Below, piece by piece: positions 1 to 64,000 of a DNA stretch of 64,000 bases; the stretch's first letter is position 1; every line of letters starts with the position of its first letter. The position numbers and the translations under genes were made by a program. The notes beneath the pieces are model-generated. The model searched no databases. It had not been told where the DNA came from and saw only the letters and a program-made list of their open reading frames with translations. Source of the stretch: Saccharopolyspora gloriosae (GTDB taxonomy: Bacteria > Actinomycetota > Actinomycetes > Mycobacteriales > Pseudonocardiaceae); NCBI RefSeq assembly GCF_014203325.1, contig NZ_JACHIV010000001.1:310001-374000 (forward strand), read 5' to 3'.

Positions 1-1
1 G

Positions 2-595
2 CTGCGGAAGCTGCTGGGGCGCGAGGTGACCATCGGGCGCCGCTCGCCCGGATACGTGCTGGACATCGGGGACGGCAGGCTCGACCTCGCGGAGTTCGAG
101 CAGCACGTGCGGCTGGGGCAGGACGCGCTGGGGGCGGCCCGCTGCGAGGAGGCGGTGCGGCACCTGCGGCGCGCGCTGAACCTGTGGCGCGGCCCGGCGC
201 TGGTCGACGTCGCGGAGTCGCTGGCCGCGGAGGAGGACGGCCGGTTGCAGGAGCTGCGGCTGGTCGCGCTCGAAGGCCTCGTGGAGGGCGAACTGGTGCT
301 GGGCGGGCACGCGCGGCTCACCGCGGAGCTGTTCGGGCTGGTGCGCCTGCACCCGCTGCGCGAGCGGTTCCGCGCGCAGCTGATGATCGCGCTGCACCGC
401 TGCGACCGGCAGGCCGAGGCGCTGGCCCTCTACGACGAGGGGCGGCGGCTGCTGGCCGCGGAGTTGGGCGTGGACCCGGGGGTGCGGTTGCGCCGGGCGC
501 ACCACGCGGTGCTGACGGCCGACGCGGCCGACCCGGTCTCGCTGGAACCGCCGCGGGAATCGGCCCGGGTCGGTGCCGCCACGCTGCGAATATAG
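2..595 (+). CDS. SARP/AfsR-type regulator, C-terminal part (5' end outside window)
   Basis: The frame is open from base 2, so the gene starts upstream. The visible roughly 197 residues are a bacterial transcriptional activation (BTAD) domain: an all-helical TPR-like region with motifs such as LRRALNLWRGPAL, LHPLRERFRAQLMIALHRC and ALALYDEGRRLLAAELGVDPG. These are hallmarks of SARP and AfsR pathway activators. The DNA-binding winged-helix part is missing from view. It lies directly upstream of, and codirectional with, the PKS genes, so it is the likely pathway-specific activator. SARPs bind direct repeats at 11-bp spacing, and three such sites occur in the cluster at 9.02, 15.97 and 32.38 kb. 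The protein ends soon after the BTAD domain, so no large AfsR-style ATPase follows. Family is certain; the pathway role is inferred. Confidence 0.9.
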   Translation: MRKLLGREVTIGRRSPGYVLDIGDGRLDLAEFEQHVRLGQDALGAARCEEAVRHLRRALNLWRGPALVDVAESLAAEEDGRLQELRLVALEGLVEGELVLGGHARLTAELFGLVRLHPLRERFRAQLMIALHRCDRQAEALALYDEGRRLLAAELGVDPGVRLRRAHHAVLTADAADPVSLEPPRESARVGAATLRI

Positions 596-608
596 AAATC
601 CCATATCC

Positions 609-631
609 CCGAGTCGCAGTGTGGGACTCGG
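609..631. promoter_or_regulatory. Inverted repeat after the SARP gene
   Basis: CCGAGTC and GACTCGG form a 7-bp inverted repeat separated by 9 bases, 14 bases after the SARP stop codon and about 107 bases before the ACP start. No T-run follows, so it is at best a weak terminator or an operator. The gap up to 737 contains no triplet of GTCAG repeats like the other cluster promoters. Confidence 0.35.
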
Positions 632-737
632 TAGAACGGTCCGGGTGCGCTGGGGGCGCCCCACGTCGCTGGCGCGATTTCGCGTCCCCCGAGTTCTCCG
701 GTTTGCATTTCGCTATTCCACGAGAATGGGAGTTGGC

Positions 738-1001
738 ATGACCACCACGAATGCGCGGGTCGACGAGGCCGGTCGCGGGAAAATCAAGGAAATCGTCTGC
801 GACATTCTTGAGATCGAGCCCGCGGACATGACCGACACCAGCCTGTTCAAGGACGATCACGGGGCCGATTCGATGGGCGCCATCGAGATCCTCTCGGCGC
901 TGGAGAGCACCTTCGACGTCACGATCGAGCAGTCCGAGCTCACCCGCATGGTCAACCTGGACAACGTGGTGGCGGTCGTCAACGAAGCGCCGGCCAACTG
1001 A
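738..1001 (+). CDS. Acyl carrier protein of the polyene type II PKS
   Basis: An 87-residue acyl carrier protein. The phosphopantetheine attachment serine sits in GADSMGAIEI, a variant of the usual DSL motif, followed by the acidic helix typical of ACPs that dock to ketosynthases. Two in-frame ATGs exist (726 and 738). I chose 738 because gggag at 728-732 lies five bases upstream. The KS, hydrolase, hot-dog protein, chain-length factor, dehydratase, ketoreductase and isomerase genes follow on the same strand with short gaps or overlaps. It is therefore the likely carrier on which the polyene chain is built, distinct from the second small carrier protein at 13.06 kb. Confidence 0.9.
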   Translation: MTTTNARVDEAGRGKIKEIVCDILEIEPADMTDTSLFKDDHGADSMGAIEILSALESTFDVTIEQSELTRMVNLDNVVAVVNEAPAN

Positions 1002-1028
1002 GCCGTCCACCGGGGAACGGGGCGAGCA

Positions 1029-2273
1029 GTGAGCGAGCAGCAGCAGACCCACCGCCGGGTCGTGATCACCGGTCTGGGCGTGGTGACCTGCCTGGGGGTG
1101 GGCGTCGAGGAGTTCCGCGACGGACTGCGGTCCGGGCGCAGCGGGGTGACCCCGCTCGTCAGCTTCGACACCACCGGGTTCGCGCACGCGAACAGTTGTG
1201 AGATCACCGAGTTCGCTCCGGAGCAGTACATGCACCGGGTCGATCCGGAGGAGCTGGGACGGGCCAGCCAGTTCTCGGTGGCCGCCGCGCGGATGGCCGC
1301 CGAGGACGCGGGGATGCCGCTGGACGTGCTGCGGCGGCAGCGGGCGCTGGTCTCGGTCGGCACCACCGACGCCGAGTCCCGAGACCTCGACGGCCTGGTC
1401 GCCGACCAGCTCGCGGACGGGCCGCAGCAGTGGGACCCGGTGCGGGCGCGGCGGGCCACCGCCGGGCGGTTGTCCACCAGCATCGTCCGCGAGCTGGAGC
1501 TGACCGATGTCGAAGCCGTCACCATCCCCACCGCCTGCGCGGCGGGCAACTACGCGATCGGCTACGGCTTCGACGCGATCCGCGAGGGCGACGTGGAAGT
1601 GGCGTTGTGCGGCGGGGCGGACGCGGTGTGCCGCAAGACCTTCACGGGCTTCTACCGGCTCGGCACCATCGCGCCCGAGGTGTGCCAGCCGTTCGACCTG
1701 GACCGCAAGGGGATCCTCACGGGTGAGGGCGCGGGGATCTTGCTGATGGAGAGCCTGGAGTCGGCGCAGGCGCGCGGCGCGCGGATCTACGCCGAGGTGC
1801 TGGGCTACGGCCTCAACTGCGACGCGCACCATCCGGTCGCCCCGGACCAGGGCAGCATCGCGCGGTGCGTGGAGCTGGCGCACCGCAACGCCGGTGTGAC
1901 GCCGGACGAGGTGGACTTCATCTCCGCGCACGGCACCGGGACGAAGGCCAACGACGTCACCGAGGCGGGCGCGATCCGCCAGGTGTTCGGCACGCCGCCG
2001 CCGACGGTGTCGATCAAGTCGATGATCGGGCACACCATGGGCGCGGCGAGCGCGCTGGCGTCGGCGGCGTGCGCGCTGGCGCTCACCGAGGGCTTCATCC
2101 CGCCGACGATCAACCACCGGGAGACCGACCCGGACTGCGGCGTGGACTGCGTGCCGAACGAGGCGCGGCCCGCGCGGCTGTCGGTGGTGCAGAACAACGC
2201 GCTGGCCTTCGCGGGCAACAACGCGGTGCTGCTGCTGGGCAGGCACGACCGGAAGGTCACCGCCGATGCGTGA
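1029..2273 (+). CDS. Beta-ketoacyl-ACP synthase (KS-alpha, FabF-type)
   Basis: A 414-residue FabF/type II PKS ketosynthase. The Cys-His-His triad is intact: nucleophilic Cys in TACAAGNYAIG, first His in SAHGTGTKANDVTE, second His in IKSMIGHTMGAASA. It should catalyse decarboxylative Claisen condensation of malonyl-ACP with the growing acyl chain, paired with the catalytically dead partner encoded at 4037-5161. It starts with GTG behind a purine-rich stretch 27 bases after the ACP stop. Its 3' end overlaps the hydrolase gene by 8 bases. Together with a ketoreductase and FabZ-like dehydratases this resembles the highly reducing type II PKSs that make polyenes (ishigamide, colabomycin and cinnamoyl-lipid type) rather than aromatic type II PKSs; no cyclase or aromatase is present. 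Confidence 0.92.
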   Translation: MSEQQQTHRRVVITGLGVVTCLGVGVEEFRDGLRSGRSGVTPLVSFDTTGFAHANSCEITEFAPEQYMHRVDPEELGRASQFSVAAARMAAEDAGMPLDVLRRQRALVSVGTTDAESRDLDGLVADQLADGPQQWDPVRARRATAGRLSTSIVRELELTDVEAVTIPTACAAGNYAIGYGFDAIREGDVEVALCGGADAVCRKTFTGFYRLGTIAPEVCQPFDLDRKGILTGEGAGILLMESLESAQARGARIYAEVLGYGLNCDAHHPVAPDQGSIARCVELAHRNAGVTPDEVDFISAHGTGTKANDVTEAGAIRQVFGTPPPTVSIKSMIGHTMGAASALASAACALALTEGFIPPTINHRETDPDCGVDCVPNEARPARLSVVQNNALAFAGNNAVLLLGRHDRKVTADA

Positions 2274-3066
2274 CGGGGGTGCGCCGCGGCTGCGCCGTCC
2301 CGCGGCGGAGCCGGGCGCGCCGCGGGCGATCCTGCTGCACGGGCTGGCGGGCCGGGCGGACGTGTGGCGGCCGTTCCTGGACCGCGCGCCCGGGGGCTGG
2401 GAGTGGTGGGACGTCGAGCTGCCCTGGGCGGGCATGTCCGACCCCACCTGGGCGCACCGGGGCGATCCGGTGGAGCTGCTCGCGGCGGTGCTGGACGGGC
2501 GGCACTTCGACCTGGTCGTCGCGCACTCCTTCGCGGCGAACCTGGTCACCGAGGCCGGTTCCCGCGGGTGGTTCCGGGAACTGCCCGCGGTGCTGGTGAG
2601 CCCGTTCTACCGGTCCCGCGCCGACGAGTTCGACTGGTCCTCGATCAGCTACTACCTCAACGAGTTCCACCGCACGTTCCTGGAAGCGATGACCCTCGGC
2701 GAGGCCGCGCGGTTCCCGGCGAACTACCGGACCTGGATGGCGCACCGGTTGCGCGACTGGGTCGGGCCTTACGGCTGGATGCGCTTCTTCGACGTCTACC
2801 TGCGGAGTCCGCTGGTGGACCTGTCCACGACCACCGCCGCGCGGCTGGTGGTGGTGGGCGAGCAGGACGTCGCGGCGCGCCCGGAGGACGGGCGGGCGCT
2901 CGCCGCGGCGCTGCCGGACGGGCGGCTCGCGCGGCTCGCCGACTGCGGCCACTTCCCGATGGCGCAGGACGCCGACGGGTTCTCCCGCGCCGTCGCGGAC
3001 TTCCTGACCACGCTGCCGAGCGAACGCCGGCGGCGCGAACCCGAACCGAGCATGGAGTTGATGTGA
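2266..3066 (+). CDS. Alpha/beta hydrolase (editing or release esterase candidate)
   Basis: A 266-residue alpha/beta-hydrolase. The oxyanion motif HGLAG is near residue 27. The nucleophile elbow is AHSFA, an unusual form of GxSxG in which both flanking glycines are alanine. The acid is probably in VVVGEQD and the histidine in DCGHFPMAQD. It overlaps the KS gene by 8 bases and the next gene by 4, so it is translationally coupled within the PKS operon. Plausible roles are hydrolytic removal of stalled chains from the ACP, or chain release. The substrate cannot be read from sequence. The final 15 residues are arginine- and glutamate-rich and probably disordered. Confidence 0.8.
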   Translation: MRDGGAPRLRRPAAEPGAPRAILLHGLAGRADVWRPFLDRAPGGWEWWDVELPWAGMSDPTWAHRGDPVELLAAVLDGRHFDLVVAHSFAANLVTEAGSRGWFRELPAVLVSPFYRSRADEFDWSSISYYLNEFHRTFLEAMTLGEAARFPANYRTWMAHRLRDWVGPYGWMRFFDVYLRSPLVDLSTTTAARLVVVGEQDVAARPEDGRALAAALPDGRLARLADCGHFPMAQDADGFSRAVADFLTTLPSERRRREPEPSMELM

Positions 3067-4040
3067 ACGCCAACAGCAATGCCGTCGTGACCATCGAGCG
3101 CGGCACCGCACCGGAAGCCACCCGGACCGAGCTGCGCCCCCGCTACGAGGGCTCGAACATCTGCACCTGGATCGGTTTCAAGCACGTCAACTTCATGGTC
3201 GAGGAGGCCGTGCTGGACCACCTGCGCCAGCGCGGGTTCCCGGCGGGCGCGCTCTACGAGCGGTACGGGCTGTGCACCGACATCTCCACGATCGACACCA
3301 AGATCCTCACCGCGTTCCACATCGACGACCTGGCCGTCGCCGAGGTCCGCCCGGTCGCCGGGCCCGGTTCGGGGATGTCCTTCGAGGTGGAGCTGACGGT
3401 GCGGCGGGCGGAGCAGGTCAAGGCGGTGACCGCGAAGGTGACCGTCTCGTTCCGCGCCGACGACCGCGGCCTGCCGGTGGAGCCGGTTCCCGCGGAGCTC
3501 GCCGAGCACGTCGTCGCCGAGCTGGGGCGTCCCGCCGAGGCCGTCGAGGTCGGCGACCGGGACCCGATCGAGCTGCTCACCGAGGGCGCGAACGCCTTCG
3601 GCTGGGCGTGGCGGATGCCGTACTTCTACTGCCACTTCACCGAGCGGGTGCAGATGTCCGGCTACCTGCGGCAGATGGAGGAGGTCGTCGACCTGTTCCT
3701 CGCGGACCGCGGGGTGTCCATCAAGAAGTTGCTGGACGAGCAGGACTGGATTCCGGTCGTGCCGCACTCCCGGATCGAACTGCTCGGGGAGGCGCGGATG
3801 GAGGAGGAGCTCTACACGATCTTCACCGTGGAGCGGGTGTTCAAGCGCCTCACCTACACCGCGCGGATGGACTGCTACGTGCTGCGGGACGGCGTGCTGG
3901 TGCCGACCGCGACCGGGCGGATCACGCACGGCTACGCGGTGATCGACAACCGCCGGGACTGGTCGCTGGTGGACTTCGACGACCAGATGCTCGCGGCCCT
4001 GGGCGGCGGCAGCGGCTCGGCGGCGGGGCGCGGGCGATGA
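3063..4040 (+). CDS. Double hot-dog fold protein of the PKS operon
   Basis: A 325-residue protein starting at GTG 3063 (ggag five bases upstream), overlapping the hydrolase by 4 bases. The C-terminal half (about residues 180-310) reads as a 4HBT-like hot-dog domain: CHFTERVQMSGYLRQMEEVV, then VPHSRIELLGEARMEEELYT and a terminal strand GRITHGYAVID. The N-terminal half (about residues 20-150) has a similar pattern (HVNFMVEEAVLDHLR, DTKILTAFHIDDLAVAEVRP), so it looks like a tandem double-hot-dog protein of thioesterase or dehydratase type. I do not recognise a named family. Its position between hydrolase and chain-length factor suggests it acts on ACP-bound intermediates, as thioesterase, dehydratase or isomerase. 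Confidence 0.7.
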   Translation: MNANSNAVVTIERGTAPEATRTELRPRYEGSNICTWIGFKHVNFMVEEAVLDHLRQRGFPAGALYERYGLCTDISTIDTKILTAFHIDDLAVAEVRPVAGPGSGMSFEVELTVRRAEQVKAVTAKVTVSFRADDRGLPVEPVPAELAEHVVAELGRPAEAVEVGDRDPIELLTEGANAFGWAWRMPYFYCHFTERVQMSGYLRQMEEVVDLFLADRGVSIKKLLDEQDWIPVVPHSRIELLGEARMEEELYTIFTVERVFKRLTYTARMDCYVLRDGVLVPTATGRITHGYAVIDNRRDWSLVDFDDQMLAALGGGSGSAAGRGR

Positions 4041-5161
4041 TCGCGATCGCCGCGGACGACCACCGCGCCGGGGGCGGTGAGCTGGTGCTCTCGGCCTGGT
4101 CGGCGGTGTCCCCGTTCGGCGTCGGGCGCGCGGCGTTCGCGGCGGGCATCGCCGGTGGTCGCGGCTGCGTCGCGGAGCTGGACGAGTCGGCGGGGCCGTT
4201 CCGCCGGGGCGGGGTGATCCCGGACTTCGTCGCCGCGGAACAGCTGGGGCGCAAGGGAACCCGTTCGATGGACCGGGTCACCGCGATCTCGGTGAAGACG
4301 GTCGGGGCGCTGCTGGAGGAGTGCGGCCCGGAGCTCACCGCGGAGTCCGACCGGCTGGCGCTGACCTGGGGGACCGGGTCGGGCAGCGCGCAGAGCATCA
4401 TGGACTTCACCAGGGATTCGCTGACCGGCGCGAAACCGTTCCACGTGGACCCGGCGAAGTTCCCGAACACCGTGATGAACCGGGCCGCCGGGCAGAGCGC
4501 GATCTGGCACTCCATCAAGGGCCCGAACACGACGATCGCCGGTGGCGCGCTGACCGGGTCGCTGGCGCTGCGCAACGGCGTGCGGCTGGTGCGCGGCGGG
4601 CACTGCGACCGGGTGGTGTTCGGCGCCTCCGAGGAGCACACGCCGCAGCGCTCCTGGCTGGAGTGGCGGGCAGTGGACGGCCGGGCCGAGGACGGCTGGG
4701 CGCTGGGGGAGGGCGGTGCGGCCTTCCTGCTGGAGCCCGCCGCGGACGCCGCCGCAGCGGGCCGGGCGCCGTTGGCGCGAGTGCTCGGCAGCCGGTTCCG
4801 GGCGTTCGGCGAGCCGGGCCGGGCGGACCGGGCGCTGGCCGAGTGCGTGTCGGCGAACTTCGCCGAGACCGGTGCGTCGGCCGGTGCGGTGCGGGTGGTG
4901 GCTCCGCTGGACGACTCGGGCGAGTGGGGCGAGCGGGAGCGCGCGGTGCTCGACGAGCTGGTGCCGGACGCCGAGCGGATGCGGCCGCGAGCGCTCATCG
5001 GGGACACCTCGGCCGCGGCCGGGGCGATGCAGCTGGCCGCCGTGCTGGCCTGGGCGCAGGCGCGCGGAACCGAGCCGGGCGACCTGGCGTTGATCACCGG
5101 GATCGAGCGGGACGGCACCGCGGGGTCCGTGCTGCTGGCGCTCGGCGGGGACGGCTCGTGA
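4037..5161 (+). CDS. Chain-length factor (KS-beta), catalytically dead KS partner
   Basis: A 374-residue thiolase-fold protein of the FabF/KS family without the catalytic residues. The Cys position reads TIAGGALTG, where the active KS has TACAAG. The position of the second catalytic His reads IGDTSAAAGAM, where the KS has IGHTMGAAS. This is what is expected for a chain-length factor, which heterodimerises with the KS and shapes the polyketide tunnel. It starts at ATG 4037, overlapping the hot-dog gene by 4 bases. It is shorter than the KS (374 against 414 residues), and its C-terminal region is more diverged. The CLF role is by family analogy. Confidence 0.87.
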   Translation: MIAIAADDHRAGGGELVLSAWSAVSPFGVGRAAFAAGIAGGRGCVAELDESAGPFRRGGVIPDFVAAEQLGRKGTRSMDRVTAISVKTVGALLEECGPELTAESDRLALTWGTGSGSAQSIMDFTRDSLTGAKPFHVDPAKFPNTVMNRAAGQSAIWHSIKGPNTTIAGGALTGSLALRNGVRLVRGGHCDRVVFGASEEHTPQRSWLEWRAVDGRAEDGWALGEGGAAFLLEPAADAAAAGRAPLARVLGSRFRAFGEPGRADRALAECVSANFAETGASAGAVRVVAPLDDSGEWGERERAVLDELVPDAERMRPRALIGDTSAAAGAMQLAAVLAWAQARGTEPGDLALITGIERDGTAGSVLLALGGDGS

Positions 5162-5514
5162 TCCGCGTCGAGGTGCGGGCGGTGACCTGGTCCGAGCACG
5201 CCGTGTCCGGGACGGTGCGGGTGGATCCGGCGGAGCCGGTGTTCACCGGGCACTACCCGGGTTTCCCGCTGCTGCCCGGTTTGGCGTTGCTGGACGTGGT
5301 GCAGGCCGTCGTGCGCAGGTGCCCCGGCCGGGAGTGCGCGCGGCTGGAGGGCGTGGAGCGGGTGCGCTTCTTCCACGAGGTCCGGCCGGGCGACGAGCTC
5401 GCGGTCGACGTGGAGTTCGGCGCGGACGGCGGCTGCAGCGTCGCGATCGGTTCCGGGCAGGGGAGGGTCGCGCAGCTGCGCTGCGGGCTGCGGGTGCCGG
5501 CGGTGGCCGCGTGA
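5158..5514 (+). CDS. FabZ/FabA-like hot-dog 3-hydroxyacyl-ACP dehydratase
   Basis: A 118-residue single hot-dog protein. FTGHYPGFPLLPGLALLD matches the FabA/FabZ active-site segment (GHFPG plus the MPG-helix), with catalytic His in GHYPG; the acidic residue on the central helix is Asp (LLDVVQ) rather than the usual Glu of FabZ. Its GTG start at 5158 overlaps the chain-length factor stop by 4 bases, and its end overlaps the next dehydratase by 4. It probably dehydrates beta-hydroxyacyl-ACP intermediates during polyene growth, perhaps as a heterodimer with the adjacent protein, as such pairs often work together in highly reducing type II systems. Confidence 0.83.
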   Translation: MIRVEVRAVTWSEHAVSGTVRVDPAEPVFTGHYPGFPLLPGLALLDVVQAVVRRCPGRECARLEGVERVRFFHEVRPGDELAVDVEFGADGGCSVAIGSGQGRVAQLRCGLRVPAVAA

Positions 5515-5999
5515 CCGGGCAGGCGCGGATCCGCGCGACGATCCCGCACCGGCATCCGATCCTCCTGGTGGATCGGGTCGTGTCGGTCGAGCCGGGGGCG
5601 CGGATCCGCACCCGGAAGGCGATCAGCGGGACCGAGCACTGCTACGCGGGCCTGCCGGACGACGCGCCGGAGGAGGAGTACGCCTACCCGCTGAGCCGGT
5701 TGCTGGAGTCCTGGGCCCAGTCCGCGGTGCTGCTGGCGAGTTGGGAACGGCCGAACGCGGACGTGCTCACCGGGCAGGTGGAGCTGCTGACCGGCTTGCG
5801 CGGCGTCGAACTGGTGGAACCGGTGTACCCGGGTGACGTGGTGGAGCACGTGGTGATCGCGGTGCGGGAACTTCCCGACGCGGCGATCTTCCGCGGCGAG
5901 TGCGCGGTCGACGGCCGAATCGCCGTCCGCGTCGGCCAGCTCACCGTGGCACGACGCGATGCGGACTTCCTGCGTCCGGGCGGAACAGGCGCTCGATGA
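5511..5999 (+). CDS. Second FabZ-like dehydratase subunit (altered active-site segment)
   Basis: A 162-residue FabZ-like protein. The N-terminal hallmark IPHRHPILLVDRV is well preserved and the central helix contains the expected acidic residue (SRLLESWAQSAV). The usual GHFPGHPxMPG loop is replaced by a longer sequence around EHCYAGLPDDAPEEEYAYP, so the canonical His is displaced or lost. The first dehydratase keeps His with Asp while this one keeps Glu without clear His, so the two may form a composite heterodimer. GTG start at 5511, 4-base overlap with the preceding gene. A structured repeat follows, separating this gene from the ketoreductase. Confidence 0.78.
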   Translation: MTGQARIRATIPHRHPILLVDRVVSVEPGARIRTRKAISGTEHCYAGLPDDAPEEEYAYPLSRLLESWAQSAVLLASWERPNADVLTGQVELLTGLRGVELVEPVYPGDVVEHVVIAVRELPDAAIFRGECAVDGRIAVRVGQLTVARRDADFLRPGGTGAR

Positions 6000-6140
6000 A
6001 CGATTCCGGGGAAGCAGCGTTCCCTCGCTGCGCCCTGTCAGCGGCGGAGCCGTCGTGCACTGGCCGGGCGGAGCCACGGCTGCCTGGCGGCCGAAGGCCG
6101 TGCCTGCATGTGCGAAGCACATAGCCCACGTCACCAAGGT
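6000..6140. repeat. Small-hairpin tail next to structured repeat copy 1
   Basis: Spacer after the second dehydratase gene, containing short GC-rich palindromic units: GGCGGAGCC-type arms, GGCCGAAGGCC near 6089-6099, and an accessory hairpin with arms ATGTGC and GCACAT around GAA near 6108-6123. The same tail occurs beside repeat copies 5 and 6. I see no gene in it. Confidence 0.6.
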
Positions 6141-6250
6141 GACCACCGGCGGGTTCTCAGGTGTCTTCTCGCGAGGACGGCTTTTTTCCCAAGTGGCGGA
6201 GCCACTCGGGAGAAAGATCCCGCAGCGAGAAGACGCCTGAGGTTCCGCTA
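6141..6250 (-). repeat. Structured intergenic repeat, copy 1 (reverse orientation)
   Basis: Outer arms at 6156-6172 and 6225-6241 (CTCAGGTGTCTTCTCGC against GCGAGAAGACGCCTGAG) pair with one exception: T6162 faces a G. That is a G-U wobble in a plus-strand transcript but a mismatch on the other strand. The inner stem is at 6181-6216, with GTGGC/GCCAC around a GGA loop. Conserved flanks are GACCACCGGCGGGTT and GGTTCCGCTA. The copy lies between two plus-strand genes of the PKS operon and ends 46 bases before the ketoreductase start. Confidence 0.85.
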
Positions 6251-6295
6251 CCTGCCCCACTACGCAGATCAAGTCCAGGGAGGAAAAGGAATCCG

Positions 6296-7042
6296 ATGTC
6301 CGAAAGTACAAGGCCCGTGGCGTTGGTGACCGGTGGCTCGCGGGGGATCGGGCGGCACGTGGTGACCCGGCTCGCCGCCGCCGGTCACGACGTGGCGCTG
6401 TGCTACCAATCCGATGCGGACGCCGCGGCGGAAGTGGCGGAGTTGGCCGCGGAGTCCGGTGCCGCGGTGCTGGTCCGGCAGGTCGACGTGGCGGAGCGCG
6501 CCGAAGTGGACCGGTTCGTCAAGGACACCGAGAAGGAGCTCGGCCCCGTGGAGTCCGCGGTTGCCTGCGCCGGGATCGTCAAGGACAACCCGATGGCGCT
6601 GCTCAAGGACGAGGACTGGTCCCGGGTGCTGCGGGTGAACCTGGACGGCACCTACAACCTGTGCAAGTCGGTGCTCTTCCCGATGATCAAGCGCAAGCGC
6701 GGTTCCGTGGTGACGTTGTCCTCGGTCGCCGGGGTGCACGGCAATGCGACGCAGGCGAACTACTCGGCGTCCAAGGCCGGGATCATCGGGCTCACCAAGG
6801 CGCTGGCGAAGGAGGTCGGCCGGTACGGGATCCGGGTGAACGCGGTGGCGCCCGGGTTCATCGAGACCGACATGCTCTCCGGGCTCTCCGAGCAGGCGCT
6901 CGCGGCGTCGACCGCGGCGGTTCCGCTGGGGAGGCTGGGGCGCCCCGAGGAGGTCGCGGACCTGGTGGAGTTCCTGGTCTCGGACCGCGCGTCGTACCTG
7001 ACCTGCCAGGTGCTGCAGCTCGACGGCGGGCTGGTCCTGTGA
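6296..7042 (+). CDS. FabG-type 3-oxoacyl-ACP reductase (ketoreductase)
   Basis: A 248-residue classical short-chain dehydrogenase. The cofactor motif TGGSRGIG is near residue 14, NAG is replaced by CAG (VACAGIV), the catalytic Ser is in VTLSSVAGVHG and Tyr-Lys in ANYSASKAG. The TGGSRGIG motif with no acidic residue directly after the second strand suits NADPH. It should reduce beta-ketoacyl-ACP to beta-hydroxyacyl-ACP before dehydration. I chose ATG 6296 because ggaggaaaagga lies just upstream; the frame extends further 5' but runs into the structured repeat. The 3' end overlaps the isomerase gene by 4 bases. Confidence 0.92.
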   Translation: MSESTRPVALVTGGSRGIGRHVVTRLAAAGHDVALCYQSDADAAAEVAELAAESGAAVLVRQVDVAERAEVDRFVKDTEKELGPVESAVACAGIVKDNPMALLKDEDWSRVLRVNLDGTYNLCKSVLFPMIKRKRGSVVTLSSVAGVHGNATQANYSASKAGIIGLTKALAKEVGRYGIRVNAVAPGFIETDMLSGLSEQALAASTAAVPLGRLGRPEEVADLVEFLVSDRASYLTCQVLQLDGGLVL

Positions 7043-7737
7043 GCACCGCGCGCGGGCCCCGGTTCTACTTCTCGCTGCGCAGCCCGTACTCCTGGCTGGC
7101 CTACCGGGAGATCCGGGAGCGGCACCCGGGCCTGGTGGACCGGCTGGACTGGATCCCGTTCTGGGAGCCCGACGAGCGCTCCACCGAGCTGCTGGCCCAA
7201 CGCGGCGGCCGCTTCCCGTACGCGGCGATGTCCCGGGCCAAGCACCTCTACGTGCTGCAGGACGTGGCGCGGCTGGCGAAGGCGCGGGGGCTGCGGGTGT
7301 CCTGGCCGGTGGACCGGGACCCGGTGTGGGAGGTGGCGCACCTGCCGTACTTCCTGGCGCTGCGCGCCGGGCGCGGGCACGACTACATCTCCCTGGTGTA
7401 CCGGGCGCGCTGGGAAGAGGGGCGCGACGTCAGTGATCCGGCTGTGATCGCCGAGATCGGTGCCGAGCTCGGCCTGGACCCCGCGCGGGTCGCCGGGGCC
7501 GTCGACGACGAGGAGCTGCGCGCGGAAGGCGTCGGCAGCTTGCTGCGGGTCTGCCGCGAAGGCGTGTTCGGGGTGCCGTTCTTCATCGCCGGGCGCGAGA
7601 AGTTCTGGGGCTTGGACCGGCTGGAGCCGTTCCTCGCGGCACTGCCCGACGGTGCCGGGACCGCCGCGATTCCCGGCGTCGGGCCGGAATCCGGCTGGGG
7701 CTCGGTCGACGGCGGACATGCGGGGGGCTGCGGCTGA
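7039..7737 (+). CDS. DsbA-family / HCCA-isomerase-like protein, candidate polyene E/Z isomerase
   Basis: A 232-residue protein of the DsbA-like thioredoxin superfamily related to 2-hydroxychromene-2-carboxylate isomerase. The N-terminus FYFSLRSPYSWLAYREI carries the typical FDxxSPYSYL-type signature, with Ser in place of the CxxC disulfide motif. The C-terminal VFGVPFFIAGREKFWGLDRL is the conserved cis-Pro and closing segment. Proteins of this family accompany highly reducing type II PKSs for cinnamoyl-type acyl groups, where they are implicated in E-to-Z isomerisation of the polyene (family knowledge). No phytoene-desaturase-like gene lies beside it, so a Z-containing polyene rather than a ring is my inference. 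Overlaps the ketoreductase gene by 4 bases. Confidence 0.75.
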   Translation: MSTARGPRFYFSLRSPYSWLAYREIRERHPGLVDRLDWIPFWEPDERSTELLAQRGGRFPYAAMSRAKHLYVLQDVARLAKARGLRVSWPVDRDPVWEVAHLPYFLALRAGRGHDYISLVYRARWEEGRDVSDPAVIAEIGAELGLDPARVAGAVDDEELRAEGVGSLLRVCREGVFGVPFFIAGREKFWGLDRLEPFLAALPDGAGTAAIPGVGPESGWGSVDGGHAGGCG

Positions 7738-7976
7738 CGAGACCTTTCTAGAGGTTTTCCGGATCTCATGGGAATACTTCGGCGCTGGATCGGCCGTTCC
7801 GCGAGGTATGATCTTCCCCGAGCAACATGTTCTGGGGGTTCATGGTGTTCCTGCGGAGCGTGCCGCCCTTCCGGCGGGCGTTCCGAACGTCCCTGCGCTC
7901 GTGACGGACAGGTCACGGGCGTCGTCGGCGGGCACACCACCGGAACTCGCAGACCTCCGCCGTTGAGGCTCGGAAA
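7738..7976. promoter_or_regulatory. Intergenic region before the LysR gene
   Basis: Moderately AT-richer spacer between the isomerase and LysR genes. It has a -10-like TATGAT at 7807-7812 without a clear -35, and an inverted repeat CGTGAC-N6-GTCACG at 7900-7917 that could be a regulator site. No convincing coding sequence. Confidence 0.35.
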
Positions 7977-8975
7977 ATGCGAGGTCGTCCGAAGATGCAG
8001 ATCGAGGTACGCCATGCACGCGTGGTCGCGGCACTAGCGAACGAGGGCAGCATCTCGCGGGCCGCGCAGCGGCTCACGCTCCCGCAGCCGAGCCTGACCA
8101 TGCAGCTGCGACGCATCGAATCGGCGCTGGGCGGGCCGCTGTTCGTGCGCTCCAACTCCGGCATCAGCCCCACGGTGCTGGGGGAGCGGATCATCCCGCT
8201 CATGGTGGAGCTGGCCGCGCGGGCCGACCAGATCGCCTCCGAGTCCAGTTCGGTGTCCGCCGGCGTGATCCGGGTGGCCACCGCGGAATGGACACCCGTC
8301 GGACTGCGCTCCGAACTGGCCGAGCGGCTGCCGGACGTCGAACTGCAGACCGTCACCCTGGAAGCGGCGCTGTGCGTCCAAGCCGTCAGCGACGACGCGC
8401 ACACCGCGTGCGTGGTGCCCTGCGAGGAAGCCGAGGACCCGGTGCGCGGCGCCACCGCCGACCTGGTCTCCGAAGTGATCTTCCGGGAACCGATGTGGCT
8501 GGCGGTGCCCGCCGGGCACCCGCTGGCCGAGGCCGAACTGGCGGACCGGGCGCGGCTCCACTCGCTGACCTGGGTGCGCCACCGGCACGGGCACTGGTTC
8601 CACGTCATGGAGCAGAAGTTCTTCGGCAAGCTGGAACTGGTGGCGCCCGAAGTGGTGCACCACGCCGCCGGCCAAGCGGAAGTGATGTCGTGGGTGACCG
8701 GCGCCGGTGCGGCCGCGCTGGTGAGCCCCACCGGCCCGCTGACGTCCGGGGTCGCGCTGGTGCCGCCGGAGGACGCCGTCTGGCGCAAGGTGCTGCTGGT
8801 CTCCCGGCGCGGAGCGGTGTCCCCGGACCGGTTGCGCGGCATCGCCGACGCGGTGCGGGAGAACTACTGCGTGCTCGCCCGCCGCGTGCCCGCCTACTGG
8901 ACCTGGCTCCGCTGCCACCGCGGCGAAGTCCGCGAGCTCGAAGACCACTTGGACGCCGTCGCCTCCACCGGCTGA
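7977..8975 (+). CDS. LysR-family transcriptional regulator
   Basis: A 332-residue LysR-type regulator. The N-terminal helix-turn-helix (about residues 8-65) is recognisable in RHARVVAALANEGSISRAAQ followed by LTLPQPSLTMQLRRIE. The rest is a diverged LysR substrate-binding domain. ATG 7977 is given; ATG 7995 (MQIEVRHARVV) is an equally plausible start and closer to the usual LysR N-terminus. It sits between the polyene operon and the amino-acyl operon, so it may control one of them in response to a pathway intermediate; the effector is unknown. Confidence 0.87.
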   Translation: MRGRPKMQIEVRHARVVAALANEGSISRAAQRLTLPQPSLTMQLRRIESALGGPLFVRSNSGISPTVLGERIIPLMVELAARADQIASESSSVSAGVIRVATAEWTPVGLRSELAERLPDVELQTVTLEAALCVQAVSDDAHTACVVPCEEAEDPVRGATADLVSEVIFREPMWLAVPAGHPLAEAELADRARLHSLTWVRHRHGHWFHVMEQKFFGKLELVAPEVVHHAAGQAEVMSWVTGAGAAALVSPTGPLTSGVALVPPEDAVWRKVLLVSRRGAVSPDRLRGIADAVRENYCVLARRVPAYWTWLRCHRGEVRELEDHLDAVASTG

Positions 8976-9023
8976 GCACCCCTCCCGCGTCGAACGAACG
9001 GCGCCGGTCTGCGCGCGCACCTC

Positions 9024-9067
9024 CGTCAGCGCCACGTCAGCTTCCCGTCAGCGACGGCTTGGACGCT
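9024..9067 (+). promoter_or_regulatory. SARP-type promoter 1: three CGTCAG repeats at 11-bp spacing
   Basis: CGTCAG occurs at 9024, 9035 and 9046, exactly 11 bp (one helical turn) apart. A -10-like GACGCT starts at 9062, 16 bases after the start of the third repeat. The same layout recurs at 15973 and 32382. It lies upstream of the KAS III-like gene and the amino-acyl operon. Direct repeats at 11-bp spacing just upstream of the -10 are the known SARP operator architecture; assignment to the SARP at the window start is inferred. Confidence 0.75.
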
Positions 9068-9119
9068 GGACGTCGATCCGCCCGCTCGTGTTCGCGCGGC
9101 GCTCGACGAGGAGGAACCC

Positions 9120-9161
9120 ATGAACTCCAGCAAGTGCGCTCCGGCGGCGGTGCGGCGATGA
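9120..9161 (+). CDS. 13-codon micro-ORF coupled to the KAS III-like gene
   Basis: ATG 9120 opens a 13-residue frame (MNSSKCAPAAVRR) behind a strong gaggagga ribosome-binding site. Its stop overlaps the start of the next gene as ATGA at 9158-9161. The downstream gene has no clear ribosome-binding site of its own, so translation of the micro-ORF may deliver ribosomes to it. A second such frame precedes the P450 gene and also ends in Ala-Val-Arg-Arg. Function as a peptide is unknown. Confidence 0.45.
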   Translation: MNSSKCAPAAVRR

Positions 9162-10087
9162 CGTCGCTGGTCGAAGTTGCCCGGCACCTGCCGTCGACCG
9201 AACCGGTCGCCGCGCTGCAGGAACCCCTGGGGCTCAACGATCTCCAGCTGCGCCGGTTCACCCGGCTCTACGGCCTGGACCAGATCTGCAAGGCACCCGA
9301 GGAGTCCGAGACCGAACTGCTGCTCGCCGCCGCCCGCGGGCTGGACTCGTTGCGCGGCAACGAGCACCGCGTCCGCTACGTGGTGCGCGGCAAAGGACTG
9401 CGCACCACCGCGCCCTACCCGCACAGCCCGCTGCAACGGGTGCGCGACGAACTGGGGCTGGGTCACGCCCGCGGATTCGGAGTGGCCGACCACGGCTGCG
9501 CCACCGGGCTGCTCGCCATCGACGTCTGCGACACGCTGCTGTCCGCCGACGGCGACCCGGAAGCGATGGCGCTCATCCTCACCGGCGAGAAGACCTTCAC
9601 CCCGTTCACCCAGTGGGTCACCGACGTGTCGATCATGGGCGAGGGCACGGCGGCGGTGCTGGTCCGCGCGGGCGGCGAACGGGACCGGATGCTCGGCTAC
9701 GCCAGCCGGATCTACGGCCGCGCCGACGGCGTCATCGACATGAACGCCGAAGTCGCCGCGGACGCCCGCAAGATCTACCAGGACGTGCTCGCCGAAGTCG
9801 TGCTCGCGGCCGTCACCGAAGCAGGCCTCGAACTCGACGACATCGACCTGCTGCTGCCGCACAACGTGAACCGGGTGTCGTGGACGGTGGCGGCCGACAA
9901 CCTCGGCATCCCGAAGCGGAAGTTGTTCATGGACAACCTGCCGCGCACCGGGCACTGCTTCTGCGCCGACCCCTTCATCAACTACCGGTCCGTGGTGGAC
10001 GGCGGCGTGCTGCGACCCGGCGACCGCTACCTGATGACCTCAGTAGGCCTAGGGCAGACGTTCGCAGCAATGGTTTTTCAGCATTGA
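9158..10087 (+). CDS. KAS III-like (FabH-type) synthase or acyltransferase with altered triad
   Basis: A 309-residue FabH-superfamily protein. The nucleophilic Cys is in ADHGCATGLLAID and the first His in LLPHNVNRVSW. The position where FabH has Asn (GNTSAAS) reads TGHCFCADP, so His appears to replace Asn. KAS III enzymes with changed triads can work as acyltransferases rather than decarboxylating synthases (family knowledge); the role here is open. ATG 9158 overlaps the stop of the upstream micro-ORF. SARP-type promoter 1 lies about 90 bases upstream. A structured repeat separates it from the ATP-grasp gene. It may load or transfer the amino-acyl starter. Confidence 0.82.
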   Translation: MTSLVEVARHLPSTEPVAALQEPLGLNDLQLRRFTRLYGLDQICKAPEESETELLLAAARGLDSLRGNEHRVRYVVRGKGLRTTAPYPHSPLQRVRDELGLGHARGFGVADHGCATGLLAIDVCDTLLSADGDPEAMALILTGEKTFTPFTQWVTDVSIMGEGTAAVLVRAGGERDRMLGYASRIYGRADGVIDMNAEVAADARKIYQDVLAEVVLAAVTEAGLELDDIDLLLPHNVNRVSWTVAADNLGIPKRKLFMDNLPRTGHCFCADPFINYRSVVDGGVLRPGDRYLMTSVGLGQTFAAMVFQH

Positions 10088-10111
10088 GTGGTCCATTTGC
10101 TTTGTGGGCCT

Positions 10112-10265
10112 GTGGCGGAACCTCAGTCGTCTTCTCGCTGCGGGATCTTTTTCCCTAGTGGCTCCGCCACGAGGGAAAAAGCTGTCCTCGCGAGAAGACG
10201 ACTGAGAACCCGCGGGTGGTCCGGCTGCGTGCTGGGTCGCTGCTCAGCGGCTTCGCCGCTGACAG
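10112..10265 (+). repeat. Structured intergenic repeat, copy 2 (forward orientation)
   Basis: Outer arms at 10122-10138 (CTCAGTCGTCTTCTCGC) and 10190-10206 are exact reverse complements. The inner stem at 10147-10181 runs CTTTTTCCC to GGGAAAAAG around GTGGC-TCC-GCCAC. After AACCCGCGGGTGGTC comes an accessory hairpin TCAGCGGCTTCGCCGCTGA at 10244-10262. It lies 24 bases after the KAS III-like stop and before the ATP-grasp gene. Confidence 0.9.
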
Positions 10266-10360
10266 GACGAGGGTTGCGGGTGTTGGTCGGTCGGGGCGGT
10301 GGGTTCACGGGGCGGGTCCGGGTGGGTTCGCGTTGATGAGGGACGGATACGAGGGACGCC

Positions 10361-11743
10361 ATGCGAGATCTAGTGAGCGGGGGCGCGATGGGGCTGGACT
10401 TCAACCGGCGGCTCAAGACTGCTCTGACCGGGGATTCGGGGACGCCGCTGGTGTTCCTGGGGAACTTCGAGGTCGAGCAGCGGTGGGCTCTCGGTGAGCT
10501 CGGGCTGCCCCGGTTATCGGCGCCCGGCGGGACCGCGGTGGTCAACCGCATGGACGAGTTCGCGCTGCTGCCGGCGAGCGCCGCGGACCACGTGCTGGTC
10601 AAAGCGCCGCCGGACCCGGACCACCTGGACCACCTGCGCGAGCTGGGATTGCCGGTGCCGACGGTGCACGCGGTCGCGCGGCAGGACGCGCAGCGGATCG
10701 TCACCGAGGACGTGCTCGACGACCCGGCGCTGCTGGACGTGCTGCGCGAGCTCGCGGCTGCAGGCGCGCGGCTCGCCCCGCACGGCGTCTCCGAACTGGA
10801 AGAACGGCTCTGCGACGTGACCGGGCTGCCGCTGGCGGCCCCGGGAGCGGCGTTGTGCAAAGCGGTGAACAGCAAGGTCTACAGCCGGATCGCCGCCGAC
10901 GAGCTCGGCCTGCGCCAGCCGCGCGGCTGGACCTGCGAGACCGTCGCCGAACTGGACGCTGCCGTCGCCGCGGCCCGTGAACTGGTCGAAGCGGGCACCA
11001 AGGTCGTGGTGAAGGAAGCCTTCGGCGTCTCCGGCAAGGGGATCGCGGTGGTGGACTCGGTCCGCCGCCTGGACCGGCTGCACCGGATGCTCGCTGAGAA
11101 GGCCGGGAACTCCGGGGGCCGGATGGCCTTCGTGATCGAGCAGTGGGTCGCCAAGCGCGCCGACCTGAACTACCAGTTCACCGTGCACCGCGACGCAACG
11201 GTGCGGTTCGACTTCGTCAAGGAAGCGCTCACCGACGGTGGAGTCCACAAAGGACACCGATTCCCGGCCGCGCTGGACGCCGACCAGCTCGCGGTCGTGG
11301 AGAAGTCCGCCGCGCTGATCGGCTCCCGGCTCGCCGCCGACGGCTACTACGGGGTGGTCGGAGTGGACGCGCTGGTCGAGCCGAACGGCGAGCTGTTCCC
11401 GCTGCTGGAGATCAACGCCCGGAACAACATGTCCACCTACCAGCTGCCGCTGCAGGAGCGGTTCACCGGCGCCGGCCAGGTCGCGCTCGCCCGGCACCAC
11501 GCGCTGCGGCTCACCCGGCCGCTGCCGTTCGCCGAGGCCCGGGCCGCGCTCGACGACCTGCTCTGGAAGGACGGCACCGGGCTGGTGGTGGACAACTTCG
11601 CCACCGCCAACGCCGCCGCCGGATCCGGTGAGCCCTTCGACGGCAGGCTCTACGGCTTCCTGGTGGCGGACTCGACCGACCGGCTCGGCGCGCTCGACGC
11701 CGAGATCAGCGCCCGCCTGGCGGGGATGGAGGCGACCGCATGA
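10361..11743 (+). CDS. ATP-grasp amino acid:carrier-protein ligase (BtrJ-like)
   Basis: A 460-residue ATP-grasp enzyme. The ATP-binding beta-strand KVVVKEAFGVSGKGIAVVDS and the metal-binding segment GELFPLLEINARNNMSTYQ (E-x-N) are clear in the middle and C-terminal parts. Context decides the call: it is followed with a 4-base overlap by a BtrK-like PLP decarboxylase and then a BtrI-like carrier protein. In butirosin biosynthesis BtrJ couples glutamate through its gamma-carboxylate to BtrI and BtrK decarboxylates it to a GABA thioester. I infer the same chemistry here, with the amino acid unproven. ATG 10361 is used; ATG 10388 is a possible alternative. Confidence 0.78.
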   Translation: MRDLVSGGAMGLDFNRRLKTALTGDSGTPLVFLGNFEVEQRWALGELGLPRLSAPGGTAVVNRMDEFALLPASAADHVLVKAPPDPDHLDHLRELGLPVPTVHAVARQDAQRIVTEDVLDDPALLDVLRELAAAGARLAPHGVSELEERLCDVTGLPLAAPGAALCKAVNSKVYSRIAADELGLRQPRGWTCETVAELDAAVAAARELVEAGTKVVVKEAFGVSGKGIAVVDSVRRLDRLHRMLAEKAGNSGGRMAFVIEQWVAKRADLNYQFTVHRDATVRFDFVKEALTDGGVHKGHRFPAALDADQLAVVEKSAALIGSRLAADGYYGVVGVDALVEPNGELFPLLEINARNNMSTYQLPLQERFTGAGQVALARHHALRLTRPLPFAEARAALDDLLWKDGTGLVVDNFATANAAAGSGEPFDGRLYGFLVADSTDRLGALDAEISARLAGMEATA

Positions 11744-13023
11744 GCGAGTTCACCGTGCAGGGCAACGGGATCACCGAACTGGCGGCCGAATTCGGCACGC
11801 CGATGTACCTCTACGACGGCGACGAGCTGGCGGGCGGCCTGACCGCGCTGCGCGAGCGGCTGCACCCGGCGCTGGAAGTGTTCTTCTCGCTCAAGGCGAA
11901 CCCGAACGTCGCGATCTGCCGGTTGCTGCACGAGAACGGGGCGCGCGCCGAGGTCTCCTCGATGGCGGAGCTGCTCACCGCCCGCCGAGCCGGGGTCGGC
12001 CCCCGCGACATCCTGTTCCTCGGGCCGGGCAAGAGCCGCGCGGAGATCGAAGCCTGCCTGGACGAGGACATCTGCGCGATCATCTGCGAGTCCTTCCCGG
12101 AACTCGCGGTCATCGACGAGCTCGCCGCGCGGCGCGGCCGGGCCGCGCGGGTCGTGCTGCGGGTGAACCCGAACTTCTCGGTGAAGGGCTCCGGCCTGAC
12201 GATGGGCGGCAAACCCCGCCAGTTCGGCTTCGACGAGGACCAGCTGCTCGCCGACCCGGAACTGGCCGCCCGCCACCCGCACGTGCGGCTGATGGGGGTC
12301 CAGGTCTACATGGGCACCCGGATCCTGTCCGAGGACAGCGTCGCGGAGAACACCCGGCAGATCCTGGAGCTCGCCGACCGGCTCACCGCGCACCTGGGGT
12401 TCGCACCCGAACTGGTGGACGTCGGCGGCGGACTCGGCGTTGCCTACTTCGACAACGAGTCCGACCTGGACGTGGACGTGCTCACCGGGCTGGTGAACCC
12501 GCTCATCGACGACTTCGCCGCGCGGCACCCCGGGACCAGGCTGGTGATGGAGCTGGGCCGGTTCCTCACCGCGAACGCCGGTACCTACGTCACCCGCGTG
12601 CAGTACGTGAAGACCTCGCACGGGGAGCGATTCGCCGTCGCCGACGGCGGCACCAACCACCACATGGCCGCGGTGGGCATCGGGTCCTTCGTGAAGCGGA
12701 ACTTCCCGATCCGGGTGCTGGACCGCTGGGACGAGCCCGCGAGCGAGACCTGGAACATCACCGGACCGCTGTGCACCCCGAACGACGTGATCGGCAAGAA
12801 GGTCGAGCTGCCGCCGCTGCGGGCGGGCGACCTGATCGGGGTGCTGCGCTCCGGCGCCTACGGGCCCAGCGCCTCCCCGGTGCTGTTCCTCAGCCACGGC
12901 CACCCGGCCGAAGTGCTCGTCCACGACGGTCGTGCGCGGCTGGTGCGCCGCCGCGACGAGCCCGCGGACCTGCTGCGGGCGCAGGAACCGGAGGACGCGC
13001 CCGCCGAGCCGGTGCGCTCCTGA
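11740..13023 (+). CDS. PLP-dependent decarboxylase, alanine-racemase fold (BtrK-like)
   Basis: A 427-residue fold-type III PLP enzyme of the diaminopimelate/ornithine decarboxylase family. The PLP lysine is in VFFSLKANPNV, with the phosphate-binding glycines in DVGGGLGVAYF, the second-domain Cys in TGPLCTPNDVIG and the Tyr in SGAYGPSASP. The segment LTMGGKPRQFGFDE is characteristic of the BtrK-type subgroup that decarboxylates carrier-protein-bound amino acids. It overlaps the ATP-grasp gene by 4 bases and precedes a small carrier protein by 32 bases. It is predicted to convert an aminoacyl-S-carrier (glutamyl in the model) to an omega-amino acyl thioester. Confidence 0.85.
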   Translation: MSEFTVQGNGITELAAEFGTPMYLYDGDELAGGLTALRERLHPALEVFFSLKANPNVAICRLLHENGARAEVSSMAELLTARRAGVGPRDILFLGPGKSRAEIEACLDEDICAIICESFPELAVIDELAARRGRAARVVLRVNPNFSVKGSGLTMGGKPRQFGFDEDQLLADPELAARHPHVRLMGVQVYMGTRILSEDSVAENTRQILELADRLTAHLGFAPELVDVGGGLGVAYFDNESDLDVDVLTGLVNPLIDDFAARHPGTRLVMELGRFLTANAGTYVTRVQYVKTSHGERFAVADGGTNHHMAAVGIGSFVKRNFPIRVLDRWDEPASETWNITGPLCTPNDVIGKKVELPPLRAGDLIGVLRSGAYGPSASPVLFLSHGHPAEVLVHDGRARLVRRRDEPADLLRAQEPEDAPAEPVRS

Positions 13024-13055
13024 CCGACGACAACCCACCTGGAGAGGGCGATCCC

Positions 13056-13328
13056 ATGCCGCAGAACACCACCACCCCCGACCGCGCGACGACGGTGACG
13101 AGCGTGATCACCGAGCTCAAGGCGGTGCTGGACTACGAGCTGCCCGAGCTCACCGAGCAGTCGAAGATCTTCGAGGAACTGGGCCTGGACTCCACCGGCG
13201 TCTTCGAACTGATGATGCGGCTGGAGGAGGCGCTGGACATCGAGTTCGACACCGACAGCCTGGAGATGGGCCACTTCGAGACGGTGGGCACGCTGACCGA
13301 TTTCGTCCTGGGCGAGTCGGGGAGCTGA
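13056..13328 (+). CDS. Small carrier protein (BtrI-like)
   Basis: A 90-residue acyl/peptidyl carrier protein. The phosphopantetheine serine is in IFEELGLDSTGVFELMMRLE; the DST motif matches the BtrI-type carriers that work with BtrJ and BtrK homologues. Helix 3 and the C-terminus (FETVGTLTDFVLG) are complete. It starts at ATG 13056 behind ggagaggg. It is the expected carrier for the amino-acyl intermediate and for the desaturation proposed for the downstream acyl-CoA-dehydrogenase homologues. Confidence 0.87.
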   Translation: MPQNTTTPDRATTVTSVITELKAVLDYELPELTEQSKIFEELGLDSTGVFELMMRLEEALDIEFDTDSLEMGHFETVGTLTDFVLGESGS

Positions 13329-13330
13329 CC

Positions 13331-14173
13331 GTGTACCGGACTTCGGCGGCGCCCGCGCCGCACGGGACCAGCTCCCCGGTGCTGGGGCTGCGCAGCATCG
13401 TGCACCGCCGCTTCCCGGCCGGGGAGCACCGGATCGATGACGAGTTCTCGCTGCGCCACTTCCAGGACCTCACCGCCGCCTACGGGGTGGCGCACCGGCC
13501 GGACCTGGCCGACCGCGGCAACCCGTTCGCGGCGATGGCCGCCGCGCTGATCACCGAGCACGACCTGGTGGCCGAGCCGGTGCAGCTGGGCGTCGTCGCG
13601 CACGCGACGCCGGACCTGGACTGCCGGCTCGCGGCGCCGACCTACCTGTCCGAGGTGCTGGTGCCGGACGGGCTGACGTTCACGCTCACCGACAACGGGG
13701 TGTGCGCCCCGTTCGCCGCGCTGCGGCTGGCGTCCTGCTACGCGCAGCGGCACGGCTACGAGCGCGCGCTGGTGGTGCTGGCCGACCAGGCCGCGCTGCC
13801 CTACGAACCGGAGTGCACCCCGGCGGCGGCCGCCCGCGGCGACGCCGCGGTGGTGCTGCTGCTGGAACGCGACCGGGGACGGCCGCCGCTCGCGGTGCGG
13901 GAGCAGCCCGGCGTGGCGCGCGCCGACGTGCCCGCCGTCGCCGAATCCCTGCTCACCGAGCTGTGCGGCCCGCAGCGGCCGGTGGTCGTGGCCGGTCCCG
14001 CGCTGGACCCGGAGCGCGACCTGCCCGGCCGCGAGGTGCGCCCGGTGGCACCGGGCCTGCCGTGCACCGGCGTGTGGGCGGAGCTGGCCGACGGAACCGG
14101 CCCGCTGGCGCTGGTGGACTACGACGAGACCACCCGCGACCTGGGGGTCTGCGTGCTCGCGGGGCCGCGATGA
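13331..14173 (+). CDS. Shortened KAS III/thiolase-fold protein
   Basis: A 280-residue protein with a KAS-like N-terminal half. A candidate nucleophilic Cys lies in TDNGVCAPFAALRLASCYAQ, followed by the usual LVVLADQA strand. The C-terminal half lacks an HxxN or GN-type motif and is shorter than a normal KAS III (about 330 residues), so it is not a standard condensing enzyme. It may be an acyltransferase, a chaperone-like partner of the KAS III-like protein at 9158, or a degenerate synthase. GTG 13331 follows ggggag and sits 2 bases after the carrier protein stop. It overlaps the next gene by 4 bases. Confidence 0.65.
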   Translation: MYRTSAAPAPHGTSSPVLGLRSIVHRRFPAGEHRIDDEFSLRHFQDLTAAYGVAHRPDLADRGNPFAAMAAALITEHDLVAEPVQLGVVAHATPDLDCRLAAPTYLSEVLVPDGLTFTLTDNGVCAPFAALRLASCYAQRHGYERALVVLADQAALPYEPECTPAAAARGDAAVVLLLERDRGRPPLAVREQPGVARADVPAVAESLLTELCGPQRPVVVAGPALDPERDLPGREVRPVAPGLPCTGVWAELADGTGPLALVDYDETTRDLGVCVLAGPR

Positions 14174-14763
14174 CGGGCCGGATCCGGGAGCTCGGCCCGC
14201 TGCTGCGCGGGCGCGCGCGGCAGGAGGGCCTGGTCCCGGCTCTGGCCGGGCTGCACGCGGCGCTGAGCCCGCGAGCGCCGCACCACGGGCCCACCGGGTT
14301 CGCGGTGGCGCCCGCGGAACTCGCCGACGGCGGCGCGGAGCGCACCGAGCGGTTGCCCGGCGGCGAGGTCGTGGTGCTGCGCGGGGAACCCGGCGCCGAA
14401 CCGGAGGACTGGGGCGAGGCCGTGGTGTGGCTGCGGCTCGGGTGCTCCGAAGCGCTGCGCGAGACCGCCGTCGGCCACCTCGGCGAGCGCGTCTCCGGGG
14501 GTTCCGCGCTGCTGCACCGGCAACTGGTGCGGGCGCAGCTCGCCGACGCGCTCACCGGGCAGCTGGAGGTGCGGGCCGTGCTGGACCGGCCCGAACCGCG
14601 CACCGCCGCCGACCTCGCCCACGCGCACGACCGGCTCAGCGCCGCCGACCGCGGCTTGGCGCGGCTGCTCGGCGCGAGCGGCTACCTGCTCGGCGGGCCG
14701 GGGCACGTCGCGGACGTCTCCGCGCTGCTCGCCGCCGCTTACGCGCACCCGGAGGAGTCATGA
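14170..14763 (+). CDS. Hypothetical protein resembling an acyl-CoA dehydrogenase C-terminal domain
   Basis: A 197-residue protein without a firm family match. The second half is helical and resembles the C-terminal four-helix domain of acyl-CoA dehydrogenases (LVRAQLADALTGQLEVRAVL and a glycine-rich LLGASGYLLGGPG near the end). No FAD-binding or catalytic segment is visible. It lies with 4-base overlaps between the shortened KAS III-like gene and a full acyl-CoA dehydrogenase gene. The simplest idea is a non-catalytic partner subunit of that dehydrogenase; this is inference. Confidence 0.5.
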   Translation: MTGRIRELGPLLRGRARQEGLVPALAGLHAALSPRAPHHGPTGFAVAPAELADGGAERTERLPGGEVVVLRGEPGAEPEDWGEAVVWLRLGCSEALRETAVGHLGERVSGGSALLHRQLVRAQLADALTGQLEVRAVLDRPEPRTAADLAHAHDRLSAADRGLARLLGASGYLLGGPGHVADVSALLAAAYAHPEES

Positions 14764-15923
14764 CCGACCGCTGGTACCGGGAGCTGCGGCAGCGCTTCCG
14801 GGAGCTGGGCGCGGACCTGCGCCCGCACGCGCTGGAGCTGGACCGCGATCCGGAGGCGATCCGGGCGCACTTCGACCTGCCCGCCGTGCGCTACCTGGCC
14901 GCGATGGGCGTTCCGGCGGAGTACGGCCACGATCCGGAGCCGATCGCGGGCAGGCCCTGCCACGGCGCGCGGGCCCGCGAACGCGTCGTGATCATGGAGG
15001 AGCTGGCCGCCGCCGACGCCGGCATGCTGGTGGCCGCGCCGGGTCCGCTGCTGGCCGGGGTGCTGGTCGGCCTGGTCGCCGACGAGCGGCAGCGCGAGCT
15101 GTTCTACGGCCGGATGCTGCAACGTCCGCTGTGGACGTTCTTCGCGCTCACCGAACCGGACCGCGGCTCCGACGCCGCCGGGCTCACCACCTCGCTGCGG
15201 CCCGCCGACGACGGCGGATACCTGCTCACCGGGGCGAAGCGCTACGTCGGCAACGCGTGCCGCGCGCAGCTCGGCGTGGTCTTCGCCCGCACCGGGCCCG
15301 GCCCGCTGGGCATCGTGCCGGTGCTGCTGGAGACCCCGGCCGAGGGCTTCACCGCCGAACCGCTGCCCAGCATCGGGTTGCGCGGGGCGCGGATCAGCGC
15401 CATCGAGCTCGACGAGGTGCGGGTGCCTGCGGAGAACGTGCTCGGGCGGCACCTGTCGCCGACCCGGCGCGGCATGTGGGCGTTCGTGCAGACCTTCAAC
15501 CTGCTGCGCCCCGGCGTCGCGGCGATCGGCGTGGGCATGGCGCGCGCCGCCCACGAGTACGTGCTGGCGCACCGCCGCGCGCCGTCCAAGGACGAGCGGC
15601 GCCGGATCGACGCGCTGGGCAGGCGCATCGACGGCGCCCGCGCGCTGACCGAGCGGGCGGCCGAGGCGGTGGACGCGCGCACCTCCGACGGGCACCTCGC
15701 CTCGGCCGCGAAGCTGCGCGCCGGGAACCTCGCCGAGGAGGCCGCGCTGCTGGCCTGCGAGTTCTTCGGCCCCGCGGCCCGGCTGGAGCACCCGCTGCTG
15801 GACAAGCTGGTGCGGGACGCGAAGTCCCTGGAGTTCATCGAGGGCACCACCCAGGTGCAGCAGCTCAACCTCGCCCAAGGACTCGTCTCGGGGAAGGTCG
15901 ACGGCACCCGGCGTTCCGCGTAG
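14760..15923 (+). CDS. Acyl-CoA dehydrogenase homologue acting on a carrier-bound acyl chain
   Basis: A 387-residue acyl-CoA-dehydrogenase-fold flavoprotein. The FAD/substrate segment FFALTEPDRGSDAAGLTT and the C-terminal catalytic segment SLEFIEGTTQVQQLNLAQG are clear; the Glu of FIEGT is at the position of the catalytic base of medium-chain enzymes. It is the last gene of a tightly coupled set with ligase, decarboxylase, carrier protein and two accessory proteins. It may introduce an alpha-beta double bond into the omega-amino acyl thioester (for example GABA to 4-aminocrotonyl); this is inferred from context only. Confidence 0.82.
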   Translation: MTDRWYRELRQRFRELGADLRPHALELDRDPEAIRAHFDLPAVRYLAAMGVPAEYGHDPEPIAGRPCHGARARERVVIMEELAAADAGMLVAAPGPLLAGVLVGLVADERQRELFYGRMLQRPLWTFFALTEPDRGSDAAGLTTSLRPADDGGYLLTGAKRYVGNACRAQLGVVFARTGPGPLGIVPVLLETPAEGFTAEPLPSIGLRGARISAIELDEVRVPAENVLGRHLSPTRRGMWAFVQTFNLLRPGVAAIGVGMARAAHEYVLAHRRAPSKDERRRIDALGRRIDGARALTERAAEAVDARTSDGHLASAAKLRAGNLAEEAALLACEFFGPAARLEHPLLDKLVRDAKSLEFIEGTTQVQQLNLAQGLVSGKVDGTRRSA

Positions 15924-15972
15924 CGGGCGCGGCCGTGCTTTCCCGTGCGGCGGCCCTGGAACCGCGGGGGCT

Positions 15973-16016
15973 CGTCAGCTCGAAGTCAGCCTGGTGTCAG
16001 CGGGCAGGAGCAGCAT
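15973..16016 (+). promoter_or_regulatory. SARP-type promoter 2: three GTCAG repeats at 11-bp spacing
   Basis: CGTCAG at 15973, AGTCAG at 15984 and TGTCAG at 15995 are exactly 11 bp apart, and a -10-like CAGCAT begins at 16011, again 16 bases after the third repeat start. It lies 144 bases upstream of the sbnB-like start and would drive the diaminopropionate, NRPS and exporter genes. Regulation by the cluster SARP is inferred. Confidence 0.75.
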
Positions 16017-16159
16017 CGGGAGAGCCGGTGCGGGACGGCGGTCGCGAGACCGGAATTCCGCGTCGCAGCGGGAGATCCCCGGCACCGGCGGAGCGCGCCG
16101 CGAGGCCGCCCGCAGCCACGCCGGCCCAGCCGGGCCGCCCGAGCAGCAACGGAGACCCC

Positions 16160-17191
16160 ATGCCCGAGAGACCGACGTTCGCGGTGGTGCCCGGCGCGCA
16201 GGTGCACGAGGTGCTCAGCGGCCGGGAGCGCGAGCTGGTGGACCTGGTCGCCGACACCTACCGGCTGCACGGCGCCGGGGACACGGTGAACCCGCCGTCC
16301 TACTTCCTGCGCTTCCCGGACCGGCCGGAGTCGCGGATCATCGCGCTGCCGGCCTCGGTCGGCGGAGCCGTCGCGGTGGACGGCATCAAGTGGATCTCCA
16401 GCTTCCCGCGCAACATCGACTCCGGGCTGCCGCGCGCCTCGGCGGTGCTGGTGCTCAACGATCCGGCCACCGGATATCCGCTGGCGTGCCTGGAGAGCTC
16501 CATCATCAGCGCCGTGCGCACCGCGGCCTCGGCGGCGCTGGCCGCCGACCGGCTCAGCGCGGAGGGCCGCAGGCCGCGCCGGGTCGGGTTCGTGGGCACC
16601 GGCCTGATCGCCCGCTACATCCACACCTACCTGCTCGGCTCGGGATGGGACTTCGACGAGGTCGGGGTGCACGACCTCGACGCCGAGCACGCCGAGGGGT
16701 TCCGGTCCTACCTGGAGACCACCGGTTCCGCGGGCCGGGTCAAGGTGCACGGCGGCTGCGAGGACCTGGTGCGCGCCAGCGACCTCGTCGTGTTCGCCAC
16801 CGTCGCCGGGACCCCGCACGTGTCCGAGCCCGCCTGGTTCGAGCACGCGCCGCTGGTGCTGCACGTGTCGCTGCGCGACCTGTCGCCGGAAGTGGTGCTG
16901 GCCGCGCAGAACGTGGTGGACGACGTGGAGCACTGCCTCAAGGCGAACACCTCGGTGCACCTGGCCGAGCAGCGCACCGGCGGGCGCGACTTCCTCGACG
17001 GCACCCTCGCCGAGGTGATGGACGGCCGCGTCCGGCTGGACGCCGAGCGGCCGGTGGTGTTCTCGCCGTTCGGACTGGGCGTGCTGGACCTCGCGGTGGG
17101 CAAGTACGTCCACGACGAGCTGGCCCGCGGCGGCGAGTTGCGGGTGGTCGAGGACTTCTTCTACGAGCTGGATCGCTACGGGAAGCGCTGA
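16160..17191 (+). CDS. sbnB: N-[(2S)-2-amino-2-carboxyethyl]-L-glutamate dehydrogenase (SbnB-like)
   Basis: A 343-residue ornithine-cyclodeaminase/mu-crystallin-fold dehydrogenase of the SbnB group. The Rossmann motif VGFVGTGLIARYIHTYLL is at about residues 147-164; the N-terminal dimer domain has GIKWISSFPRNI. SbnB oxidises N-(1-amino-1-carboxyl-2-ethyl)-glutamate with NAD to L-2,3-diaminopropionate and 2-oxoglutarate. The SbnA partner follows 31 bases later and the NRPS after that, which supports supply of a diaminopropionate building block. ATG 16160 is preceded by ggag; an in-frame GTG at 16028 would add 44 low-complexity residues and is less likely. Confidence 0.9.
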   Translation: MPERPTFAVVPGAQVHEVLSGRERELVDLVADTYRLHGAGDTVNPPSYFLRFPDRPESRIIALPASVGGAVAVDGIKWISSFPRNIDSGLPRASAVLVLNDPATGYPLACLESSIISAVRTAASAALAADRLSAEGRRPRRVGFVGTGLIARYIHTYLLGSGWDFDEVGVHDLDAEHAEGFRSYLETTGSAGRVKVHGGCEDLVRASDLVVFATVAGTPHVSEPAWFEHAPLVLHVSLRDLSPEVVLAAQNVVDDVEHCLKANTSVHLAEQRTGGRDFLDGTLAEVMDGRVRLDAERPVVFSPFGLGVLDLAVGKYVHDELARGGELRVVEDFFYELDRYGKR

Positions 17192-17222
17192 GCCTCGGCT
17201 CGGCGTGGGCGGGAGACGTCGC

Positions 17223-18212
17223 GTGCCTGTCATCACGAGACCGCACGAGTTCAACGTGGACGACCTCTACGTGGACCTGCTGCGGGCGACCGGCCACCGG
17301 TTGTTCCTCAAGTGCGAGGGGTTCAACTTCGCCGGTTCCATCAAGCTGAAGGCGGCCGCCGAGATGATCGCCGCGGCCGAACGAGCGGGGCAGCTGACCC
17401 CCGGGACGATGCTGGTCGAGAGCTCGTCCGGGAACCTCGGCGTCGCGCTGAGCGTGGTCGCCGCCAGCCGCGGCTACCGGTTCGTCTGCGTCACCGACGC
17501 GCGCTGCAACCTGGGCGCCCGGCAGCTGATGCAGTCGCTGGGCGCCGAGGTGCAGGTGATCGGCGAACCGGACGCGGAGGGCGGTCTGCTCGGCGCGCGG
17601 CTGCGCCGGGTGAAGCGGATCTGCGCGGAGAACGAGGGCAGCGTCTGGCTCAACCAGTACGCGAACCCGGCGAACTGGCTCGCGCACTACCGCGCGACCG
17701 GTCCCGAGGTGCTGCGCGACTTCCCCGACCTGGACGTGCTGTTCGTCGGCGCCGGCACCACCGGGACGTTGATGGGCTGCGCGCGCTACCTGCGCGAGGT
17801 GCGGCCCGCGGTGCGGGTGGTGGCGATCGACTCGGAAGGTTCGGTCACCTTCGGCACCCCGCCCGCGCCGCGCATGATCCCCGGGCTGGGCACCGGGGTC
17901 CGCCCGCAGCTGCTCGACGAGTCCTTCGTGGACGACGTGGTGCACGTGGCGGAGGTGGACACGGTGCGCACGGCGCGGCGGCTGGTGGCCGACGGATTCG
18001 TGTTCGGCGGCTCCACCGGAACCGTGGTGTGCGGCGCGGCCCGCTGGCTGGAGCGCAACGGCGCCGGGCCGGAGACGACCGCCGTGGCGCTCGCCCCGGA
18101 CCTGGGGGAGCGGTACCTGGACACGGTGCACAACGAGCAGTGGGTCAGCGACATCTACGGCGCGGACGCGATCGCCTCGGCCGATCTCGGCGGAGGGGTG
18201 ACCGGGGCGTGA
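17223..18212 (+). CDS. sbnA: N-(2-amino-2-carboxyethyl)-L-glutamate synthase (SbnA-like)
   Basis: A 329-residue fold-type II PLP enzyme of the cysteine-synthase family. The PLP lysine is in [12 protein letters not shown], the substrate-carboxylate loop in [12 protein letters not shown] and the phosphate-binding glycines in [11 protein letters not shown]. SbnA homologues condense O-phospho-L-serine with L-glutamate, and the product is cleaved by SbnB to L-2,3-diaminopropionate. The phosphoserine-type assignment rests on pairing with sbnB. I use GTG 17223 because gggaga lies upstream; GTG 17205 is an in-frame alternative. The NRPS starts 19 bases downstream. Confidence 0.9.
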
Positions 18213-18231
18213 GGTCTTCGAGGAGAGTGCG

Positions 18232-21200
18232 ATGACGGCGGTCGAGACACCGAGCCTGCCGCTTTCGGCGGGACAGCGCGACATCTGGTTCGACGAGGTG
18301 GCGGCGGCGAGCGCCGCGGGGGACTCCGGCGGGAGCGACTCCGGCGGGAGCGCCGCGTGCAACTCCGGCGGGAGCGCCGCTTACAACACCGCCGGGTACC
18401 TGGACATCTCCGGGCCGTTGGACGTGGAGCTGTTCACCCGCGCGGTCGCCGGGCTGGTGGCCGAAGCCGAGTGCATGCGCTGCCGCTTCACCGAGGTCGA
18501 CGGCGAACCCCGGCAGTGCGTGGAACCGCTGCCCGAGCCGCCGCTGCAGCTGCGCGACTTCAGCGGCGAGACCGACCCGGCCGCCGCCGCGCGGGACTGG
18601 ATCACCGCGGAGCTGGGCCGTCCCTTCGCGCTCACCGAGTTCCCGCTGTTCCGGCTGGCCCTGGTGCGGGTCGGGCCGGACCGGGTGTTCTTCTCGATGT
18701 GCATCCACCACCTGCTGTGCGACGGGTTCAGCCAGGTGGTGTTCTGGCGCAGGCTGGGCGAGCTCTACGACGCGCTGCGCACCGGTGAGTCCGCTGTGGA
18801 CGGTGCGCTGCCGCCGCTGCGCGAGCTGATCGACGCCGAGGCCTCCTACGCGGTGTCCGGGCAGGCCGGCCGGGACCGCGAGTTCTGGGCGAAGCGCTTC
18901 CCGCGGACTCTCGACCTGGTCACGCTCTCCCGCACGGACGCCGCGCCCGCGCAGCGCTTCCACCGCGCCACCGAGGTGGTGGGCCACCGCGTGCTGGAAC
19001 GGGTGCGGGCCGCCGCGCGCGAGGCGAAGGTGACCGTGCCGACCGTGCTGCTGGCCGCTTTCGGCCTCTACACCCAGCGGATGACCGGCGGCCCGGACGT
19101 GCTGCTGTCGATGCCGGTGACCGCGCGGGTGAACCGCCGGATGCGCGCGATCCCCGGCATGGTGAACAACTACGTGCCGCTGCGGCTGCGGGTGCACCCC
19201 GAGATGTCCCGCGCGGAACTGCTCAAGCAGCTCTCCGGTGAGCTCGCCGGGGCGATCAAGCACCAGCGGCACCGGGTCAGCCGGATCCGGCAGGGCATGG
19301 GACTGGCCAGCGACGACAACCGGCCGTTCGGCCCGTTCGTGAACGTGCTGCCGCAGGAGACCCGGCCGAGCCTCGGCGACTGCGAGGTCGTCGTGCACAA
19401 CCTGTCCACCGGGCTCGTCGACGACGTGGAGGTCACCGTCGTCGACGCCCCCGACGGCGGGGTGGAGGTGCACCTGAGCGCGAACCGCGCCCGGTACTCC
19501 GAGCAGGAGACCCGGGAGCACTCGGCCCGGTTCTGCGCGTTCCTGCGCCGGTTCGCCGAGCTGGACCCGGGTGGCAGGCTCGCGCAGCTGGAGCTGGTCG
19601 GCGAGCACGAGCGGCAGCGGCTGCTGCGCGCCGGCACCGGGCCGGACGGACCGGTGGACCCGGTGGACGTCGTCGTCCGGGTGCGCGAGCGCGCCGCGCG
19701 CACCCCGGACGCGGTCGCGGTCGCCGACGACGCGGGCGAGGTGAGCTACGCGGAGCTGGTGGCTCGGGCGAGCGCAGTCTCCCGCCGGGTGCCGTCGGGC
19801 GTGGTCGGGGTGCTGGCCGCGCCGGGCACCGGGTTCGTCACGGCGGTGCTGGGCGTGCTCGGTTCGGGCGCGGCGTTCCTGCCGCTGGACGTGCACGCGC
19901 CCGCGGGGCGCACCGCGGGGCTGATCGCGGACGCGGGCTGCGCCTGCCTGATCACCGATGCCGCGCACCGCGAGCTCGCCGCCGAGGTGGCCGGCTCGGC
20001 GGACGTGCTGGTGCTGGACGGCGCCGCCGACGCGGAGCTGCTGCCCGTGGCGGGCGCGGACGACGACCTCGGGTACGTGATCTTCACGTCGGGCTCCACC
20101 GGTCGCCCGAAGGGCGCGATGGTGCACCGCCGCGGCATGACCAACCACCTGCTGGCGAAGGTGGAGGACCTGTCCTTGGTCGAGGGCGATGTGCTGGTGC
20201 ACAACGCGCCGGTGACCTTCGACATCGCGGTGTGGCAGATGCTCGCGGGCCTGCTCACCGGCGCTCGGGTCCGGGTGGTGCGGCGGGACGTGGCCGCCGA
20301 CCCGGACTCGCTGTTCCCGCTGACCGCAGCGGAATCCGTGACGGTGCTGGAGGTGGTGCCCTCGCTGCTGCGGGCCGCGCTGGACGGCTGGGACGCCGGG
20401 CTCGCGGTGCCCGCGCTGAGCGCGCTGCGCCTGCTGGTCGTCACCGGCGAACCGCTGCCGCCGGACCTGTGCACCCGCTGGTTCGCCCGGTTCCCGGGCA
20501 TCCCGCTGGTGAACGCCTACGGGCCCACCGAGTGCTCCGACGACGTCACCCACGGCAGGTTCGCCGCCGGGGAGCAGGAGTTCGGCGTGCGGGTGCCGAT
20601 CGGGCGTCCGGTGCGCCGCACCAGCCTCTACGTGCTCGGCGACCAGCTGCGCCCGGTGCCGGAGGGCGTGCCGGGGGAGCTCTACGTCGGTGGCACCGGC
20701 GTCGGCCGCGGTTACCTCGGTGATCCGGCGAAGACGGCGCTCGCGTTCCTGCCGGACCCGTTCGCCGCCGACGGCTCCCGGATGTACCGCACCGGGGACC
20801 GCGTGGTGCTGCGCCCCGACGGGCAGCTGGAGTTCCTGGAGCGCCGCGACTTCCAGGTGAAGATCCGCGGCCACCGCATCGAGCTCGGCGAGATCGAAGT
20901 CGCCCTGCGCCAGGTCGAAGGCGTGGCCGACGCCGCCGTCGCGGTGGTGCCGGACCAGGCCGGGCACAAGCGGCTCGTCGCCCACCTGGTGCCGACCGAG
21001 CCGGGAACGCCGCTGGACACCGCGCGGGTGCGCGCGGATCTCGGCGCCGCGCTGCCGTCGTACATGGTCCCGGCGGTGGCGATGACCTTGGACCGGTTGC
21101 CGTTGACGGGGAATGGAAAAGTGGATCGCACAGCGCTGCCCAAGCCGGAACTCACCGCCGCCTCGGCCACCCGCTCGCGGACGCCGCAGGAGGAGGTGCT

Positions 21201-24200
21201 GTGCACCGTGCTCGCCGAGGTGCTGGGCCTGCCCTCGGTGGACGTGGACGACAACTTCTTCGCCATCGGCGGCGACAGCATCAGCTCCATCCAGGTGGTC
21301 AGCCGCGCCCGCGGCGCCGGGCTGGCGCTCACCCCGCGCGAGATCTTCCGCTGCAAGACGGTCGCCGAGCTGGCGAAGGTCGTGCAGCCGATCGGCGCCC
21401 GCGCGCTGCCGAGCGCGGCCGACGGCGTCGGCGCGGTCGAGCTGACCCCGATCGCCGAGCAGCTGCGCGAGGACGCGGGCACCCGCACCGAGCAGGTCCG
21501 CGAGTTCAGCCAGCACGTGGTGCTCGCGCTGCCGGACGGGGTGACCGCCGACTCGCTGGTCCCCGCGCTGCAGGCCGTGCTCGACCACCACGACGCGCTG
21601 CGCCTGGTGCTGCACGTGCCCGCCGAGGGCTTCTGGGCGCTGGAGACCGCGCCCGCCGGCTCGGTCGACGCGGCCGAGCTGCTGCGCACCGCCGACGCCG
21701 CCGGGGACGCGGACGCGGAGTGCGCCCGGCTGGTCCGCGAGGCCCGCGCCGAGCTCGCCCCGCAGGACGGGAAGGTGCTGCGCGGGGTCCTGGTGCGCAC
21801 CGGTGCGGGCCGCCGCGACCGGCTGGTGCTGGTGGTGCACCACCTCGCCGTGGACGGGGTGTCCTGGCGAGTGCTGGTGCCGGACCTGGCCGCCGCCTGG
21901 CGGGCGGTGGACTCCGGCGTTCCCGTGGAGCTGGGCGCGGTGGGCACCTCGCTGCGCCGCTGGGCGCAGGTCCTCGGGGAGCAGGCCCGTTCCACGGCGC
22001 GGATGCGGGAGCTGCCGGTGTGGACCGAGCAGCTGCGCGACTGCGGTCCGCTGGGGGAACGCCCGCTGGACCCGGCCCGCGACGTGCGCGGCACCGCCCG
22101 CTCGCTGCGGGTGGAGCTGTCGGCGGAGACCACCGGCGCGCTGCTCACCGAGGTGCCCGCCGCGTTCCACGCCGAGATCAACCCGGTGCTGCTGACCGGG
22201 CTCGCGATCGCGCTGGCCGACCGGCGCCACCGGCGCGGGCTCGCGGGCACCGCCTCCCGGATCGAGCTGGAGGGCCACGGCCGCACCGGTCTGTCCGAGG
22301 ACCTGGACCCGAGCCGGACGGTGGGCTGGTTCGCCTCCGCGTTCCCGGTGCGGCTGGACCCCGGCGAGCTCGACGCGGCGGAGGTCTTCGCCGGTGGACC
22401 GGCGATCGCCGAGGCGTTCAAGCCGGTGAAGGAGCAACTGCGCGCGCTGCCGGACGACGGGCTGGGCTACGGCCTGCTGCGCTACGTCAACCCGCAGACC
22501 CGCGCCGCGCTCGCCGCCGCCGGGCGGCCCGAGATCGGCTTCAACTACCTCGGCCGCTTCGGCGTGGACGAGGAGGCGGAGTGGTCGTTCACCGGCGGCG
22601 GGGAGGCCGTCGGCGTGGGCGAGCACCCGGACATGCCGCTGCGCTACGCGGTGGAGTTCGCCTCGCTCACGGAGGACCGCGCCGACGGGCCGCACCTGGT
22701 GGTGGACTGCACCTGGGCGGGCGAGCTGCTGTCCGAACAGGACGCTCGCGAGCTCATCGAGGGCTGGTTGCGGGCGCTGGAGGCGCTGGCCCGCCACGCC
22801 GCCACCCCCGGTGCCGGCGGTCGCACGCCCTCGGACTTCCCGCTGCTCTCGTTGCCGCAGCAGGAGATCACCGGTTTGGAGCGCGAGCTCGGCCCGATCG
22901 AGGACCTGCTGCCGCCGACCCCGCTGCAGAAGGGGCTGCTGCTGCAGGCCGAGCGGGACCAGGACGGCCTGGACGTCTACACGCTCCAGGTGACCGTGGA
23001 CCTGGAAGGTCCGCTGGACACCGACGCCGTCCGCGCCGCCGGGCAGGCCCTGCTGCGCAGGCATCCCGCGCTGCGCTCCGGTTTCCGCCACCTCCGCTCC
23101 GGCGAGCCGGTGCAGGTGGTGCTGCCGGAGGTCGAGCTGCCCTGGCAGGAGACCGACCTGTCGCACCTGCCCGCGGACGAGCGCGCCGCTGAACTGGAAC
23201 GGCTCACCGAGCAGGAGTGGGCCCGCCGCTTCGACCTCGCCCGGCCGCCGCTGGTGCGCCTAGGTGTGGTGCGCACCGAGCCCGACCGCTTCCGTCTCAT
23301 GTGGACGGTGCACCACGTGGTGCTGGACGGCTGGTCCAACCCGATCTTCGGCCGGGAGCTGTTCGAGCTCACCGCCAACGGCGGGGACGCGGGCGCGCTG
23401 CCCGAGGTGGCGCGCTACTCCGGCTACCTGGAATGGCTGGCCCGCCAGGACGTCGAGGCCGCCCGGGAGGCGTGGCGCGCGGCGCTGGGCACCGCGGACG
23501 AGCCGACGCTGCTGGCCCCCGGCGCGGCCGGGCACGCCCCGGAACTGCCCGAGGCGCTGGTGGTGGACCTGCCGGACGGGCTCACCGGGCGGCTCGACGA
23601 GTTCGCCCGCGCCCACCGGCTCACGCCGAACACCGTGGTCCAGGGCGTGTGGGCGATCCTGCTGGGTCAGCTCACCGGCCGCCGCGACGTCGTGTTCGGC
23701 GCGGTGCACTCCGGCCGCCCGGCGGAGCTGCCCGGCGTGGAGGCGGTGCTGGGCTCGTTCCTGACCACGCTGCCCGTCCGGGTCGACGCCACGCCGGGCC
23801 GCCCGGTCGCCGCGCTGCTCGCCGAGCTCCAGGAGCAGCAGTTCGCGCTGGACCCGCACCGGCACCTGGGCCTGCCCGAGGTGCAGCGGACCGCGGGCAC
23901 GAGCGCCGCCCTGTTCGACACGGTGCTGAGCTTCCACAACTACCCGATGTCCGACGCCCGCGAGCTCAGCGGCATCGTCCCCGGCGTGCGGGCCCTCGGC
24001 GGCGTCGCCAGGGTCGTCGCCGAATACCCGCTCGCGCTGGGCGTCTACCCCGGCGAACCGATGCGGCTGGAGGCGCAGTTCCAGCCCGCGCTGCTGGACG
24101 CCGCCACCGCCGCCGGGATCGTGGACCGCTTCGTGCGGCTGCTGCGCGCCGTGCTCGCCGAGCCCGACGTGCGGGTGGGAGCGCTGGAGTCGCTCACCCC

Positions 24201-27200
24201 GCAGCAGCGGCTGGAGGTCGAGCGCTTCGGTGGCACCATCACCGAGGCTCCGCGCGCGGTCGCCCCGGACCTGCTGGCCGAGCAGGCCCGCGCGCGCCCG
24301 GAGCACGAGGCCGTGGTGTTCGGCGCGGACTCCCGCAGCTACGGCGAGCTGGCCGGGCGCGCGAACCGGCTGGCCCGCTGGCTCATCGCGCGCGGCGCCG
24401 AGCCGGAAGGCCTGGTCGCGCTGGTGCTGCCGCGCTCGCACCTGATGGTGGAGGCGGTGGCCGGCGTGCTGGCCAGCGGCGCGGCCTACCTGCCGGTGGA
24501 CCCGAAGCTGCCCGCCGAGCGCATCGAGCACATGCTCGCCGACGCCCGCCCCGCGCTCGTGCTGGGCACCGGCGGCACCCTCGCCGGGCTGTCCGATGTG
24601 GACGTTCCGGTGGTGGCGCTGGACGGCGTGCGGGACGAGCTCGCCGCGTTCGACGACGCCCCGGTGACCGACGCGGAGCGGGCGCGCCCGCTGCTGCCCG
24701 AGCACCCGGCCTACGTCATCTACACCTCCGGCTCCACCGGCCGCCCCAAGGGCGTCGTGGTCCCGCACGGGTCGCTGTGCGCGATGATCGCCAGCCACGG
24801 CGAGCGGTTCGGCCTGGACCGCGACAGCCGGATGCTGCTGTTCGCCTCGTTCAGCTTCGACGCCTCCGTGTGGGAGATCGGCCTCGCGCTGCTGCGCGGC
24901 GGCACCCTGGTGCTCACCGACGACGAGACCCGGATGCCGGGCGAGCCGCTGGTGGACCTGATCTCCGCCGCGGGCATCACGCACCTCGGCATCCCGCCGG
25001 TGGTCGCCGCCTCGCTGCCCGCGGGCAGCGCACTGCCCGCCGGGCTCACCGTGGTGGTCGCGGGCGAGGCCTGCTCCGCCGAAGTGGTGGCCCGCTGGGC
25101 CGACCGGGTCCGGCTGTTCAACGGCTACGGGCCCACCGAGGCCGTGGTCGGCGCCACGATCAGCGGACCGCTCTCAGGCGACCAGCGCCCGCCGATCGGC
25201 GAACCCACCACCGCGCACCAGGTGCACGTGCTCGACGCGGCGCTGCGGCCCGTTCCGGTCGGCGCCGTCGGCGAGATCTACCTCAGCGGCGGGCTCGCCC
25301 GCGGCTACCTGGACCGGCCGGGCCTCACCGCCGAGCGGTTCGTGGCCGACCCGTTCCGGGACGGTGGCGAACGGATGTACCGCACCGGCGACCTCGGGCG
25401 ATGGCGCCCGGACGGGCAGCTGGACTACGCGGGCCGCTCCGACGACCAGGTGCAGCTGCGCGGATTCCGCATCGAACTCGGCGAAGTCGAATCGGTGCTC
25501 GGGGCGCACCCCGAGGTGGAGCAGGCCGTGGTCGTGGTCCGCGAGGACGACTCGGGCGACAAGCGGCTCATCGGCTACGCCGTCACCGCCGGCGGCGACG
25601 GCGTGCTCCCGCGCGGCCTGCGCGAGCACCTCGCCGACTCGCTGCCGGACTACATGGTCCCGGCCGCGCTGGTGGCGCTCGGCTCCTTCCCGCTGACCTC
25701 GCAGGGCAAGGTCGACCGGGCCGCGCTGCCGGAACCCGAGTCCGCGCCGCAGGCGGGCCGCGCACCGCGCACCCCGGTGGAGGAGATCCTCTGCCACGTC
25801 TTCGCCGACGTGCTCGGCGTCCCGCAGGTGAGCATCGACGACGACTTCTTCGCCGCAGGCGGGCATTCGCTGCTGGCGACCCGCGTGGTGGGCCGGGCGC
25901 GCTCGGCGCTGAACGTGGAGCTGCCGATCAAGGACCTGTTCGAGGCGCGCACCGTCGCCGCGCTCGCCGAGCGGGTCGGCGGGGCCGAGCGCGCGCGGCG
26001 GTCGCTGGAACCGGCCGACCGCTCGGGCCGGCTCCCGCTGTCCTACGCGCAGCGCAGGCTCTGGTTCCTCAACCGGCTGGAAGCGGCGAGCACCGGCACC
26101 TACACCGTGCCGCTCGCGCTGCGGCTGACCGGGGAGCTCGACGTGGCGGCGATGCGCGCGGCGCTCGGCGACCTCGTCGACCGGCACGAGAGCCTGCGCA
26201 CCGTCATCCCGGACGACGACGGCCTGCCGCACCAGCGGGTGCTGCCCGCGGCCGTCGCACGACCGGACCTGCCGGTGCGCGACCTCGACGAGGCCGAGCT
26301 GGGTGCGCGGCTGACCGCGGAGGCCGACCGCGGCTTCGACCTGAGCGCCGAAGCGCCGCTGCGCGCCCAGGTGTTCCGGCTCGACGCCCGCGAGCACGTG
26401 CTGCTGCTGGTGCTGCACCACACCGCGTTCGACGGCTGGTCCATCGCGCCGCTGACCCGCGACCTCACGTCGGCCTACCGGGCGCGCTGCGCGGGGAAGG
26501 CGCCGCGCTGGACACCGCTCCCGGTGCAGTACACCGACTACGCGGTCTGGCAGCGCGACGTGCTGGGCGCCCCGGACGACCCGGACAGCGCGCTCGCACG
26601 GCAGCTGGAGCACTGGACCCGTGCGCTCGCCGGGCTGCCCGAGGAACTGGCGCTGCCCACCGACTTCCCGCGTCCCGCCGTCGGCGGCAACCACGGCGAC
26701 GAGGTCGAGTTCGTCGTGGAACCCGAGCTGTACGGGGGGCTGCTGGCGGTCGCGCGGGAAACCGGGGTCACCGCGTTCATGGTGTTCCAGGCCGCGCTGG
26801 CGGTGCTGCTGACCAAGCTCGGCGCCGGGACGGACATCCCGGTGGGCAGCCCGATCGCGGGCCGCACCGACGAGGCCACCGACGACCTGGTGGGCTTCTT
26901 CGTCAACACCATCGTGCTGCGCACCGACACCTCCGGGGACCCGGAGTTCGGCGAGCTGCTGCACCGGGTGCGGGAGGCCGACCTCGGTGCCTACGCCCAC
27001 CAGGAGGTGCCGTTCGAGCAGGTCGTGGAGGCGTTGAACCCGCGCCGCTCGTTGTCCCGGCACCCGCTGTTCCAGGTGATGCTGGTGCTGCAGAACGACC
27101 AGGACGAGCCGGCCGCGCTGCCGGGCCTGGACGCGCGGGTGCAGCCGGTGGTCTCGCCGCGCGCCAAGTTCGACCTCACGGTGCAGCTCGACGAGCTGCA

Positions 27201-30054
27201 CGCGGGCGGCGCGCCGGACCGGGTGCGGGGCGCGCTGGAGTACAGCACCGACCTGTTCCGCCGGGAGACGGTGGCCGCGCTGGCGCAGCGGTTCCTGCGG
27301 GTGCTCGCCGCGATCGCCGAAGACCCGTACCGGCGGCTCAGCGAGCTGGACGTGCTGCTGCCCGGCGAGGAAGCGGAGCTGCGCGGCACCGGCACCGGAG
27401 CGGTCGTCGCCGACGCCGCGGACGGCGTGGTGGAGCGGGTGCGCGAGCGCGCCGCCCGCACCCCGGACGCGATCGCCGTCGCCGACGACACCGGCGAGGT
27501 GAGCTACGCGGCGCTGGTCGCGCGGGCGAGCGCGCTGTCCCGGCGATTGCCGGGCGCGGGCCCGGTCGGCGTGCTGGCCGCGCCCGGAGCCGGTTTCGTC
27601 ACCAGCGTGCTGGGCGTGCTCGGCGCCGGTGGCGCGTTCGTCCCGCTCGACGTGCACGCCCCGCGTCCGCGCCTCGCCGCGCTGCTCACCGACAGCGGCG
27701 CCCGGCACGTGGTGGCGGACGCGGCGCACGCGGAGCTAGCCGGGGAGGTCGTCGCGGACTCCGGCACTGCGGTCGAGGTGGTGGTGCTCGACGGCGTGGA
27801 GGACGCGGAGCTCGCCCCACCGCTGGGCTCCGATCCGGACCTCGGCTACGTGATCTTCACATCGGGTTCGACGGGTCGTCCGAAGGGTGCGATGGTGCAC
27901 CGGCGCGGCATGGTCAACCACCTGCTGGCGAAGGTGGAGGACCTGGCGCTGGTGGAGGGCGACGTGCTGGTGCACAACGCGCCGGTGACCTTCGACATCG
28001 CGGTGTGGCAGATGCTCGCGGGCCTGCTCACCGGCGCCCGGATCAGGGTCGTCCCCCGCGAGGTCGCCGCGAACCCGGACGCGCTGTTCGCGCTGATCGG
28101 CTCCGACGGCGTGAGCGTGCTGGAGGTGGTGCCCACGCTGCTGCGGGCCGCCCTCGACTCCTGGGACACCGGGACGGCACCGGACCTGGCGGGGCTGCGC
28201 TGGCTCGTCGTCACCGGCGAAGCGCTGCCACCGGACCTGTGCGCCCGCTGGTTCGCCCGCTTCCCGGAGATCCCGCTGCTCAACGCCTACGGGCCCACCG
28301 AGTGCTCCGACGACGTCACGCACGCGGTGCTCACCGCCTCCGACGTGATCGGCGGCAGCCGCGCCCCGATCGGCCGGCCGGTGCGCAACACCCGGCTGCA
28401 CGTGCTCGACGACCACCTGCGGCCGGTGCCCGCCGGGATCGTCGGGGAGCTCTACGTCGGCGGCACCGGAGTCGGCCGCGGCTACCTGGACGACCCGGCC
28501 AAGACCGCGCAGACCTTCCTGCCCGACCCGTTCGCGGCCGACGGATCGCGGATGTACCGCACCGGCGACCGGGTGCTGCAGCGGCCCGACGGGCAGCTGG
28601 AGTTCCTGGAACGGCGGGACTTCCAGGTGAAGATCCGCGGCCACCGCATCGAGCTCGGCGAGATCGAGGTCGCCCTGCGCGACCTGGACCGGGTCGGCGA
28701 CGCCGTGGTGGACGTGGTCGTCGACCCCGGCGGGCACAAGCGGCTCGTCGGCTACCTGGTCGCCGCCGACGCGGACGGCGTCGAGGTCGAGCAGGTCCGC
28801 GACCGGCTCGCCCGCGTGCTCCCCGAGTACATGGTGCCGTCGGCGTGGGCGGTGCTCGCGGCGATGCCGACCACCGCGCACGGCAAGGTCGACCGCGCCG
28901 CGCTGCCCGCCCCCGAGATCACCGGCGAGGCCCGCGGCAGAGAACCGAGCGGCCCGGTGGAGGAAGCGCTGTGCGGCATCCTCGCCGACGTGCTCGGGCT
29001 GCCCGGAGTCGGCGCGGAGGAGAACTTCTTCGCCGTCGGCGGCGACAGCATCACCTCGATCCAGGTGGTCAGCCGCGCCCGCGCGGCCGGAATCCCGCTG
29101 GTGGTGGCCGACCTGTTCGTGCACCAGAACGTCGCCGCGCTCGCCCTCATCGCGCGGCAGCGCGAGCAGGAAGCGGGCGAGGACGCGGTCGAGGCGATGG
29201 GCCGGGTCTTCGACGAGGTCCGCGACACCGAAGGCACCGACCCGTTCGGCACCGTGCTCGCGATGCGCCCGGACCGCCCGCTCACGCCGGTGTTCTGCCT
29301 GCACAGCGGGGTCGGATTCAGCCTCCCGTACGTGGGCCTGACCGCGCACCTGGGCGACCGCCCGATCTACGGCCTGCAAGCGCCGGGGATCACCGAGCTC
29401 GCCGAGATCCCGGAGACGCTGCCCGAACTGGCCGCCGACTACGCCCGCCGGATCCGGGACATCCACCCGGACGGCCCGTACCACCTGCTCGGCTGGTCCT
29501 TCGGCGGCGTGCTCGCGCACGAGATCGCGGTGCGGCTGCAGGCCGACGGCGCCGAAGTCGGCGTGGTCGCCGACCTCGACGCCTACCCGCCGGAACCCGA
29601 CGAGGGCGACGACGACGAGCAGGCGATGCTCGGCTGGGTCTGGGAGCTGATCGGGCACGAGCGGGCCGAGCTCACCGGCGACCGGCTCACCGACGACCGC
29701 ATCGCCGACACCCTGGAGCAGGACGGCAACCCGCTCGCCGAGATGGGCCGCGACCGGGTGCTGGCGATGCTGCGGGTGATGCGCGCCCACTCGCGGATGT
29801 CGGTGCGCCACCGGCCCGGAGTGCTGCGCGGCTCGATGCTGCTGTTCACCGCCACCGGCGGGCTCTCCGAGCAGGAGATCGAGGCGAAGGCCCTGCGATG
29901 GGCGCCGCACGTGGACGGTGCCGTGCGCGCGCACCGGATCGACTGCGGGCACGACGACATGATGGACGCGGAACCGCTGGCCCGGATCGGTGTCGTGGTG
30001 GCCGCCGAGCTCGACCGGGTGGACCGGTCGCAGTCGGGAGGGGAACGATCGTGA
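18232..30054 (+). CDS. Trimodular NRPS: C-A-PCP-E-C-A-PCP-C-A-PCP-TE
   Basis: A 3940-residue synthetase. C1 residues 10-465 (HHLLCDG near 158, probably accepting an acyl donor). A1 480-975, PCP1 983-1053 (Ser1016 in GGDSI), E 1069-1520 (HHLAVDG near 1203, EGHGR, NYLGRF), C2 1534-2000 (HHVVLDG near 1694, D-donor type as expected after E), A2 2007-2505, PCP2 2510-2580 (Ser2546 in GGHSL), C3 2597-3050 (HHTAFDG near 2729), A3 3057-3563, PCP3 3575-3645 (Ser3606), TE 3674-3936 (Ser3756 in GWSFGG). My pocket readout by motif alignment gives DIWEVTADDK for both A1 and A3, with Glu and two Asp suited to an amino side chain, plausibly diaminopropionate; A2 gives DAWGVAGVGK, an uncharged pocket I cannot assign. 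Predicted product: acyl-D-X-Y-X released by the TE as acid or macrocycle. Confidence 0.93.
18322..18384 (+). repeat. In-frame tandem repeat inside the first condensation domain
   Basis: A 15-bp unit GACTCCGGCGGGAGC at 18322-18336 is followed by two 24-bp units (18337-18360 and 18361-18384) that begin with the same 15 bases and continue GCCGCNTNC. The encoded peptide is [21 protein letters not shown]. It lies between the first core motif of the condensation domain and the conserved YN-x-x-GYLDI stretch, so it is an in-frame expansion of a surface loop. Confidence 0.8.
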
Positions 30055-30869
30055 GCGCAACAGCCGGCATCGCGGTGCCGGGCGGACCCGGTGCCGTGCT
30101 CACCGAAGTGGCCGCGGTGGCCGGCCGGAGGCTGCGCCACCTGCGCCGAGCCCCCGGCCGGTTCATCGGGATCACGCTGAACCCGCTGGTGTCGATCCTG
30201 GTGCTGGGCTACCTGTTCCAGAGCTCGATCACCATCCCGGGCGGCGGCGACTACCAGGAATACCTGTTCGCGGGAGCCGCGCTGCAGGTCGGTCTGGCGG
30301 GGGTGGGGCCGACCGCGATCGCGGTCGCCTCGGACCGGCAGGGCGGGCTGATCGACCGGTTCCGCTCGCTGCCGATCTCCCGCGCGTCCGTCCTGTTCGG
30401 ACACACCTGCGCGGACTTCCTGGTGGGGCTGGTCGGTCTGGTGGTCGTCACCGCGGTGGGCCTGCTGCTGGGCTGGCGCCCGCACGCCGGACCGCTGCAG
30501 GTGCTCGCCGGATTCGGGCTGCTGGCGGCGTTCCTCTACGTGATGCTCTGGGTCGGCGTGCTGCTGGGCATGGTGCTGCACAGCCTGGAGTCCATCGACT
30601 CGCTCGCACCGCTGATCGCCGTGGTGTTCCCGTTCCTGTCCAACGCCTTCCTGTCCGAGCAGAACCTGCCGGGCTGGCTGGTGCCGGTGGCCGCGTGGAA
30701 CCCGATCAGCGCCGTCGCCACCGCGTGCAGGCAGCTGTGGGGCAATCCGGTCACCACCGGCACCGGATTTCCCTCCGAACACCCGGGAATCGTGGTGCTG
30801 GTGACCCTGGCAGCCCTGTTCGCAGCGACCACCTGGATCAGCCTGCGCCGCTATCGCGGCCGTTCTTGA
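30051..30869 (+). CDS. ABC-2 type exporter permease (DrrB-like)
   Basis: A 272-residue ABC-2 permease with about six hydrophobic segments (for example [35 protein letters not shown] and the last [16 protein letters not shown]), in the pattern of DrrB-type antibiotic exporters. The motif [16 protein letters not shown] is the conserved cytoplasmic coupling segment. GTG start overlaps the NRPS stop by 4 bases, so it is coupled to the synthetase. Its ATPase partner is probably encoded at 32749-33702, beyond the P450 and MbtH genes. Likely exports the peptide product or confers self-resistance. Confidence 0.87.
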
Positions 30870-30900
30870 TGAGCTGTGGTCCGGTTGCACGGGTGGTCGG

Positions 30901-31054
30901 GTGGCGGAACCTCAGCCGCCTTCTCGCTGCGGGATCTTTTTCCCTAGTGGCTCCGCCACGAGGGAAAAAGCTGTCCTCGCGAGAAGGCGGCTGAGAACCC
31001 GCGGGTGGTCTTCTTGCTCTGGTGGTCGCTGCTCAGCGGCTTCGCCGCTGACAG
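30901..31054 (+). repeat. Structured intergenic repeat, copy 3 (forward orientation)
   Basis: Outer arms at 30911-30927 (CTCAGCCGCCTTCTCGC) and 30979-30995 are exact reverse complements although they differ from copy 2 at two positions. The inner stem at 30936-30970 is identical to copy 2. The accessory hairpin TCAGCGGCTTCGCCGCTGA is at 31033-31051. It lies 31 bases after the permease gene and before the P450 gene. Confidence 0.9.
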
Positions 31055-31114
31055 GACGAGGGCGAGATCGCGGGCGCCGAGAACCCGCTGTCGACCGGAA
31101 TGGGAAGAGTGGAC

Positions 31115-31153
31115 ATGACTCGACGAGTTGAAGGACGGGCAGTGCGCCGATGA
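31115..31153 (+). CDS. 12-codon micro-ORF coupled to the P450 gene
   Basis: ATG 31115 opens a 12-residue frame (MTRRVEGRAVRR) behind ggaagag. Its stop overlaps the P450 start as ATGA at 31150-31153. Like the micro-ORF at 9120 it ends in Ala-Val-Arg-Arg directly at the overlap. It may serve translational coupling; it could also be chance. Confidence 0.35.
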   Translation: MTRRVEGRAVRR

Positions 31154-32361
31154 ATCCGATTCCCGCGGATCTGACCGAGATCGACCTGACCGATCCGCAG
31201 ACGTTCCTGGACCTGGATCCGATCGACATGTGGCGGCGGTTCCGCGCCGAGCGGCCGGTGCACCGGCACCGCGCGATCGGCGGGGCGCCCGGGTTCTGGG
31301 CGGTCACCCGGCACGCCGACCTGATGTCGGTCTACCGGGACAACAAGCGGTTCACCTCCGAGCGCGGCAACGTGCTGGCCACGCTGCTGCAGGGCCACGA
31401 TTCCGCCGCGGGCAAGATGATGGCGGTCACCGACGGCCCGCGGCACAAGGCGATCCGCAAGCTGGTGCTGGAGTCCTTCTCGCCCCGGGTGCTCAAGCAC
31501 GTTGTCGGCGGCATCCACGAACGCACCCGCGCGCTGCTGGACCAGGCGCTGGAGCTGGGCAGCTTCGACTTCGCCACCGACGTCGCCGACCACGTGCCGA
31601 TCGGCACCATCGGCGACCTGATGGACATCCCGCAAGCCGACCGGCCGCCGCTGGTGCGGTGGAACACCCTCACCTTGAGCAGGCACAGCTCGGACGAGGC
31701 CGCCGAGGACGAGCTGATGGCCCGCAACGAGATCCTGATGTACTTCTCCGACCTGGCGCGCCGCAGGCGCCGCAAGCCCGGCGAGGACGTGATCAGCGCG
31801 CTGGCCACCGGTCTCGTCGACGGAGAACCGCTGAGCGAGGACGAGATCGTCTTCAACTGCTACAGCCTCATCCTCGGCGGCGACGAGTCCAGCCGGATGT
31901 CCTCGATCGGCGCGGTGAAGGCGTTCTCGGAGTTCCCCGAGCAGTGGCGCGCGCTCAAGGCGGGGGAGGCCGACGTGGAGAGCGCGACCGAGGAGGTGCT
32001 GCGCTGGACCACCCCGGCGATGCACTTCGGCCGCCGCGCGCTGCAGGACGTGCCCGTCGGCGACCAGATCGTCGAGGCGGGCGACGTCGTGACGCTGTGG
32101 AACTCCTCGGCGAACTTCGACGAGGCCGTCTACACCGAGCCGGAGCGCTTCGACCTGGCGCGGGAGTCCAACAAGCACCTCGCGTTCGGCTTCGGCCCGC
32201 ACTTCTGCATCGGAGCGTTCCTGGGGCGCGCGCACGTCGGCGCGATGCTGGAAGGCCTTCGCGACCGCGTCGCCGACGTTCAGGTGGCCGGGGAACCGAA
32301 GCGCCTCTACTCCAACTTCGTCCACGGCTTCAGCAGCCTCCCGGTCGAGTTCACGGCCTGA
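31150..32361 (+). CDS. Cytochrome P450
   Basis: A 403-residue bacterial cytochrome P450. The heme-binding loop FGFGPHFCIGAFLG is near residue 350, the ExxR motif is in ATEEVLRWTTPA, and the I-helix reads LILGGDESSRMS, with GGDES where most P450s have AGxET/T, so Ser replaces the usual Thr. It lies between the permease and MbtH genes and probably tailors the peptide or the acyl chain (hydroxylation, or oxidation of a carrier-bound residue). Electrons would come from a ferredoxin system encoded elsewhere; none is visible here. Confidence 0.92.
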   Translation: MNPIPADLTEIDLTDPQTFLDLDPIDMWRRFRAERPVHRHRAIGGAPGFWAVTRHADLMSVYRDNKRFTSERGNVLATLLQGHDSAAGKMMAVTDGPRHKAIRKLVLESFSPRVLKHVVGGIHERTRALLDQALELGSFDFATDVADHVPIGTIGDLMDIPQADRPPLVRWNTLTLSRHSSDEAAEDELMARNEILMYFSDLARRRRRKPGEDVISALATGLVDGEPLSEDEIVFNCYSLILGGDESSRMSSIGAVKAFSEFPEQWRALKAGEADVESATEEVLRWTTPAMHFGRRALQDVPVGDQIVEAGDVVTLWNSSANFDEAVYTEPERFDLARESNKHLAFGFGPHFCIGAFLGRAHVGAMLEGLRDRVADVQVAGEPKRLYSNFVHGFSSLPVEFTA

Positions 32362-32381
32362 CGGCCACCCGCGGCGGACCC

Positions 32382-32425
32382 CGTCAGGGATTCGTCAGCG
32401 GGGCGTCAGCCCGGGTGGTGAGCAT
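32382..32425 (+). promoter_or_regulatory. SARP-type promoter 3: three CGTCAG repeats at 11-bp spacing
   Basis: CGTCAG at 32382, 32393 and 32404, exactly 11 bp apart, with a -10-like GAGCAT at 32420, 16 bases after the third repeat start. The geometry matches the sites at 9024 and 15973. It lies upstream of the MbtH and exporter ATPase genes. The NANNNT pattern of the three -10 candidates is shared. Confidence 0.77.
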
Positions 32426-32481
32426 GGCAGGGCGGCCCGCGCGCGGAGCCGTCGCCGGGAGCGAGCAGAGGAGCGTTCGAG

Positions 32482-32700
32482 ATGACGAACCCTTTCGACG
32501 ACCAGGACGGCACGTTCGCGGTGCTGGTCAACGACGAGGAGCAGCACAGCCTGTGGCCGTCCTTCGCCGCGGTGCCCGCCGGCTGGCGGGTCGCGCTGGA
32601 CGGGGCGAGCAGGCAGGCCGCGCTGGACTACGTCGCGGAGCACTGGACCGACCTGCGGCCCCGGAGCCTCCGCGAGCAGGCGGGTACCTCCGCCCGGTGA
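32482..32700 (+). CDS. MbtH-like protein
   Basis: A 72-residue MbtH-family protein. The conserved features are visible: [20 protein letters not shown] at the start, [13 protein letters not shown] in the middle and [11 protein letters not shown] at the end. These small proteins bind NRPS adenylation domains and support their folding and activity. It is the only MbtH gene in the window, so it probably serves the NRPS upstream. Starts at ATG 32482 behind gaggagcg, with SARP-type promoter 3 just upstream. Confidence 0.95.
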
Positions 32701-32748
32701 CCCCGGGCGGTCCTTCGAACAGCGGGACCGCGGTGGCGCGGCGACCGC

Positions 32749-33702
32749 GTGGGAGTGCGCGTGGACATGGGGATCGAGGCCGAAGGCCTCCGCAAGCGCT
32801 ACCGGGGGCACGAGGCGCTGCGCGGCGTGGACCTCGCGGTGCCGCCCGGATCGGTGCTGGGGTTGCTCGGGCCGAACGGCGCGGGCAAGACCACGGCGGT
32901 GCGGACGCTGGCGACGCTGCTGGAACCCGATGGCGGCCGGGCGCGCGTCGCGGGCCACGACATCGCCAGGGAACCGAACGAGGTGCGCAGGCGGATCGGG
33001 CTCGCCGGCCAGCACGCGGCGGTGGACGAGCTGCTGACCGGCAGGGAGAACCTGGTCCTGATCGGCAGGCTGCTGCACCTGGGGCGCCGTCGCGCCCGCG
33101 CGCGGGCCGCCGAGCTGCTGGAGCGGTTCGAGCTGACCGAGGCCGCCGACCGCCCGCTGGGCACTTACTCCGGCGGGATGCGCCGCCGCCTGGACCTGGC
33201 GAGCTGCCTGGTCGGTGATCCGGCGGTGCTGTTCCTGGACGAACCGACCACCGGCCTCGACCCGGCCAGCCGGGCGACGCTGTGGGAGATGGTGCGGGAG
33301 CTGGTGCGCGACGGGGTCGCGGTGCTGCTGACCACCCAGTACCTGGAGGAGGCGGATCAGCTCGCGGACCGGATCGCGGTGATCTCCGCCGGTGAGGTCG
33401 TCGCCGACGGCACTCCCGACGAGCTCAAGCGCAAGGTCGGCGGCGAGTGGCTGGAGGTCGTCGTGTCCGCGCCGGAGCGGGCGGACGCAGCGCTGGCCGT
33501 GCTGCGGCCGGTGGCGGTGGAGGCTCCGCTGCTCGACGACGCGGACGGCCGGATCCGGCTGCGGCTGCGCGACGGGGTCGCGGGCCTGGAGCGGGCGGCG
33601 GGCGCGCTGCGGACCGCGGGGGTGGAGGTCAGCGACTTCGCGCTGCGCCGGCCGACGCTGGACGACGTGTTCTTCGACCTGGTGGGGCGCTCGGCGAAGT
33701 GA
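32749..33702 (+). CDS. ABC exporter ATP-binding protein (DrrA-like)
   Basis: A 317-residue ABC ATPase of the DrrA/daunorubicin-resistance group. Walker A is GLLGPNGAGKTT, the signature is GTYSGGMRRRLDLA, Walker B is AVLFLDEPTTGLDP and the switch His is replaced by Gln in LLTTQYLEEADQ, as in DrrA. The C-terminal roughly 80 residues are the usual DrrA extension ending RRPTLDDVFFDLVG. It is the likely partner of the permease at 30051. GTG 32749 is the assumed start; GTG 32761 is possible. A strong hairpin terminator follows. Confidence 0.9.
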   Translation: MGVRVDMGIEAEGLRKRYRGHEALRGVDLAVPPGSVLGLLGPNGAGKTTAVRTLATLLEPDGGRARVAGHDIAREPNEVRRRIGLAGQHAAVDELLTGRENLVLIGRLLHLGRRRARARAAELLERFELTEAADRPLGTYSGGMRRRLDLASCLVGDPAVLFLDEPTTGLDPASRATLWEMVRELVRDGVAVLLTTQYLEEADQLADRIAVISAGEVVADGTPDELKRKVGGEWLEVVVSAPERADAALAVLRPVAVEAPLLDDADGRIRLRLRDGVAGLERAAGALRTAGVEVSDFALRRPTLDDVFFDLVGRSAK

Positions 33703-33715
33703 TCCCGGTGCCCGA

Positions 33716-33751
33716 CGGCGCCCTGGCGGTGTATCCGCCGGGGCGCCGTTT
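33716..33751 (+). terminator. Hairpin terminator closing the biosynthetic cluster
   Basis: CGGCGCCC-x-GGCGG-loop-CCGCC-GGGGCGCCG forms a long GC-rich hairpin, followed by TTT at 33749-33751. It begins 14 bases after the stop of the exporter ATPase gene and is the natural end of the cluster transcript. Confidence 0.7.
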
Positions 33752-34042
33752 CGCGTTGCGCGGCAAGGAAAAGGCCTGATCAGGAGCGGTCCGGGGGAGT
33801 CGGGGAGACCCGCCTTTGACAGCGGCTAGGTCACGTGTCAGTCTGTTATTACAGATGAAGCACTGGGGATGATCGAAACTTCCCGGGACGAGTGCGACCG
33901 GCACGGACTGCGGGAGCGCTCCTCGTCCCGGTGAGCACCGCCGCGCCCCGCTCGGTGGCGCCCGTCGAACGACCGGCGCCGAGCACGTGAACACCGGGCG
34001 GAGCGCAGCGGAAAGAGCCCCGGACAGAGAAGGGATCCCGGT
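33752..34042. promoter_or_regulatory. Promoter region with palindrome upstream of the small membrane protein gene
   Basis: Non-coding stretch. A -35 TTGACA at 33816-33821 and a -10-like CAGTCT at 33839-33844 are separated by 17 bases. A palindrome TCTGT-TATT-ACAGA at 33842-33855 overlaps the -10 and the likely start point, as expected for a repressor site. The remaining leader up to 34042 shows nothing clear except the gaaggga ribosome-binding site before the next gene. Confidence 0.5.
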
Positions 34043-34264
34043 ATGGTCGGCGCCTTGATCGTGCTGGTGGTCGTGGGGGGAATCTCGGTGAGCCTGGTGT
34101 CGTACTTCCGGTTGCAAGCGCACCGGGTCGACGCCGTGGCCAACGCCCACTACCGCACCTTCGTCGAACGATCCGTGGCGGAGCAGGCCGGGCTGCGGTT
34201 CCGGTTGGGTGAGCTCTCCGCCCGGGTGGAATCCGTGGAGCAGTTGTTGAGGAGCTACGAATGA
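34043..34264 (+). CDS. Small single-pass membrane protein with coiled-coil tail (paralogue 1)
   Basis: A 73-residue protein: an N-terminal transmembrane helix (VGALIVLVVVGGISVSLVSY), then FRLQAHRVDAVANAHYRTF and a charged heptad-like tail (LSARVESVEQLLRSYE). It is clearly paralogous to the 77-residue protein at 37855-38088, with which it shares YFRLQxHRxDAVAxAxYR. No function is known to me. It overlaps the sensor-domain gene by 4 bases, so the two are coupled. The topology suggests a short membrane adaptor that oligomerises through its cytoplasmic tail. Confidence 0.75.
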   Translation: MVGALIVLVVVGGISVSLVSYFRLQAHRVDAVANAHYRTFVERSVAEQAGLRFRLGELSARVESVEQLLRSYE

Positions 34265-35025
34265 CCGCCGCAGGCAGCGCGCACCGGACGCACGGCAATC
34301 CCCTCCGGATGTTCTTCTCACCCGCCCCCTGGGCGGCGACCGGATACCTCGCCACCTACATCGTCACCGGCACCCTGCTGTTCTCCGTCGCGCTGACCGT
34401 GGTGCTCACCGCGGGCGTGCTGAGCATCGTCTGGGTCGGGCTCCCGCTGCTGGTGGCCGCCGCGGTCGTGGTGCGCGGCAGCGCCAACGTGGAGCGCTTC
34501 CGCGCGGCCCTGGTCACCGAGCCGATCCCGGCCGCCTACCGGGAGGTCGTCGGCAGCGGGCTGTTCGCCCAGCTCAAGACCCGCTGGGCGGACCCGGCGA
34601 CGCTGCGGGACCTGGTCTACCTGGTGCTGCTCTACGTTCCGCTGCTGGTGCTGGACACCGTGGTGCTCGCGGTGTGGCTCGCCTTCGTCGGCATGATCAC
34701 CGTGCCGCTGTGGTTCTGGTCGATCCCGCAGGACTTCGACGGCGGCACCACCGCCCACGGCGTGATGATCGGCTACCTGGAGCAGCCGCGGAATTCCTTC
34801 GGTGGCGGCGAATTCGGCATCTGGGTCGGCGACCTGCCGACCGCGCTCGGCGTCGCCGCGGTGTTCTTCGTGCTCAGCCTCGCGCTGTCCTACGTGGTCA
34901 CCGGCGCGGCCCGGCTGCACGCCGGGATCGCCCGCGCCCTGCTCGCCCCGTACACCGACCCGCTGGCCCCGGCCAAGCGGACGCTCGACGAGGCCGGGCC
35001 GCTCTCCCGCTCGGCCGTCGACTGA
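34261..35025 (+). CDS. Stand-alone sensor-domain membrane protein
   Basis: A 254-residue membrane protein with hydrophobic segments near residues 25-60, 115-150 and 195-220. It resembles the putative sensor domain found at the N-terminus of some actinobacterial histidine kinases: paired helices TYIVTGTLLFSVALTVVLTA and IVWVGLPLLVAAAVVV, then YREVVGSGLFAQLKTRWADP. No kinase domain is attached. Its coupling to the small membrane protein and proximity to an MMPL exporter suggest sensing of envelope or drug stress; this is inference. Confidence 0.7.
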   Translation: MTAAGSAHRTHGNPLRMFFSPAPWAATGYLATYIVTGTLLFSVALTVVLTAGVLSIVWVGLPLLVAAAVVVRGSANVERFRAALVTEPIPAAYREVVGSGLFAQLKTRWADPATLRDLVYLVLLYVPLLVLDTVVLAVWLAFVGMITVPLWFWSIPQDFDGGTTAHGVMIGYLEQPRNSFGGGEFGIWVGDLPTALGVAAVFFVLSLALSYVVTGAARLHAGIARALLAPYTDPLAPAKRTLDEAGPLSRSAVD

Positions 35026-35196
35026 TCCGGCGCCGGGGGCAGACCCCCGGCGCACCCCCTCTCCGAGAACCGAACCGAGATCCGCCCCGCATGCGCCGAA
35101 CCGCGGCGCACGCGCGGGGAGACGTGTCCGCGCAACATCCCGACCGGAGTGATGACGCGACCGCTCCGGCAGCTCGCCGGATAGGAGTTGAGCAAC

Positions 35197-37380
35197 GTGC
35201 AGAAGCGATCCGTGACAGTGCGGATGGCCCGATGGAGCGCCACCCATCCGTGGAAGGCGATCGTCGGCTGGGTGGTCTTCGTGGCCGTCTGCGTCGTCGG
35301 CAGCGGCATCGCGGGAACGGTCGACGCCACCAGCGCCGACTACCGCATCGGCGAGGCCGGCCGTGCCGAGGCGCTGCTGGCCGAGGGCGGCATGACCGAC
35401 CCCGTCGTGGAGAAGGTGCTGATCACCTCGCCGTCCGGCGGGCTCCCGCCCGAGGCCGGCGCGGCGGCGCGCGAGGTCTCCGACCGGATGCGGGCGCTGC
35501 CCGCGGTCGCCGAGGTCGGCGAACCGGCCCCCGCCCCCAGCGGCGACGCGCTGCTGGTCCAGGTGCGGATGCACGGCGACGACAAGCAGGCCCTGCCCGA
35601 GGTCGGCGCGCTGCTGGAGCAGACCGCCGCCGTGCAGCAGGCCCACCCGGACCTCAAGGTCGAGCAGACCGGCCAGGTCTCCATCGACCAGGGCATCGAC
35701 GAGCAGCTAGGCGAGGACCTGGCGCTCGGCGAGAAGATCACCCTGCCGGTCACGGTGATCATCCTGCTGATGGTGTTCGGCTCGCTGCTCGGCGCCGGGG
35801 TGCCGGTGCTGCTGGCGCTGTCCTGCGTGGTCACGGCCATGTCGTTGTCCGCGCTGACCTCGCACCTCATCCCCGACGTGGGGACCGTCAAGAACATCAT
35901 CCTGCTGCTCGGCATGGCCGTCGGCGTCGACTACTCGTTGTTCTACATCAAGCGGGAGCGCGAGGAACGGGCCCGCTCGGGCGGCAGGCTCTCGCACTTC
36001 GCGGCGATCGAGGTGGCGGCGGCGACCTCCGGGCACACCGTGGTCGTGTCCGGCATCGCGGTGATGGTGTCGATGGCCAGCCTCTACCTGGCCGGTGACG
36101 TCGTTTTCGCTTCGCTGGCAACGGGTTCGATCGCGGTGGTGCTGGTCGCGGTGATCAGCTCGCTGACCGTGCTGCCCGCGGTGCTGGCGAAGCTCGGACC
36201 GCGCATCGACCGCCCCAAGGTGCCGTTCTTCGGCAAGCTCGCCGAGCGGCAGGGCCCCGGCAAGTTCTGGCCCGCGATGCTGCGCCCGTCGATGCAGCGC
36301 CCCGGAGTGACCCTCGCGGTCTCCGCGCTGGCGATGCTGCTGCTGGCCGCCCCGGCGCTGACCATGCAGCTGGGCCTGCCGGGCAACAACACGCTGCCCA
36401 AGGGCATCCCCGGGATCCAGGTGAACGAGCGCCTGGTCCAGGAGTTCCCGGCCGAGGGCGCCTCGAACTTCGTCGCCGTCCGCTCCGACCCCGCGCACGC
36501 GGCGGCGGCCGGGCAGGCGCTGGGGCGGCTGGCCGAGCAGGCCCAGCAGGACCCGGCGATCACCCGCGCGGCCGACGCCCAGGTGCGCACCTCCGCCGAC
36601 GGGCTCGTGCACACCGTGCAGCTCGGCATCCCGTACGCGACGGACTCCCCGGAGGCCGCGAACTCGCTGCAGCGGCTGCGCGAACTCGCCCCCGCCGAGC
36701 TCGGCGGTGTGCCGGGCACCGAGTTCGCCGTCGGCGGCGGCGTGGCCCGCAACGTCGACACCGCCGGGCACCAGTCCGAGACGCTGCCCGGCGTGGTCGC
36801 CTTCGTGCTGCTGCTGACCTTCGTGATGATGCTGATCTCGTTCCGCTCGGCGGTGCTGGCGGCGATGTCGATCGTGCTGAACCTGCTGTCCGCGGGCGCC
36901 ACCTTCGGCGTGCTGGTGCTGGTCTTCCAGAGCAGCTGGGCGGAGGGGCTGCTGGGCTTCGAGTCCGGCGGGTTCATCGTCTCGCGGGTGCCGCTGTTCC
37001 TGTTCGTGATCCTGTTCGGACTGTCGATGGACTACCACGTCTTCGTGGTCAGCCGGATCAGGGAAGCGGTGCGGCGCGGCCTGCCGACCTCGAAGGCGGT
37101 GCACGAGGGGATCACGTCCTCCGCGGGGGTCGTCACCAGCGCGGCGATCGTGATGGTCTCGGTGTTCCTGAGCTTCGTGTTCACCGGCCTGCCGGAGATG
37201 AAGCAGCTCGGGCTCGGACTGGCCGTGGCCGTCCTGCTGGACGCCTTCGTGATCCGCGTGCTGGTGCTGCCCTCGCTGATGGTGCTGCTCGGCGAGCGCA
37301 CCTGGTGGCCCGCCCGGATCCGGTCGCCGCGCGGCGGTCGCGACCAGGACCGGGAAGCGGTCTCCGCCGCGGCGAGGTGA
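35197..37380 (+). CDS. MMPL/RND-family lipid or drug exporter
   Basis: A 727-residue MMPL-family transporter with two six-helix repeats, each preceded by a large extracytoplasmic loop. The proton-relay region is visible twice: MAVGVDYSLFYIKREREERA in the first half and FGLSMDYHVFVVSRIREAV in the second. Start: a TTG at 35188 is in frame, but ggag ends right before it; GTG 35197 lies 9 bases beyond and fits better. The gene follows the sensor-domain gene by 171 bases and is closed by a 13-bp-stem hairpin. It could export lipids, stress agents or the cluster lipopeptide; nothing in the sequence decides. Confidence 0.87.
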   Translation: MQKRSVTVRMARWSATHPWKAIVGWVVFVAVCVVGSGIAGTVDATSADYRIGEAGRAEALLAEGGMTDPVVEKVLITSPSGGLPPEAGAAAREVSDRMRALPAVAEVGEPAPAPSGDALLVQVRMHGDDKQALPEVGALLEQTAAVQQAHPDLKVEQTGQVSIDQGIDEQLGEDLALGEKITLPVTVIILLMVFGSLLGAGVPVLLALSCVVTAMSLSALTSHLIPDVGTVKNIILLLGMAVGVDYSLFYIKREREERARSGGRLSHFAAIEVAAATSGHTVVVSGIAVMVSMASLYLAGDVVFASLATGSIAVVLVAVISSLTVLPAVLAKLGPRIDRPKVPFFGKLAERQGPGKFWPAMLRPSMQRPGVTLAVSALAMLLLAAPALTMQLGLPGNNTLPKGIPGIQVNERLVQEFPAEGASNFVAVRSDPAHAAAAGQALGRLAEQAQQDPAITRAADAQVRTSADGLVHTVQLGIPYATDSPEAANSLQRLRELAPAELGGVPGTEFAVGGGVARNVDTAGHQSETLPGVVAFVLLLTFVMMLISFRSAVLAAMSIVLNLLSAGATFGVLVLVFQSSWAEGLLGFESGGFIVSRVPLFLFVILFGLSMDYHVFVVSRIREAVRRGLPTSKAVHEGITSSAGVVTSAAIVMVSVFLSFVFTGLPEMKQLGLGLAVAVLLDAFVIRVLVLPSLMVLLGERTWWPARIRSPRGGRDQDREAVSAAAR

Positions 37381-37386
37381 GGCCGG

Positions 37387-37418
37387 GCGGTGCCCCGGCG
37401 AACGCGCCGGGGCACCGC
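37387..37418 (+). terminator. Strong hairpin after the MMPL gene
   Basis: GCGGTGCCCCGGC and GCCGGGGCACCGC form a perfect 13-bp stem with a 6-base loop, starting 7 bases after the MMPL stop. No T-run follows, so it is a likely transcript end or 3' stabiliser rather than a classical intrinsic terminator. Confidence 0.6.
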
Positions 37419-37499
37419 GTCCGCCGCGCAGGGCGGATGCGGCGAATCACGTATCTTGGCGTCGCCGGGATCGATGTCCGAAAGTGAGGAGGAGGGGTC

Positions 37500-37805
37500 G
37501 TGAACAGCGAAGAACTGCTGGCCCTGCTCTCCGCGATCGGGCACACCCAGCGGCTGCGGATCATCGCCGGGTTGTCGGACGGGCGGGTGCACGTGAGCGA
37601 ACTCGCCCGCAGGCTCCGGCTGTCCCGCCCGCTGCTCTACATGCACCTGGAACGTCTGGAAGGTGCGGGCTTGGTCACCGGTAAGCTCGAACTCTCCTCG
37701 GACGGCAAGGCGATGAAGTACTTCGAGCTGGTGCCGTTCGAGCTGGACTTGACGGTGGACACGGTCCTCGCCGCGCTCCGCGCGGACGAGGAAGAGGACC
37801 ACTGA
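37500..37805 (+). CDS. ArsR-like winged-helix regulator
   Basis: A 101-residue winged helix-turn-helix protein: LLALLSAIGHTQRLRIIAGL, recognition helix around HVSELARRLRLSRPLLYMHL, and the wing LVTGKLELSSDGKAMKYFEL. It is ArsR-like but has no metal-binding cysteines. GTG start behind a very strong aggaggagg. It precedes the second small membrane protein by 49 bases and may regulate the paralogous membrane-protein set, including the palindromic promoter at 33.8 kb (inference). The last residues are acidic (DEEEDH). Confidence 0.82.
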   Translation: MNSEELLALLSAIGHTQRLRIIAGLSDGRVHVSELARRLRLSRPLLYMHLERLEGAGLVTGKLELSSDGKAMKYFELVPFELDLTVDTVLAALRADEEEDH

Positions 37806-37831
37806 CCGCTCGCCCGCAGGCGCGAGCGGTC
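37804..37831. terminator. Hairpin between the ArsR-like gene and the small membrane protein gene
   Basis: GACCGCTCGC and GCGAGCGGTC form a perfect 10-bp stem around an 8-base loop that begins inside the stop codon of the ArsR-like gene. Without a T-run it may act as an mRNA stabiliser or partial terminator. Confidence 0.45.
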
Positions 37832-37854
37832 GACCCTGGGGAGGAAATCTCGAC

Positions 37855-38088
37855 ATGTCCGGAGCGTTCGTGGCCATCCTGATCGTGCTGATCGTCGTGG
37901 TCGGCATCACGGTCAGCGTCAGCGCGTACTTCCGCCTGCAACGGCATCGCGCCGACGCCGTGGCGATGGCCGCGTACCGGAAGCTCGCCGAGGAGGCCGT
38001 GGCGAAGCAGGATTCGCTGCGGGAGGAGATCGCTGAGCTCAGCGGGCGGATCGCGGAGGTCGAGCGGCTGCTCAAGAGCATCGACTGA
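37855..38088 (+). CDS. Small single-pass membrane protein with coiled-coil tail (paralogue 2)
   Basis: A 77-residue protein built like the one at 34043: a transmembrane helix (FVAILIVLIVVVGITVSVSA), the shared YFRLQRHRADAVAMAAYRK motif and a heptad-repeat tail (LREEIAELSGRIAEVERLLK). The two genes lie 3.6 kb apart, either side of the MMPL gene. Function unknown. It follows the ArsR-like regulator gene by 49 bases and ends before a bidirectional hairpin. Confidence 0.75.
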   Translation: MSGAFVAILIVLIVVVGITVSVSAYFRLQRHRADAVAMAAYRKLAEEAVAKQDSLREEIAELSGRIAEVERLLKSID

Positions 38089-38114
38089 CCCGGTCACCGC
38101 CGGCGACGAGTCCG

Positions 38115-38156
38115 CCGCCCGGCCGTTCCCGGAATTCGGGCGCGGCCGGGCGGTTT
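38115..38156. terminator. Bidirectional terminator between convergent genes
   Basis: CCGCCCGGCCG at 38115-38125 pairs with CGGCCGGGCGG at 38143-38153, followed by TTT. The enclosed segment contains the palindrome CCCGGAATTCGGG. It lies between the convergent small membrane protein and FAD dehydrogenase genes. Confidence 0.65.
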
Positions 38157-38174
38157 CGCGTTTCCGGGGCTCGA

Positions 38175-39971
38175 TCAGGCGCTCTCGGCCGCGGCCGCGC
38201 GGCCCGCCTGCCTGCCGGAGAACAGGCAGCCGCCGAGGAACGTCCCTTCCAGGGCGCGGTAGCCGTGGAAACCTCCGCCGCCGAAGCCGGACACCTCGCC
38301 CGCCGCGTAGAGGCCCGGGATCGGCCGCCCCGCCGAGTCGAGGACGCGACCGGACAGATCCGTCTGCAGCCCGCCGAGGGTCTTGCGGGTGAGGATGTTC
38401 ATCCGGATCGCGATCAGCGGTCCCGCCGCCGGGTCGAGGATCTTGTGCAGCGGCGTGGTCCGGGCGAGGCTGTCGCCGGAGTACGCCAGCGAGTTGCGGA
38501 TGCCCATCACCTGGGTGTCCTTGGTGAACGGGTTGTCGACCTGCTGGTCCCGGGCGGTGATCTGCCTGCCGAGGGCGTCCGCGTCGACCAGGTCCGAGCC
38601 CACCAGCGCGTTCATGCCCTTGACGAGCTCGGCGAGGTCGTCGGCGATGACGAAGTCCTCCCCGTCGTCCATGAACGCCTTGACCGGGGGCGGGGTGTCG
38701 TGGAACAGGCGCCCGGCCAGGTAGGCGGCGAGGTCCTTGCGGGTGAGCTCCGGGTTCTGCTCCGAACCGGAGAGGACGAACTCCTTGTCGATGATCCGCT
38801 TGTTCAGCACGAACCAGGAGTGGTCGTGCCCGGTGCGCGTGATCATTTCGAGGGTGCCGAGTGTGTCGTAGCTCGGGATGCCCGGATTGGGGAAGCGGCT
38901 TCCCTCGGCGTCGAACCACATCGAGGACGGGGCGGCGAGGACGCGGATCCCGTGGTCGGGCCAGATCGGCGAGTGGTTGATCAGGCCCTCGGTGTAGTGC
39001 CACATGCGGTCGCGGTTGACCAGGCGGGCGCCCGCGGCCTCGGTGATGCCGAGCATCCGCCCGTCCACGTGGGCGGGCACCCCCGTGATGAGGCGGGCCG
39101 GTGGTTTCCCGAGGTAGGACGGCCAGTTCTCGCGCACGAGGTCGTGGTTGGCGCCGATGCCGCCCGCGGTGACGATGACGATGGGGGCGCGCAGCTCGAA
39201 GTCGCCCACCTTGGTGCGCGAGCTCGGCGTGCCGCGCTCGGCGTCGCTGGGTTCCAGCACGCTGCCGCGCACGCCGTCGACGACGCCGCCGGTCGTGCTG
39301 AGCGAGTCGACCTGGTGGCGGAACCGGAACGCGACCTTCCCGGCTTCGGCCGCCTCGCGCACGAGCTTCTCGAACGGTTCCATGACGCCGGGCCCGGTGC
39401 CCAGGGTCAGGTGGAAGCGGGGCACTGAGTTGCCCGGACCGTCGGCCATCTGCCCGCCGCGTTCCGCCCAGCCGACGATCGGCACCCAGGTCATGCCCAA
39501 GCCGGACAGCCAGGACCGCTTCTCCTCCGCGGCGAACTGCAGGTACGCCTCCGCCCAGCGCGCTCCCCAGTGGTCCTCGCCCAGCGGGTCGTCGACGCCG
39601 CGGTCGAAACCGGCGTTGGAGAACCAGTCGGCCCGCGCCAGCTCCAAGGAGTCCTTGATGCCCGCGGCGCGCTGTTCGACGGAGTCGATGAAGAACAGCC
39701 CGCCCAGCGACCAGAACGCCTGCCCGCCCAGGCTCGCCTCGGGTTCCTGGTCCACCAGCAGCACCCGTCGTCCCGCGGCGACCAGCTCCGAGGTCGCCAC
39801 CAGCCCGGCGAGGCCTGCTCCGACGACGATGGCGTCGGCCTCGGTGCCGGCGGCGGCACCGGCGGAGCCGGGGGACATGCCGAGGCCGGCCACCGCTCCG
39901 GTCGCGGCGAACGCGCTCCCGGCGGCCAGGACGTCGCGACGGCTGATACCTCGGTCTTCTGACGAACTCAT
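38175..39971 (-). CDS. Tat-exported FAD-dependent dehydrogenase (FAD_binding_2 family)
   Basis: A 598-residue flavoprotein. The N-terminus has a twin-arginine signal (ISRRDVLAAGSAFAATGAVA), then the dinucleotide-binding fold ADAIVVGAGLAGLVATSEL at about residue 45 and the C-terminal FAD-closing segment GLYAAGEVSGFGGGGFHGYR. It matches the ketosteroid-dehydrogenase/fumarate-reductase-like group of FAD-binding dehydrogenases. The start is supported by gagga seven bases upstream. It probably oxidises or reduces a ketone or enoyl substrate outside the cytoplasm. It is unlike phytoene desaturases and, being on the other strand with a Tat signal, is unlikely to be part of the polyene pathway. Confidence 0.85.
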   Translation of the reverse strand: MSSSEDRGISRRDVLAAGSAFAATGAVAGLGMSPGSAGAAAGTEADAIVVGAGLAGLVATSELVAAGRRVLLVDQEPEASLGGQAFWSLGGLFFIDSVEQRAAGIKDSLELARADWFSNAGFDRGVDDPLGEDHWGARWAEAYLQFAAEEKRSWLSGLGMTWVPIVGWAERGGQMADGPGNSVPRFHLTLGTGPGVMEPFEKLVREAAEAGKVAFRFRHQVDSLSTTGGVVDGVRGSVLEPSDAERGTPSSRTKVGDFELRAPIVIVTAGGIGANHDLVRENWPSYLGKPPARLITGVPAHVDGRMLGITEAAGARLVNRDRMWHYTEGLINHSPIWPDHGIRVLAAPSSMWFDAEGSRFPNPGIPSYDTLGTLEMITRTGHDHSWFVLNKRIIDKEFVLSGSEQNPELTRKDLAAYLAGRLFHDTPPPVKAFMDDGEDFVIADDLAELVKGMNALVGSDLVDADALGRQITARDQQVDNPFTKDTQVMGIRNSLAYSGDSLARTTPLHKILDPAAGPLIAIRMNILTRKTLGGLQTDLSGRVLDSAGRPIPGLYAAGEVSGFGGGGFHGYRALEGTFLGGCLFSGRQAGRAAAAESA

Positions 39972-40183
39972 CGTCGAGTCCTCCACATCGGCGTGAACGG
40001 GCTCCCGCGTGCGATCGCGACGTCCCGCGGCAGGCTCCGCACCGCCTCGTCGGAGTGCGGGCGAGCGCGGCCACCGGGGTCGGACGCGACGCCGGCTCCC
40101 ACTTGCTACTGGAAAGTAGCAATCTTCGGCGGGCCGGTGCGTCTGCTGAATGGCGGGACCGCGCGCTGCTCCCGCGGCGCCGG

Positions 40184-41791
40184 TCAGCGCTCCGGGGCGA
40201 GGCCGCGGTGCGGTGCGGCGGCGTCCAGCCGTGCGTAGGCCTCGTGCGACGCGGTGAGCAGCGACTCGGTCGGCAGCAGCGCCGGGCGGATCTCGCCCGC
40301 CGCCAGCTCGTAGGCCTCGTGCAGCTCGACCAGCGCGCCGCGCAGCGCGGGCGGGTGGACCGGCTCCGCCGCGCTGAGCGTGCGCACGCGGGCCAGCGCC
40401 GTGTGCACCCGGGAGAGCCACGCGCGGTTCGGCAGCAGCCAGGAGATGCCGACGGCCACCGCCGCGCCCAGCAACGTCGCCCAGAACCGGTGGGAGGCGA
40501 GCACCGCCGGATCCGCCGGGGCGCCCAGCGCGCTCACGAGCAGCGCGACCGGCGTCGCGAACAGCAGGCCCAGCGCGTAGTTGAGGGTCACCGTCATCTC
40601 CGCGCCCCACTGCAGCAGCACCAGCGCGACCAGCAGCACCCACACCGCCGGGTGCGCGGAGAGCACGGCCACCCCGATCAGCACGCCGGCCACCGTGCCG
40701 GACACGCGCTGCACCATGCGCGGTACGGACGTCGCGGTGCTCGTCGCCTGCAGCACGGACACCGCGGACACCGCCGCCCAGTAGGCGTGGCCGATGCCGA
40801 GCAGGTCGGCGACGCCACCGGCGAGCAGCGCGGCCACGAAGACGCGGGCGGCGTAGGGCAGCAGCCAGGAACCGGCGCGCCGCGGGCGCACGGCCGCGCG
40901 CAGCACCTCGCGGATGATCCGCCAGCGGGACGCCGGGATGGGGGCGCGGACGTCGGCCGAACCCGCCGGGCGCAGCTCGGGGACCGCATCGCCCGCGCGG
41001 ATCGCGGTCGCGGCGGTGCGCACGTCCTCGGCGGTGATCGCGGGAGCGTCCGGGCCGAGCAGCACCTCGCTCGCGTCCACGGCGCGGACCAGGCCCCGGT
41101 GCGCGGGGGAGTCGCGGTGCCGCCTGCCGACGAGCGCGACGCTGTGCCACGCCGACTCCACCGCCACCGCGGCCTGGTGCCGCGCCGCCAGGTCGGAGCG
41201 AGCCACCAGCGCGGTCGCGGTCGCGTCCAGCGCCGCCGCCACCGCCCGGCGCTGTGGCGCCAGGCCGATGACCGCCGCTCCGGTGACGTTGACGATCCAG
41301 GCGAACGCCGCGCACAGCGCCGCCGCCGCGAGGTGCGGCCCGAGGTCGGCGGCGACCAGCGGCAGGTGCGCGCACGCGCCGACGGCGAATGCGAAGATCA
41401 GCCCGCCGGGCGGACCGACCTTGACGGCCGCGCAGAGCACGGTGGCCGCGGCGCCGACCAGCGCGGTGGCCGCCAGCGCCACCGCCTCGTGCCACGGGGT
41501 GCCACCCGCGAACACGGCGATCACGTCGCCCACGGCCACGGCGAGCACCATGCCGACCGCCACCGCGCCCAGCGTCCTGGCGTGCCGGTAGTAGGGCTCG
41601 GTGCGGCCGTAGACGCTGCTCAACGCGCCGAACACGGCGCCGGGCAGCAGGTCTAGCCGGTCGATGAGCAGCAGCACGGCCAGCGGGACCGCCAGTGCCA
41701 GCAGGGCGCGGGCGGCGGGCCAGAGGAAGGGGCCGTTCCGGCGGAGCCGGAACGTGTCCCGAAGGTTGCGGGTCAGGACGGTTCCGGTCAC
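40184..41791 (-). CDS. FUSC-family membrane exporter (aromatic-acid exporter-like)
   Basis: A 535-residue membrane protein of the fusaric-acid-resistance/YccS type. Two blocks of closely packed transmembrane helices (residues 25-175 and about 305-425) are separated by a cytoplasmic region (RRAVAAALDATATALVARSD and onward). YWAAVSAVSVLQATST and the preceding GHA are typical of the second FUSC block. It is transcribed divergently from a MarR regulator with only 45 bases between, which suggests regulated export of a small toxic acid or phenolic compound. Confidence 0.85.
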   Translation of the reverse strand: MTGTVLTRNLRDTFRLRRNGPFLWPAARALLALAVPLAVLLLIDRLDLLPGAVFGALSSVYGRTEPYYRHARTLGAVAVGMVLAVAVGDVIAVFAGGTPWHEAVALAATALVGAAATVLCAAVKVGPPGGLIFAFAVGACAHLPLVAADLGPHLAAAALCAAFAWIVNVTGAAVIGLAPQRRAVAAALDATATALVARSDLAARHQAAVAVESAWHSVALVGRRHRDSPAHRGLVRAVDASEVLLGPDAPAITAEDVRTAATAIRAGDAVPELRPAGSADVRAPIPASRWRIIREVLRAAVRPRRAGSWLLPYAARVFVAALLAGGVADLLGIGHAYWAAVSAVSVLQATSTATSVPRMVQRVSGTVAGVLIGVAVLSAHPAVWVLLVALVLLQWGAEMTVTLNYALGLLFATPVALLVSALGAPADPAVLASHRFWATLLGAAVAVGISWLLPNRAWLSRVHTALARVRTLSAAEPVHPPALRGALVELHEAYELAAGEIRPALLPTESLLTASHEAYARLDAAAPHRGLAPER

Positions 41792-41812
41792 CTGGGCAGT
41801 GTAGAGAAAATA

Positions 41813-41827
41813 GTTTACTAGTGAAAC
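41813..41827. promoter_or_regulatory. MarR operator candidate in the FUSC/MarR divergent promoter
   Basis: GTTTACTAGTGAAAC is an imperfect palindrome centred on CTAG in the 45-bp AT-rich gap between the divergent FUSC exporter and MarR genes. Its position and symmetry suit autoregulation by the MarR protein. Confidence 0.55.
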
Positions 41828-41836
41828 GATGGTGAG

Positions 41837-42343
41837 ATGAAGCGGACACCGGATCTCATCGACGCGGCCCGGTCGCAGTGGGGCGAGGCGCGCCCGGACG
41901 TGGACACGACCAGCATCGACGTGATCGGGCGGGTGCTGCGCGCGGCGGCGGTGCTGCGGCGGCGGCTGGACGCGACGATCGCCGAGGGCGGCCTCAACCG
42001 CGCGGAGTTCGACCTGCTGTGCGCGTTGCGCCGCGGCGGTACGGCGGTCACCCCGGGGCGGCTCAACGAGCTGACCGTCTCCTCCGGCGCGGCGACCACG
42101 AAGCGGCTCCGCGAGCTCACCGAGCGCGGGCTGCTGGAGCGCTCCACGGATCAGCGCGATCGGCGCAGCGCGCGAGTGCAGCTCACCGAGCGGGGGGAGC
42201 GGCTCATCGACGGGTTGTTCCCGCAGGTCATGGATGCCGAGCAGGCGCTGCTGGCGGGGTTGAGCGCGCGGCAGCGGGAGTCGCTGGCGGGCGGACTCGC
42301 CGACCTGCTGCGCGCGGTGGAGGGTCCGGGCGAAGCGCGCTGA
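41837..42343 (+). CDS. MarR-family transcriptional regulator
   Basis: A 168-residue MarR regulator. The winged-helix region is clear: FDLLCALRRGGTAVTPGRLN, then TVSSGAATTKRLRELTERGL and the wing LLERSTDQRDRRSARVQLTERG. It is divergent from the FUSC exporter gene with a palindrome in the shared promoter, so it probably represses the exporter until a small ligand binds. The N-terminal roughly 30 residues before VLRAAAVLRRRLDATIAEGG form the dimerisation region. Confidence 0.92.
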   Translation: MKRTPDLIDAARSQWGEARPDVDTTSIDVIGRVLRAAAVLRRRLDATIAEGGLNRAEFDLLCALRRGGTAVTPGRLNELTVSSGAATTKRLRELTERGLLERSTDQRDRRSARVQLTERGERLIDGLFPQVMDAEQALLAGLSARQRESLAGGLADLLRAVEGPGEAR

Positions 42344-42513
42344 CGGTCGCTCCTGCGGACGAGCAGGGACACATGCACCGTCAGCGAAAGAAAATCTTTC
42401 GTGAAGACCGGCATCTGGAGGAAAAATATTGTGATCTTGTCTGCGTGATGGTCATAATTTTTCGTGAACAGTGACGGCGCCACCGCGACCGCACTACGCA
42501 CGAGGAGGCTGAC
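42344..42513. promoter_or_regulatory. AT-rich regulatory region upstream of lysine aminotransferase
   Basis: Unusually AT-rich for this genome. CGAAAGA-AAA-TCTTTCG at 42385-42401 is a perfect 7-bp-arm palindrome, and TTTCGTGAA occurs twice as a direct repeat (42398-42406 and 42460-42468). This looks like an operator region, for example for a leucine-responsive or sugar-type regulator; the regulator is not identified. Confidence 0.55.
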
Positions 42514-43869
42514 ATGACCGCACAGCAGGAAGCCGTTCTCGACCAGCCCACCACCGCGACCACCGAGGCCGAGCAGGCGGTGCCCGCGCTCCGCGCGCAG
42601 GTCACCGGTGACCTGCTGGACATCGTCGTCGACCTCGACTCCGGGCACGGCTGCCGCCTGCGCGACCTGCGCGACGGCACCGAATACCTCGACATGACGA
42701 TGTTCTTCAGCTCCGCGCCGCTCGGCCACGGCCACCCCGGCCTGCGCGAACCCGAGTTCGAGGCCGCGCTGGTGCGGACCTCGCGGGTCAAGCCGGCCAA
42801 CCCGGACTTCGCCACCGTCGAACAAGCCCGGTTCGCCGAGACCTTCCGCCGCGTCGCGGGCGTGCCGGAGCTGCCGCTGCTGTTCCTCATCGACGGCGGC
42901 ACGCTCGCCGTGGAGAACGCGCTCAAGGTCGCCTTCGACTGGAAGACCAAGCACAACGCCCGCCAGGGCATCGGCGTCCGCGGCAGCAAGGTCCTGCACC
43001 TGGAGCGCGCCTTCCACGGCCGCAGCGGATACACGTTGTCGCTGACCAACACCGATCCGGCGAAGATCCGCGACTACCCGATGTTCGACTGGCCGCGCAT
43101 CCCCAGCCCCGCGATCGAACCCGGCCCGCGCTGGGACGACCCGGAGCTGCTGGCGGAGGAGCGCGTCGCGCTCGACGCCGCCGAGGCCGCGCTGCGCCGG
43201 TACGGAGCCGAGATCGCCTGCTTCGTGTACGAGCCGATCCAGGGCGAGGGTGGTGACCGGCACCTGCGGCCGCGATTCCTCACCGCCGTGCAGGAGCTCT
43301 GCCGCGAGCACGACGTGCTCACCGTCGCCGACGAGGTGCAGACCGGCGCGCTGACCGGCGCGGTGTGGGCGCACCGGGAACTCGGGCTGGAACCGGACCT
43401 GGTGGCGTTCGGCAAGCGGCTGCAGGTGTGCGGGGTCATGGGCGGGCGCCGGGTGCTCGACATCGCCGACAACGCGTTCCGCGAGCCGAGCCGGATCAGC
43501 TCCACCTGGGGCGGATCGCTGGTGGACATGGTGCGGGCCACCCGGATCTTGGAGATCGTCGAACAGGACGGCTTGTTCGAGCACAGCCGCCGGATGGGCG
43601 AGCTGCTGCTCGGCGAGCTCGGCGCGCTCGCCGCCGAGTTCCCGGAGGTGATCCGCTCGGCGCGCGGACGCGGCCTGATGTGCGCGGTGAGCTTCCTCGA
43701 ACCGGCTCGGCGGGACGCGGCGCTCGCCGTGGCGCGGGATCGGCACCGGACGCTGTTCCTGCCGTCCGGCCCCGACTCGCTGCGCTTCCGCCCGTCCCTG
43801 TCGGTGTCGCCGGAGGAGATCACCGAAGCCGTGGCCGCCCTGCGCGCCACGCTGACCGAACTCTCCTGA
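42514..43869 (+). CDS. lat: L-lysine 6-transaminase
   Basis: A 451-residue class III PLP aminotransferase. The LAT-type stretch FLIDGGTLAVENALKVAFDW followed by KTKHNARQGIGVRG distinguishes it from GABA and ornithine enzymes. The PLP Asp is in VLTVADEVQTG and the PLP lysine in DLVAFGKRLQVCG. It transfers the epsilon-amino group of lysine to 2-oxoglutarate, giving alpha-aminoadipate semialdehyde/piperideine-6-carboxylate, used in lysine breakdown or as a precursor of pipecolate or aminoadipate. It stands alone behind an AT-rich promoter. A link to NRPS module 2 is possible but unsupported. Confidence 0.9.
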   Translation: MTAQQEAVLDQPTTATTEAEQAVPALRAQVTGDLLDIVVDLDSGHGCRLRDLRDGTEYLDMTMFFSSAPLGHGHPGLREPEFEAALVRTSRVKPANPDFATVEQARFAETFRRVAGVPELPLLFLIDGGTLAVENALKVAFDWKTKHNARQGIGVRGSKVLHLERAFHGRSGYTLSLTNTDPAKIRDYPMFDWPRIPSPAIEPGPRWDDPELLAEERVALDAAEAALRRYGAEIACFVYEPIQGEGGDRHLRPRFLTAVQELCREHDVLTVADEVQTGALTGAVWAHRELGLEPDLVAFGKRLQVCGVMGGRRVLDIADNAFREPSRISSTWGGSLVDMVRATRILEIVEQDGLFEHSRRMGELLLGELGALAAEFPEVIRSARGRGLMCAVSFLEPARRDAALAVARDRHRTLFLPSGPDSLRFRPSLSVSPEEITEAVAALRATLTELS

Positions 43870-43889
43870 CCCGCACCGCGACGACGTGC

Positions 43890-43918
43890 GCGGACCGCCC
43901 GGCCGCCGGGCGGTCCGC
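43890..43918. terminator. Bidirectional hairpin between convergent lat and mannosyltransferase genes
   Basis: GCGGACCGCCCGG and CCGGGCGGTCCGC form a perfect 13-bp stem around a 3-base loop, between the convergent stop codons at 43869 and 43940. No T-run. Confidence 0.65.
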
Positions 43919-43939
43919 TGCACGCTCAGCCGGGGCGGG

Positions 43940-45514
43940 TCAACGCCAGGAGGGGAGCCAGAGCTCCGCCTGCCAGTGCTCCTGGGTGATCAGCGCGCCG
44001 TTCAGGATCGGCCACAGCCACACGAAGTTCGCCACCACGATGCCCACGTACAGCGCGACCACCAGCAACCCCGTCTTGCGGCGCTCGGTGTGCTCCTGGG
44101 CCGCGCCGAGGATCTCCCCCAGGACGAGCACGATCCCCAGCACCAGGAACGGCGCCATCGGCGTCGCGTAGAAGTAGTACATCTGCCGGTCCAGGTTGAT
44201 GAACCACGGCAGGTACCCGGCGCCGTACGCGACGAGCACCGCCGTGTAGCGCCAGTCCAGCCGGCTCGTCGCGCGCCACACGGCCCACGCCGCCACCGGC
44301 AGCGCGAGCCACCACATGGCGGGCGTGCCCAGCAGCATCGTGGCCTGCACGCAATTGGACTCGCCGCAGCCGGTCAGCCCCGACTCGTAGTAGTAGAGCA
44401 TCGGGCGCATGCCCATCGGCCACGCCCACGGCTTGGACTCCCACGGGTGCGGGTTGTTGCCGGTGTCCAGGTGGGTGTGGAAGTCCAGCACGTTGAGCTG
44501 GTAGAACAGCAGCGATCGCAGCGGATCGGGCAGGAAGTTCAGCCCCACGTCCTCGGAGATGATCGCCGCGTGCCGGTCCGTCGCCGTCTCGCTGGCGAAC
44601 CAGTTCGCCCACGTCGCGAAGTACACCGCGATCGGCAGCACCAGCAGCGAGCCCAGTGCGGGCACCGTGTCCCGCAGCAGCGCGCCGACCCACGGCCGCT
44701 CCACCCCGGCGGTGCGCCGGGACAGCGCGTCCCAGAGCACGCTGAGCAGGCCGAAGGCCATGATGTAGTAGATGCCGTTCCACTTGACCCCGCAGGTCAG
44801 GCCCAACGACAACCCGGCGGCGAAGCGCCACCAGCGAAAGCCCATCCGCGGGCCCCACCTGCTGTCGCCGATGCGTCCTTCGGCGACGACCACGGCCAGC
44901 CGGGCCCGCATCTGATCGCGGTCGACCAGCAGCAGCGCGAACGCCGCCAGCACGAACAGCGCCTGGAAGATGTCGAGCATCCCGACGCGCGACTGCACGT
45001 GGCTGAGCCCGTCGCAGATCAGCAGCACCCCGGCGAGCGCGCCGAGCAGCGTGGACCGGGTGAGCCTGCGCGCGATGCGCACCAGCAGCACCACCATGAC
45101 CGTGCCCGCCAGCGCCGCCGCGATGCGCCAGCTCCACGGGCTGTAGCCGAAGATCCACTCGCCGAGGGCGATCAGCTGCTTGCCGACCGGGGGGTGCGCG
45201 ACGACCTCGTAGCCGGGGTTGTCCTCGTAGCCGCCGTTGCGCAGCATCTGCCACGCCTGGATGGCGTAGTACTTCTCGTCGAAGACCGGAGTGCCCTTGT
45301 CCGTGGCGCGCCCGAGGTCCCAGATCCGGACCACGCCCGCGATCAGCCCGATGACCAAGGTGATGATCCAGCTGCGCAGCCGGTCCGACGGCATCTTCGG
45401 GGCGAGCAGCGCTCGGGGGTCCCAGGAGCCGGGTTCGGCGGCGGGGGGAGTGCGGCCGGGCCCGACCATGTTCTCGGCTTGGCCGCCGGCGGAGTTCGGC
45501 ACGAGCACGCTCAC
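43940..45514 (-). CDS. pmt: Polyprenyl-phosphomannose-dependent protein O-mannosyltransferase
   Basis: A 524-residue GT39-type membrane enzyme with about ten hydrophobic segments. The first extracytoplasmic loop carries the catalytic acidic pair (KGTPVFDEKYYAIQAWQML), followed by HPPVGKQLIALGEWIFG, typical of PMT proteins. It transfers mannose from polyprenyl-phosphate-mannose to secreted proteins during Sec export. Divergence from rsmI with a very short gap is a conserved actinobacterial arrangement. The start is GTG 45514, only 6 bases after a -10-like TACGAT on this strand (45526-45521), so the mRNA may be leaderless. Confidence 0.93.
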   Translation of the reverse strand: MSVLVPNSAGGQAENMVGPGRTPPAAEPGSWDPRALLAPKMPSDRLRSWIITLVIGLIAGVVRIWDLGRATDKGTPVFDEKYYAIQAWQMLRNGGYEDNPGYEVVAHPPVGKQLIALGEWIFGYSPWSWRIAAALAGTVMVVLLVRIARRLTRSTLLGALAGVLLICDGLSHVQSRVGMLDIFQALFVLAAFALLLVDRDQMRARLAVVVAEGRIGDSRWGPRMGFRWWRFAAGLSLGLTCGVKWNGIYYIMAFGLLSVLWDALSRRTAGVERPWVGALLRDTVPALGSLLVLPIAVYFATWANWFASETATDRHAAIISEDVGLNFLPDPLRSLLFYQLNVLDFHTHLDTGNNPHPWESKPWAWPMGMRPMLYYYESGLTGCGESNCVQATMLLGTPAMWWLALPVAAWAVWRATSRLDWRYTAVLVAYGAGYLPWFINLDRQMYYFYATPMAPFLVLGIVLVLGEILGAAQEHTERRKTGLLVVALYVGIVVANFVWLWPILNGALITQEHWQAELWLPSWR

Positions 45515-45520
45515 ACCTGA

Positions 45521-45530
45521 ATCGTAGGGT
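45521..45530. promoter_or_regulatory. Overlapping divergent -10 elements for pmt and rsmI
   Basis: ATCGTAGGGT contains TAGGGT on the plus strand (45525-45530), 7 bases before the rsmI ATG, and TACGAT on the minus strand (45526-45521), 6 bases before the pmt GTG. Both spacings fit leaderless transcripts starting at or near the start codon. The two -10 elements share bases, so only one polymerase could bind at a time. Confidence 0.5.
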
Positions 45531-45537
45531 TGAGCTC

Positions 45538-46383
45538 ATGGACCTCGAATCCGGATCGGGCACGTTGGTGCTCGCCGCGACTCCGCTCGGCGACGCCCGC
45601 GACGCGTCGGCTCGGTTGATCGACGCCTTGGGCTCGGCCGCGATCATCGCCGCCGAGGACACCCGCCGGGTGCGTGCGCTGGCGACTTCGCTGGGGGTGA
45701 GCCCGTCCGGGAAGATCGTGAGCTACTACGAGGACGTCGAGGCGGCCCGCACCCCGCGACTGCTGGAGGCGCTCCGGGACGGCCGCGACGTGCTGCTGGT
45801 GACCGACGCGGGCATGCCGAGCGTGTCCGACCCCGGCTACCGGCTCGTGTCGGCCTGCGCGGCCGACGGGCTCGCGGTGACCTGCCTGCCCGGCCCGTCC
45901 GCGGTGACGACGGCGCTCGCGGTGTCCGGGCTGGCCTCGGACCGGTTCTGCTTCGAAGGCTTCCCGCCGCGCAAGTCCGGGGAGCGGCGCCGCTGGTTCG
46001 GGCGCCTCGTGGCCGAGCAGCGGACCTGCGTGTTCTTCGAATCGCCGCGCAGGCTCGGCGACACCCTGGCGGACGCGGTGGAGGTGCTCGGCGCGGATCG
46101 CGCGGCCGTGGTGTGCCGGGAGCTGACGAAGACCTACGAGGAGGTGCGCCGCGGCGACCTCGGGTCGCTGGCGGAGTGGGCGACCGGCGAAGTGCGCGGC
46201 GAGATCACCGTGGTCGTCGCGGGCGCGGTGCCCGTCTCGCAGGACCCGGCCGACCTCGTTCCGCAGGTGGAGGAGCGCGCGGCGGACGGCATGCGCTTGA
46301 AGGACGCCGTCGCCGAGGTCGCCGAACTCAGCGGAGCCCGCAAGAACGACCTGTACACAGCAGTCCTCGCCTCCCGGCAGTGA
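45538..46383 (+). CDS. rsmI: 16S rRNA (cytidine-1402 2'-O)-methyltransferase
   Basis: A 281-residue tetrapyrrole-methylase-fold enzyme. Motifs GTLVLAATPLGDARDASARL, ITAEDTRR-like IIAAEDTRRVRAL, LVTDAGMPSVSDPGYRLV and CLPGPSAVTTALAVSG are the RsmI signatures. It uses S-adenosylmethionine to 2'-O-methylate C1402 in the ribosomal P site. The length matches the family. A probable leaderless start lies 7 bases after TAGGGT. A structured repeat follows 31 bases after the stop. Confidence 0.95.
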   Translation: MDLESGSGTLVLAATPLGDARDASARLIDALGSAAIIAAEDTRRVRALATSLGVSPSGKIVSYYEDVEAARTPRLLEALRDGRDVLLVTDAGMPSVSDPGYRLVSACAADGLAVTCLPGPSAVTTALAVSGLASDRFCFEGFPPRKSGERRRWFGRLVAEQRTCVFFESPRRLGDTLADAVEVLGADRAAVVCRELTKTYEEVRRGDLGSLAEWATGEVRGEITVVVAGAVPVSQDPADLVPQVEERAADGMRLKDAVAEVAELSGARKNDLYTAVLASRQ

Positions 46384-46413
46384 GTTCTTGGTCCCGGCCT
46401 GCGTAGGGGTCGG

Positions 46414-46568
46414 GTGGCGGAACCTCAGCTGCTTCCTCGCTGCGGGATCATTTTTCCAAGTGGCTCCGCCACGAGGAAAAATGCTGTCCTCGCGAGGAAG
46501 CAGCTGAGAACCCGCGGGTGGTCACCTTGCTCAAGCCGGTCACTGCTCAGCGGCTTCGCCGCTGACAA
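46414..46568 (+). repeat. Structured intergenic repeat, copy 4 (forward orientation)
   Basis: Outer arms at 46424-46440 (CTCAGCTGCTTCCTCGC) and 46492-46508 are exact reverse complements with a variable segment unlike any other copy. The inner stem (46449-46483) also differs in a paired way: CATTTTTCC faces GGAAAAATG, where the other forward copies have CTTTTTCCC and GGGAAAAAG. The accessory hairpin TCAGCGGCTTCGCCGCTGA is at 46547-46565. Confidence 0.9.
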
Positions 46569-46651
46569 GACACGAGAGACACGTGGGACGTGGGTGTTGC
46601 TCGGGGTGGATGAGCGCACCGGGTGGGGCCGGAGAACGTAGCGTTTCGGGC

Positions 46652-47668
46652 ATGGTTCGGGTCATCGGGACTACCAAGCTGGCGGCGATCACGGGGGCGG
46701 AGTCGCGGAACGCGGGCTCCGGGGTCACCGCGACCGATCTCGGCATCCTGTGGGACGACGGGCGCGGTGGCGTGCTGGCCGCGTTCGGCGACACCTACGG
46801 CGACCGCTGGGGCGGCAACGGCGCGGGGCCGAAGCGCGCGGACTGGCGGTACAACGTGCTCGCCCGGTCCACCGACACCGATCTCGACTCCGGTCTCGCC
46901 TTCGACTGGGTCGTGCGGCGCGCGGACGGCTCGGCGGGCCAGTTCCTGCCCGGCGACCGCACCGGGACGCGCGAGCACACCGTGATCCCCACCGCGGGCA
47001 TCGCCATCGGACGGCGCAACTACGTGCACTACATGTCCGTGCGGCGCTGGGGGATGCCCGGTGTGTGGCACACCAACTACGGCGCGCTGGCCTACTCCGA
47101 CGACGGCGGGCGGAGCTGGACGAAGTCGCCCACGGCGGTCTGGCGCAACCACGGGCAGCGGTTCCTGAGCCGGTTCCGCCGCCGCGACCAGGGCGGGCAC
47201 CCGTTCCAGCTGATCGCGTTCGCCGGAGTCGTCGACGGTCGCGTGCACCTGCTGGGGACGCCGAGCGGGCGCTTCGGCGCCGGGCAGCTCGCGCGGGTCG
47301 GCGCGGACGACCTGCTGGAGCCGGCGGCCTACGAGTACTGGACGGCGCGGGGCTGGGCCGCGGATCCGCACGAGGCGCTGCCCGTGCTCGGCGCCCCCGT
47401 CGCGGAGCTGTCCGTGCAGTTCAACGAGCACTTCGGCCGCTGGTTCGCGGTGCACCTGGACGAGCGTCGCGCCGCGATCGTGCTGCGCACCGCGGATCGG
47501 CTCACCGGGCCGTGGTCGGCCGGGCAGGTGCTGGCGGCGGGCTCGCGGTTCCCGGCGCTCTACGGCGGATTCCAGCACCCGTGGGCGGCGGACCGCGCTG
47601 CGGTCTACTTCACGATGACCCAGTGGCGGCCGTACAACGTGTCCTTCCTGCGCGCCGACCTGGCGTGA
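46652..47668 (+). CDS. DUF4185-like secreted-type beta-propeller protein
   Basis: A 338-residue protein with features of the DUF4185/glycosidase-like five-bladed propeller family: ATDLGILWDDGRGGVLAAFG near the N-terminus, GDTYGDRWGGNG, then repeated strand motifs such as YGALAYSDDGGRSWTKS and FAGVVDGRVHLLGTPSGRFG. No signal peptide is visible from this start. A -10-like TAGCGT at 46639-46644, 7 bases before ATG 46652, suggests a leaderless transcript; an upstream extension would run into the repeat region. Function unknown, perhaps carbohydrate binding. Confidence 0.72.
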   Translation: MVRVIGTTKLAAITGAESRNAGSGVTATDLGILWDDGRGGVLAAFGDTYGDRWGGNGAGPKRADWRYNVLARSTDTDLDSGLAFDWVVRRADGSAGQFLPGDRTGTREHTVIPTAGIAIGRRNYVHYMSVRRWGMPGVWHTNYGALAYSDDGGRSWTKSPTAVWRNHGQRFLSRFRRRDQGGHPFQLIAFAGVVDGRVHLLGTPSGRFGAGQLARVGADDLLEPAAYEYWTARGWAADPHEALPVLGAPVAELSVQFNEHFGRWFAVHLDERRAAIVLRTADRLTGPWSAGQVLAAGSRFPALYGGFQHPWAADRAAVYFTMTQWRPYNVSFLRADLA

Positions 47669-47795
47669 TGCCCGTTCCCGGAGGCCTCTCGCGGGGACCG
47701 TAGGCTCGGAATCGCCGGTGGCGGCGCCCGGCCGGGACCGCGTCGGCAGGAGTGCGGCACGGAACGGGGCCCGCGCGGCCCGCGAGGGGTGAACG

Positions 47796-48641
47796 GTGAG
47801 CAAGAAGGACAAGAAGGAACGACCGCCGATGCCGGAGGCGCTGCCCGCGCCCGCGGTGGACGCGCACACCCACCTCGACGCGTGCGGCGCGAAGACGGCC
47901 GAGGACGTGCGGGAACTGGTGGATCGCGCGCACGCGGCCGGGATCACCAGGGTGGTCACGGTCGCCGACGACATCGAAGCCGCGAACTGGGCCGCCGAAG
48001 CGGCCACGTGGGACGACCGGGTGTTCGCGGCGGTCGCGCTGCACCCGACCAGGGCCAAGGACTTCACCGACGCGGACCGGCGAGTGCTGGAGGAACTGGC
48101 GGAGCGGCCCCGGGTCGTCGCCATCGGCGAGACCGGGCTGGACTACTACTGGGACTTCTCGCCGCCGGAACCGCAGCACGAGGCGTTCCGCTGGCACATC
48201 GACCTGGCCAAGCGCACCGGCAAGCCGCTGATGATCCACGACCGGGACGCGCACGAGGACATCCTGCGCATCCTGACCGAGGAGGGCTCCCCGGAGACGG
48301 TGATCTTCCACTGCTTCTCCGGCGACGCCGAGTTCGCCCGCGCCTGCGTGGACCGCGGCTACGTGCTCTCGTTCGCCGGCACCGCGACCTTCCGCAACGC
48401 CAACGCCGTCGGCCTGCGCGAAGCGGCCCGGCTGGTCCCGGTGGAGCAGATGCTGATCGAGACCGACGCGCCGTTCCTCACCCCGCACCCGTTCCGCGGC
48501 CGGCCGAACGAGCCGTACTGCGCCAATTACACCCTTCGGGACCTGGCGGAGCTGCGCGGCGCGGATCTCGCTGAACTGATCGTGGCCACGACCGCCACGG
48601 CCGAGCGGGTCTTTCGCCTCGATCAGGTAGCAGCCTCCTGA
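47796..48641 (+). CDS. tatD: TatD-family metal-dependent DNase
   Basis: A 281-residue TIM-barrel hydrolase. Metal-binding motifs are in order: VDAHTHLDACG (HxH), VAIGETGLDYYWDFSP (Glu), MIHDRDAHEDI (His), VIFHCFSGDAEFA (His) and LIETDAPFLTPHPFRG (Asp). These define the TatD/YcfH group, a 3'-5' exonuclease or deoxyribonuclease involved in DNA repair and turnover. GTG start. In many actinobacteria metG, tatD, rpf, ksgA and ispE are neighbours; metG is absent here. Confidence 0.94.
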   Translation: MSKKDKKERPPMPEALPAPAVDAHTHLDACGAKTAEDVRELVDRAHAAGITRVVTVADDIEAANWAAEAATWDDRVFAAVALHPTRAKDFTDADRRVLEELAERPRVVAIGETGLDYYWDFSPPEPQHEAFRWHIDLAKRTGKPLMIHDRDAHEDILRILTEEGSPETVIFHCFSGDAEFARACVDRGYVLSFAGTATFRNANAVGLREAARLVPVEQMLIETDAPFLTPHPFRGRPNEPYCANYTLRDLAELRGADLAELIVATTATAERVFRLDQVAAS

Positions 48642-48691
48642 CCTGCTCTGACTGAGCGTGTTGTGTTATTGCGCCGAACACGCGCACTGAC

Positions 48692-48743
48692 TTGCGGTCA
48701 CCTCCCGGCGACCTAGCGTCCCCTCCGGAAGCCGGGAGGGGAC
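48692..48743 (+). promoter_or_regulatory. Promoter and 5'-UTR stem-loop of the short rpf gene
   Basis: TTGCGG at 48692-48697 and TAGCGT at 48714-48719 with a 16-base spacer look like a sigma-70-type promoter. GTCCCCTCC (48718-48726) and GGAGGGGAC (48735-48743) form a perfect 9-bp stem right at the predicted start point. It could modulate start, stability or translation of the rpf message. Confidence 0.5.
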
Positions 48744-48827
48744 GCACTCGGCGATCGGCCACAGTGGACCGGGAGGTTCGCGGCGAGGCCGGGGCCTCTG
48801 CCCGGAAGCACGGCAGTCAGGACCTGT

Positions 48828-49199
48828 ATGCGCATCCGTGGCATCACCAGGATCGGAATCGCCGCTGTGATCACGTTGTGCGGCGCTCCACTCGCCACCG
48901 CCGCTCCCGCGGCGAACGGCCCGGGACTCGAGCCGGAGACTCGTTCCGGCTCGGTGTGGGACCGGCTCGCGCACTGCGAATCCGGCGGCGACTGGGCCAC
49001 CAACAGCGGCAACGGCTACTACGGAGGTCTCCAGTTCGACCGCCGCACGTGGTCCGCGTACGGCGGCGGAGCCTTCGCCGGCCTCCCGCACCAGGCGTCG
49101 CGCGATCAGCAGATCTCGGTGGCGAGCTCGCTGCGCGAGGACCGCGGCGGCTACGGCGCTTGGCCGTCCTGCGCCCGCAAGCTCGGGCTGCCGCGCTGA
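48828..49199 (+). CDS. Short secreted resuscitation-promoting factor-like protein
   Basis: A 123-residue secreted protein. The N-terminal signal peptide (IRGITRIGIAAVITLCGAPLATAAPA) is followed by a compact Rpf/transglycosylase-like domain: VWDRLAHCESGGDWATNSGN with the catalytic Glu in CESGG, GYYGGLQFDRRTW, LPHQASRDQQISVA and a terminal CARKLGL; the two Cys probably form the domain disulfide. Rpf proteins cleave peptidoglycan and help dormant cells resume growth. This minimal form lacks the DUF348/G5 modules of the RpfB encoded 0.7 kb downstream. Confidence 0.9.
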   Translation: MRIRGITRIGIAAVITLCGAPLATAAPAANGPGLEPETRSGSVWDRLAHCESGGDWATNSGNGYYGGLQFDRRTWSAYGGGAFAGLPHQASRDQQISVASSLREDRGGYGAWPSCARKLGLPR

Positions 49200-49886
49200 G
49201 CGGTGCGCCACCCCGGCCCCGAGACCGCTCGACAGTGTGAGCAAGTGACGTTCGTCATCACCCTGCGCATCCGAGTGGCCGGTGTCGACCCCGACGCGGA
49301 CGGCGGGAGATGACCGCGCTCTTCCGCCGTCCGTGCCCCAACCCCCCGTCGACGAGGTCGATCAGGCCCCGAGATCCCCTGGCCCCGTGATCCGCTCACC
49401 AGGAACGACCGTGATGTCCACATCGGACTGATCCGTGGATTTGCATGATCGGCTGAGAAACCGTTGGGGTAGTGGGAAAATGGGGATCGGACCGCGCCGG
49501 ATCTCACTGTTCGATCACTGACGGTGCTCGGTTGCGCGGCATTTCGGCGTAACCCAGGTCACAGAGCAGGGTGGCCCCTTGGCGGGCCCGCTCGATCACG
49601 CTAGAGTCTCGGCCTCGTAACCGATGACAACGAAGTCACGGAAACGCCCGCTAGTCGCCGCCGGGTACGTCGGGGAAGTCGGTGCCACCGATCGGGCTGG
49701 GAACGAGACCAGCACGCATCAGGTATCGGCTGAAAAGGCGCTTGGCTACGGGAGTCGGATACGGAAACGAAGCACGAAGTCGCGTAGCGGCAGGTGAAGG
49801 AGTTCGTGGACAGGCATGTTCGGCGAACTCCCCATGATCACCCGCGCGCTGCGGGCGGCTTCTCGCTTTCGAGAGGTAGCGACCCT
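49200..49886. promoter_or_regulatory. Long non-coding region with the rpfB promoter and leader
   Basis: A 687-base gap without a convincing gene. TTGGCG at 49579-49584 and TAGAGT at 49602-49607, 17 bases apart, form a good promoter with a predicted start near 49614, leaving about 270 bases of rpfB leader. Upstream, a TGACG-TT-CGTCA palindrome lies near 49247. In related bacteria rpf leaders often carry cyclic-di-AMP (ydaO-type) riboswitches; I could not match its conserved blocks here. The ribosome-binding site is gagagg at 49871-49876. Confidence 0.5.
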
Positions 49887-51437
49887 GTGAACGGACGAGG
49901 CATCCCCGGTGCCCACGGCAGTACTGCTTACAGCGATCGATCGCTGGGCGGTGCAGGCCAGGATCACGGCTATTGGGCCGAATCCTTCAACGCGTCAACG
50001 GACTGGTTCAGCCCGGTGAGCTCGGAGCAGCAGACCGCGGTCGGCCTGCTCGATCGCGAGAGCGACACCGAGATCACGGCGGAGCAGCCGTTCGCCCCCA
50101 TCACCGGCCGGTACCCGGCCCAGGACCACCCGAGCTTCCCGCCCGGCGCGCTGGAGATCACGCCGGACGACGTGCTCGAGGCGCTCGGTCCGCAGGCCGA
50201 CGAGATGCTCGCGACGGCCGACATCGACGTCGAGGAGCTCATCCGGCTCGTCAACGCCGAGACCGTGGTGATGCCGCCGCTGGTCCTGCCGGACGAGCCC
50301 GAGGGCGCGACCGCACCGTCCCCCGAGGTCGTCGAGGCGATCACCACGTGGAAGCAGCGCTTCCTCAAGGGCGCGGTCGCCGCGGTCATCCTCACCCTGA
50401 CCGGCACCGGCGGCGCCGCGGCGGCGATGGACAAGTCCGTCACCGTCGAGGTCGACGGCAAGGAACGCCAGGTCAACACCTACGAGTCGACCGTCGGCGA
50501 AGTCCTCGAGGACGAGGGCATCAGCATCGGCGAGCACGACGCGCTGAGCCCCTCCCCGCAGTCCAAGGTCGGGCACAACGACACGATCACCCTCGACCGC
50601 GGGCGTCTGCTGAAGATGACCGTCGACGGTGAGCAGCGCGAGGAATGGGTCCGGTCGGTGACCGTCGGCCAGGCGCTGCGCCAGCTCGGCGTCGCCGACG
50701 ACGGCGCCTGGGTCTCCTCGGCGCGCAGCATGGCCGTGCCCGAGCAGGGCATGGACCTCACGGTCAAGACCGCCAAGGACATCACCATCACCGATGGTGC
50801 CGGTGAGCCGCGGCAGCTGACCACCACCGCGGTGACCGTCGACGAGCTGGCCAAGGAGCAGAACCTCCAGCTCGGGCCGGAAGACCACATCACGCCCGGC
50901 GGCGACCAGAAGATCACCAGCGGCGCGCAGGTCCAGATCGTCCGCACCGGCAGCACCGTGGTGAACGTGACCATGCCGATCGAGCCACCGGTCAAGGAGA
51001 TCGAGGACGACTCGATGCTCAAGGGCGAGGAGAAGGTCGAGGACCCGGGCGCGCCCGGCGAGAAGATCGTCTTCACTCGCGTGAGCACTCGCAACGGCGA
51101 GGAGACCGGCCGCGAAGCGGTGGGCGAGAAGGTCACCAAGGAAGCCAAGGAGAAGGTCGTCCGGGTCGGCACCAAGCAGCCGCCGAACGGCGCCGTCTGG
51201 GACAAGCTGGTCCAGTGCGAGGCCGGCGGCAACTGGGCGATCAACACCGGCAACGGCTACTACGGCGGCCTGCAGTTCGACAAGAGCACCTGGGACGCCT
51301 ACGGCGGCGACCAGTACGCGGCCTACCCGCACCAGGCCAGCCGCGAGCAGCAGATCTCGGTCGCGACCAAGGTCCGCGACGCCCGCGGCGGCAGCTACGG
51401 CGCCTGGCCGGGCTGCTCCTCGAAGCTCGGCCTCTGA
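49887..51437 (+). CDS. rpfB: Resuscitation-promoting factor RpfB (DUF348-G5-Rpf)
   Basis: A 516-residue protein. The N-terminal roughly 165 residues are acidic and proline-rich and presumably cytoplasmic, then a transmembrane segment (FLKGAVAAVILTLTGTGGAA) near residue 172. Three DUF348 repeats follow (for example VTVEVDGKERQVNTYESTVG, LLKMTVDGEQREEWVRSVTV), then a G5 domain (about residues 345-420) and the C-terminal Rpf domain GAVWDKLVQCEAGGNWAINT with catalytic Glu in CEAGG. RpfB is a membrane-anchored muralytic enzyme that works with RipA-type endopeptidases in growth resumption. GTG 49887 fits the gagagg site. The long cytoplasmic N-terminus is unusual for RpfB. Confidence 0.92.
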   Translation: MNGRGIPGAHGSTAYSDRSLGGAGQDHGYWAESFNASTDWFSPVSSEQQTAVGLLDRESDTEITAEQPFAPITGRYPAQDHPSFPPGALEITPDDVLEALGPQADEMLATADIDVEELIRLVNAETVVMPPLVLPDEPEGATAPSPEVVEAITTWKQRFLKGAVAAVILTLTGTGGAAAAMDKSVTVEVDGKERQVNTYESTVGEVLEDEGISIGEHDALSPSPQSKVGHNDTITLDRGRLLKMTVDGEQREEWVRSVTVGQALRQLGVADDGAWVSSARSMAVPEQGMDLTVKTAKDITITDGAGEPRQLTTTAVTVDELAKEQNLQLGPEDHITPGGDQKITSGAQVQIVRTGSTVVNVTMPIEPPVKEIEDDSMLKGEEKVEDPGAPGEKIVFTRVSTRNGEETGREAVGEKVTKEAKEKVVRVGTKQPPNGAVWDKLVQCEAGGNWAINTGNGYYGGLQFDKSTWDAYGGDQYAAYPHQASREQQISVATKVRDARGGSYGAWPGCSSKLGL

Positions 51438-51452
51438 TCCAAGAGACCCCCC

Positions 51453-51494
51453 CGATCGGCCACCGGCACCCCACCGGTGGCCGATCGTCTTTTA
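51453..51494 (+). terminator. Intrinsic terminator of rpfB
   Basis: CGATCGGCCACCGG at 51453-51466 and CCGGTGGCCGATCG at 51474-51487 form a perfect 14-bp stem with a 7-base loop, followed by TCTTTT. It is the clearest intrinsic terminator in the window, 15 bases after the rpfB stop. Confidence 0.9.
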
Positions 51495-51496
51495 GC

Positions 51497-51590
51497 CCCA
51501 GGCAGCCGTGGGCGGCGAAGCCGTGCCGTGGGCTGCGAAGCAAGCCTGCCTTGCGGCCGAAGGCCGTGCCTGTATGTGCGAAGCACATAG
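51497..51590. repeat. Small-hairpin tail next to structured repeat copy 5
   Basis: Short palindromic units in series (GGCGGCGAAGCCG, GCGGCCGAAGGCCG) and an accessory hairpin TATGTGC-GAA-GCACATA at 51573-51589. The corresponding hairpin at copy 6 is TATTCGC-GCA-GCGAATA, so both arms changed together. Confidence 0.65.
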
Positions 51591-51606
51591 CCCACGTCGA
51601 AAAGAC

Positions 51607-51715
51607 GACCACCGGCGGGTTCTCAGGTGTCTTCTCGCGAGGACGGCTTTTTCCCTCGTGGCGGAGCCACTTGGGAAAAAGATCCCGCAGCGAGAAGACA
51701 CCTGAGGTTCCGCTA
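51607..51715 (-). repeat. Structured intergenic repeat, copy 5 (reverse orientation)
   Basis: Outer arms at 51622-51638 (CTCAGGTGTCTTCTCGC) and 51690-51706 are exact reverse complements. The inner stem at 51647-51681 has GTGGC-GGA-GCCAC. Flanks GACCACCGGCGGGTT and GGTTCCGCTA match copies 1 and 6. It lies between the rpfB terminator and ksgA. Confidence 0.9.
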
Positions 51716-51751
51716 CCCGCCCCACTACGCAGCTCAAGCGGAAGCCCCGAG

Positions 51752-51757
51752 TAACTT
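51752..51757 (+). promoter_or_regulatory. -10 element of ksgA (leaderless start)
   Basis: TAACTT ends 7 bases before the GTG at 51765, the spacing expected for a transcript that begins at the start codon. No ribosome-binding site lies in between. It is just downstream of repeat copy 5. Confidence 0.45.
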
Positions 51758-51764
51758 CTCACCC

Positions 51765-52640
51765 GTGGAACAGCACGCGAATAGGGCGCGGTTGCTTGGG
51801 CCGGCCGATGTTCGCCGGCTGGCCGAGGAGCTGGGGATCCGCCCGACGAAACGACTCGGGCAGAACTTCGTGCACGACCCGAACACGGTCCGCCGCATCG
51901 TGGGCGCCGCCGAGCTCACCGCCGATGACGTGGTGCTGGAGGTCGGTCCGGGGCTGGGGTCGTTGACGCTGGCGCTGTTGCCCGCGGCGGCGGGCGTGGT
52001 CGCGGTGGAGATCGATCCGGTGCTGGCGGAGCGGTTGCCGCGTACCGCCGCCGAGTTCGCCCCGGACCACCAGGGCGAGTTGCGGGTGCTGGAGGCCGAC
52101 GCGCTGCGCGTGCGCGGCGCGGACTTCGCGGAGCGTCCGCCGACGGCGCTGGTCGCGAACCTGCCGTACAACGTGGCGGTGCCGGTGGTGCTGCACCTGC
52201 TGGCCGAGCTGCCGTCGTTGCGCACCGGTCTGGTGATGGTGCAGTCGGAGGTCGCGGATCGGCTGGCGGCGAAACCCGGCAACCGGACTTACGGCGTGCC
52301 GAGCGCGAAGGCCGCGTGGTTCGCCGACGTGCGCCGCGCGGGGCCGGTGCCGCGCACCGTGTTCTGGCCGGTGCCGAACGTGGATTCCGGGCTGGTGTCG
52401 TTCACCCGGATCGATCCGCCGTCGGCGGCGCCGCGCGCGCAGGTGTTCGCGGCGATCGACGCCGCGTTCGCGCAGCGGCGCAAGACGCTGCGGGCGGCGC
52501 TGTCCGGCTGGGCCGGGTCGGCGGCGCGTGCGGAGCAGGTGCTGCGGGCTGCCGGGGTGGAGCCGACGACGCGGGGCGAGCAGCTCTCGGTGGCGGATTT
52601 CGCCCGGGTGGCCGATGCCGCCGCCCAGCTGGTGCGCTGA
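51765..52640 (+). CDS. rsmA: 16S rRNA (adenine-1518/1519-N6)-dimethyltransferase
   Basis: A 291-residue KsgA/RsmA enzyme. Motifs: [20 protein letters not shown], the SAM-binding [17 protein letters not shown], acidic [14 protein letters not shown], and catalytic [15 protein letters not shown] (NLPY). It dimethylates two adenines in helix 45 of 16S rRNA. I chose GTG 51765 ([19 protein letters not shown]): upstream in-frame sequence translates the structured repeat and is not conserved-looking. The gene precedes the met transport operon and, further on, ispE, a common actinobacterial neighbourhood. Confidence 0.94.
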
Positions 52641-52829
52641 GTTCGCACCTGAACGCGCGGCGTTGCCCGAGCTTCGACCGAACGGGTCCAAAAGCGTTGC
52701 GATGCTCACATATGGTCACTGGAATAGTTGGGTTGATCAAGAATCCCTGCTCGTGAGGGGGATGTGATTTGTCAAACGATTCCACATGGTGACCGTCCGC
52801 AGCTTGCATTCGCCGACACCCCTGCGTTC

Positions 52830-52931
52830 TACTATGCGGGAAATCCATCCCGAGCGGCTGAGAGACCTGGCTCCACGACGCCGCAGCAACCACTCCACGA
52901 GTGAGCAGGTGCTAACGCCAGGGTCGATGGA
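52830..52931 (+). ncRNA. SAM-I (S-box) riboswitch upstream of metNIQ
   Basis: P1 arms TCCATC (52844-52849) and GATGGA (52926-52931) close the element. Inside are the S-box landmarks: CGGC-TGAGAGA-CCTGGCTC with the pairing GCCGCAGCAACC (P2 with kink-turn), a P3 hairpin CACTC-CAC-GAGTG and the conserved AGGTGCTAACGCC segment. A -10 TACTAT at 52830-52835 puts the transcript start just before P1. High S-adenosylmethionine should switch off the methionine transporter genes that begin 274 bases downstream. Confidence 0.87.
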
Positions 52932-53205
52932 GTTGTGGTGTCTGAAACTCTGCTCGAAGGCGAACGCGCGCCCCGGACCAGCCGTCGGCGTGCCCGCGGT
53001 GGTCGCGCCCGGACCGGATCCGGCCCGCACGGCCTCGCGCTGACCCAACGCCGAGTGATCGATCACGGACGCCGCACCACGACGGCCTGTCGCCGCGTCC
53101 GCTGACGACCGAAGTCGTCGCAGCCCCTTCCCCAGCCTTTCTGTTCCTCCTTCCCGGCCGATGCGGCATGCCCGCCGGTCCGGCGTGAGCTGATGCGGAG
53201 CGATC
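52932..53205 (+). promoter_or_regulatory. metN leader downstream of the riboswitch
   Basis: 274 bases between the riboswitch and metN, presumably containing the expression platform. I do not see an obvious intrinsic terminator with a T-run, so control may be by masking the GGAG site at 53197-53200 or by Rho. No gene is convincing here. Confidence 0.4.
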
Positions 53206-54228
53206 GTGATCACAGTCGAGAACCTCACCAAATCCTTCCGGCACGACCAGTCGAGTCGAGCCGACGTCGTCGCGCTCGACAACGTCTCGCTGGAGGTCCC
53301 CGCCGGTGCCGTGTGCGGCGTCGTCGGCCCCAGCGGAGCGGGAAAGTCCACCCTCGCCCGCTGCATCGCGCTGCTGGAGAAGCCCGACCGCGGCGCCATC
53401 CGCGTCGACGGCACCGACCTCGTGGCGCTCGAAGGCGCCGCGCTGCGTGCGGCGCGCCGCCACATCGGGGTCGTGCCGCAGGGGGATTCGCTGCTGCGCC
53501 AGCGCACCGCCGCGGGCAACGTGGCGCTGCCGCTGGAGGCGGCCGGGATGGCCGCGCCGCAGCGCCGCAGCCGCGTCGCCGAGCTGCTCGACCTCGTCGG
53601 GCTCACCGACAAGGCGCCGGTCTACCCGGACCGGCTCTCCGGCGGGCAGCGGCAGCGGATCGCGGTCGCCCGCGCCCTCGCCGCCAAGCCTTCGGTGCTG
53701 CTCGCCGACGAACCGACCTCCGCGCTGGACCCGAGCACCACGGACTCGGTGCTCACGGTGCTCGACCGCGCCCGCTCCGAACTCGGCGTCACGGTGCTCG
53801 TGGTCACCCACGACATGACCGTGGTGCGCCGCATCGCCGATGACGTCGCGGTCCTCGAAGACGGCCGCGTCGCCGAACACGGCAAGGTGCTCGACCTGGT
53901 CGCCGATCCCGGCAGCCGCGTCAGCACCAGCCTGCTGCCCGAGACCGACCAGGCGTCCGCCGTGCCCGGTGTGCGCCACGACGTGGTCGCCGAAGTGGTG
54001 CTCGTCGGCTTCGCCGCCGTCGGCGCGCTGCTGCCGGAGGCGTCGAGCCGCTTCGGGGTGGAGCTGTCCATCCTCGGCGGCGGCCTGACCCGGCTCGGCG
54101 ACACGCCGGTCGCGAAGTTCCGCATCGGACTCACCGGTGAGCGCTCGGAGCAGGCGCTGAAATGGATGGTCGACCGCGACGCGCACGTGCGGCGCGCCCC
54201 GGTCAGCGTTGATGGAGTAGCTGCGTGA
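53206..54228 (+). CDS. metN: Methionine ABC transporter ATP-binding protein
   Basis: A 340-residue MetN. Walker A GPSGAGKSTLARC, signature LSGGQRQRIAVARAL and Walker B SVLLADEPTSALDP are in order. The C-terminal roughly 75 residues (VVAEVVLVGFAAVGALLPEA onward) form the NIL domain that binds methionine and inhibits transport when the cell is replete. GTG 53206 is preceded by ggag at five bases. It overlaps metI by 4 bases. The SAM-I riboswitch upstream supports methionine as the substrate. Confidence 0.95.
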   Translation: MITVENLTKSFRHDQSSRADVVALDNVSLEVPAGAVCGVVGPSGAGKSTLARCIALLEKPDRGAIRVDGTDLVALEGAALRAARRHIGVVPQGDSLLRQRTAAGNVALPLEAAGMAAPQRRSRVAELLDLVGLTDKAPVYPDRLSGGQRQRIAVARALAAKPSVLLADEPTSALDPSTTDSVLTVLDRARSELGVTVLVVTHDMTVVRRIADDVAVLEDGRVAEHGKVLDLVADPGSRVSTSLLPETDQASAVPGVRHDVVAEVVLVGFAAVGALLPEASSRFGVELSILGGGLTRLGDTPVAKFRIGLTGERSEQALKWMVDRDAHVRRAPVSVDGVAA

Positions 54229-54908
54229 GTGATCCGACCCCTTGGGCGGAAGTCGTGGAGATGCTCGGTGAGGCCACCGGCGAAACGCTCTACATGGTGG
54301 TGGTGGCCACCGTGCTGGCAGTGCTCGGTGGCCTGCCGCTCGGCGTGTTCCTGCACTTGAGCTCGCCGGTCGGGCTGGACCCGCGGCCGACGCTGCACCG
54401 GATCCTCGGTGTGGTCGTCGACGTGGTCCGGTCCGTGCCGTTCGTGGTGCTGCTGGTGGTCCTCGCCTCCTTCACGCGGCTGCTGGTGGGCACTTCCATC
54501 GGCAGCACCGCGGTGATCGTGCCGCTGACCATCGGTGCGGTGCCGTTCTTCGCGCGGCTGACCCAGAACGCGTTGCGCGAAGTGAGCTTCACCGTCGTCG
54601 AAGCGGCTATCACCACCGGCTCCGGCCGGTGGCGGATCGTGTGGACGGTCCTGATCGGCGAGGCGCGCGCCGCGCTGGTCGGGGCCGTCGGCGTCACCGC
54701 GGTGGCGCTCATCGGCTACGCCGCGATGGCGGGCGCGATCGGTGGCGGCGGGTTGGGGACCACCGCCATCCAGGACGGCTACCAGGCCTACGACGAGCGG
54801 GTGCTCTACGGCTCGGTGGTGGTGCTCGCGGTGCTGGCCTTCGCGATGCAGCTGCTCACCGACTTCACGGCGAAGGCCGTGGACCGCCGTCGCACCGCGA
54901 CCGGCTAG
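54225..54908 (+). CDS. metI: Methionine ABC transporter permease
   Basis: A 227-residue MetI-type permease with five membrane segments: MVVVATVLAVLGGLPLGVFL, VVDVVRSVPFVVLLVVLASF, the coupling region NALREVSFTVVEAAITTGSG, GAVGVTAVALIGYAAMAGAI and the last LYGSVVVLAVLAFAMQLLT. GTG start overlaps metN by 4 bases. It forms the MetN2I2 importer with the lipoprotein encoded next. Confidence 0.95.
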   Translation: MSDPTPWAEVVEMLGEATGETLYMVVVATVLAVLGGLPLGVFLHLSSPVGLDPRPTLHRILGVVVDVVRSVPFVVLLVVLASFTRLLVGTSIGSTAVIVPLTIGAVPFFARLTQNALREVSFTVVEAAITTGSGRWRIVWTVLIGEARAALVGAVGVTAVALIGYAAMAGAIGGGGLGTTAIQDGYQAYDERVLYGSVVVLAVLAFAMQLLTDFTAKAVDRRRTATG

Positions 54909-55016
54909 TCGCCACCGCACTTCAGTCGAATCGGCCGACGGCAGGGGTCCCCGCGGACCCGCTGCCGGTACCGGTGCGCGTCACCGGACGGCCTCCATTC
55001 CAGAAAGGACGCACTG

Positions 55017-55829
55017 ATGCGTATTCGTTCCCTGGCGGTCGTGCTCACGGCCGCTTCGCTGGCGCTGGCGGGTTGCGGTGGTAGCGGCACGGAAGCCGCG
55101 CAGGACCCGAACGCTCCGCTGACCATCGGCGTGAGCCCGCAGCCGCACGGCGAGATCCTCAAGTACGTCGACGAGAACCTCGCTCCGAAGGCGGGCATCG
55201 ACCTGGAGATCGAGCAGTTCGACGACTACAACCGGCCGAACGAGGCCGTCGCCAACGGCGAGCTGGACGCGAACTACTACCAGCACAAGCCGTACCTGGC
55301 GGAGTACCAGGCGCAGCGCGGCGGTGAGTTCGAGTGGGTGCAGACGGTGCACCTGGAGCCGCTGTCGATCTACTCCAAGAAGGTCAAGTCCCTCCAGGAG
55401 CTGCCGGACGGCGCGCGGATCGCGCTGCCCAACGACCCGTCGAACCTGACCCGCAGCCTGAAGCTGCTGCAGGACAACGGCGTGATCAAGCTCAAGCCGG
55501 GCGCCGAGCAGGGCGCCGGGGTGCGCGACGTCGCGGAGAACCCGAAGAAGATCGAGTTCCAGGGGCTCTCCAGCGACCAGCTGCCCCGCGCGGTCGACGA
55601 CGCCGACGCGGCGATCGTGAACGGCAACTACGCCCTCAAGGCCGGTTTGAAGGACCCGCTCGTCGTGGAGAAGGCGGAGAACAACCCGTACGCGAACGGC
55701 CTGGTCGCGTCCCCGGCGATGGCCAAGGACCCCCGCATCCAGAAGCTCGCCGAACTCCTGCGCTCCCCCGAGGTCGAGGACTACATCAACAAGACCTACG
55801 GCGGAGTCTCGGTAATCCCGGCTTCCTGA
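55017..55829 (+). CDS. metQ: Methionine-binding lipoprotein
   Basis: A 270-residue NlpA/MetQ-family binding protein. The lipobox LALAGC is at residues 16-21 after a short signal peptide, so the mature protein is lipid-anchored. The body has the NlpA core: TIGVSPQPHGEILKYV, NGELDANYYQHKPYLAEY, IALPNDPSNLTRSLKLLQ and AIVNGNYALKAGL. It delivers methionine to MetNI. It starts 108 bases after metI, with ggA-rich agaaagga upstream. A small-hairpin array and structured repeat copy 6 follow the gene. Confidence 0.95.
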   Translation: MRIRSLAVVLTAASLALAGCGGSGTEAAQDPNAPLTIGVSPQPHGEILKYVDENLAPKAGIDLEIEQFDDYNRPNEAVANGELDANYYQHKPYLAEYQAQRGGEFEWVQTVHLEPLSIYSKKVKSLQELPDGARIALPNDPSNLTRSLKLLQDNGVIKLKPGAEQGAGVRDVAENPKKIEFQGLSSDQLPRAVDDADAAIVNGNYALKAGLKDPLVVEKAENNPYANGLVASPAMAKDPRIQKLAELLRSPEVEDYINKTYGGVSVIPAS

Positions 55830-55835
55830 CCCGAA

Positions 55836-56031
55836 GGCCGTGAGGCAGAACGGCGAAAGCCCCAGCCTCACGGCCAAAGGCCGCGCCTGACGGCGAAGCC
55901 GTGCAGTGGGGCGGGCGAAGCCACGCCTGCCCTGCGGCCAAAGGCCGTGCTTCGCGGCGAAGCCGTGCCTGGGACGAGCGAAGCGAAGTCTGCCTTGCGG
56001 CGTAGCCGTGCCTGTATTCGCGCAGCGAATA
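55836..56031. repeat. Array of small hairpins between metQ and repeat copy 6
   Basis: A roughly 200-base run of imperfect 25-35-base units built from GGCGAAGCC, GGCCAAAGGCC and GGCGTAGCC hairpins separated by GTGCCTG-like spacers. It begins with a 10-bp inverted repeat (GGCCGTGAGG at 55836-55845, CCTCACGGCC at 55866-55875) just after the metQ stop and ends with TATTCGC-GCA-GCGAATA at 56015-56031. No gene. Confidence 0.65.
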
Positions 56032-56047
56032 GCCCACGTCACAAAGC

Positions 56048-56157
56048 CGACCACCGGCGGGTTCTCAGTCGGTCTCTCGCGAGGACAGCTTTTTCCCTCG
56101 TGGCGGAGCCACTCGGGAAAAAGATCCCGCAGCGAGAGACCGACTGAGGTTCCGCTA
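56048..56157 (-). repeat. Structured intergenic repeat, copy 6 (reverse orientation)
   Basis: Outer arms at 56064-56080 (CTCAGTCGGTCTCTCGC) and 56132-56148 are exact reverse complements, with yet another variable segment. Inner stem 56089-56123 with GTGGC-GGA-GCCAC. Flanks match copies 1 and 5. From 56158 to 56447 the spacer contains repeated CCCACACGCCAAGCCGAAC-like stretches and no convincing gene. Confidence 0.9.
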
Positions 56158-56447
56158 CCCGGACACCCCAGCAACACCAGCCGTGGAAGCAATCCTGAAA
56201 CCCGACCTTCCACGCACCACCGCAACCACACGCCCAAACCCGGGAAGGCTCTAAACCCGACCCCACACGCCAAGCCGAACGCAGCTCTAAAACCCAACCC
56301 ACACGCCAAGCCGAACCCCACTCCAAACTCGACCCCGCACGCCGAGCAAGGCATTGCTGAGGTGCCCCAGAGGGGGCGTGCGCTGTGAAGTCGGTGCTGG
56401 GGCGGCACCGGGCTGTTGCGGACACGTACGCTCTAGGAGTGCTCTCC

Positions 56448-57404
56448 GTGGTACCCACCCCCATCACCGTGCGTGTCCCGGCCAAGGTGAACCTGCATCT
56501 GTCGGTCGGCGATGCTCGCCCGGACGGCTACCACGAGCTGGTCACCGTCTTCCAGGCGTTGTCGCTCACCGATGAAGTGACGGTGCAGACCGCCGACGAA
56601 CCCGGCATCGAGGTGCACGGCGAAGGCGCCGATTCGGTGCCGACCGGGCCCAGCAACCTCGCGTGGACCGCTGTCCGCCTGCTCGCCGAACATTCCGGGC
56701 GCGACCCGGAGGAACCCGGTGTGCGGCTCTCGATCCGCAAGGGCATTCCCGTGGCGGGCGGCATGGCAGGCGGCAGCGCCGACGCCGCGGCCGCGCTGCT
56801 GGCGCTGAACACCTTGTGGCGCCTCGAAATCGGGCGCGACGAGCTCAGCGACATCGCCGCCAAGATCGGTAGCGATGTGCCGTTCTCCTTGCAGGGCGGC
56901 ACCGCGTTGGGAACCGGGCGCGGTGAGCGGCTGGTGCCGGTGCTGGCCCGGCACACCTTCCACTGGGTGATCGCGCTGGACCGGCGCGGCCTCGAAACGC
57001 CCGGTGTCTACGGCGAACTCGACCGGCTGCGCGGGGACACCGGGCCGCACGGCGTCGGTGAGGTCGAGCCCCTCCTGGAGGCGCTGGCTTCCGGTGATCC
57101 GCGGCAGCTGGCGCTGCTGCTGGGCAACGACCTCCAGTCCGCGGCCGTGTCGCTTCGGCCGAACCTGCGCCGCACGCTGCGCGCGGGTGTCGAAGCGGGT
57201 GCCCTGGCCGGGATCGTGTCCGGTTCCGGGCCGACGTGCGCGTTCCTGTGCACCGACAACGACGCCGCGGTCCGGGTGGCCGCCGAGCTCTCCGGTGCGG
57301 GCGTCTGCCGCACCGTGCGGGTCGCGCAGGGCCCGGTGCCCGGCGCCCGGATCGTCAGCGATGAGCGCGCGGACCGGCCGACCCCGCCCCAGGTCCACGC
57401 CTGA
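56448..57404 (+). CDS. ispE: 4-diphosphocytidyl-2-C-methyl-D-erythritol kinase
   Basis: A 318-residue GHMP kinase of the MEP isoprenoid pathway. The N-terminal [20 protein letters not shown] followed by YHEL binds the substrate; the ATP-binding glycine-rich loop is [17 protein letters not shown], and the C-terminal [13 protein letters not shown] is the third GHMP motif. It phosphorylates CDP-methylerythritol. GTG 56448 lies 8 bases after aggag; GTG 56439 and an upstream ATG-type extension are possible but less likely. A TACGCT at 56427-56432 may be the -10. The ABC-F gene follows after 37 bases. Confidence 0.94.
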
Positions 57405-57441
57405 ACCACCCCTCACGTTCCTCTGGAGATCAACACCCCCG

Positions 57442-59229
57442 ATGGCGAACCTGATCAATCTCGAATCGGTGAGCAAGAGCTACGGAGTGCGACCGCTGCT
57501 GGACGGCGTCTCGCTCGGCATCAACGAAGGCGAACGCATCGGGGTCGTCGGCCTCAACGGCGGCGGCAAGACGACGCTGCTGGAAGTCCTCTCCGGGGCG
57601 GAGGCCCCCGACTCCGGGCGGGTCAGCCACTCCCGCGACACCCGGATGGCCGTGGTCACCCAGCGCACGGAGCTGCCGCCCGAATCGACCGTGCGCAACG
57701 CGGTGCTCGATCCGCACGGATTCACCGCCGAGCACGAGTGGGCGGCCGACGCACGAGTGCGATCGGTGCTCACCGGGCTCGGCATGACGCGGCTCGGGCT
57801 CGACACGCCCGTCGCGAACTTCTCCGGCGGGGAACGCCGCCGCGTCGCGCTGGCCGCGGCCCTGGTGCGCGACCTCGACGTGCTGGTGCTGGACGAACCG
57901 ACGAACCACCTCGACGTCGAAGGGGTGCGCTGGCTCGCCGACCACCTGCTGTCCCGGCGCTGCGCGTTGGTGATCGTCACGCACGACCGCTGGTTCCTGG
58001 ACACCGTCTGCAACCGCACCTGGGAGGTCACCGGGGGCAAGGTCGAGCAGTACGAAGGCGGCTACGCGGACTGGATCTTCGCGCGGGCCGAGCGCAACCG
58101 GCTCGCCCAGCAGGCCGAGGACAAGCGCCAGAACCTGGCGCGCAAGGAACTCGCCTGGTTGCAGCGCGGGGCGAAGGCGCGCACGTCCAAACCGCGCTAC
58201 CGGGTCGAAGCGGCCGAGGCGCTGATCGCCGACGTCCCGCCCGCGCGGGACACGGTGGAACTCGTGAGCTTCGCCAAGCGCCGGCTCGGCAAGACCGTGA
58301 TCGACCTCGAAGACGTGGACCTGCGGATCGCGGACCGGACGTTGCTGGAGGGTCTGACCTGGCAGATCGGGCCCGGCGACCGGATCGGCGTCGTCGGGGT
58401 CAACGGCTCCGGGAAGACGACTCTGCTGCGGCTGTTAGCCGGTGAGCGCGAACCGGACGGCGGCACCCGCCGCGAAGGCACCACGGTGCGGCTCGCCCAC
58501 CTCACGCAGGAACTGCACGACCTGCCCGGGGATTGGCGCGTGCTCGAAGCCATCGAGGACGTGGCGGAGCGCGTGCAGCTCGGCAAGTACGAGCTCACCG
58601 CCTCCCAGCTCGGCGAGCGGTTCGGCTTCGGCAAGGGCCGCCAGTGGACGCCGGTCGGCGACCTCTCCGGCGGGGAGCGCCGCCGGCTGCAACTGGCGCG
58701 GCTGCTGATGGGCGAGCCGAACGTGCTGGTGCTCGACGAGCCCACCAACGACCTCGACATCGACACGCTGCAGCAGCTCGAAGACCTGCTCGACGGCTGG
58801 CCGGGCACGCTGGTGGTCGTGTCGCACGACCGCTACCTGGTGGAGCGGGTGTGCGACAAGGTCGTCGCGCTGTTCGGCGACGGCAAGCTCAGCGACCTCG
58901 TCGGCGGCATCGAGGAGTACCTGCGGCGGCGCAGCTCGCTGCTGTCGGCCGACGACGGCGCCGTCGGCAAGCAGGCCGAGGACGTCGTGGCGGCCAAGCC
59001 GAACAAGCTCTCCGGAGCGGAGGACCGGGCCGCGCGCAAGGACCTCGCGAAGCTGGAGCGCCAGCTCGACAAGCTCGGCCAGCGCGAGGAGAAGCTGCAC
59101 GTCGAGCTCGCGGAGGCGGCCACCGAGCCGAGCCGCTTGCAGAGCCTCAACGCGGATCTCCGGACCCTCCAGCAGGAGAAGGACGACGTGGAAGCGCGCT
59201 GGCTCGAACTGGCCGATCAGCTGGATTGA
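57442..59229 (+). CDS. ABC-F family ATPase (Uup-like)
   Basis: A 595-residue soluble protein with two ABC domains and no membrane segment. Walker A motifs GLNGGGKTTLLEVL and GVNGSGKTTLLRLL, signatures NFSGGERRRVALA and DLSGGERRRLQLA, and Walker B LDEPTNHLDVEG and LDEPTNDLDIDT are all intact. The linker between domains is the usual charged two-helix arm; a C-terminal lysine/glutamate-rich coiled coil (ARKDLAKLERQLDKLGQREE) is Uup-like. ABC-F proteins act on the ribosome, either rescuing translation or giving antibiotic resistance; the position after ispE suggests a housekeeping role. Confidence 0.92.
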   Translation: MANLINLESVSKSYGVRPLLDGVSLGINEGERIGVVGLNGGGKTTLLEVLSGAEAPDSGRVSHSRDTRMAVVTQRTELPPESTVRNAVLDPHGFTAEHEWAADARVRSVLTGLGMTRLGLDTPVANFSGGERRRVALAAALVRDLDVLVLDEPTNHLDVEGVRWLADHLLSRRCALVIVTHDRWFLDTVCNRTWEVTGGKVEQYEGGYADWIFARAERNRLAQQAEDKRQNLARKELAWLQRGAKARTSKPRYRVEAAEALIADVPPARDTVELVSFAKRRLGKTVIDLEDVDLRIADRTLLEGLTWQIGPGDRIGVVGVNGSGKTTLLRLLAGEREPDGGTRREGTTVRLAHLTQELHDLPGDWRVLEAIEDVAERVQLGKYELTASQLGERFGFGKGRQWTPVGDLSGGERRRLQLARLLMGEPNVLVLDEPTNDLDIDTLQQLEDLLDGWPGTLVVVSHDRYLVERVCDKVVALFGDGKLSDLVGGIEEYLRRRSSLLSADDGAVGKQAEDVVAAKPNKLSGAEDRAARKDLAKLERQLDKLGQREEKLHVELAEAATEPSRLQSLNADLRTLQQEKDDVEARWLELADQLD

Positions 59230-59322
59230 TCCCGCGGCTCCGGGCGTTCGGGGCAAGCGCGGTGCGCCGGTTCCCGCGCCCGATTAGGCGCTGAGACGGT
59301 TCCGATGGTCCCGCGACGGACG

Positions 59323-59328
59323 TAATGT
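59323..59328 (+). promoter_or_regulatory. -10 element of the acyl-AMP ligase gene (leaderless start)
   Basis: TAATGT ends 7 bases before ATG 59336 with no ribosome-binding site between, the same geometry as at rsmI, ksgA and the DUF4185-like gene. An alternative GTG at 59327 would overlap the -10 and is unlikely. Confidence 0.45.
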
Positions 59329-59335
59329 GCGTCAC

Positions 59336-60991
59336 ATGAGTCGGTTCGTGGACGGGATCGTGGCCTCGGCGCTCGACTGCGGCGGGGAAGGAGGCCGGGG
59401 TCTGGTCACGGGCGAACCCCGGCAGGGGCGACGCCGCACCTGGGCCCAGGTGCACGACGAGGCCCGGCGCATCGCCGCGGCGCTGCGCGACTCGGTCCGG
59501 CCCGGTGCCGCCGTCGCGGTGCTCGCCGCCGACCCGGGGCTGATCGCCCCCGCCGTGCAAGGCGGCTGGCTGGCCGGGAACAGCGTGACCATGCTGCACC
59601 AGCCGACCCCGCGCACCGACCTCGCCCGCTGGGCGCAGGACGCGGTGCGGGTGCTGGGCGTGGTCGACGCCGAGCTGGTGCTGCTGGGCTCGCCGTTCGA
59701 ACCGCTCGCCGACCTGCTGCGCGCCCACGGCATCCGGTACCGCGAACTCGCGGAGCTCGCCGCGCACCCGGAGGCGCTGGATCGGCCGGTGCCCACCGCT
59801 GAGGACGCGGCGGCGCTGCTGCAGCTGACCAGTGGTTCCACCGCCGACCCGAAGGCCGTGCGGATCACCCACGGCAACCTGCACGCGAACACGGCGGCGA
59901 TGGTCACCTCCGCCCGGCTCGACCCGGTGCACGACGTCGCCGTGTCCTGGCTGCCGCTGTTCCACGACATGGGCCTCGTCGGCACCCTCGTCGTGCCGAT
60001 GACGATCGGGATGGAAGCGGTGCAGGTGACGCCGACGGACTTCCTCACCGCGCCGCTGCTGTGGCCGAAGCTGATCAGCAAGTACGGCGGCACCGTGACC
60101 GCCGCCCCGAACTTCGCCTACGCCGTCACGGCGCGCCGGATGGCTCATGCCGAGGACGGCGCGTTCGACCTGTCGGGGCTGCGGTTCGCGCTCAACGGGG
60201 CGGAACCCGTCGACACCGGCGCCGTGCGGGCCTTCACCGAGGCCGGGGCCCGCTTCGGGCTCGCGGAGACGGCGATGGTGTGCGCCTACGGCATGGCGGA
60301 GGCGACGCTGGCGGTGTCGTTCGCCGCGTTGAACCGGCCGGTGCGGGTCGACACCGTCTCCGCCGACGCGCTGGAACGCCGCCGCCTCGCCGACCCCGCC
60401 GACGACGGCGAGGAAGGCGGCACCCGGTCGTTCGCGCTGCTCGGCAGGGCACTGCCGGGGATGGAGATCCAGGTCGTCGACGACGCGGGCACCGAGCTGG
60501 GGGAGCGGCAGGTCGGCAGGCTGCGGATCCGCGGCGCGGCCGTCACCCCGGGCTACCTCACGGCGGACGGGCCGGTGGCGGCCCAGGACGCGGAGGGCTG
60601 GCTCGACACCGGCGACGACGGCTACCTCATCGACGGCGAGGTCGTCATCTGCGGCAGGCGCAAAGACGTGATCATCATGGGCGGGCGCAACATCTACCCG
60701 GTGGACATCGAACGCGCGGCCGGTGAGGTCGACGGGGTCCGCGCGGGCAACGCGGCGGCCGTCCGGCTCGACGCCGGCAGTCGCCGGGAGCGGTTCGCGG
60801 TCGTCCTCGAATCGAAGACCGCGGGCACCCTCGACGACGAGAAGGCGCTGCGCGCCGCCGTGGCCTCGCAGGTCGCTCGCGCCGTGGGGGCGCGTCCTGC
60901 GGCGGTGGTCGTCGTGGCGCCGGGAGATCTCCCGAAGACCCCGTCCGGCAAGCTCAAACGAGCGGCCACCGCGGCTCTGGTACCGGACTAG
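59336..60991 (+). CDS. Fatty-acyl-AMP ligase / acyl-CoA synthetase (FadD-like)
   Basis: A 551-residue adenylate-forming enzyme. ALLQLTSGSTADPKAVRITH is the P-loop, SWLPLFHDMGLVGTLVVP the FAAL/FadD-type motif, VCAYGMAEATLAVSF the A5 region, and GWLDTGDDGYLIDGEVVICG followed by RRKDVIIMGGRNIYP the hinge. The terminal catalytic lysine is in PKTPSGKLKRAATAAL. The LPLFHDMGL stretch is common in fatty-acyl-AMP ligases of actinobacteria. It activates a fatty acid, either to CoA or onto a carrier protein; it is 26 kb from the NRPS, so a link is speculative. Converges with pth after 13 bases. Confidence 0.87.
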   Translation: MSRFVDGIVASALDCGGEGGRGLVTGEPRQGRRRTWAQVHDEARRIAAALRDSVRPGAAVAVLAADPGLIAPAVQGGWLAGNSVTMLHQPTPRTDLARWAQDAVRVLGVVDAELVLLGSPFEPLADLLRAHGIRYRELAELAAHPEALDRPVPTAEDAAALLQLTSGSTADPKAVRITHGNLHANTAAMVTSARLDPVHDVAVSWLPLFHDMGLVGTLVVPMTIGMEAVQVTPTDFLTAPLLWPKLISKYGGTVTAAPNFAYAVTARRMAHAEDGAFDLSGLRFALNGAEPVDTGAVRAFTEAGARFGLAETAMVCAYGMAEATLAVSFAALNRPVRVDTVSADALERRRLADPADDGEEGGTRSFALLGRALPGMEIQVVDDAGTELGERQVGRLRIRGAAVTPGYLTADGPVAAQDAEGWLDTGDDGYLIDGEVVICGRRKDVIIMGGRNIYPVDIERAAGEVDGVRAGNAAAVRLDAGSRRERFAVVLESKTAGTLDDEKALRAAVASQVARAVGARPAAVVVVAPGDLPKTPSGKLKRAATAALVPD

Positions 60992-61004
60992 GCGCCGGAA
61001 GGGG

Positions 61005-61580
61005 TCAGTGGAACCGGTTCTGCGCGGGCTCCAGGCCGTCGGCCGCGAGCGCTTCGACGGCGTCGGCGCAGAGGTCCACGAAGTACCCGAGGTCCTTGCG
61101 CTCCGAGCCGGAGAAGTCCTTGAGCACGTAGTCGGCCGGATCCATCCGGCCGGGCGGCCGGTCCACGCCGAACCGCACCCGCAGGTATTCCTTGGTGCCC
61201 AGGGACTTGGTGATGGACCGCAGCCCGTTGTGCCCGTTCTCGCCACCGCCGCGCTTCAACCGGACGGTGCCGTAGGGCAGGTCCAGCTCGTCGTGCACCA
61301 CGATCAGCGATTCGGGCGCGACCTTGTAGAACTTCGACGTCCCCGCGACGGGACCGCCGGAGAGGTTCATGAACGACCGGGGCTTGGCCAGCACCACCCG
61401 GCGAGCGCCCAACCGGCCTTCGACGACGTCGGAGCCGGCCTTGTGCGCCTTGAACTTGCCGCCGATGCGGGCCGCGAGCTCGTCGGCGACGAGGAAGCCC
61501 ACGTTGTGCCGGTTGCCCTCGTAGCGCGGGCCGGGGTTGCCGAGGCCGACGATCAAGGTGGGCGCTTCAGGAGTGGTCAC
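61005..61580 (-). CDS. pth: Peptidyl-tRNA hydrolase
   Basis: A 191-residue Pth. [20 protein letters not shown] contains the catalytic His (NRHN) and conserved Asn; [12 protein letters not shown] and [20 protein letters not shown] (catalytic Asp) followed by NGHNGLRSI complete the active site. It releases peptides from stalled peptidyl-tRNA. It lies downstream of rplY on the minus strand, as in many actinobacteria, with a perfect 13-bp hairpin in the 88-base gap. Confidence 0.96.
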
Positions 61581-61618
61581 CAGGCTGCATCCTCGGAACG
61601 GGGGTCACGACAGGTGGA

Positions 61619-61647
61619 GCCGGGGTGCGGCGATGCCGCACCCCGGC
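61619..61647 (-). other. Hairpin in the rplY-pth intergenic gap
   Basis: GCCGGGGTGCGGC and GCCGCACCCCGGC form a perfect 13-bp stem with a 3-base loop between rplY and pth. No T-run, so it may reduce readthrough or shape relative expression of the two genes. Confidence 0.55.
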
Positions 61648-61668
61648 CACCGGCCCGACGTCGTGGGC

Positions 61669-62301
61669 TCAGGACTCCGAGTCGGTCGTGCCCTCGGACT
61701 CGTCCTCGACGACGCCCGCACCCTCGGCGTCGATCTCGGACTCCATGTCCTCGGCGCTCGGGGCGTCGCTGATGTGGGCCACCAGCACCTCGGCGTCGGC
61801 GGACAGCGTGACCCCGTTGGGCAGCTTCACGTCGGAGGCGTGGATCTGGGTGCCGTCCTCGGCGCCGTCGACCGACACCTCGAACTGCTCGGGGATGTGC
61901 AGCGCCTCGGCCTCGACCTCGAGCTCGTTGAGGGTCTGGGTGACCAGGGTGCCGGAGGCGGCGTCGCCGACCAGCACGAGCGGCACGTTGACGGTGACCT
62001 TCTCGCCGCGCTTGACCAGCAGCAGGTCCACGTGCTCGATGTAGTTCTTGATCGGGTGCGCGGTGACGGTCTTGGTCAGCGCCAGCTCGTTGGCGGAGCC
62101 GGCGACCTCGAGGGTCAGCACCGCGTTCTGCCCGTTGTCGCGGACGGCGCGGGCGAACTCGATCGCGGGCAGCGACAGGTGCTTGGGGTCGGAGCCGTGA
62201 CCGTAGAGCACCGCGGGGATCTTGCCGGCGCGGCGGGTGCGGCGGGCGGCGCCTTTACCGAACTCGGTGCGCGGTTCGACGGAAATACGTACCTCGGACA
62301 C
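61669..62301 (-). CDS. rplY: 50S ribosomal protein L25, long general-stress form (Ctc/TL5)
   Basis: A 210-residue bL25. The N-terminal RNA-binding domain (EVRISVEPRTEFGKGAARRT, then RAGKIPAVLYGHGSDPKHL) binds 5S rRNA; the C-terminal Ctc/TL5 beta domain follows (VNVPLVLVGDAASGTLVTQT, HASDVKLPNGVTLSADAEVL) and ends in a very acidic tail (DMESEIDAEGAGVVEDESEG). GTG 62301 is preceded by aggag nine bases upstream; a longer in-frame extension is arginine-rich and not typical of L25. Confidence 0.95.
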   Translation of the reverse strand: MSEVRISVEPRTEFGKGAARRTRRAGKIPAVLYGHGSDPKHLSLPAIEFARAVRDNGQNAVLTLEVAGSANELALTKTVTAHPIKNYIEHVDLLLVKRGEKVTVNVPLVLVGDAASGTLVTQTLNELEVEAEALHIPEQFEVSVDGAEDGTQIHASDVKLPNGVTLSADAEVLVAHISDAPSAEDMESEIDAEGAGVVEDESEGTTDSES

Positions 62302-62569
62302 GGTGGTGCACTCCTCGTGACGTCGGGCGGAAATGAAACTGGTCGGCGGCCTGCGGCGGCGGGTGTGCCACTGGCGTGGGCGGCGCGTACCGGAATGGGG
62401 CGGCACCTGGTGCGAACGGCACCGGCGGCGTCCTTCGCGTCCACGAGGGCGAACACCGAGCCGCCGCGTCGATCACGCCGGGTGGAAGGAACCCGGCCTC
62501 GCCGAGGCAACCCGAACAGTTTAGAGCCTGCTTTCCTGGCGTGCGTTGCCCGGGGTGGCCCTGCGGCGG

Positions 62570-62947
62570 TCAGCGCTCGTCGCGGGCCGCGTCGTAGTCG
62601 GCGCGCGAGGCGACCACTTCGGCCATGTGCGCCTCGGCCCAGTCGGTGATGGCCTGGATCGGGGTGCGCAGCGAATGGCCGAGTTCGGTGAGCTCGTAGT
62701 CCACCCGCGGCGGCACTTCCGCGTGCACGGTGCGGCTGAGCAGGCCGTCGCGCTCCATCGCGCGCAGGGTCTGGGTGAGCACCTTCGGCGCGACGCCGCC
62801 GATGGCCGCGCGCAGCCGGGTGAAGCGCATCGGACCGGACGCCAGGTGCAGCACGACCAGCGACGTCCACCGGTCGCCGACGCGGTCGAGCACCGCGCGG
62901 GTGGGGCAGGCGGGGTCGTACACGTTCGGGACCAGGTCGGTAACCAC
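62570..62947 (-). CDS. HxlR-family transcriptional regulator
   Basis: A 125-residue HxlR-type winged-helix regulator: CPTRAVLDRVGDRWTSLVVL, then RFTRLRAAIGGVAPKVLTQT, LRAMERDGLLSRTVHAEVPP and VDYELTELG. The Cys near the N-terminus (DPACPT) is at the position used for redox or aldehyde sensing in several HxlR proteins. I prefer GTG 62947, six bases after a perfect TATAAG -10 (62959-62954), a leaderless arrangement; GTG 62974 would add 9 residues. It is divergent from the NAD(P)-binding protein gene, which it may repress. Confidence 0.88.
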   Translation of the reverse strand: MVTDLVPNVYDPACPTRAVLDRVGDRWTSLVVLHLASGPMRFTRLRAAIGGVAPKVLTQTLRAMERDGLLSRTVHAEVPPRVDYELTELGHSLRTPIQAITDWAEAHMAEVVASRADYDAARDER

Positions 62948-63025
62948 GAGGTACTTATAGCACGTTGAAGTCACTGATTACCAATGGTTACCGTCGAGGT
63001 CAGGTTCTGGATCGAGGAGGTTTTC
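62948..63025. promoter_or_regulatory. Divergent promoter region of the HxlR regulator and its neighbour
   Basis: Contains the minus-strand TATAAG -10 and the imperfect inverted repeat TTACC-AAT-GGTTA near 62978-62990, a plausible HxlR binding site. The strong gaggagg at 63014-63020 is the ribosome-binding site of the plus-strand gene. Confidence 0.45.
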
Positions 63026-63673
63026 ATGCGGATCGTTCTGTTCGGTGCCACGGGTTACGCGGGTGGCCGGATCTTGGCGGAGGCCCTGTCGCGCGGCCAC
63101 GAGGTCGTCGGGGTCGCCCGCGACGTGAGCGGCCTCGCGGAGCGCCGCGGCCTCACGGCGCGCGCGGGTTCGATGCACGACGCGGACTTCGTGGTCGACG
63201 TGACGCGCGACGCGGACGCGGTGCTGATCGCGACGCCGGGGCGCCCGCTGGAGGGCGGCAAGAAGCTGCTCGACGCGGTGCCCGCGCTGTTCGACGCCGC
63301 GCGCAAGAACGGCTTCCGGCTCGGCGTCGTCGGCGGGGCGGGCAGCCTCCGGGTGGCCGAGGGCGGGCCGCGGGTGATCGACACCCCGGAGTTCCCGGAG
63401 GAGTTCAAGCCGGAGGCGAGCTCGCACGCGGAGGTGCTGGACGCGCTGCGCGAGGCCCCGCAGGAGGTGGACTGGTTCTACGTGAGCCCGCCCGCGGTGT
63501 TCGGCTCCTACGCGCCGGGTGAGCGCACCGGCGGCTACCGGGTCGGCGGGGACGTGCTGCTGTCGGACGCCGACGGGCGCTCGACGATCGGCGGGGACGA
63601 CTACGCGCTCGCCTTCGTCGACGAGCTGGACCGGCCCGCGCACCGCCGCACCCGGTTCACGGTCGCGTACTGA
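63026..63673 (+). CDS. NAD(P)-binding Rossmann protein (NmrA/atypical SDR)
   Basis: A 215-residue atypical short-chain dehydrogenase of the NAD(P)H-binding type. The N-terminal MRIVLFGATGYAGGRILAEA has the GATGxxG cofactor motif; RLGVVGGAGSLRVAEGG and WFYVSPPAVFGSYAPGERTG follow the family pattern. Such proteins are commonly divergent from HxlR regulators and act as quinone or aldehyde reductases or redox sensors. The start follows gaggagg by five bases. Confidence 0.9.
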   Translation: MRIVLFGATGYAGGRILAEALSRGHEVVGVARDVSGLAERRGLTARAGSMHDADFVVDVTRDADAVLIATPGRPLEGGKKLLDAVPALFDAARKNGFRLGVVGGAGSLRVAEGGPRVIDTPEFPEEFKPEASSHAEVLDALREAPQEVDWFYVSPPAVFGSYAPGERTGGYRVGGDVLLSDADGRSTIGGDDYALAFVDELDRPAHRRTRFTVAY

Positions 63674-63919
63674 TCCGACTCCGCTCCGGGGGAGGCGGAG
63701 GAGCACCGCCGCCGAGGGGCGCCGGTCCGGCCATGTTGATCGCGCTCAGGCATGGTTCCACCGGACCGGTGTCACTCGCGGCAGTGAGCGATCCGCGCGC
63801 CGTCGGCGGAAAGTGATCAGCCTCGCCGGACTCCACAGAACCGGGGAAAGCACAAGCCACCGTCACGGTTTGGTCGCTTGCGGATGACCGCCGCCCGACT
63901 CGGCGATAGTTTGACGCGC
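63674..63919. other. Intergenic gap near the end of the window
   Basis: A 246-base gap with no convincing gene, terminator or operator. A -10-like GATAGT around 63905 lies before the final start codon. Confidence 0.35.
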
Positions 63920-64000
63920 ATGTCCGCTGATACGAGCTCTGATCCCGGCTCCGAGAGCACCGCCGCCGGCCCCCCGGAGGTCGAACCGGCCACCGGCTGG
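63920..64000 (+). CDS. 5' end of an unidentified gene (cut by the window end)
   Basis: ATG 63920 opens a frame that stays open for 27 codons to the window end (MSADTSSDPGSESTAAGPPE and on). The start is hydrophilic and low-complexity and gives no clue to function. GATAGT about 15 bases upstream suggests a promoter close to the start codon. Confidence 0.45.
   Translation, partial: MSADTSSDPGSESTAAGPPEVEPATGW

Follow-up and report, generated by a model that had tools for sequence, protein, structure and literature searches.

Results

The window, i.e. the whole 64,000-nucleotide stretch of the Saccharopolyspora gloriosae genome (G000) that was analysed, contains six copies of a rod-like hairpin, each starting with CTCAG and ending with CTGAG (Table 1). 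A preliminary description of this DNA had reported six recurrent hairpins, and all were present at those positions with their edges confirmed. Its statement that they lie between codirectional plus-strand genes, three in each orientation, agreed with our own gene calls, which were made with a codon-usage script without reference annotation. The stop codon at 10087 precedes the copy 2 hairpin by 34 bp. The arm listing bore out the exact complementarity described for five copies, and also the exception in copy 1, a single mismatch which is G-U in a plus-strand RNA and C.A on the other strand. The paired change described for the inner stem of copy 4 was likewise real in the sequence. When folded, all seven fragments (the six copies and a longer piece of copy 2) were more stable than every one of 200 shuffles.

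Table 1 Hairpins of the six repeat copies in the window
Feature	Position	Strand	Description
Copy 1 hairpin	6156..6241	-	86 bp, class A; canonical arms GCGTCTT/GTGTCTT, single mismatch
Copy 1 second small hairpin	6108..6122	-	ATGTGC-TTC-GCACAT in canonical orientation, class A
Copy 2 hairpin	10122..10206	+	85 bp, class B; TCGTCTT arm, exactly complementary
Copy 2 second hairpin	10244..10262	+	TCAGCGGC-TTC-GCCGCTGA
Copy 3 hairpin	30911..30995	+	85 bp, class B; CCGCCTT arm
Copy 3 second hairpin	31033..31051	+	
Copy 4 hairpin	46424..46508	+	85 bp, class B; CTGCTTC arm, inner stem ATTTTTCC
Copy 4 second hairpin	46547..46565	+	
Copy 5 hairpin	51622..51706	-	85 bp, class A; GTGTCTT arm
Copy 5 second small hairpin	51573..51589	-	TATGTGC-TTC-GCACATA
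Copy 6 hairpin	56064..56148	-	85 bp, class A; TCGGTCT arm
Copy 6 second small hairpin	56015..56031	-	TATTCGC-TGC-GCGAATA

The window copies are a small sample of a genome-wide family with at least 294 exact half-motif matches in G000. We read 136 copies in full (137 candidates, one discarded as false); arm frequencies among them are biased, since 63 of the 80 G000 stretches were chosen to cover copies with an arm starting with CGG, the 17 others being taken without such choice. The repeat consists of an 85-bp rod hairpin with a conserved skeleton and variable arms, a second small hairpin and outer inverted repeats. A conserved linker, GTGGCGGAAC or GTAGCGGAAC, precedes the hairpin, AACCCGC.GGTGGTC and then the second small hairpin follow it, and the outer inverted repeats, which are degenerate, enclose the whole. 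Beyond the 7-base arms, the inner stem and the apex of the hairpin also vary among copies. The skeleton is conserved across genera, and so are the asymmetric internal loops TGCGGGATC / GCTGTCCTC. The outer inverted repeats are complementary at class level, e.g. CTTTGATCTTG/CAAGATCAAAG. In 60 class B copies a copy's own partner was on average no better than those of others (p = 0.14), and the outer stem was therefore treated as class-level inverted repeats; on the same result we dropped the idea that it closes a single large RNA as a covarying helix.

The 7-base arms were perfectly complementary in 111 of the 136 copies, compared to a shuffled mean of 16. Genome-wide copies with non-complementary arms, which the preliminary description had regarded as speaking against its reading, do exist, but they are a minority: at least one arm mismatch was found in 25 of 136 copies, and in 11 of these 25 both arms were established alleles. 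The covariation that had been claimed between copies was confirmed with 54 aligned copies, in which 155 double-change cells were counted compared to a shuffled mean of 44.7, none of 500 shuffles being as high; the alignment is poor at the apex, where each pair has 9 to 20 unpaired cells out of 54, and at one inner pair 22 of the 54 are unpaired. The inner stem covaried as well as the 7-base arms.

Such strong covariation, together with the very stable computed RNA fold, speaks for an RNA element of 3' untranslated regions, i.e. a transcribed hairpin that stabilises or ends mRNAs and whose arms are kept complementary by compensatory mutation under selection for the fold. The kinds of mismatch do not fit this explanation, as G-U was not favoured over C.A on the sense strand (17 vs 38 distinct cells, other kinds 26), a count in which related copies are not independent and which includes G002 and G003 rows picked by eye among the matches listed (100 of 170 and 50 of 89, respectively, a few of them truncated). 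In G000 alone the numbers were 9 and 8, and the excess of C.A stems from G002 and G003. Furthermore, the U-run of an intrinsic terminator was not found directly behind the hairpin in the 136 copies; AACCCGC stands there instead, each of its bases being present in 96-99% of them.

Fold selection and arm-copying had both been put forward as causes of the complementary changes. The former, as selection on RNA, is weakened by sense-strand G-U not being commoner, and the latter has footprints. The AAC/AAC at the base of the hairpin is normally unpaired and was intact in 113 of 119 G000 matches. In L134, L138 and G002 L249 it is replaced by a paired GTT/AAC with otherwise normal flanks, and in G002 L249 the inner loop is also flipped. 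The right side of L132 carries the complement of some 29 bases from its left flank, and in L140 the whole hairpin core is apparently flipped. These footprints, which were read from the sequence, are rare (5 of 138 matches, with a possible double count of the copy at 366148, as L114 and the window overlap), and some of them could be recombination between copies. In the excerpts available, PMC8794818 attributes compensatory changes in stems, and the inversion of loops, to template switching, and calls its part in maintaining short stems less clear.

None of the 136 copies lay within the gene calls. Seventy were located in convergent, 61 in tandem and 5 in divergent gaps, and 82 began 35-55 bp past a codirectional stop codon, where 9 were expected. 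Both the closeness to stop codons and the scarcity between divergent genes would suit the RNA element described above. However, 23 of the 61 copies in tandem gaps are antisense to both neighbours, the terminator-like hairpins seen in the empty allele are still present next to the copy at sites 375980 and 5554459, and the REPs of other bacteria also adjoin gene 3' ends according to the accessible part of PMC3733652. Altogether we consider it unlikely that the repeat is such an RNA element. A sense orientation relative to the genes was dropped as a property of the repeat (38 sense vs 23 antisense among tandem genes, p = 0.07); copy orientation is uninformative in convergent gaps. A preference for TGA as the word targeted was also rejected (83 TGA and 14 TAG of 97, compared to 90% and 9% of the called genes, p = 0.18).

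With the boundary on the origin side set at 6.45 Mb, as chosen from a noisy skew, 70 of 96 class B copies were codirectional with the replication fork (genes 58%), including 35 of 46 in convergent gaps, and class A copies had no fork bias (16 of 34). The bias had the same direction in G002 and G003 (p ~0.06 each). An earlier replichore bias, derived from the place list of half-motifs, was dropped because that list omits known minus-strand places, and was retested on other sets. A single-strand-DNA transposon, inserting at the fork beside stop codons by means of an enzyme that is neither Y1 nor a reverse transcriptase, and with complementarity mostly selected for enzyme binding, could account for the class B bias even in convergent gaps, for asymmetric loops conserved across genera and for differences in presence between genomes that start right after stop codons. 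The weakness of the bias in G002 and G003 and its absence in class A argue against this, and no enzyme was found. A scan of 2.34 Mb for separated halves gave no autonomous copy, in which a gene would lie between them, and there was no separated pair among its 50 unpaired half-motifs, judged by eye to be mostly chance or damaged copies. We regard such a transposon as highly improbable.

With a covariance model, as proposed in the preliminary description, the repeat was detected in 6 genomes (counting G000) of the 121 searched in the order, and all of these belong to one family. As far as tested, the element is confined to this family, probably Pseudonocardiaceae. It is absent around ksgA in the named genomes, at most 20.8 kb of each being covered. 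A comparison of orthologous loci, which had also been proposed, revealed differences of both presence and allele in G001 and G002. Out of 21 distinct copies, 19 could be placed in the close relative G001; intact elements were found there in 6 distinct gaps, and 7 sites had no element. When the six intact shared-site copies were paired by orientation, none had kept the same 7-mer, the flanks of these sites being 92-96% identical. The G001 orthologue of copy 3 has CGTTCTT in both arms, and the hairpin is missing at the orthologous site of copy 5. At the site of copy 4, G000, G001 and G002 have three different alleles, and the G002 site of copy 6 has CGGCCTT. Site 2286617 was placed in three genomes, of which G001 alone is without the element; G002 has a diverged copy, which weakens an early interpretation by which the element had inserted in G000 at the sites empty in G001. 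The differences in presence may thus be losses as well as gains.

Turnover of this kind could also occur by gene conversion only, in an old immobile repeat family whose copies overwrite one another; conversion tracts spanning the hairpin would then alter both arms at once. Alleles common to different sites, mosaics and chimeras are in agreement with this, and keeping the allele at 0 of 6 shared G001 sites is as expected for random draws (P ~0.70). Conversion does not, however, easily explain the changes from AAC/AAC to GTT/AAC, the flips, the sites without an element, or the allele sets of G002 and G003, which are largely different among the matches listed. As the sole process we find it decidedly unlikely.

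Discussion

On balance we lean towards the repeat being a palindromic REPIN/MITE-type DNA element that is non-autonomous and present in high copy number, its stems being kept complementary by arm-copying in DNA and by exchange between copies. The palindrome would fold in single-stranded DNA during replication, and the polymerase could then switch template from one arm to the other, so that a change in one arm would be written onto the other. Template switching would at times also flip, lengthen or delete hairpins, and copies would exchange sequence by recombination. Under arm-copying and exchange together, the stem sequences would vary and yet stay complementary. The footprints partly show this mechanism, and we infer the remainder. 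As the asymmetric loops are not erased by arm-copying, selection presumably maintains them for binding, most simply by a trans-acting enzyme that would move the element. More tentatively, the repeat might be a mobile palindrome in which arm-copying in DNA and exchange between copies rewrite the arms in situ faster than the surroundings diverge (5-8%), giving RNA-like covariation without any RNA being selected, and whose loops bind a putative non-RAYT enzyme acting beside stop codons at the fork.

A conserved RNA structure is ordinarily demonstrated by covariation. In the present family, which occurs naturally with tens to hundreds of copies in each of several related genomes, very strong covariation is combined with footprints that point to arm-copying in DNA. 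How frequently template switching imitates selection on RNA could readily be tested in this family, which is also a REPIN-like one from actinobacteria; the Y1 and reverse transcriptase searches of G000 found no mover for it.

The search for a parent enzyme covered Y1 transposases and reverse transcriptases. Y1 transposase (PF01797) had no match in G000, G001, G002, G003, G018, G019 and G096; it was matched in G004, G005, G010, G017 and G137, i.e. in 5 of 11 relatives, and no element (E < 0.1) was found in the six Y1 loci examined. Reverse transcriptase (PF00078) had no match in G000, the control being positive in 3 of 14 genomes. A RAYT or a reverse transcriptase as the driver was rejected, as neither profile matched this genome. 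Regarding target-site duplication, empty sites were seen, with the element edges not fixed.

No Rfam family matched any of the six copies at the gathering score, and with a permissive threshold the 601 bases around copy 2 gave only two microRNA matches, far below the cut-offs; a known structured RNA family was rejected for lack of an Rfam match. No paper naming the element was found within the open-licence literature. The statement in the preliminary description that no named element has this structure holds for these two sources, yet the kind of element is known, namely REPIN/MITE-like palindromes. Like REPs and REPINs, the repeat is palindromic, extragenic and present in many copies, lies at the 3' ends of genes (PMC3733652, as far as accessible) and is rare between divergent genes; in the part of PMC3116915 available compensatory changes on both hairpin sides are reported for REPINs, as between the copies here, along with excision events. 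REPINs, in contrast, are two short REPs around a spacer, whereas the present element is a single 85-bp hairpin with conserved asymmetric loops, and has neither a conserved GTAG tag nor a Y1 transposase match in G000-G003.

The accessible text of PMC3733652 also describes CGTC-tagged REPs near gene ends, without a dedicated transposase, which differ in having stems of 8-9 bp and the CGTC tag, and mentions untagged REP-like families for M. tuberculosis, an actinobacterium. The word "actinobacteria" is absent from the main text of that source, as far as available. With MITEs the element shares its short length, non-coding nature and high copy number, and it has class-level outer inverted repeats; it differs in that the hairpin rather than the ends is conserved, and in that no parent transposase or target duplication is established. 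Arm homogenisation and inversion of the spacer or loop are, in the available parts of PMC8794818 and PMC8604942, published marks of quasipalindrome or template-switch mutation; the cases described there concern rRNA stems, microRNAs and coding inverted repeats, and here it is a dispersed repeat family. No conserved GTAG or CGTC tag was found beside the palindrome in the 136 copies. The four bases before GCGGAAC were GGTG in 64, GGTA in 27 and CTCA in 20 of them, and GTAG is formed by the GGTA group only.

Structure of the repeat family

The hairpin family is a real, unnamed repeat of an already known kind, and its arms turn over to an unusual degree. Reading the sequence of all six copies in the window, which covers 310001-374000 of a single 6.83-Mb contig, confirmed the hairpins at the places given in the preliminary description, and an arm listing confirmed their arms. 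The statement that no named element has this structure held with regard to Rfam, in which no family reached threshold at any of the six copies. Seven fragments were folded, each better than all of 200 shuffled sequences. The exact half motif CTCAG-N7-CTCGCTGCGGGATC occurs 294 times in the genome (155 forward, 139 reverse), its reversed control not once. From 80 genome stretches and the window (1.64 Mb), 136 copies were retained: 34 of class A and 96 of class B, the two forms of the repeat, and 6 unclassed.

In canonical orientation a copy as a rule starts with a degenerate stretch 3' of a stop codon and a linker often ending in GTGGCGGAAC or GTAGCGGAAC. The main hairpin is, as a rule, CTCAG-N7-CTCGC-TGCGGGATC-(inner stem and loop)-GCTGTCCTC-GCGAG-N7'-CTGAG; the inner stem has several forms, self-complementary as a rule, and in the predicted consensus fold AAC/AAC at the base of the hairpin is unpaired, GCGG and CCGC pairing across it. 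The sequence AACCCGC.GGTGGTC usually comes next and then, beyond a spacer, the second small hairpin, TCAGCGGC-TTC-GCCGCTGA in most class B copies and TATGTGC-TTC-GCACATA or similar in class A. In class A yet more small hairpins come after it. Upstream of copy 6, for example (window 55829-56064), these are strings of TTCG-type hairpins, GGCACGGCTTCGCCGC and similar in canonical orientation, which look like a second repeat multiplying independently. A longer stretch such as TGCGCCCCTGGCCGGGTGTCACAG replaces TGCGGGATC at two sites of this genome (L157, genome 5556758; L129, genome 2286617) and, in diverged form, at one site of the relative G002, the counterpart of our 2286617 site.

Covariation and arm-copying

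Hairpin arms covary between copies, as the preliminary description had claimed. Identical complementary 7-mers (the variable N7) were found in 111 of the 136 copies, compared to a mean of 16 and a maximum of 32 in 2000 partner shufflings of 137 candidates. Among 54 aligned copies, 12 pairs had changes on both sides, with 155 cells versus 44.7 when shuffled and 18 to 59 when the partner was slid 1-3 columns; the apical pairs are poorly aligned and contribute nothing to the signal. Among the matches listed for the relatives G002 (100 of 170) and G003 (50 of 89), the skeleton is the same and the arm sets largely differ from ours, for example TTGGTCT and TGAGCCT in G002 and CGGTTCC and CGCCCTC in G003; mismatched arms were read by eye at 20 of these 100 and 18 of these 50 places. 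In other genera even CTCGC/GCGAG shows paired change; in G017 it is CTGGC/GCCAG.

To read the covariation further as evidence of a selected fold is unnecessary. Judged from the sequences, this family shows direct signs of arm-copying. Of 119 matches to a strict expression in this genome, 113 keep the unpaired AAC/AAC intact. In copies L134 and L138 (named after the stretch read) GTT, which complements the right side, replaces the left AAC, and the left linker is otherwise normal; in L132 the right side, in place of the expected AACCCGC and second hairpin, is GTTCCGCACCCGGACTCCTGCGCAGGCC, a near-complement of the copy's own left flank over ~29 bases. Both sides are reversed in L140, as though the entire hairpin had turned over within its flanks. 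L249 of G002 has a left GTT and an inverted inner loop, and the G002 copy at 3714286 an inverted apex as well. Exceptions not of this kind are AAA in L142, AGG in L164 and CAC/CAC in L255 of G002. Two published accounts describe arm homogenisation and loop inversion as marks that template switching leaves during replication (PMC8794818; PMC8604942). Exchange between copies also occurs, since 11 of the 25 copies with mismatched arms combine two established alleles. The arm allele is linked, incompletely, to inner-stem form, spacer and class.

Selection on a sense-strand RNA would leave more sense G-U than C.A intermediates. Over three genomes, distinct mismatch cells comprised 17 sense G-U, 38 sense C.A and 26 others (p = 0.006 for G-U versus C.A), and in this genome alone 9 sense G-U and 8 C.A. 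These counts speak against selection on sense RNA. On the opposite strand the excess of C.A cells would be read as G-U, or as G.T, which is more stable; the copies are related and not independent, so the case is not rested on it.

Turnover at orthologous sites

Orthologous gaps were sought in G001, G002 and G003 for 21 distinct copies. The comparison of loci, proposed in the preliminary description, found both presence and absence of the element, differences that may be gains or losses. In G001, 19 copies were placed in 18 gaps (flanks 90-97% identical), six of which hold an intact element (flanks 92-96%). None of the six has the 7-mer of our copy of like orientation, the probability of a common 7-mer for two random copies being 0.057, and two have mismatched arms. 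At 2306 kb, where two opposed copies occupy one gap in our genome, the lone G001 copy has the 7-mer CGGCTTC of the oppositely oriented one. By eye, G001 has damaged copies at 2282824 (same allele bar one change) and 2312134 (different allele), remnants without hairpin at 316241, 361706 and 366148, and no element at seven sites. At the copy 5 site (L222, ~8282-8331) the hairpin is gone and the rest is kept with a short CCGGAG scar, which looks like a deletion of just the palindrome.

In G002, where 18 copies were placed, the corresponding gaps hold eight distinct intact copies, three oppositely oriented and none with the same 7-mer, besides the diverged copy at 2286617; 13 were placed in G003, with no intact element in any. 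Independent filling would give 6 of 18 common gaps with P = 0.0002 if 5% of gaps were filled and 0.006 if 10% were, both occupancies being assumed, not measured. The sites shared with G001 probably reflect common descent with arms replaced, and those of G002 some re-insertion.

Genomic placement

No hairpin lies inside a called gene (0/136). Of the hairpins, 70 stand between convergent genes, 61 between tandem ones (38 sense, 23 antisense) and 5 between divergent ones, and the called intergenic gaps of the same stretches are 229 convergent, 702 tandem and 244 divergent. In 82 of the 136 copies the hairpin starts 35-55 bp past a codirectional stop codon, compared to a mean of 9.2 and a maximum of 20 in 2000 random placements in the same gaps; placement by gene ends is likewise reported for REPs in a published study (PMC3733652).

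The sign of the GC skew switches near 3.06 Mb; the other replichore boundary, 6.45 Mb, was chosen by us from a noisy skew. On this basis 92 of 136 copies are codirectional with the fork, versus 863 of 1480 genes: 70 of 96 in class B (35 of 46 between convergent genes) and 16 of 34 in class A. With contig halves as replichores, the listed places in G002 (60 of 100; 170 in all) and G003 (32 of 50; 89 in all) lean the same way, short of the 0.05 level.

Distribution and possible mover

To the extent tested, the repeat is restricted to a single family, probably Pseudonocardiaceae judging by the named genomes with neighbouring ksgA sequences. In the DNA similarity search 15 of 59 relatives matched in addition to the own genome, among them all five congeners; some matches were weak and single (G012, G021, G056), that in G056, from another family of the same order, having E = 4e-4. 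A covariance-model search, with strict filters by which weak matches are lost, matched 6 of 121 genomes of the order at 1e-8, own genome included, all in the own family and three with one copy each. The ksgA surroundings in 80 named loci gave clear matches in Saccharopolyspora kobensis only. In two other genera, G018 (L238 9103-9424) and G137 (C2 4542999-4543339), copies are paired tail to tail with 50-70 bp between, resembling composite REP dimers.

Our account of how the repeat moves is an inference. The family behaves like a REPIN but differs in that the Y1 (RAYT-type) transposase had no match in our genome or in G001-G003, genomes with many copies; the reverse transcriptase family had none in our genome either. 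Y1 is present in 5 of 11 relatives, and no element was found at six fetched Y1 loci. RAYT-borne REPIN status is therefore not demonstrated.

Other features of the window

Elsewhere in the window, Rfam gave no match besides a SAM riboswitch.

Further features of the window
Feature	Position	Strand	Source
SAM riboswitch (RF00162)	52842-52933	+	Rfam search
Very long open frame, called as one gene of ~11.9 kb	18202-30054	+	Gene calling

The riboswitch precedes genes for an ABC transporter with a NIL domain, a permease and an NlpA lipoprotein (methionine-uptake type). Together they are flanked by a ksgA-like gene and a gene for a GHMP kinase.
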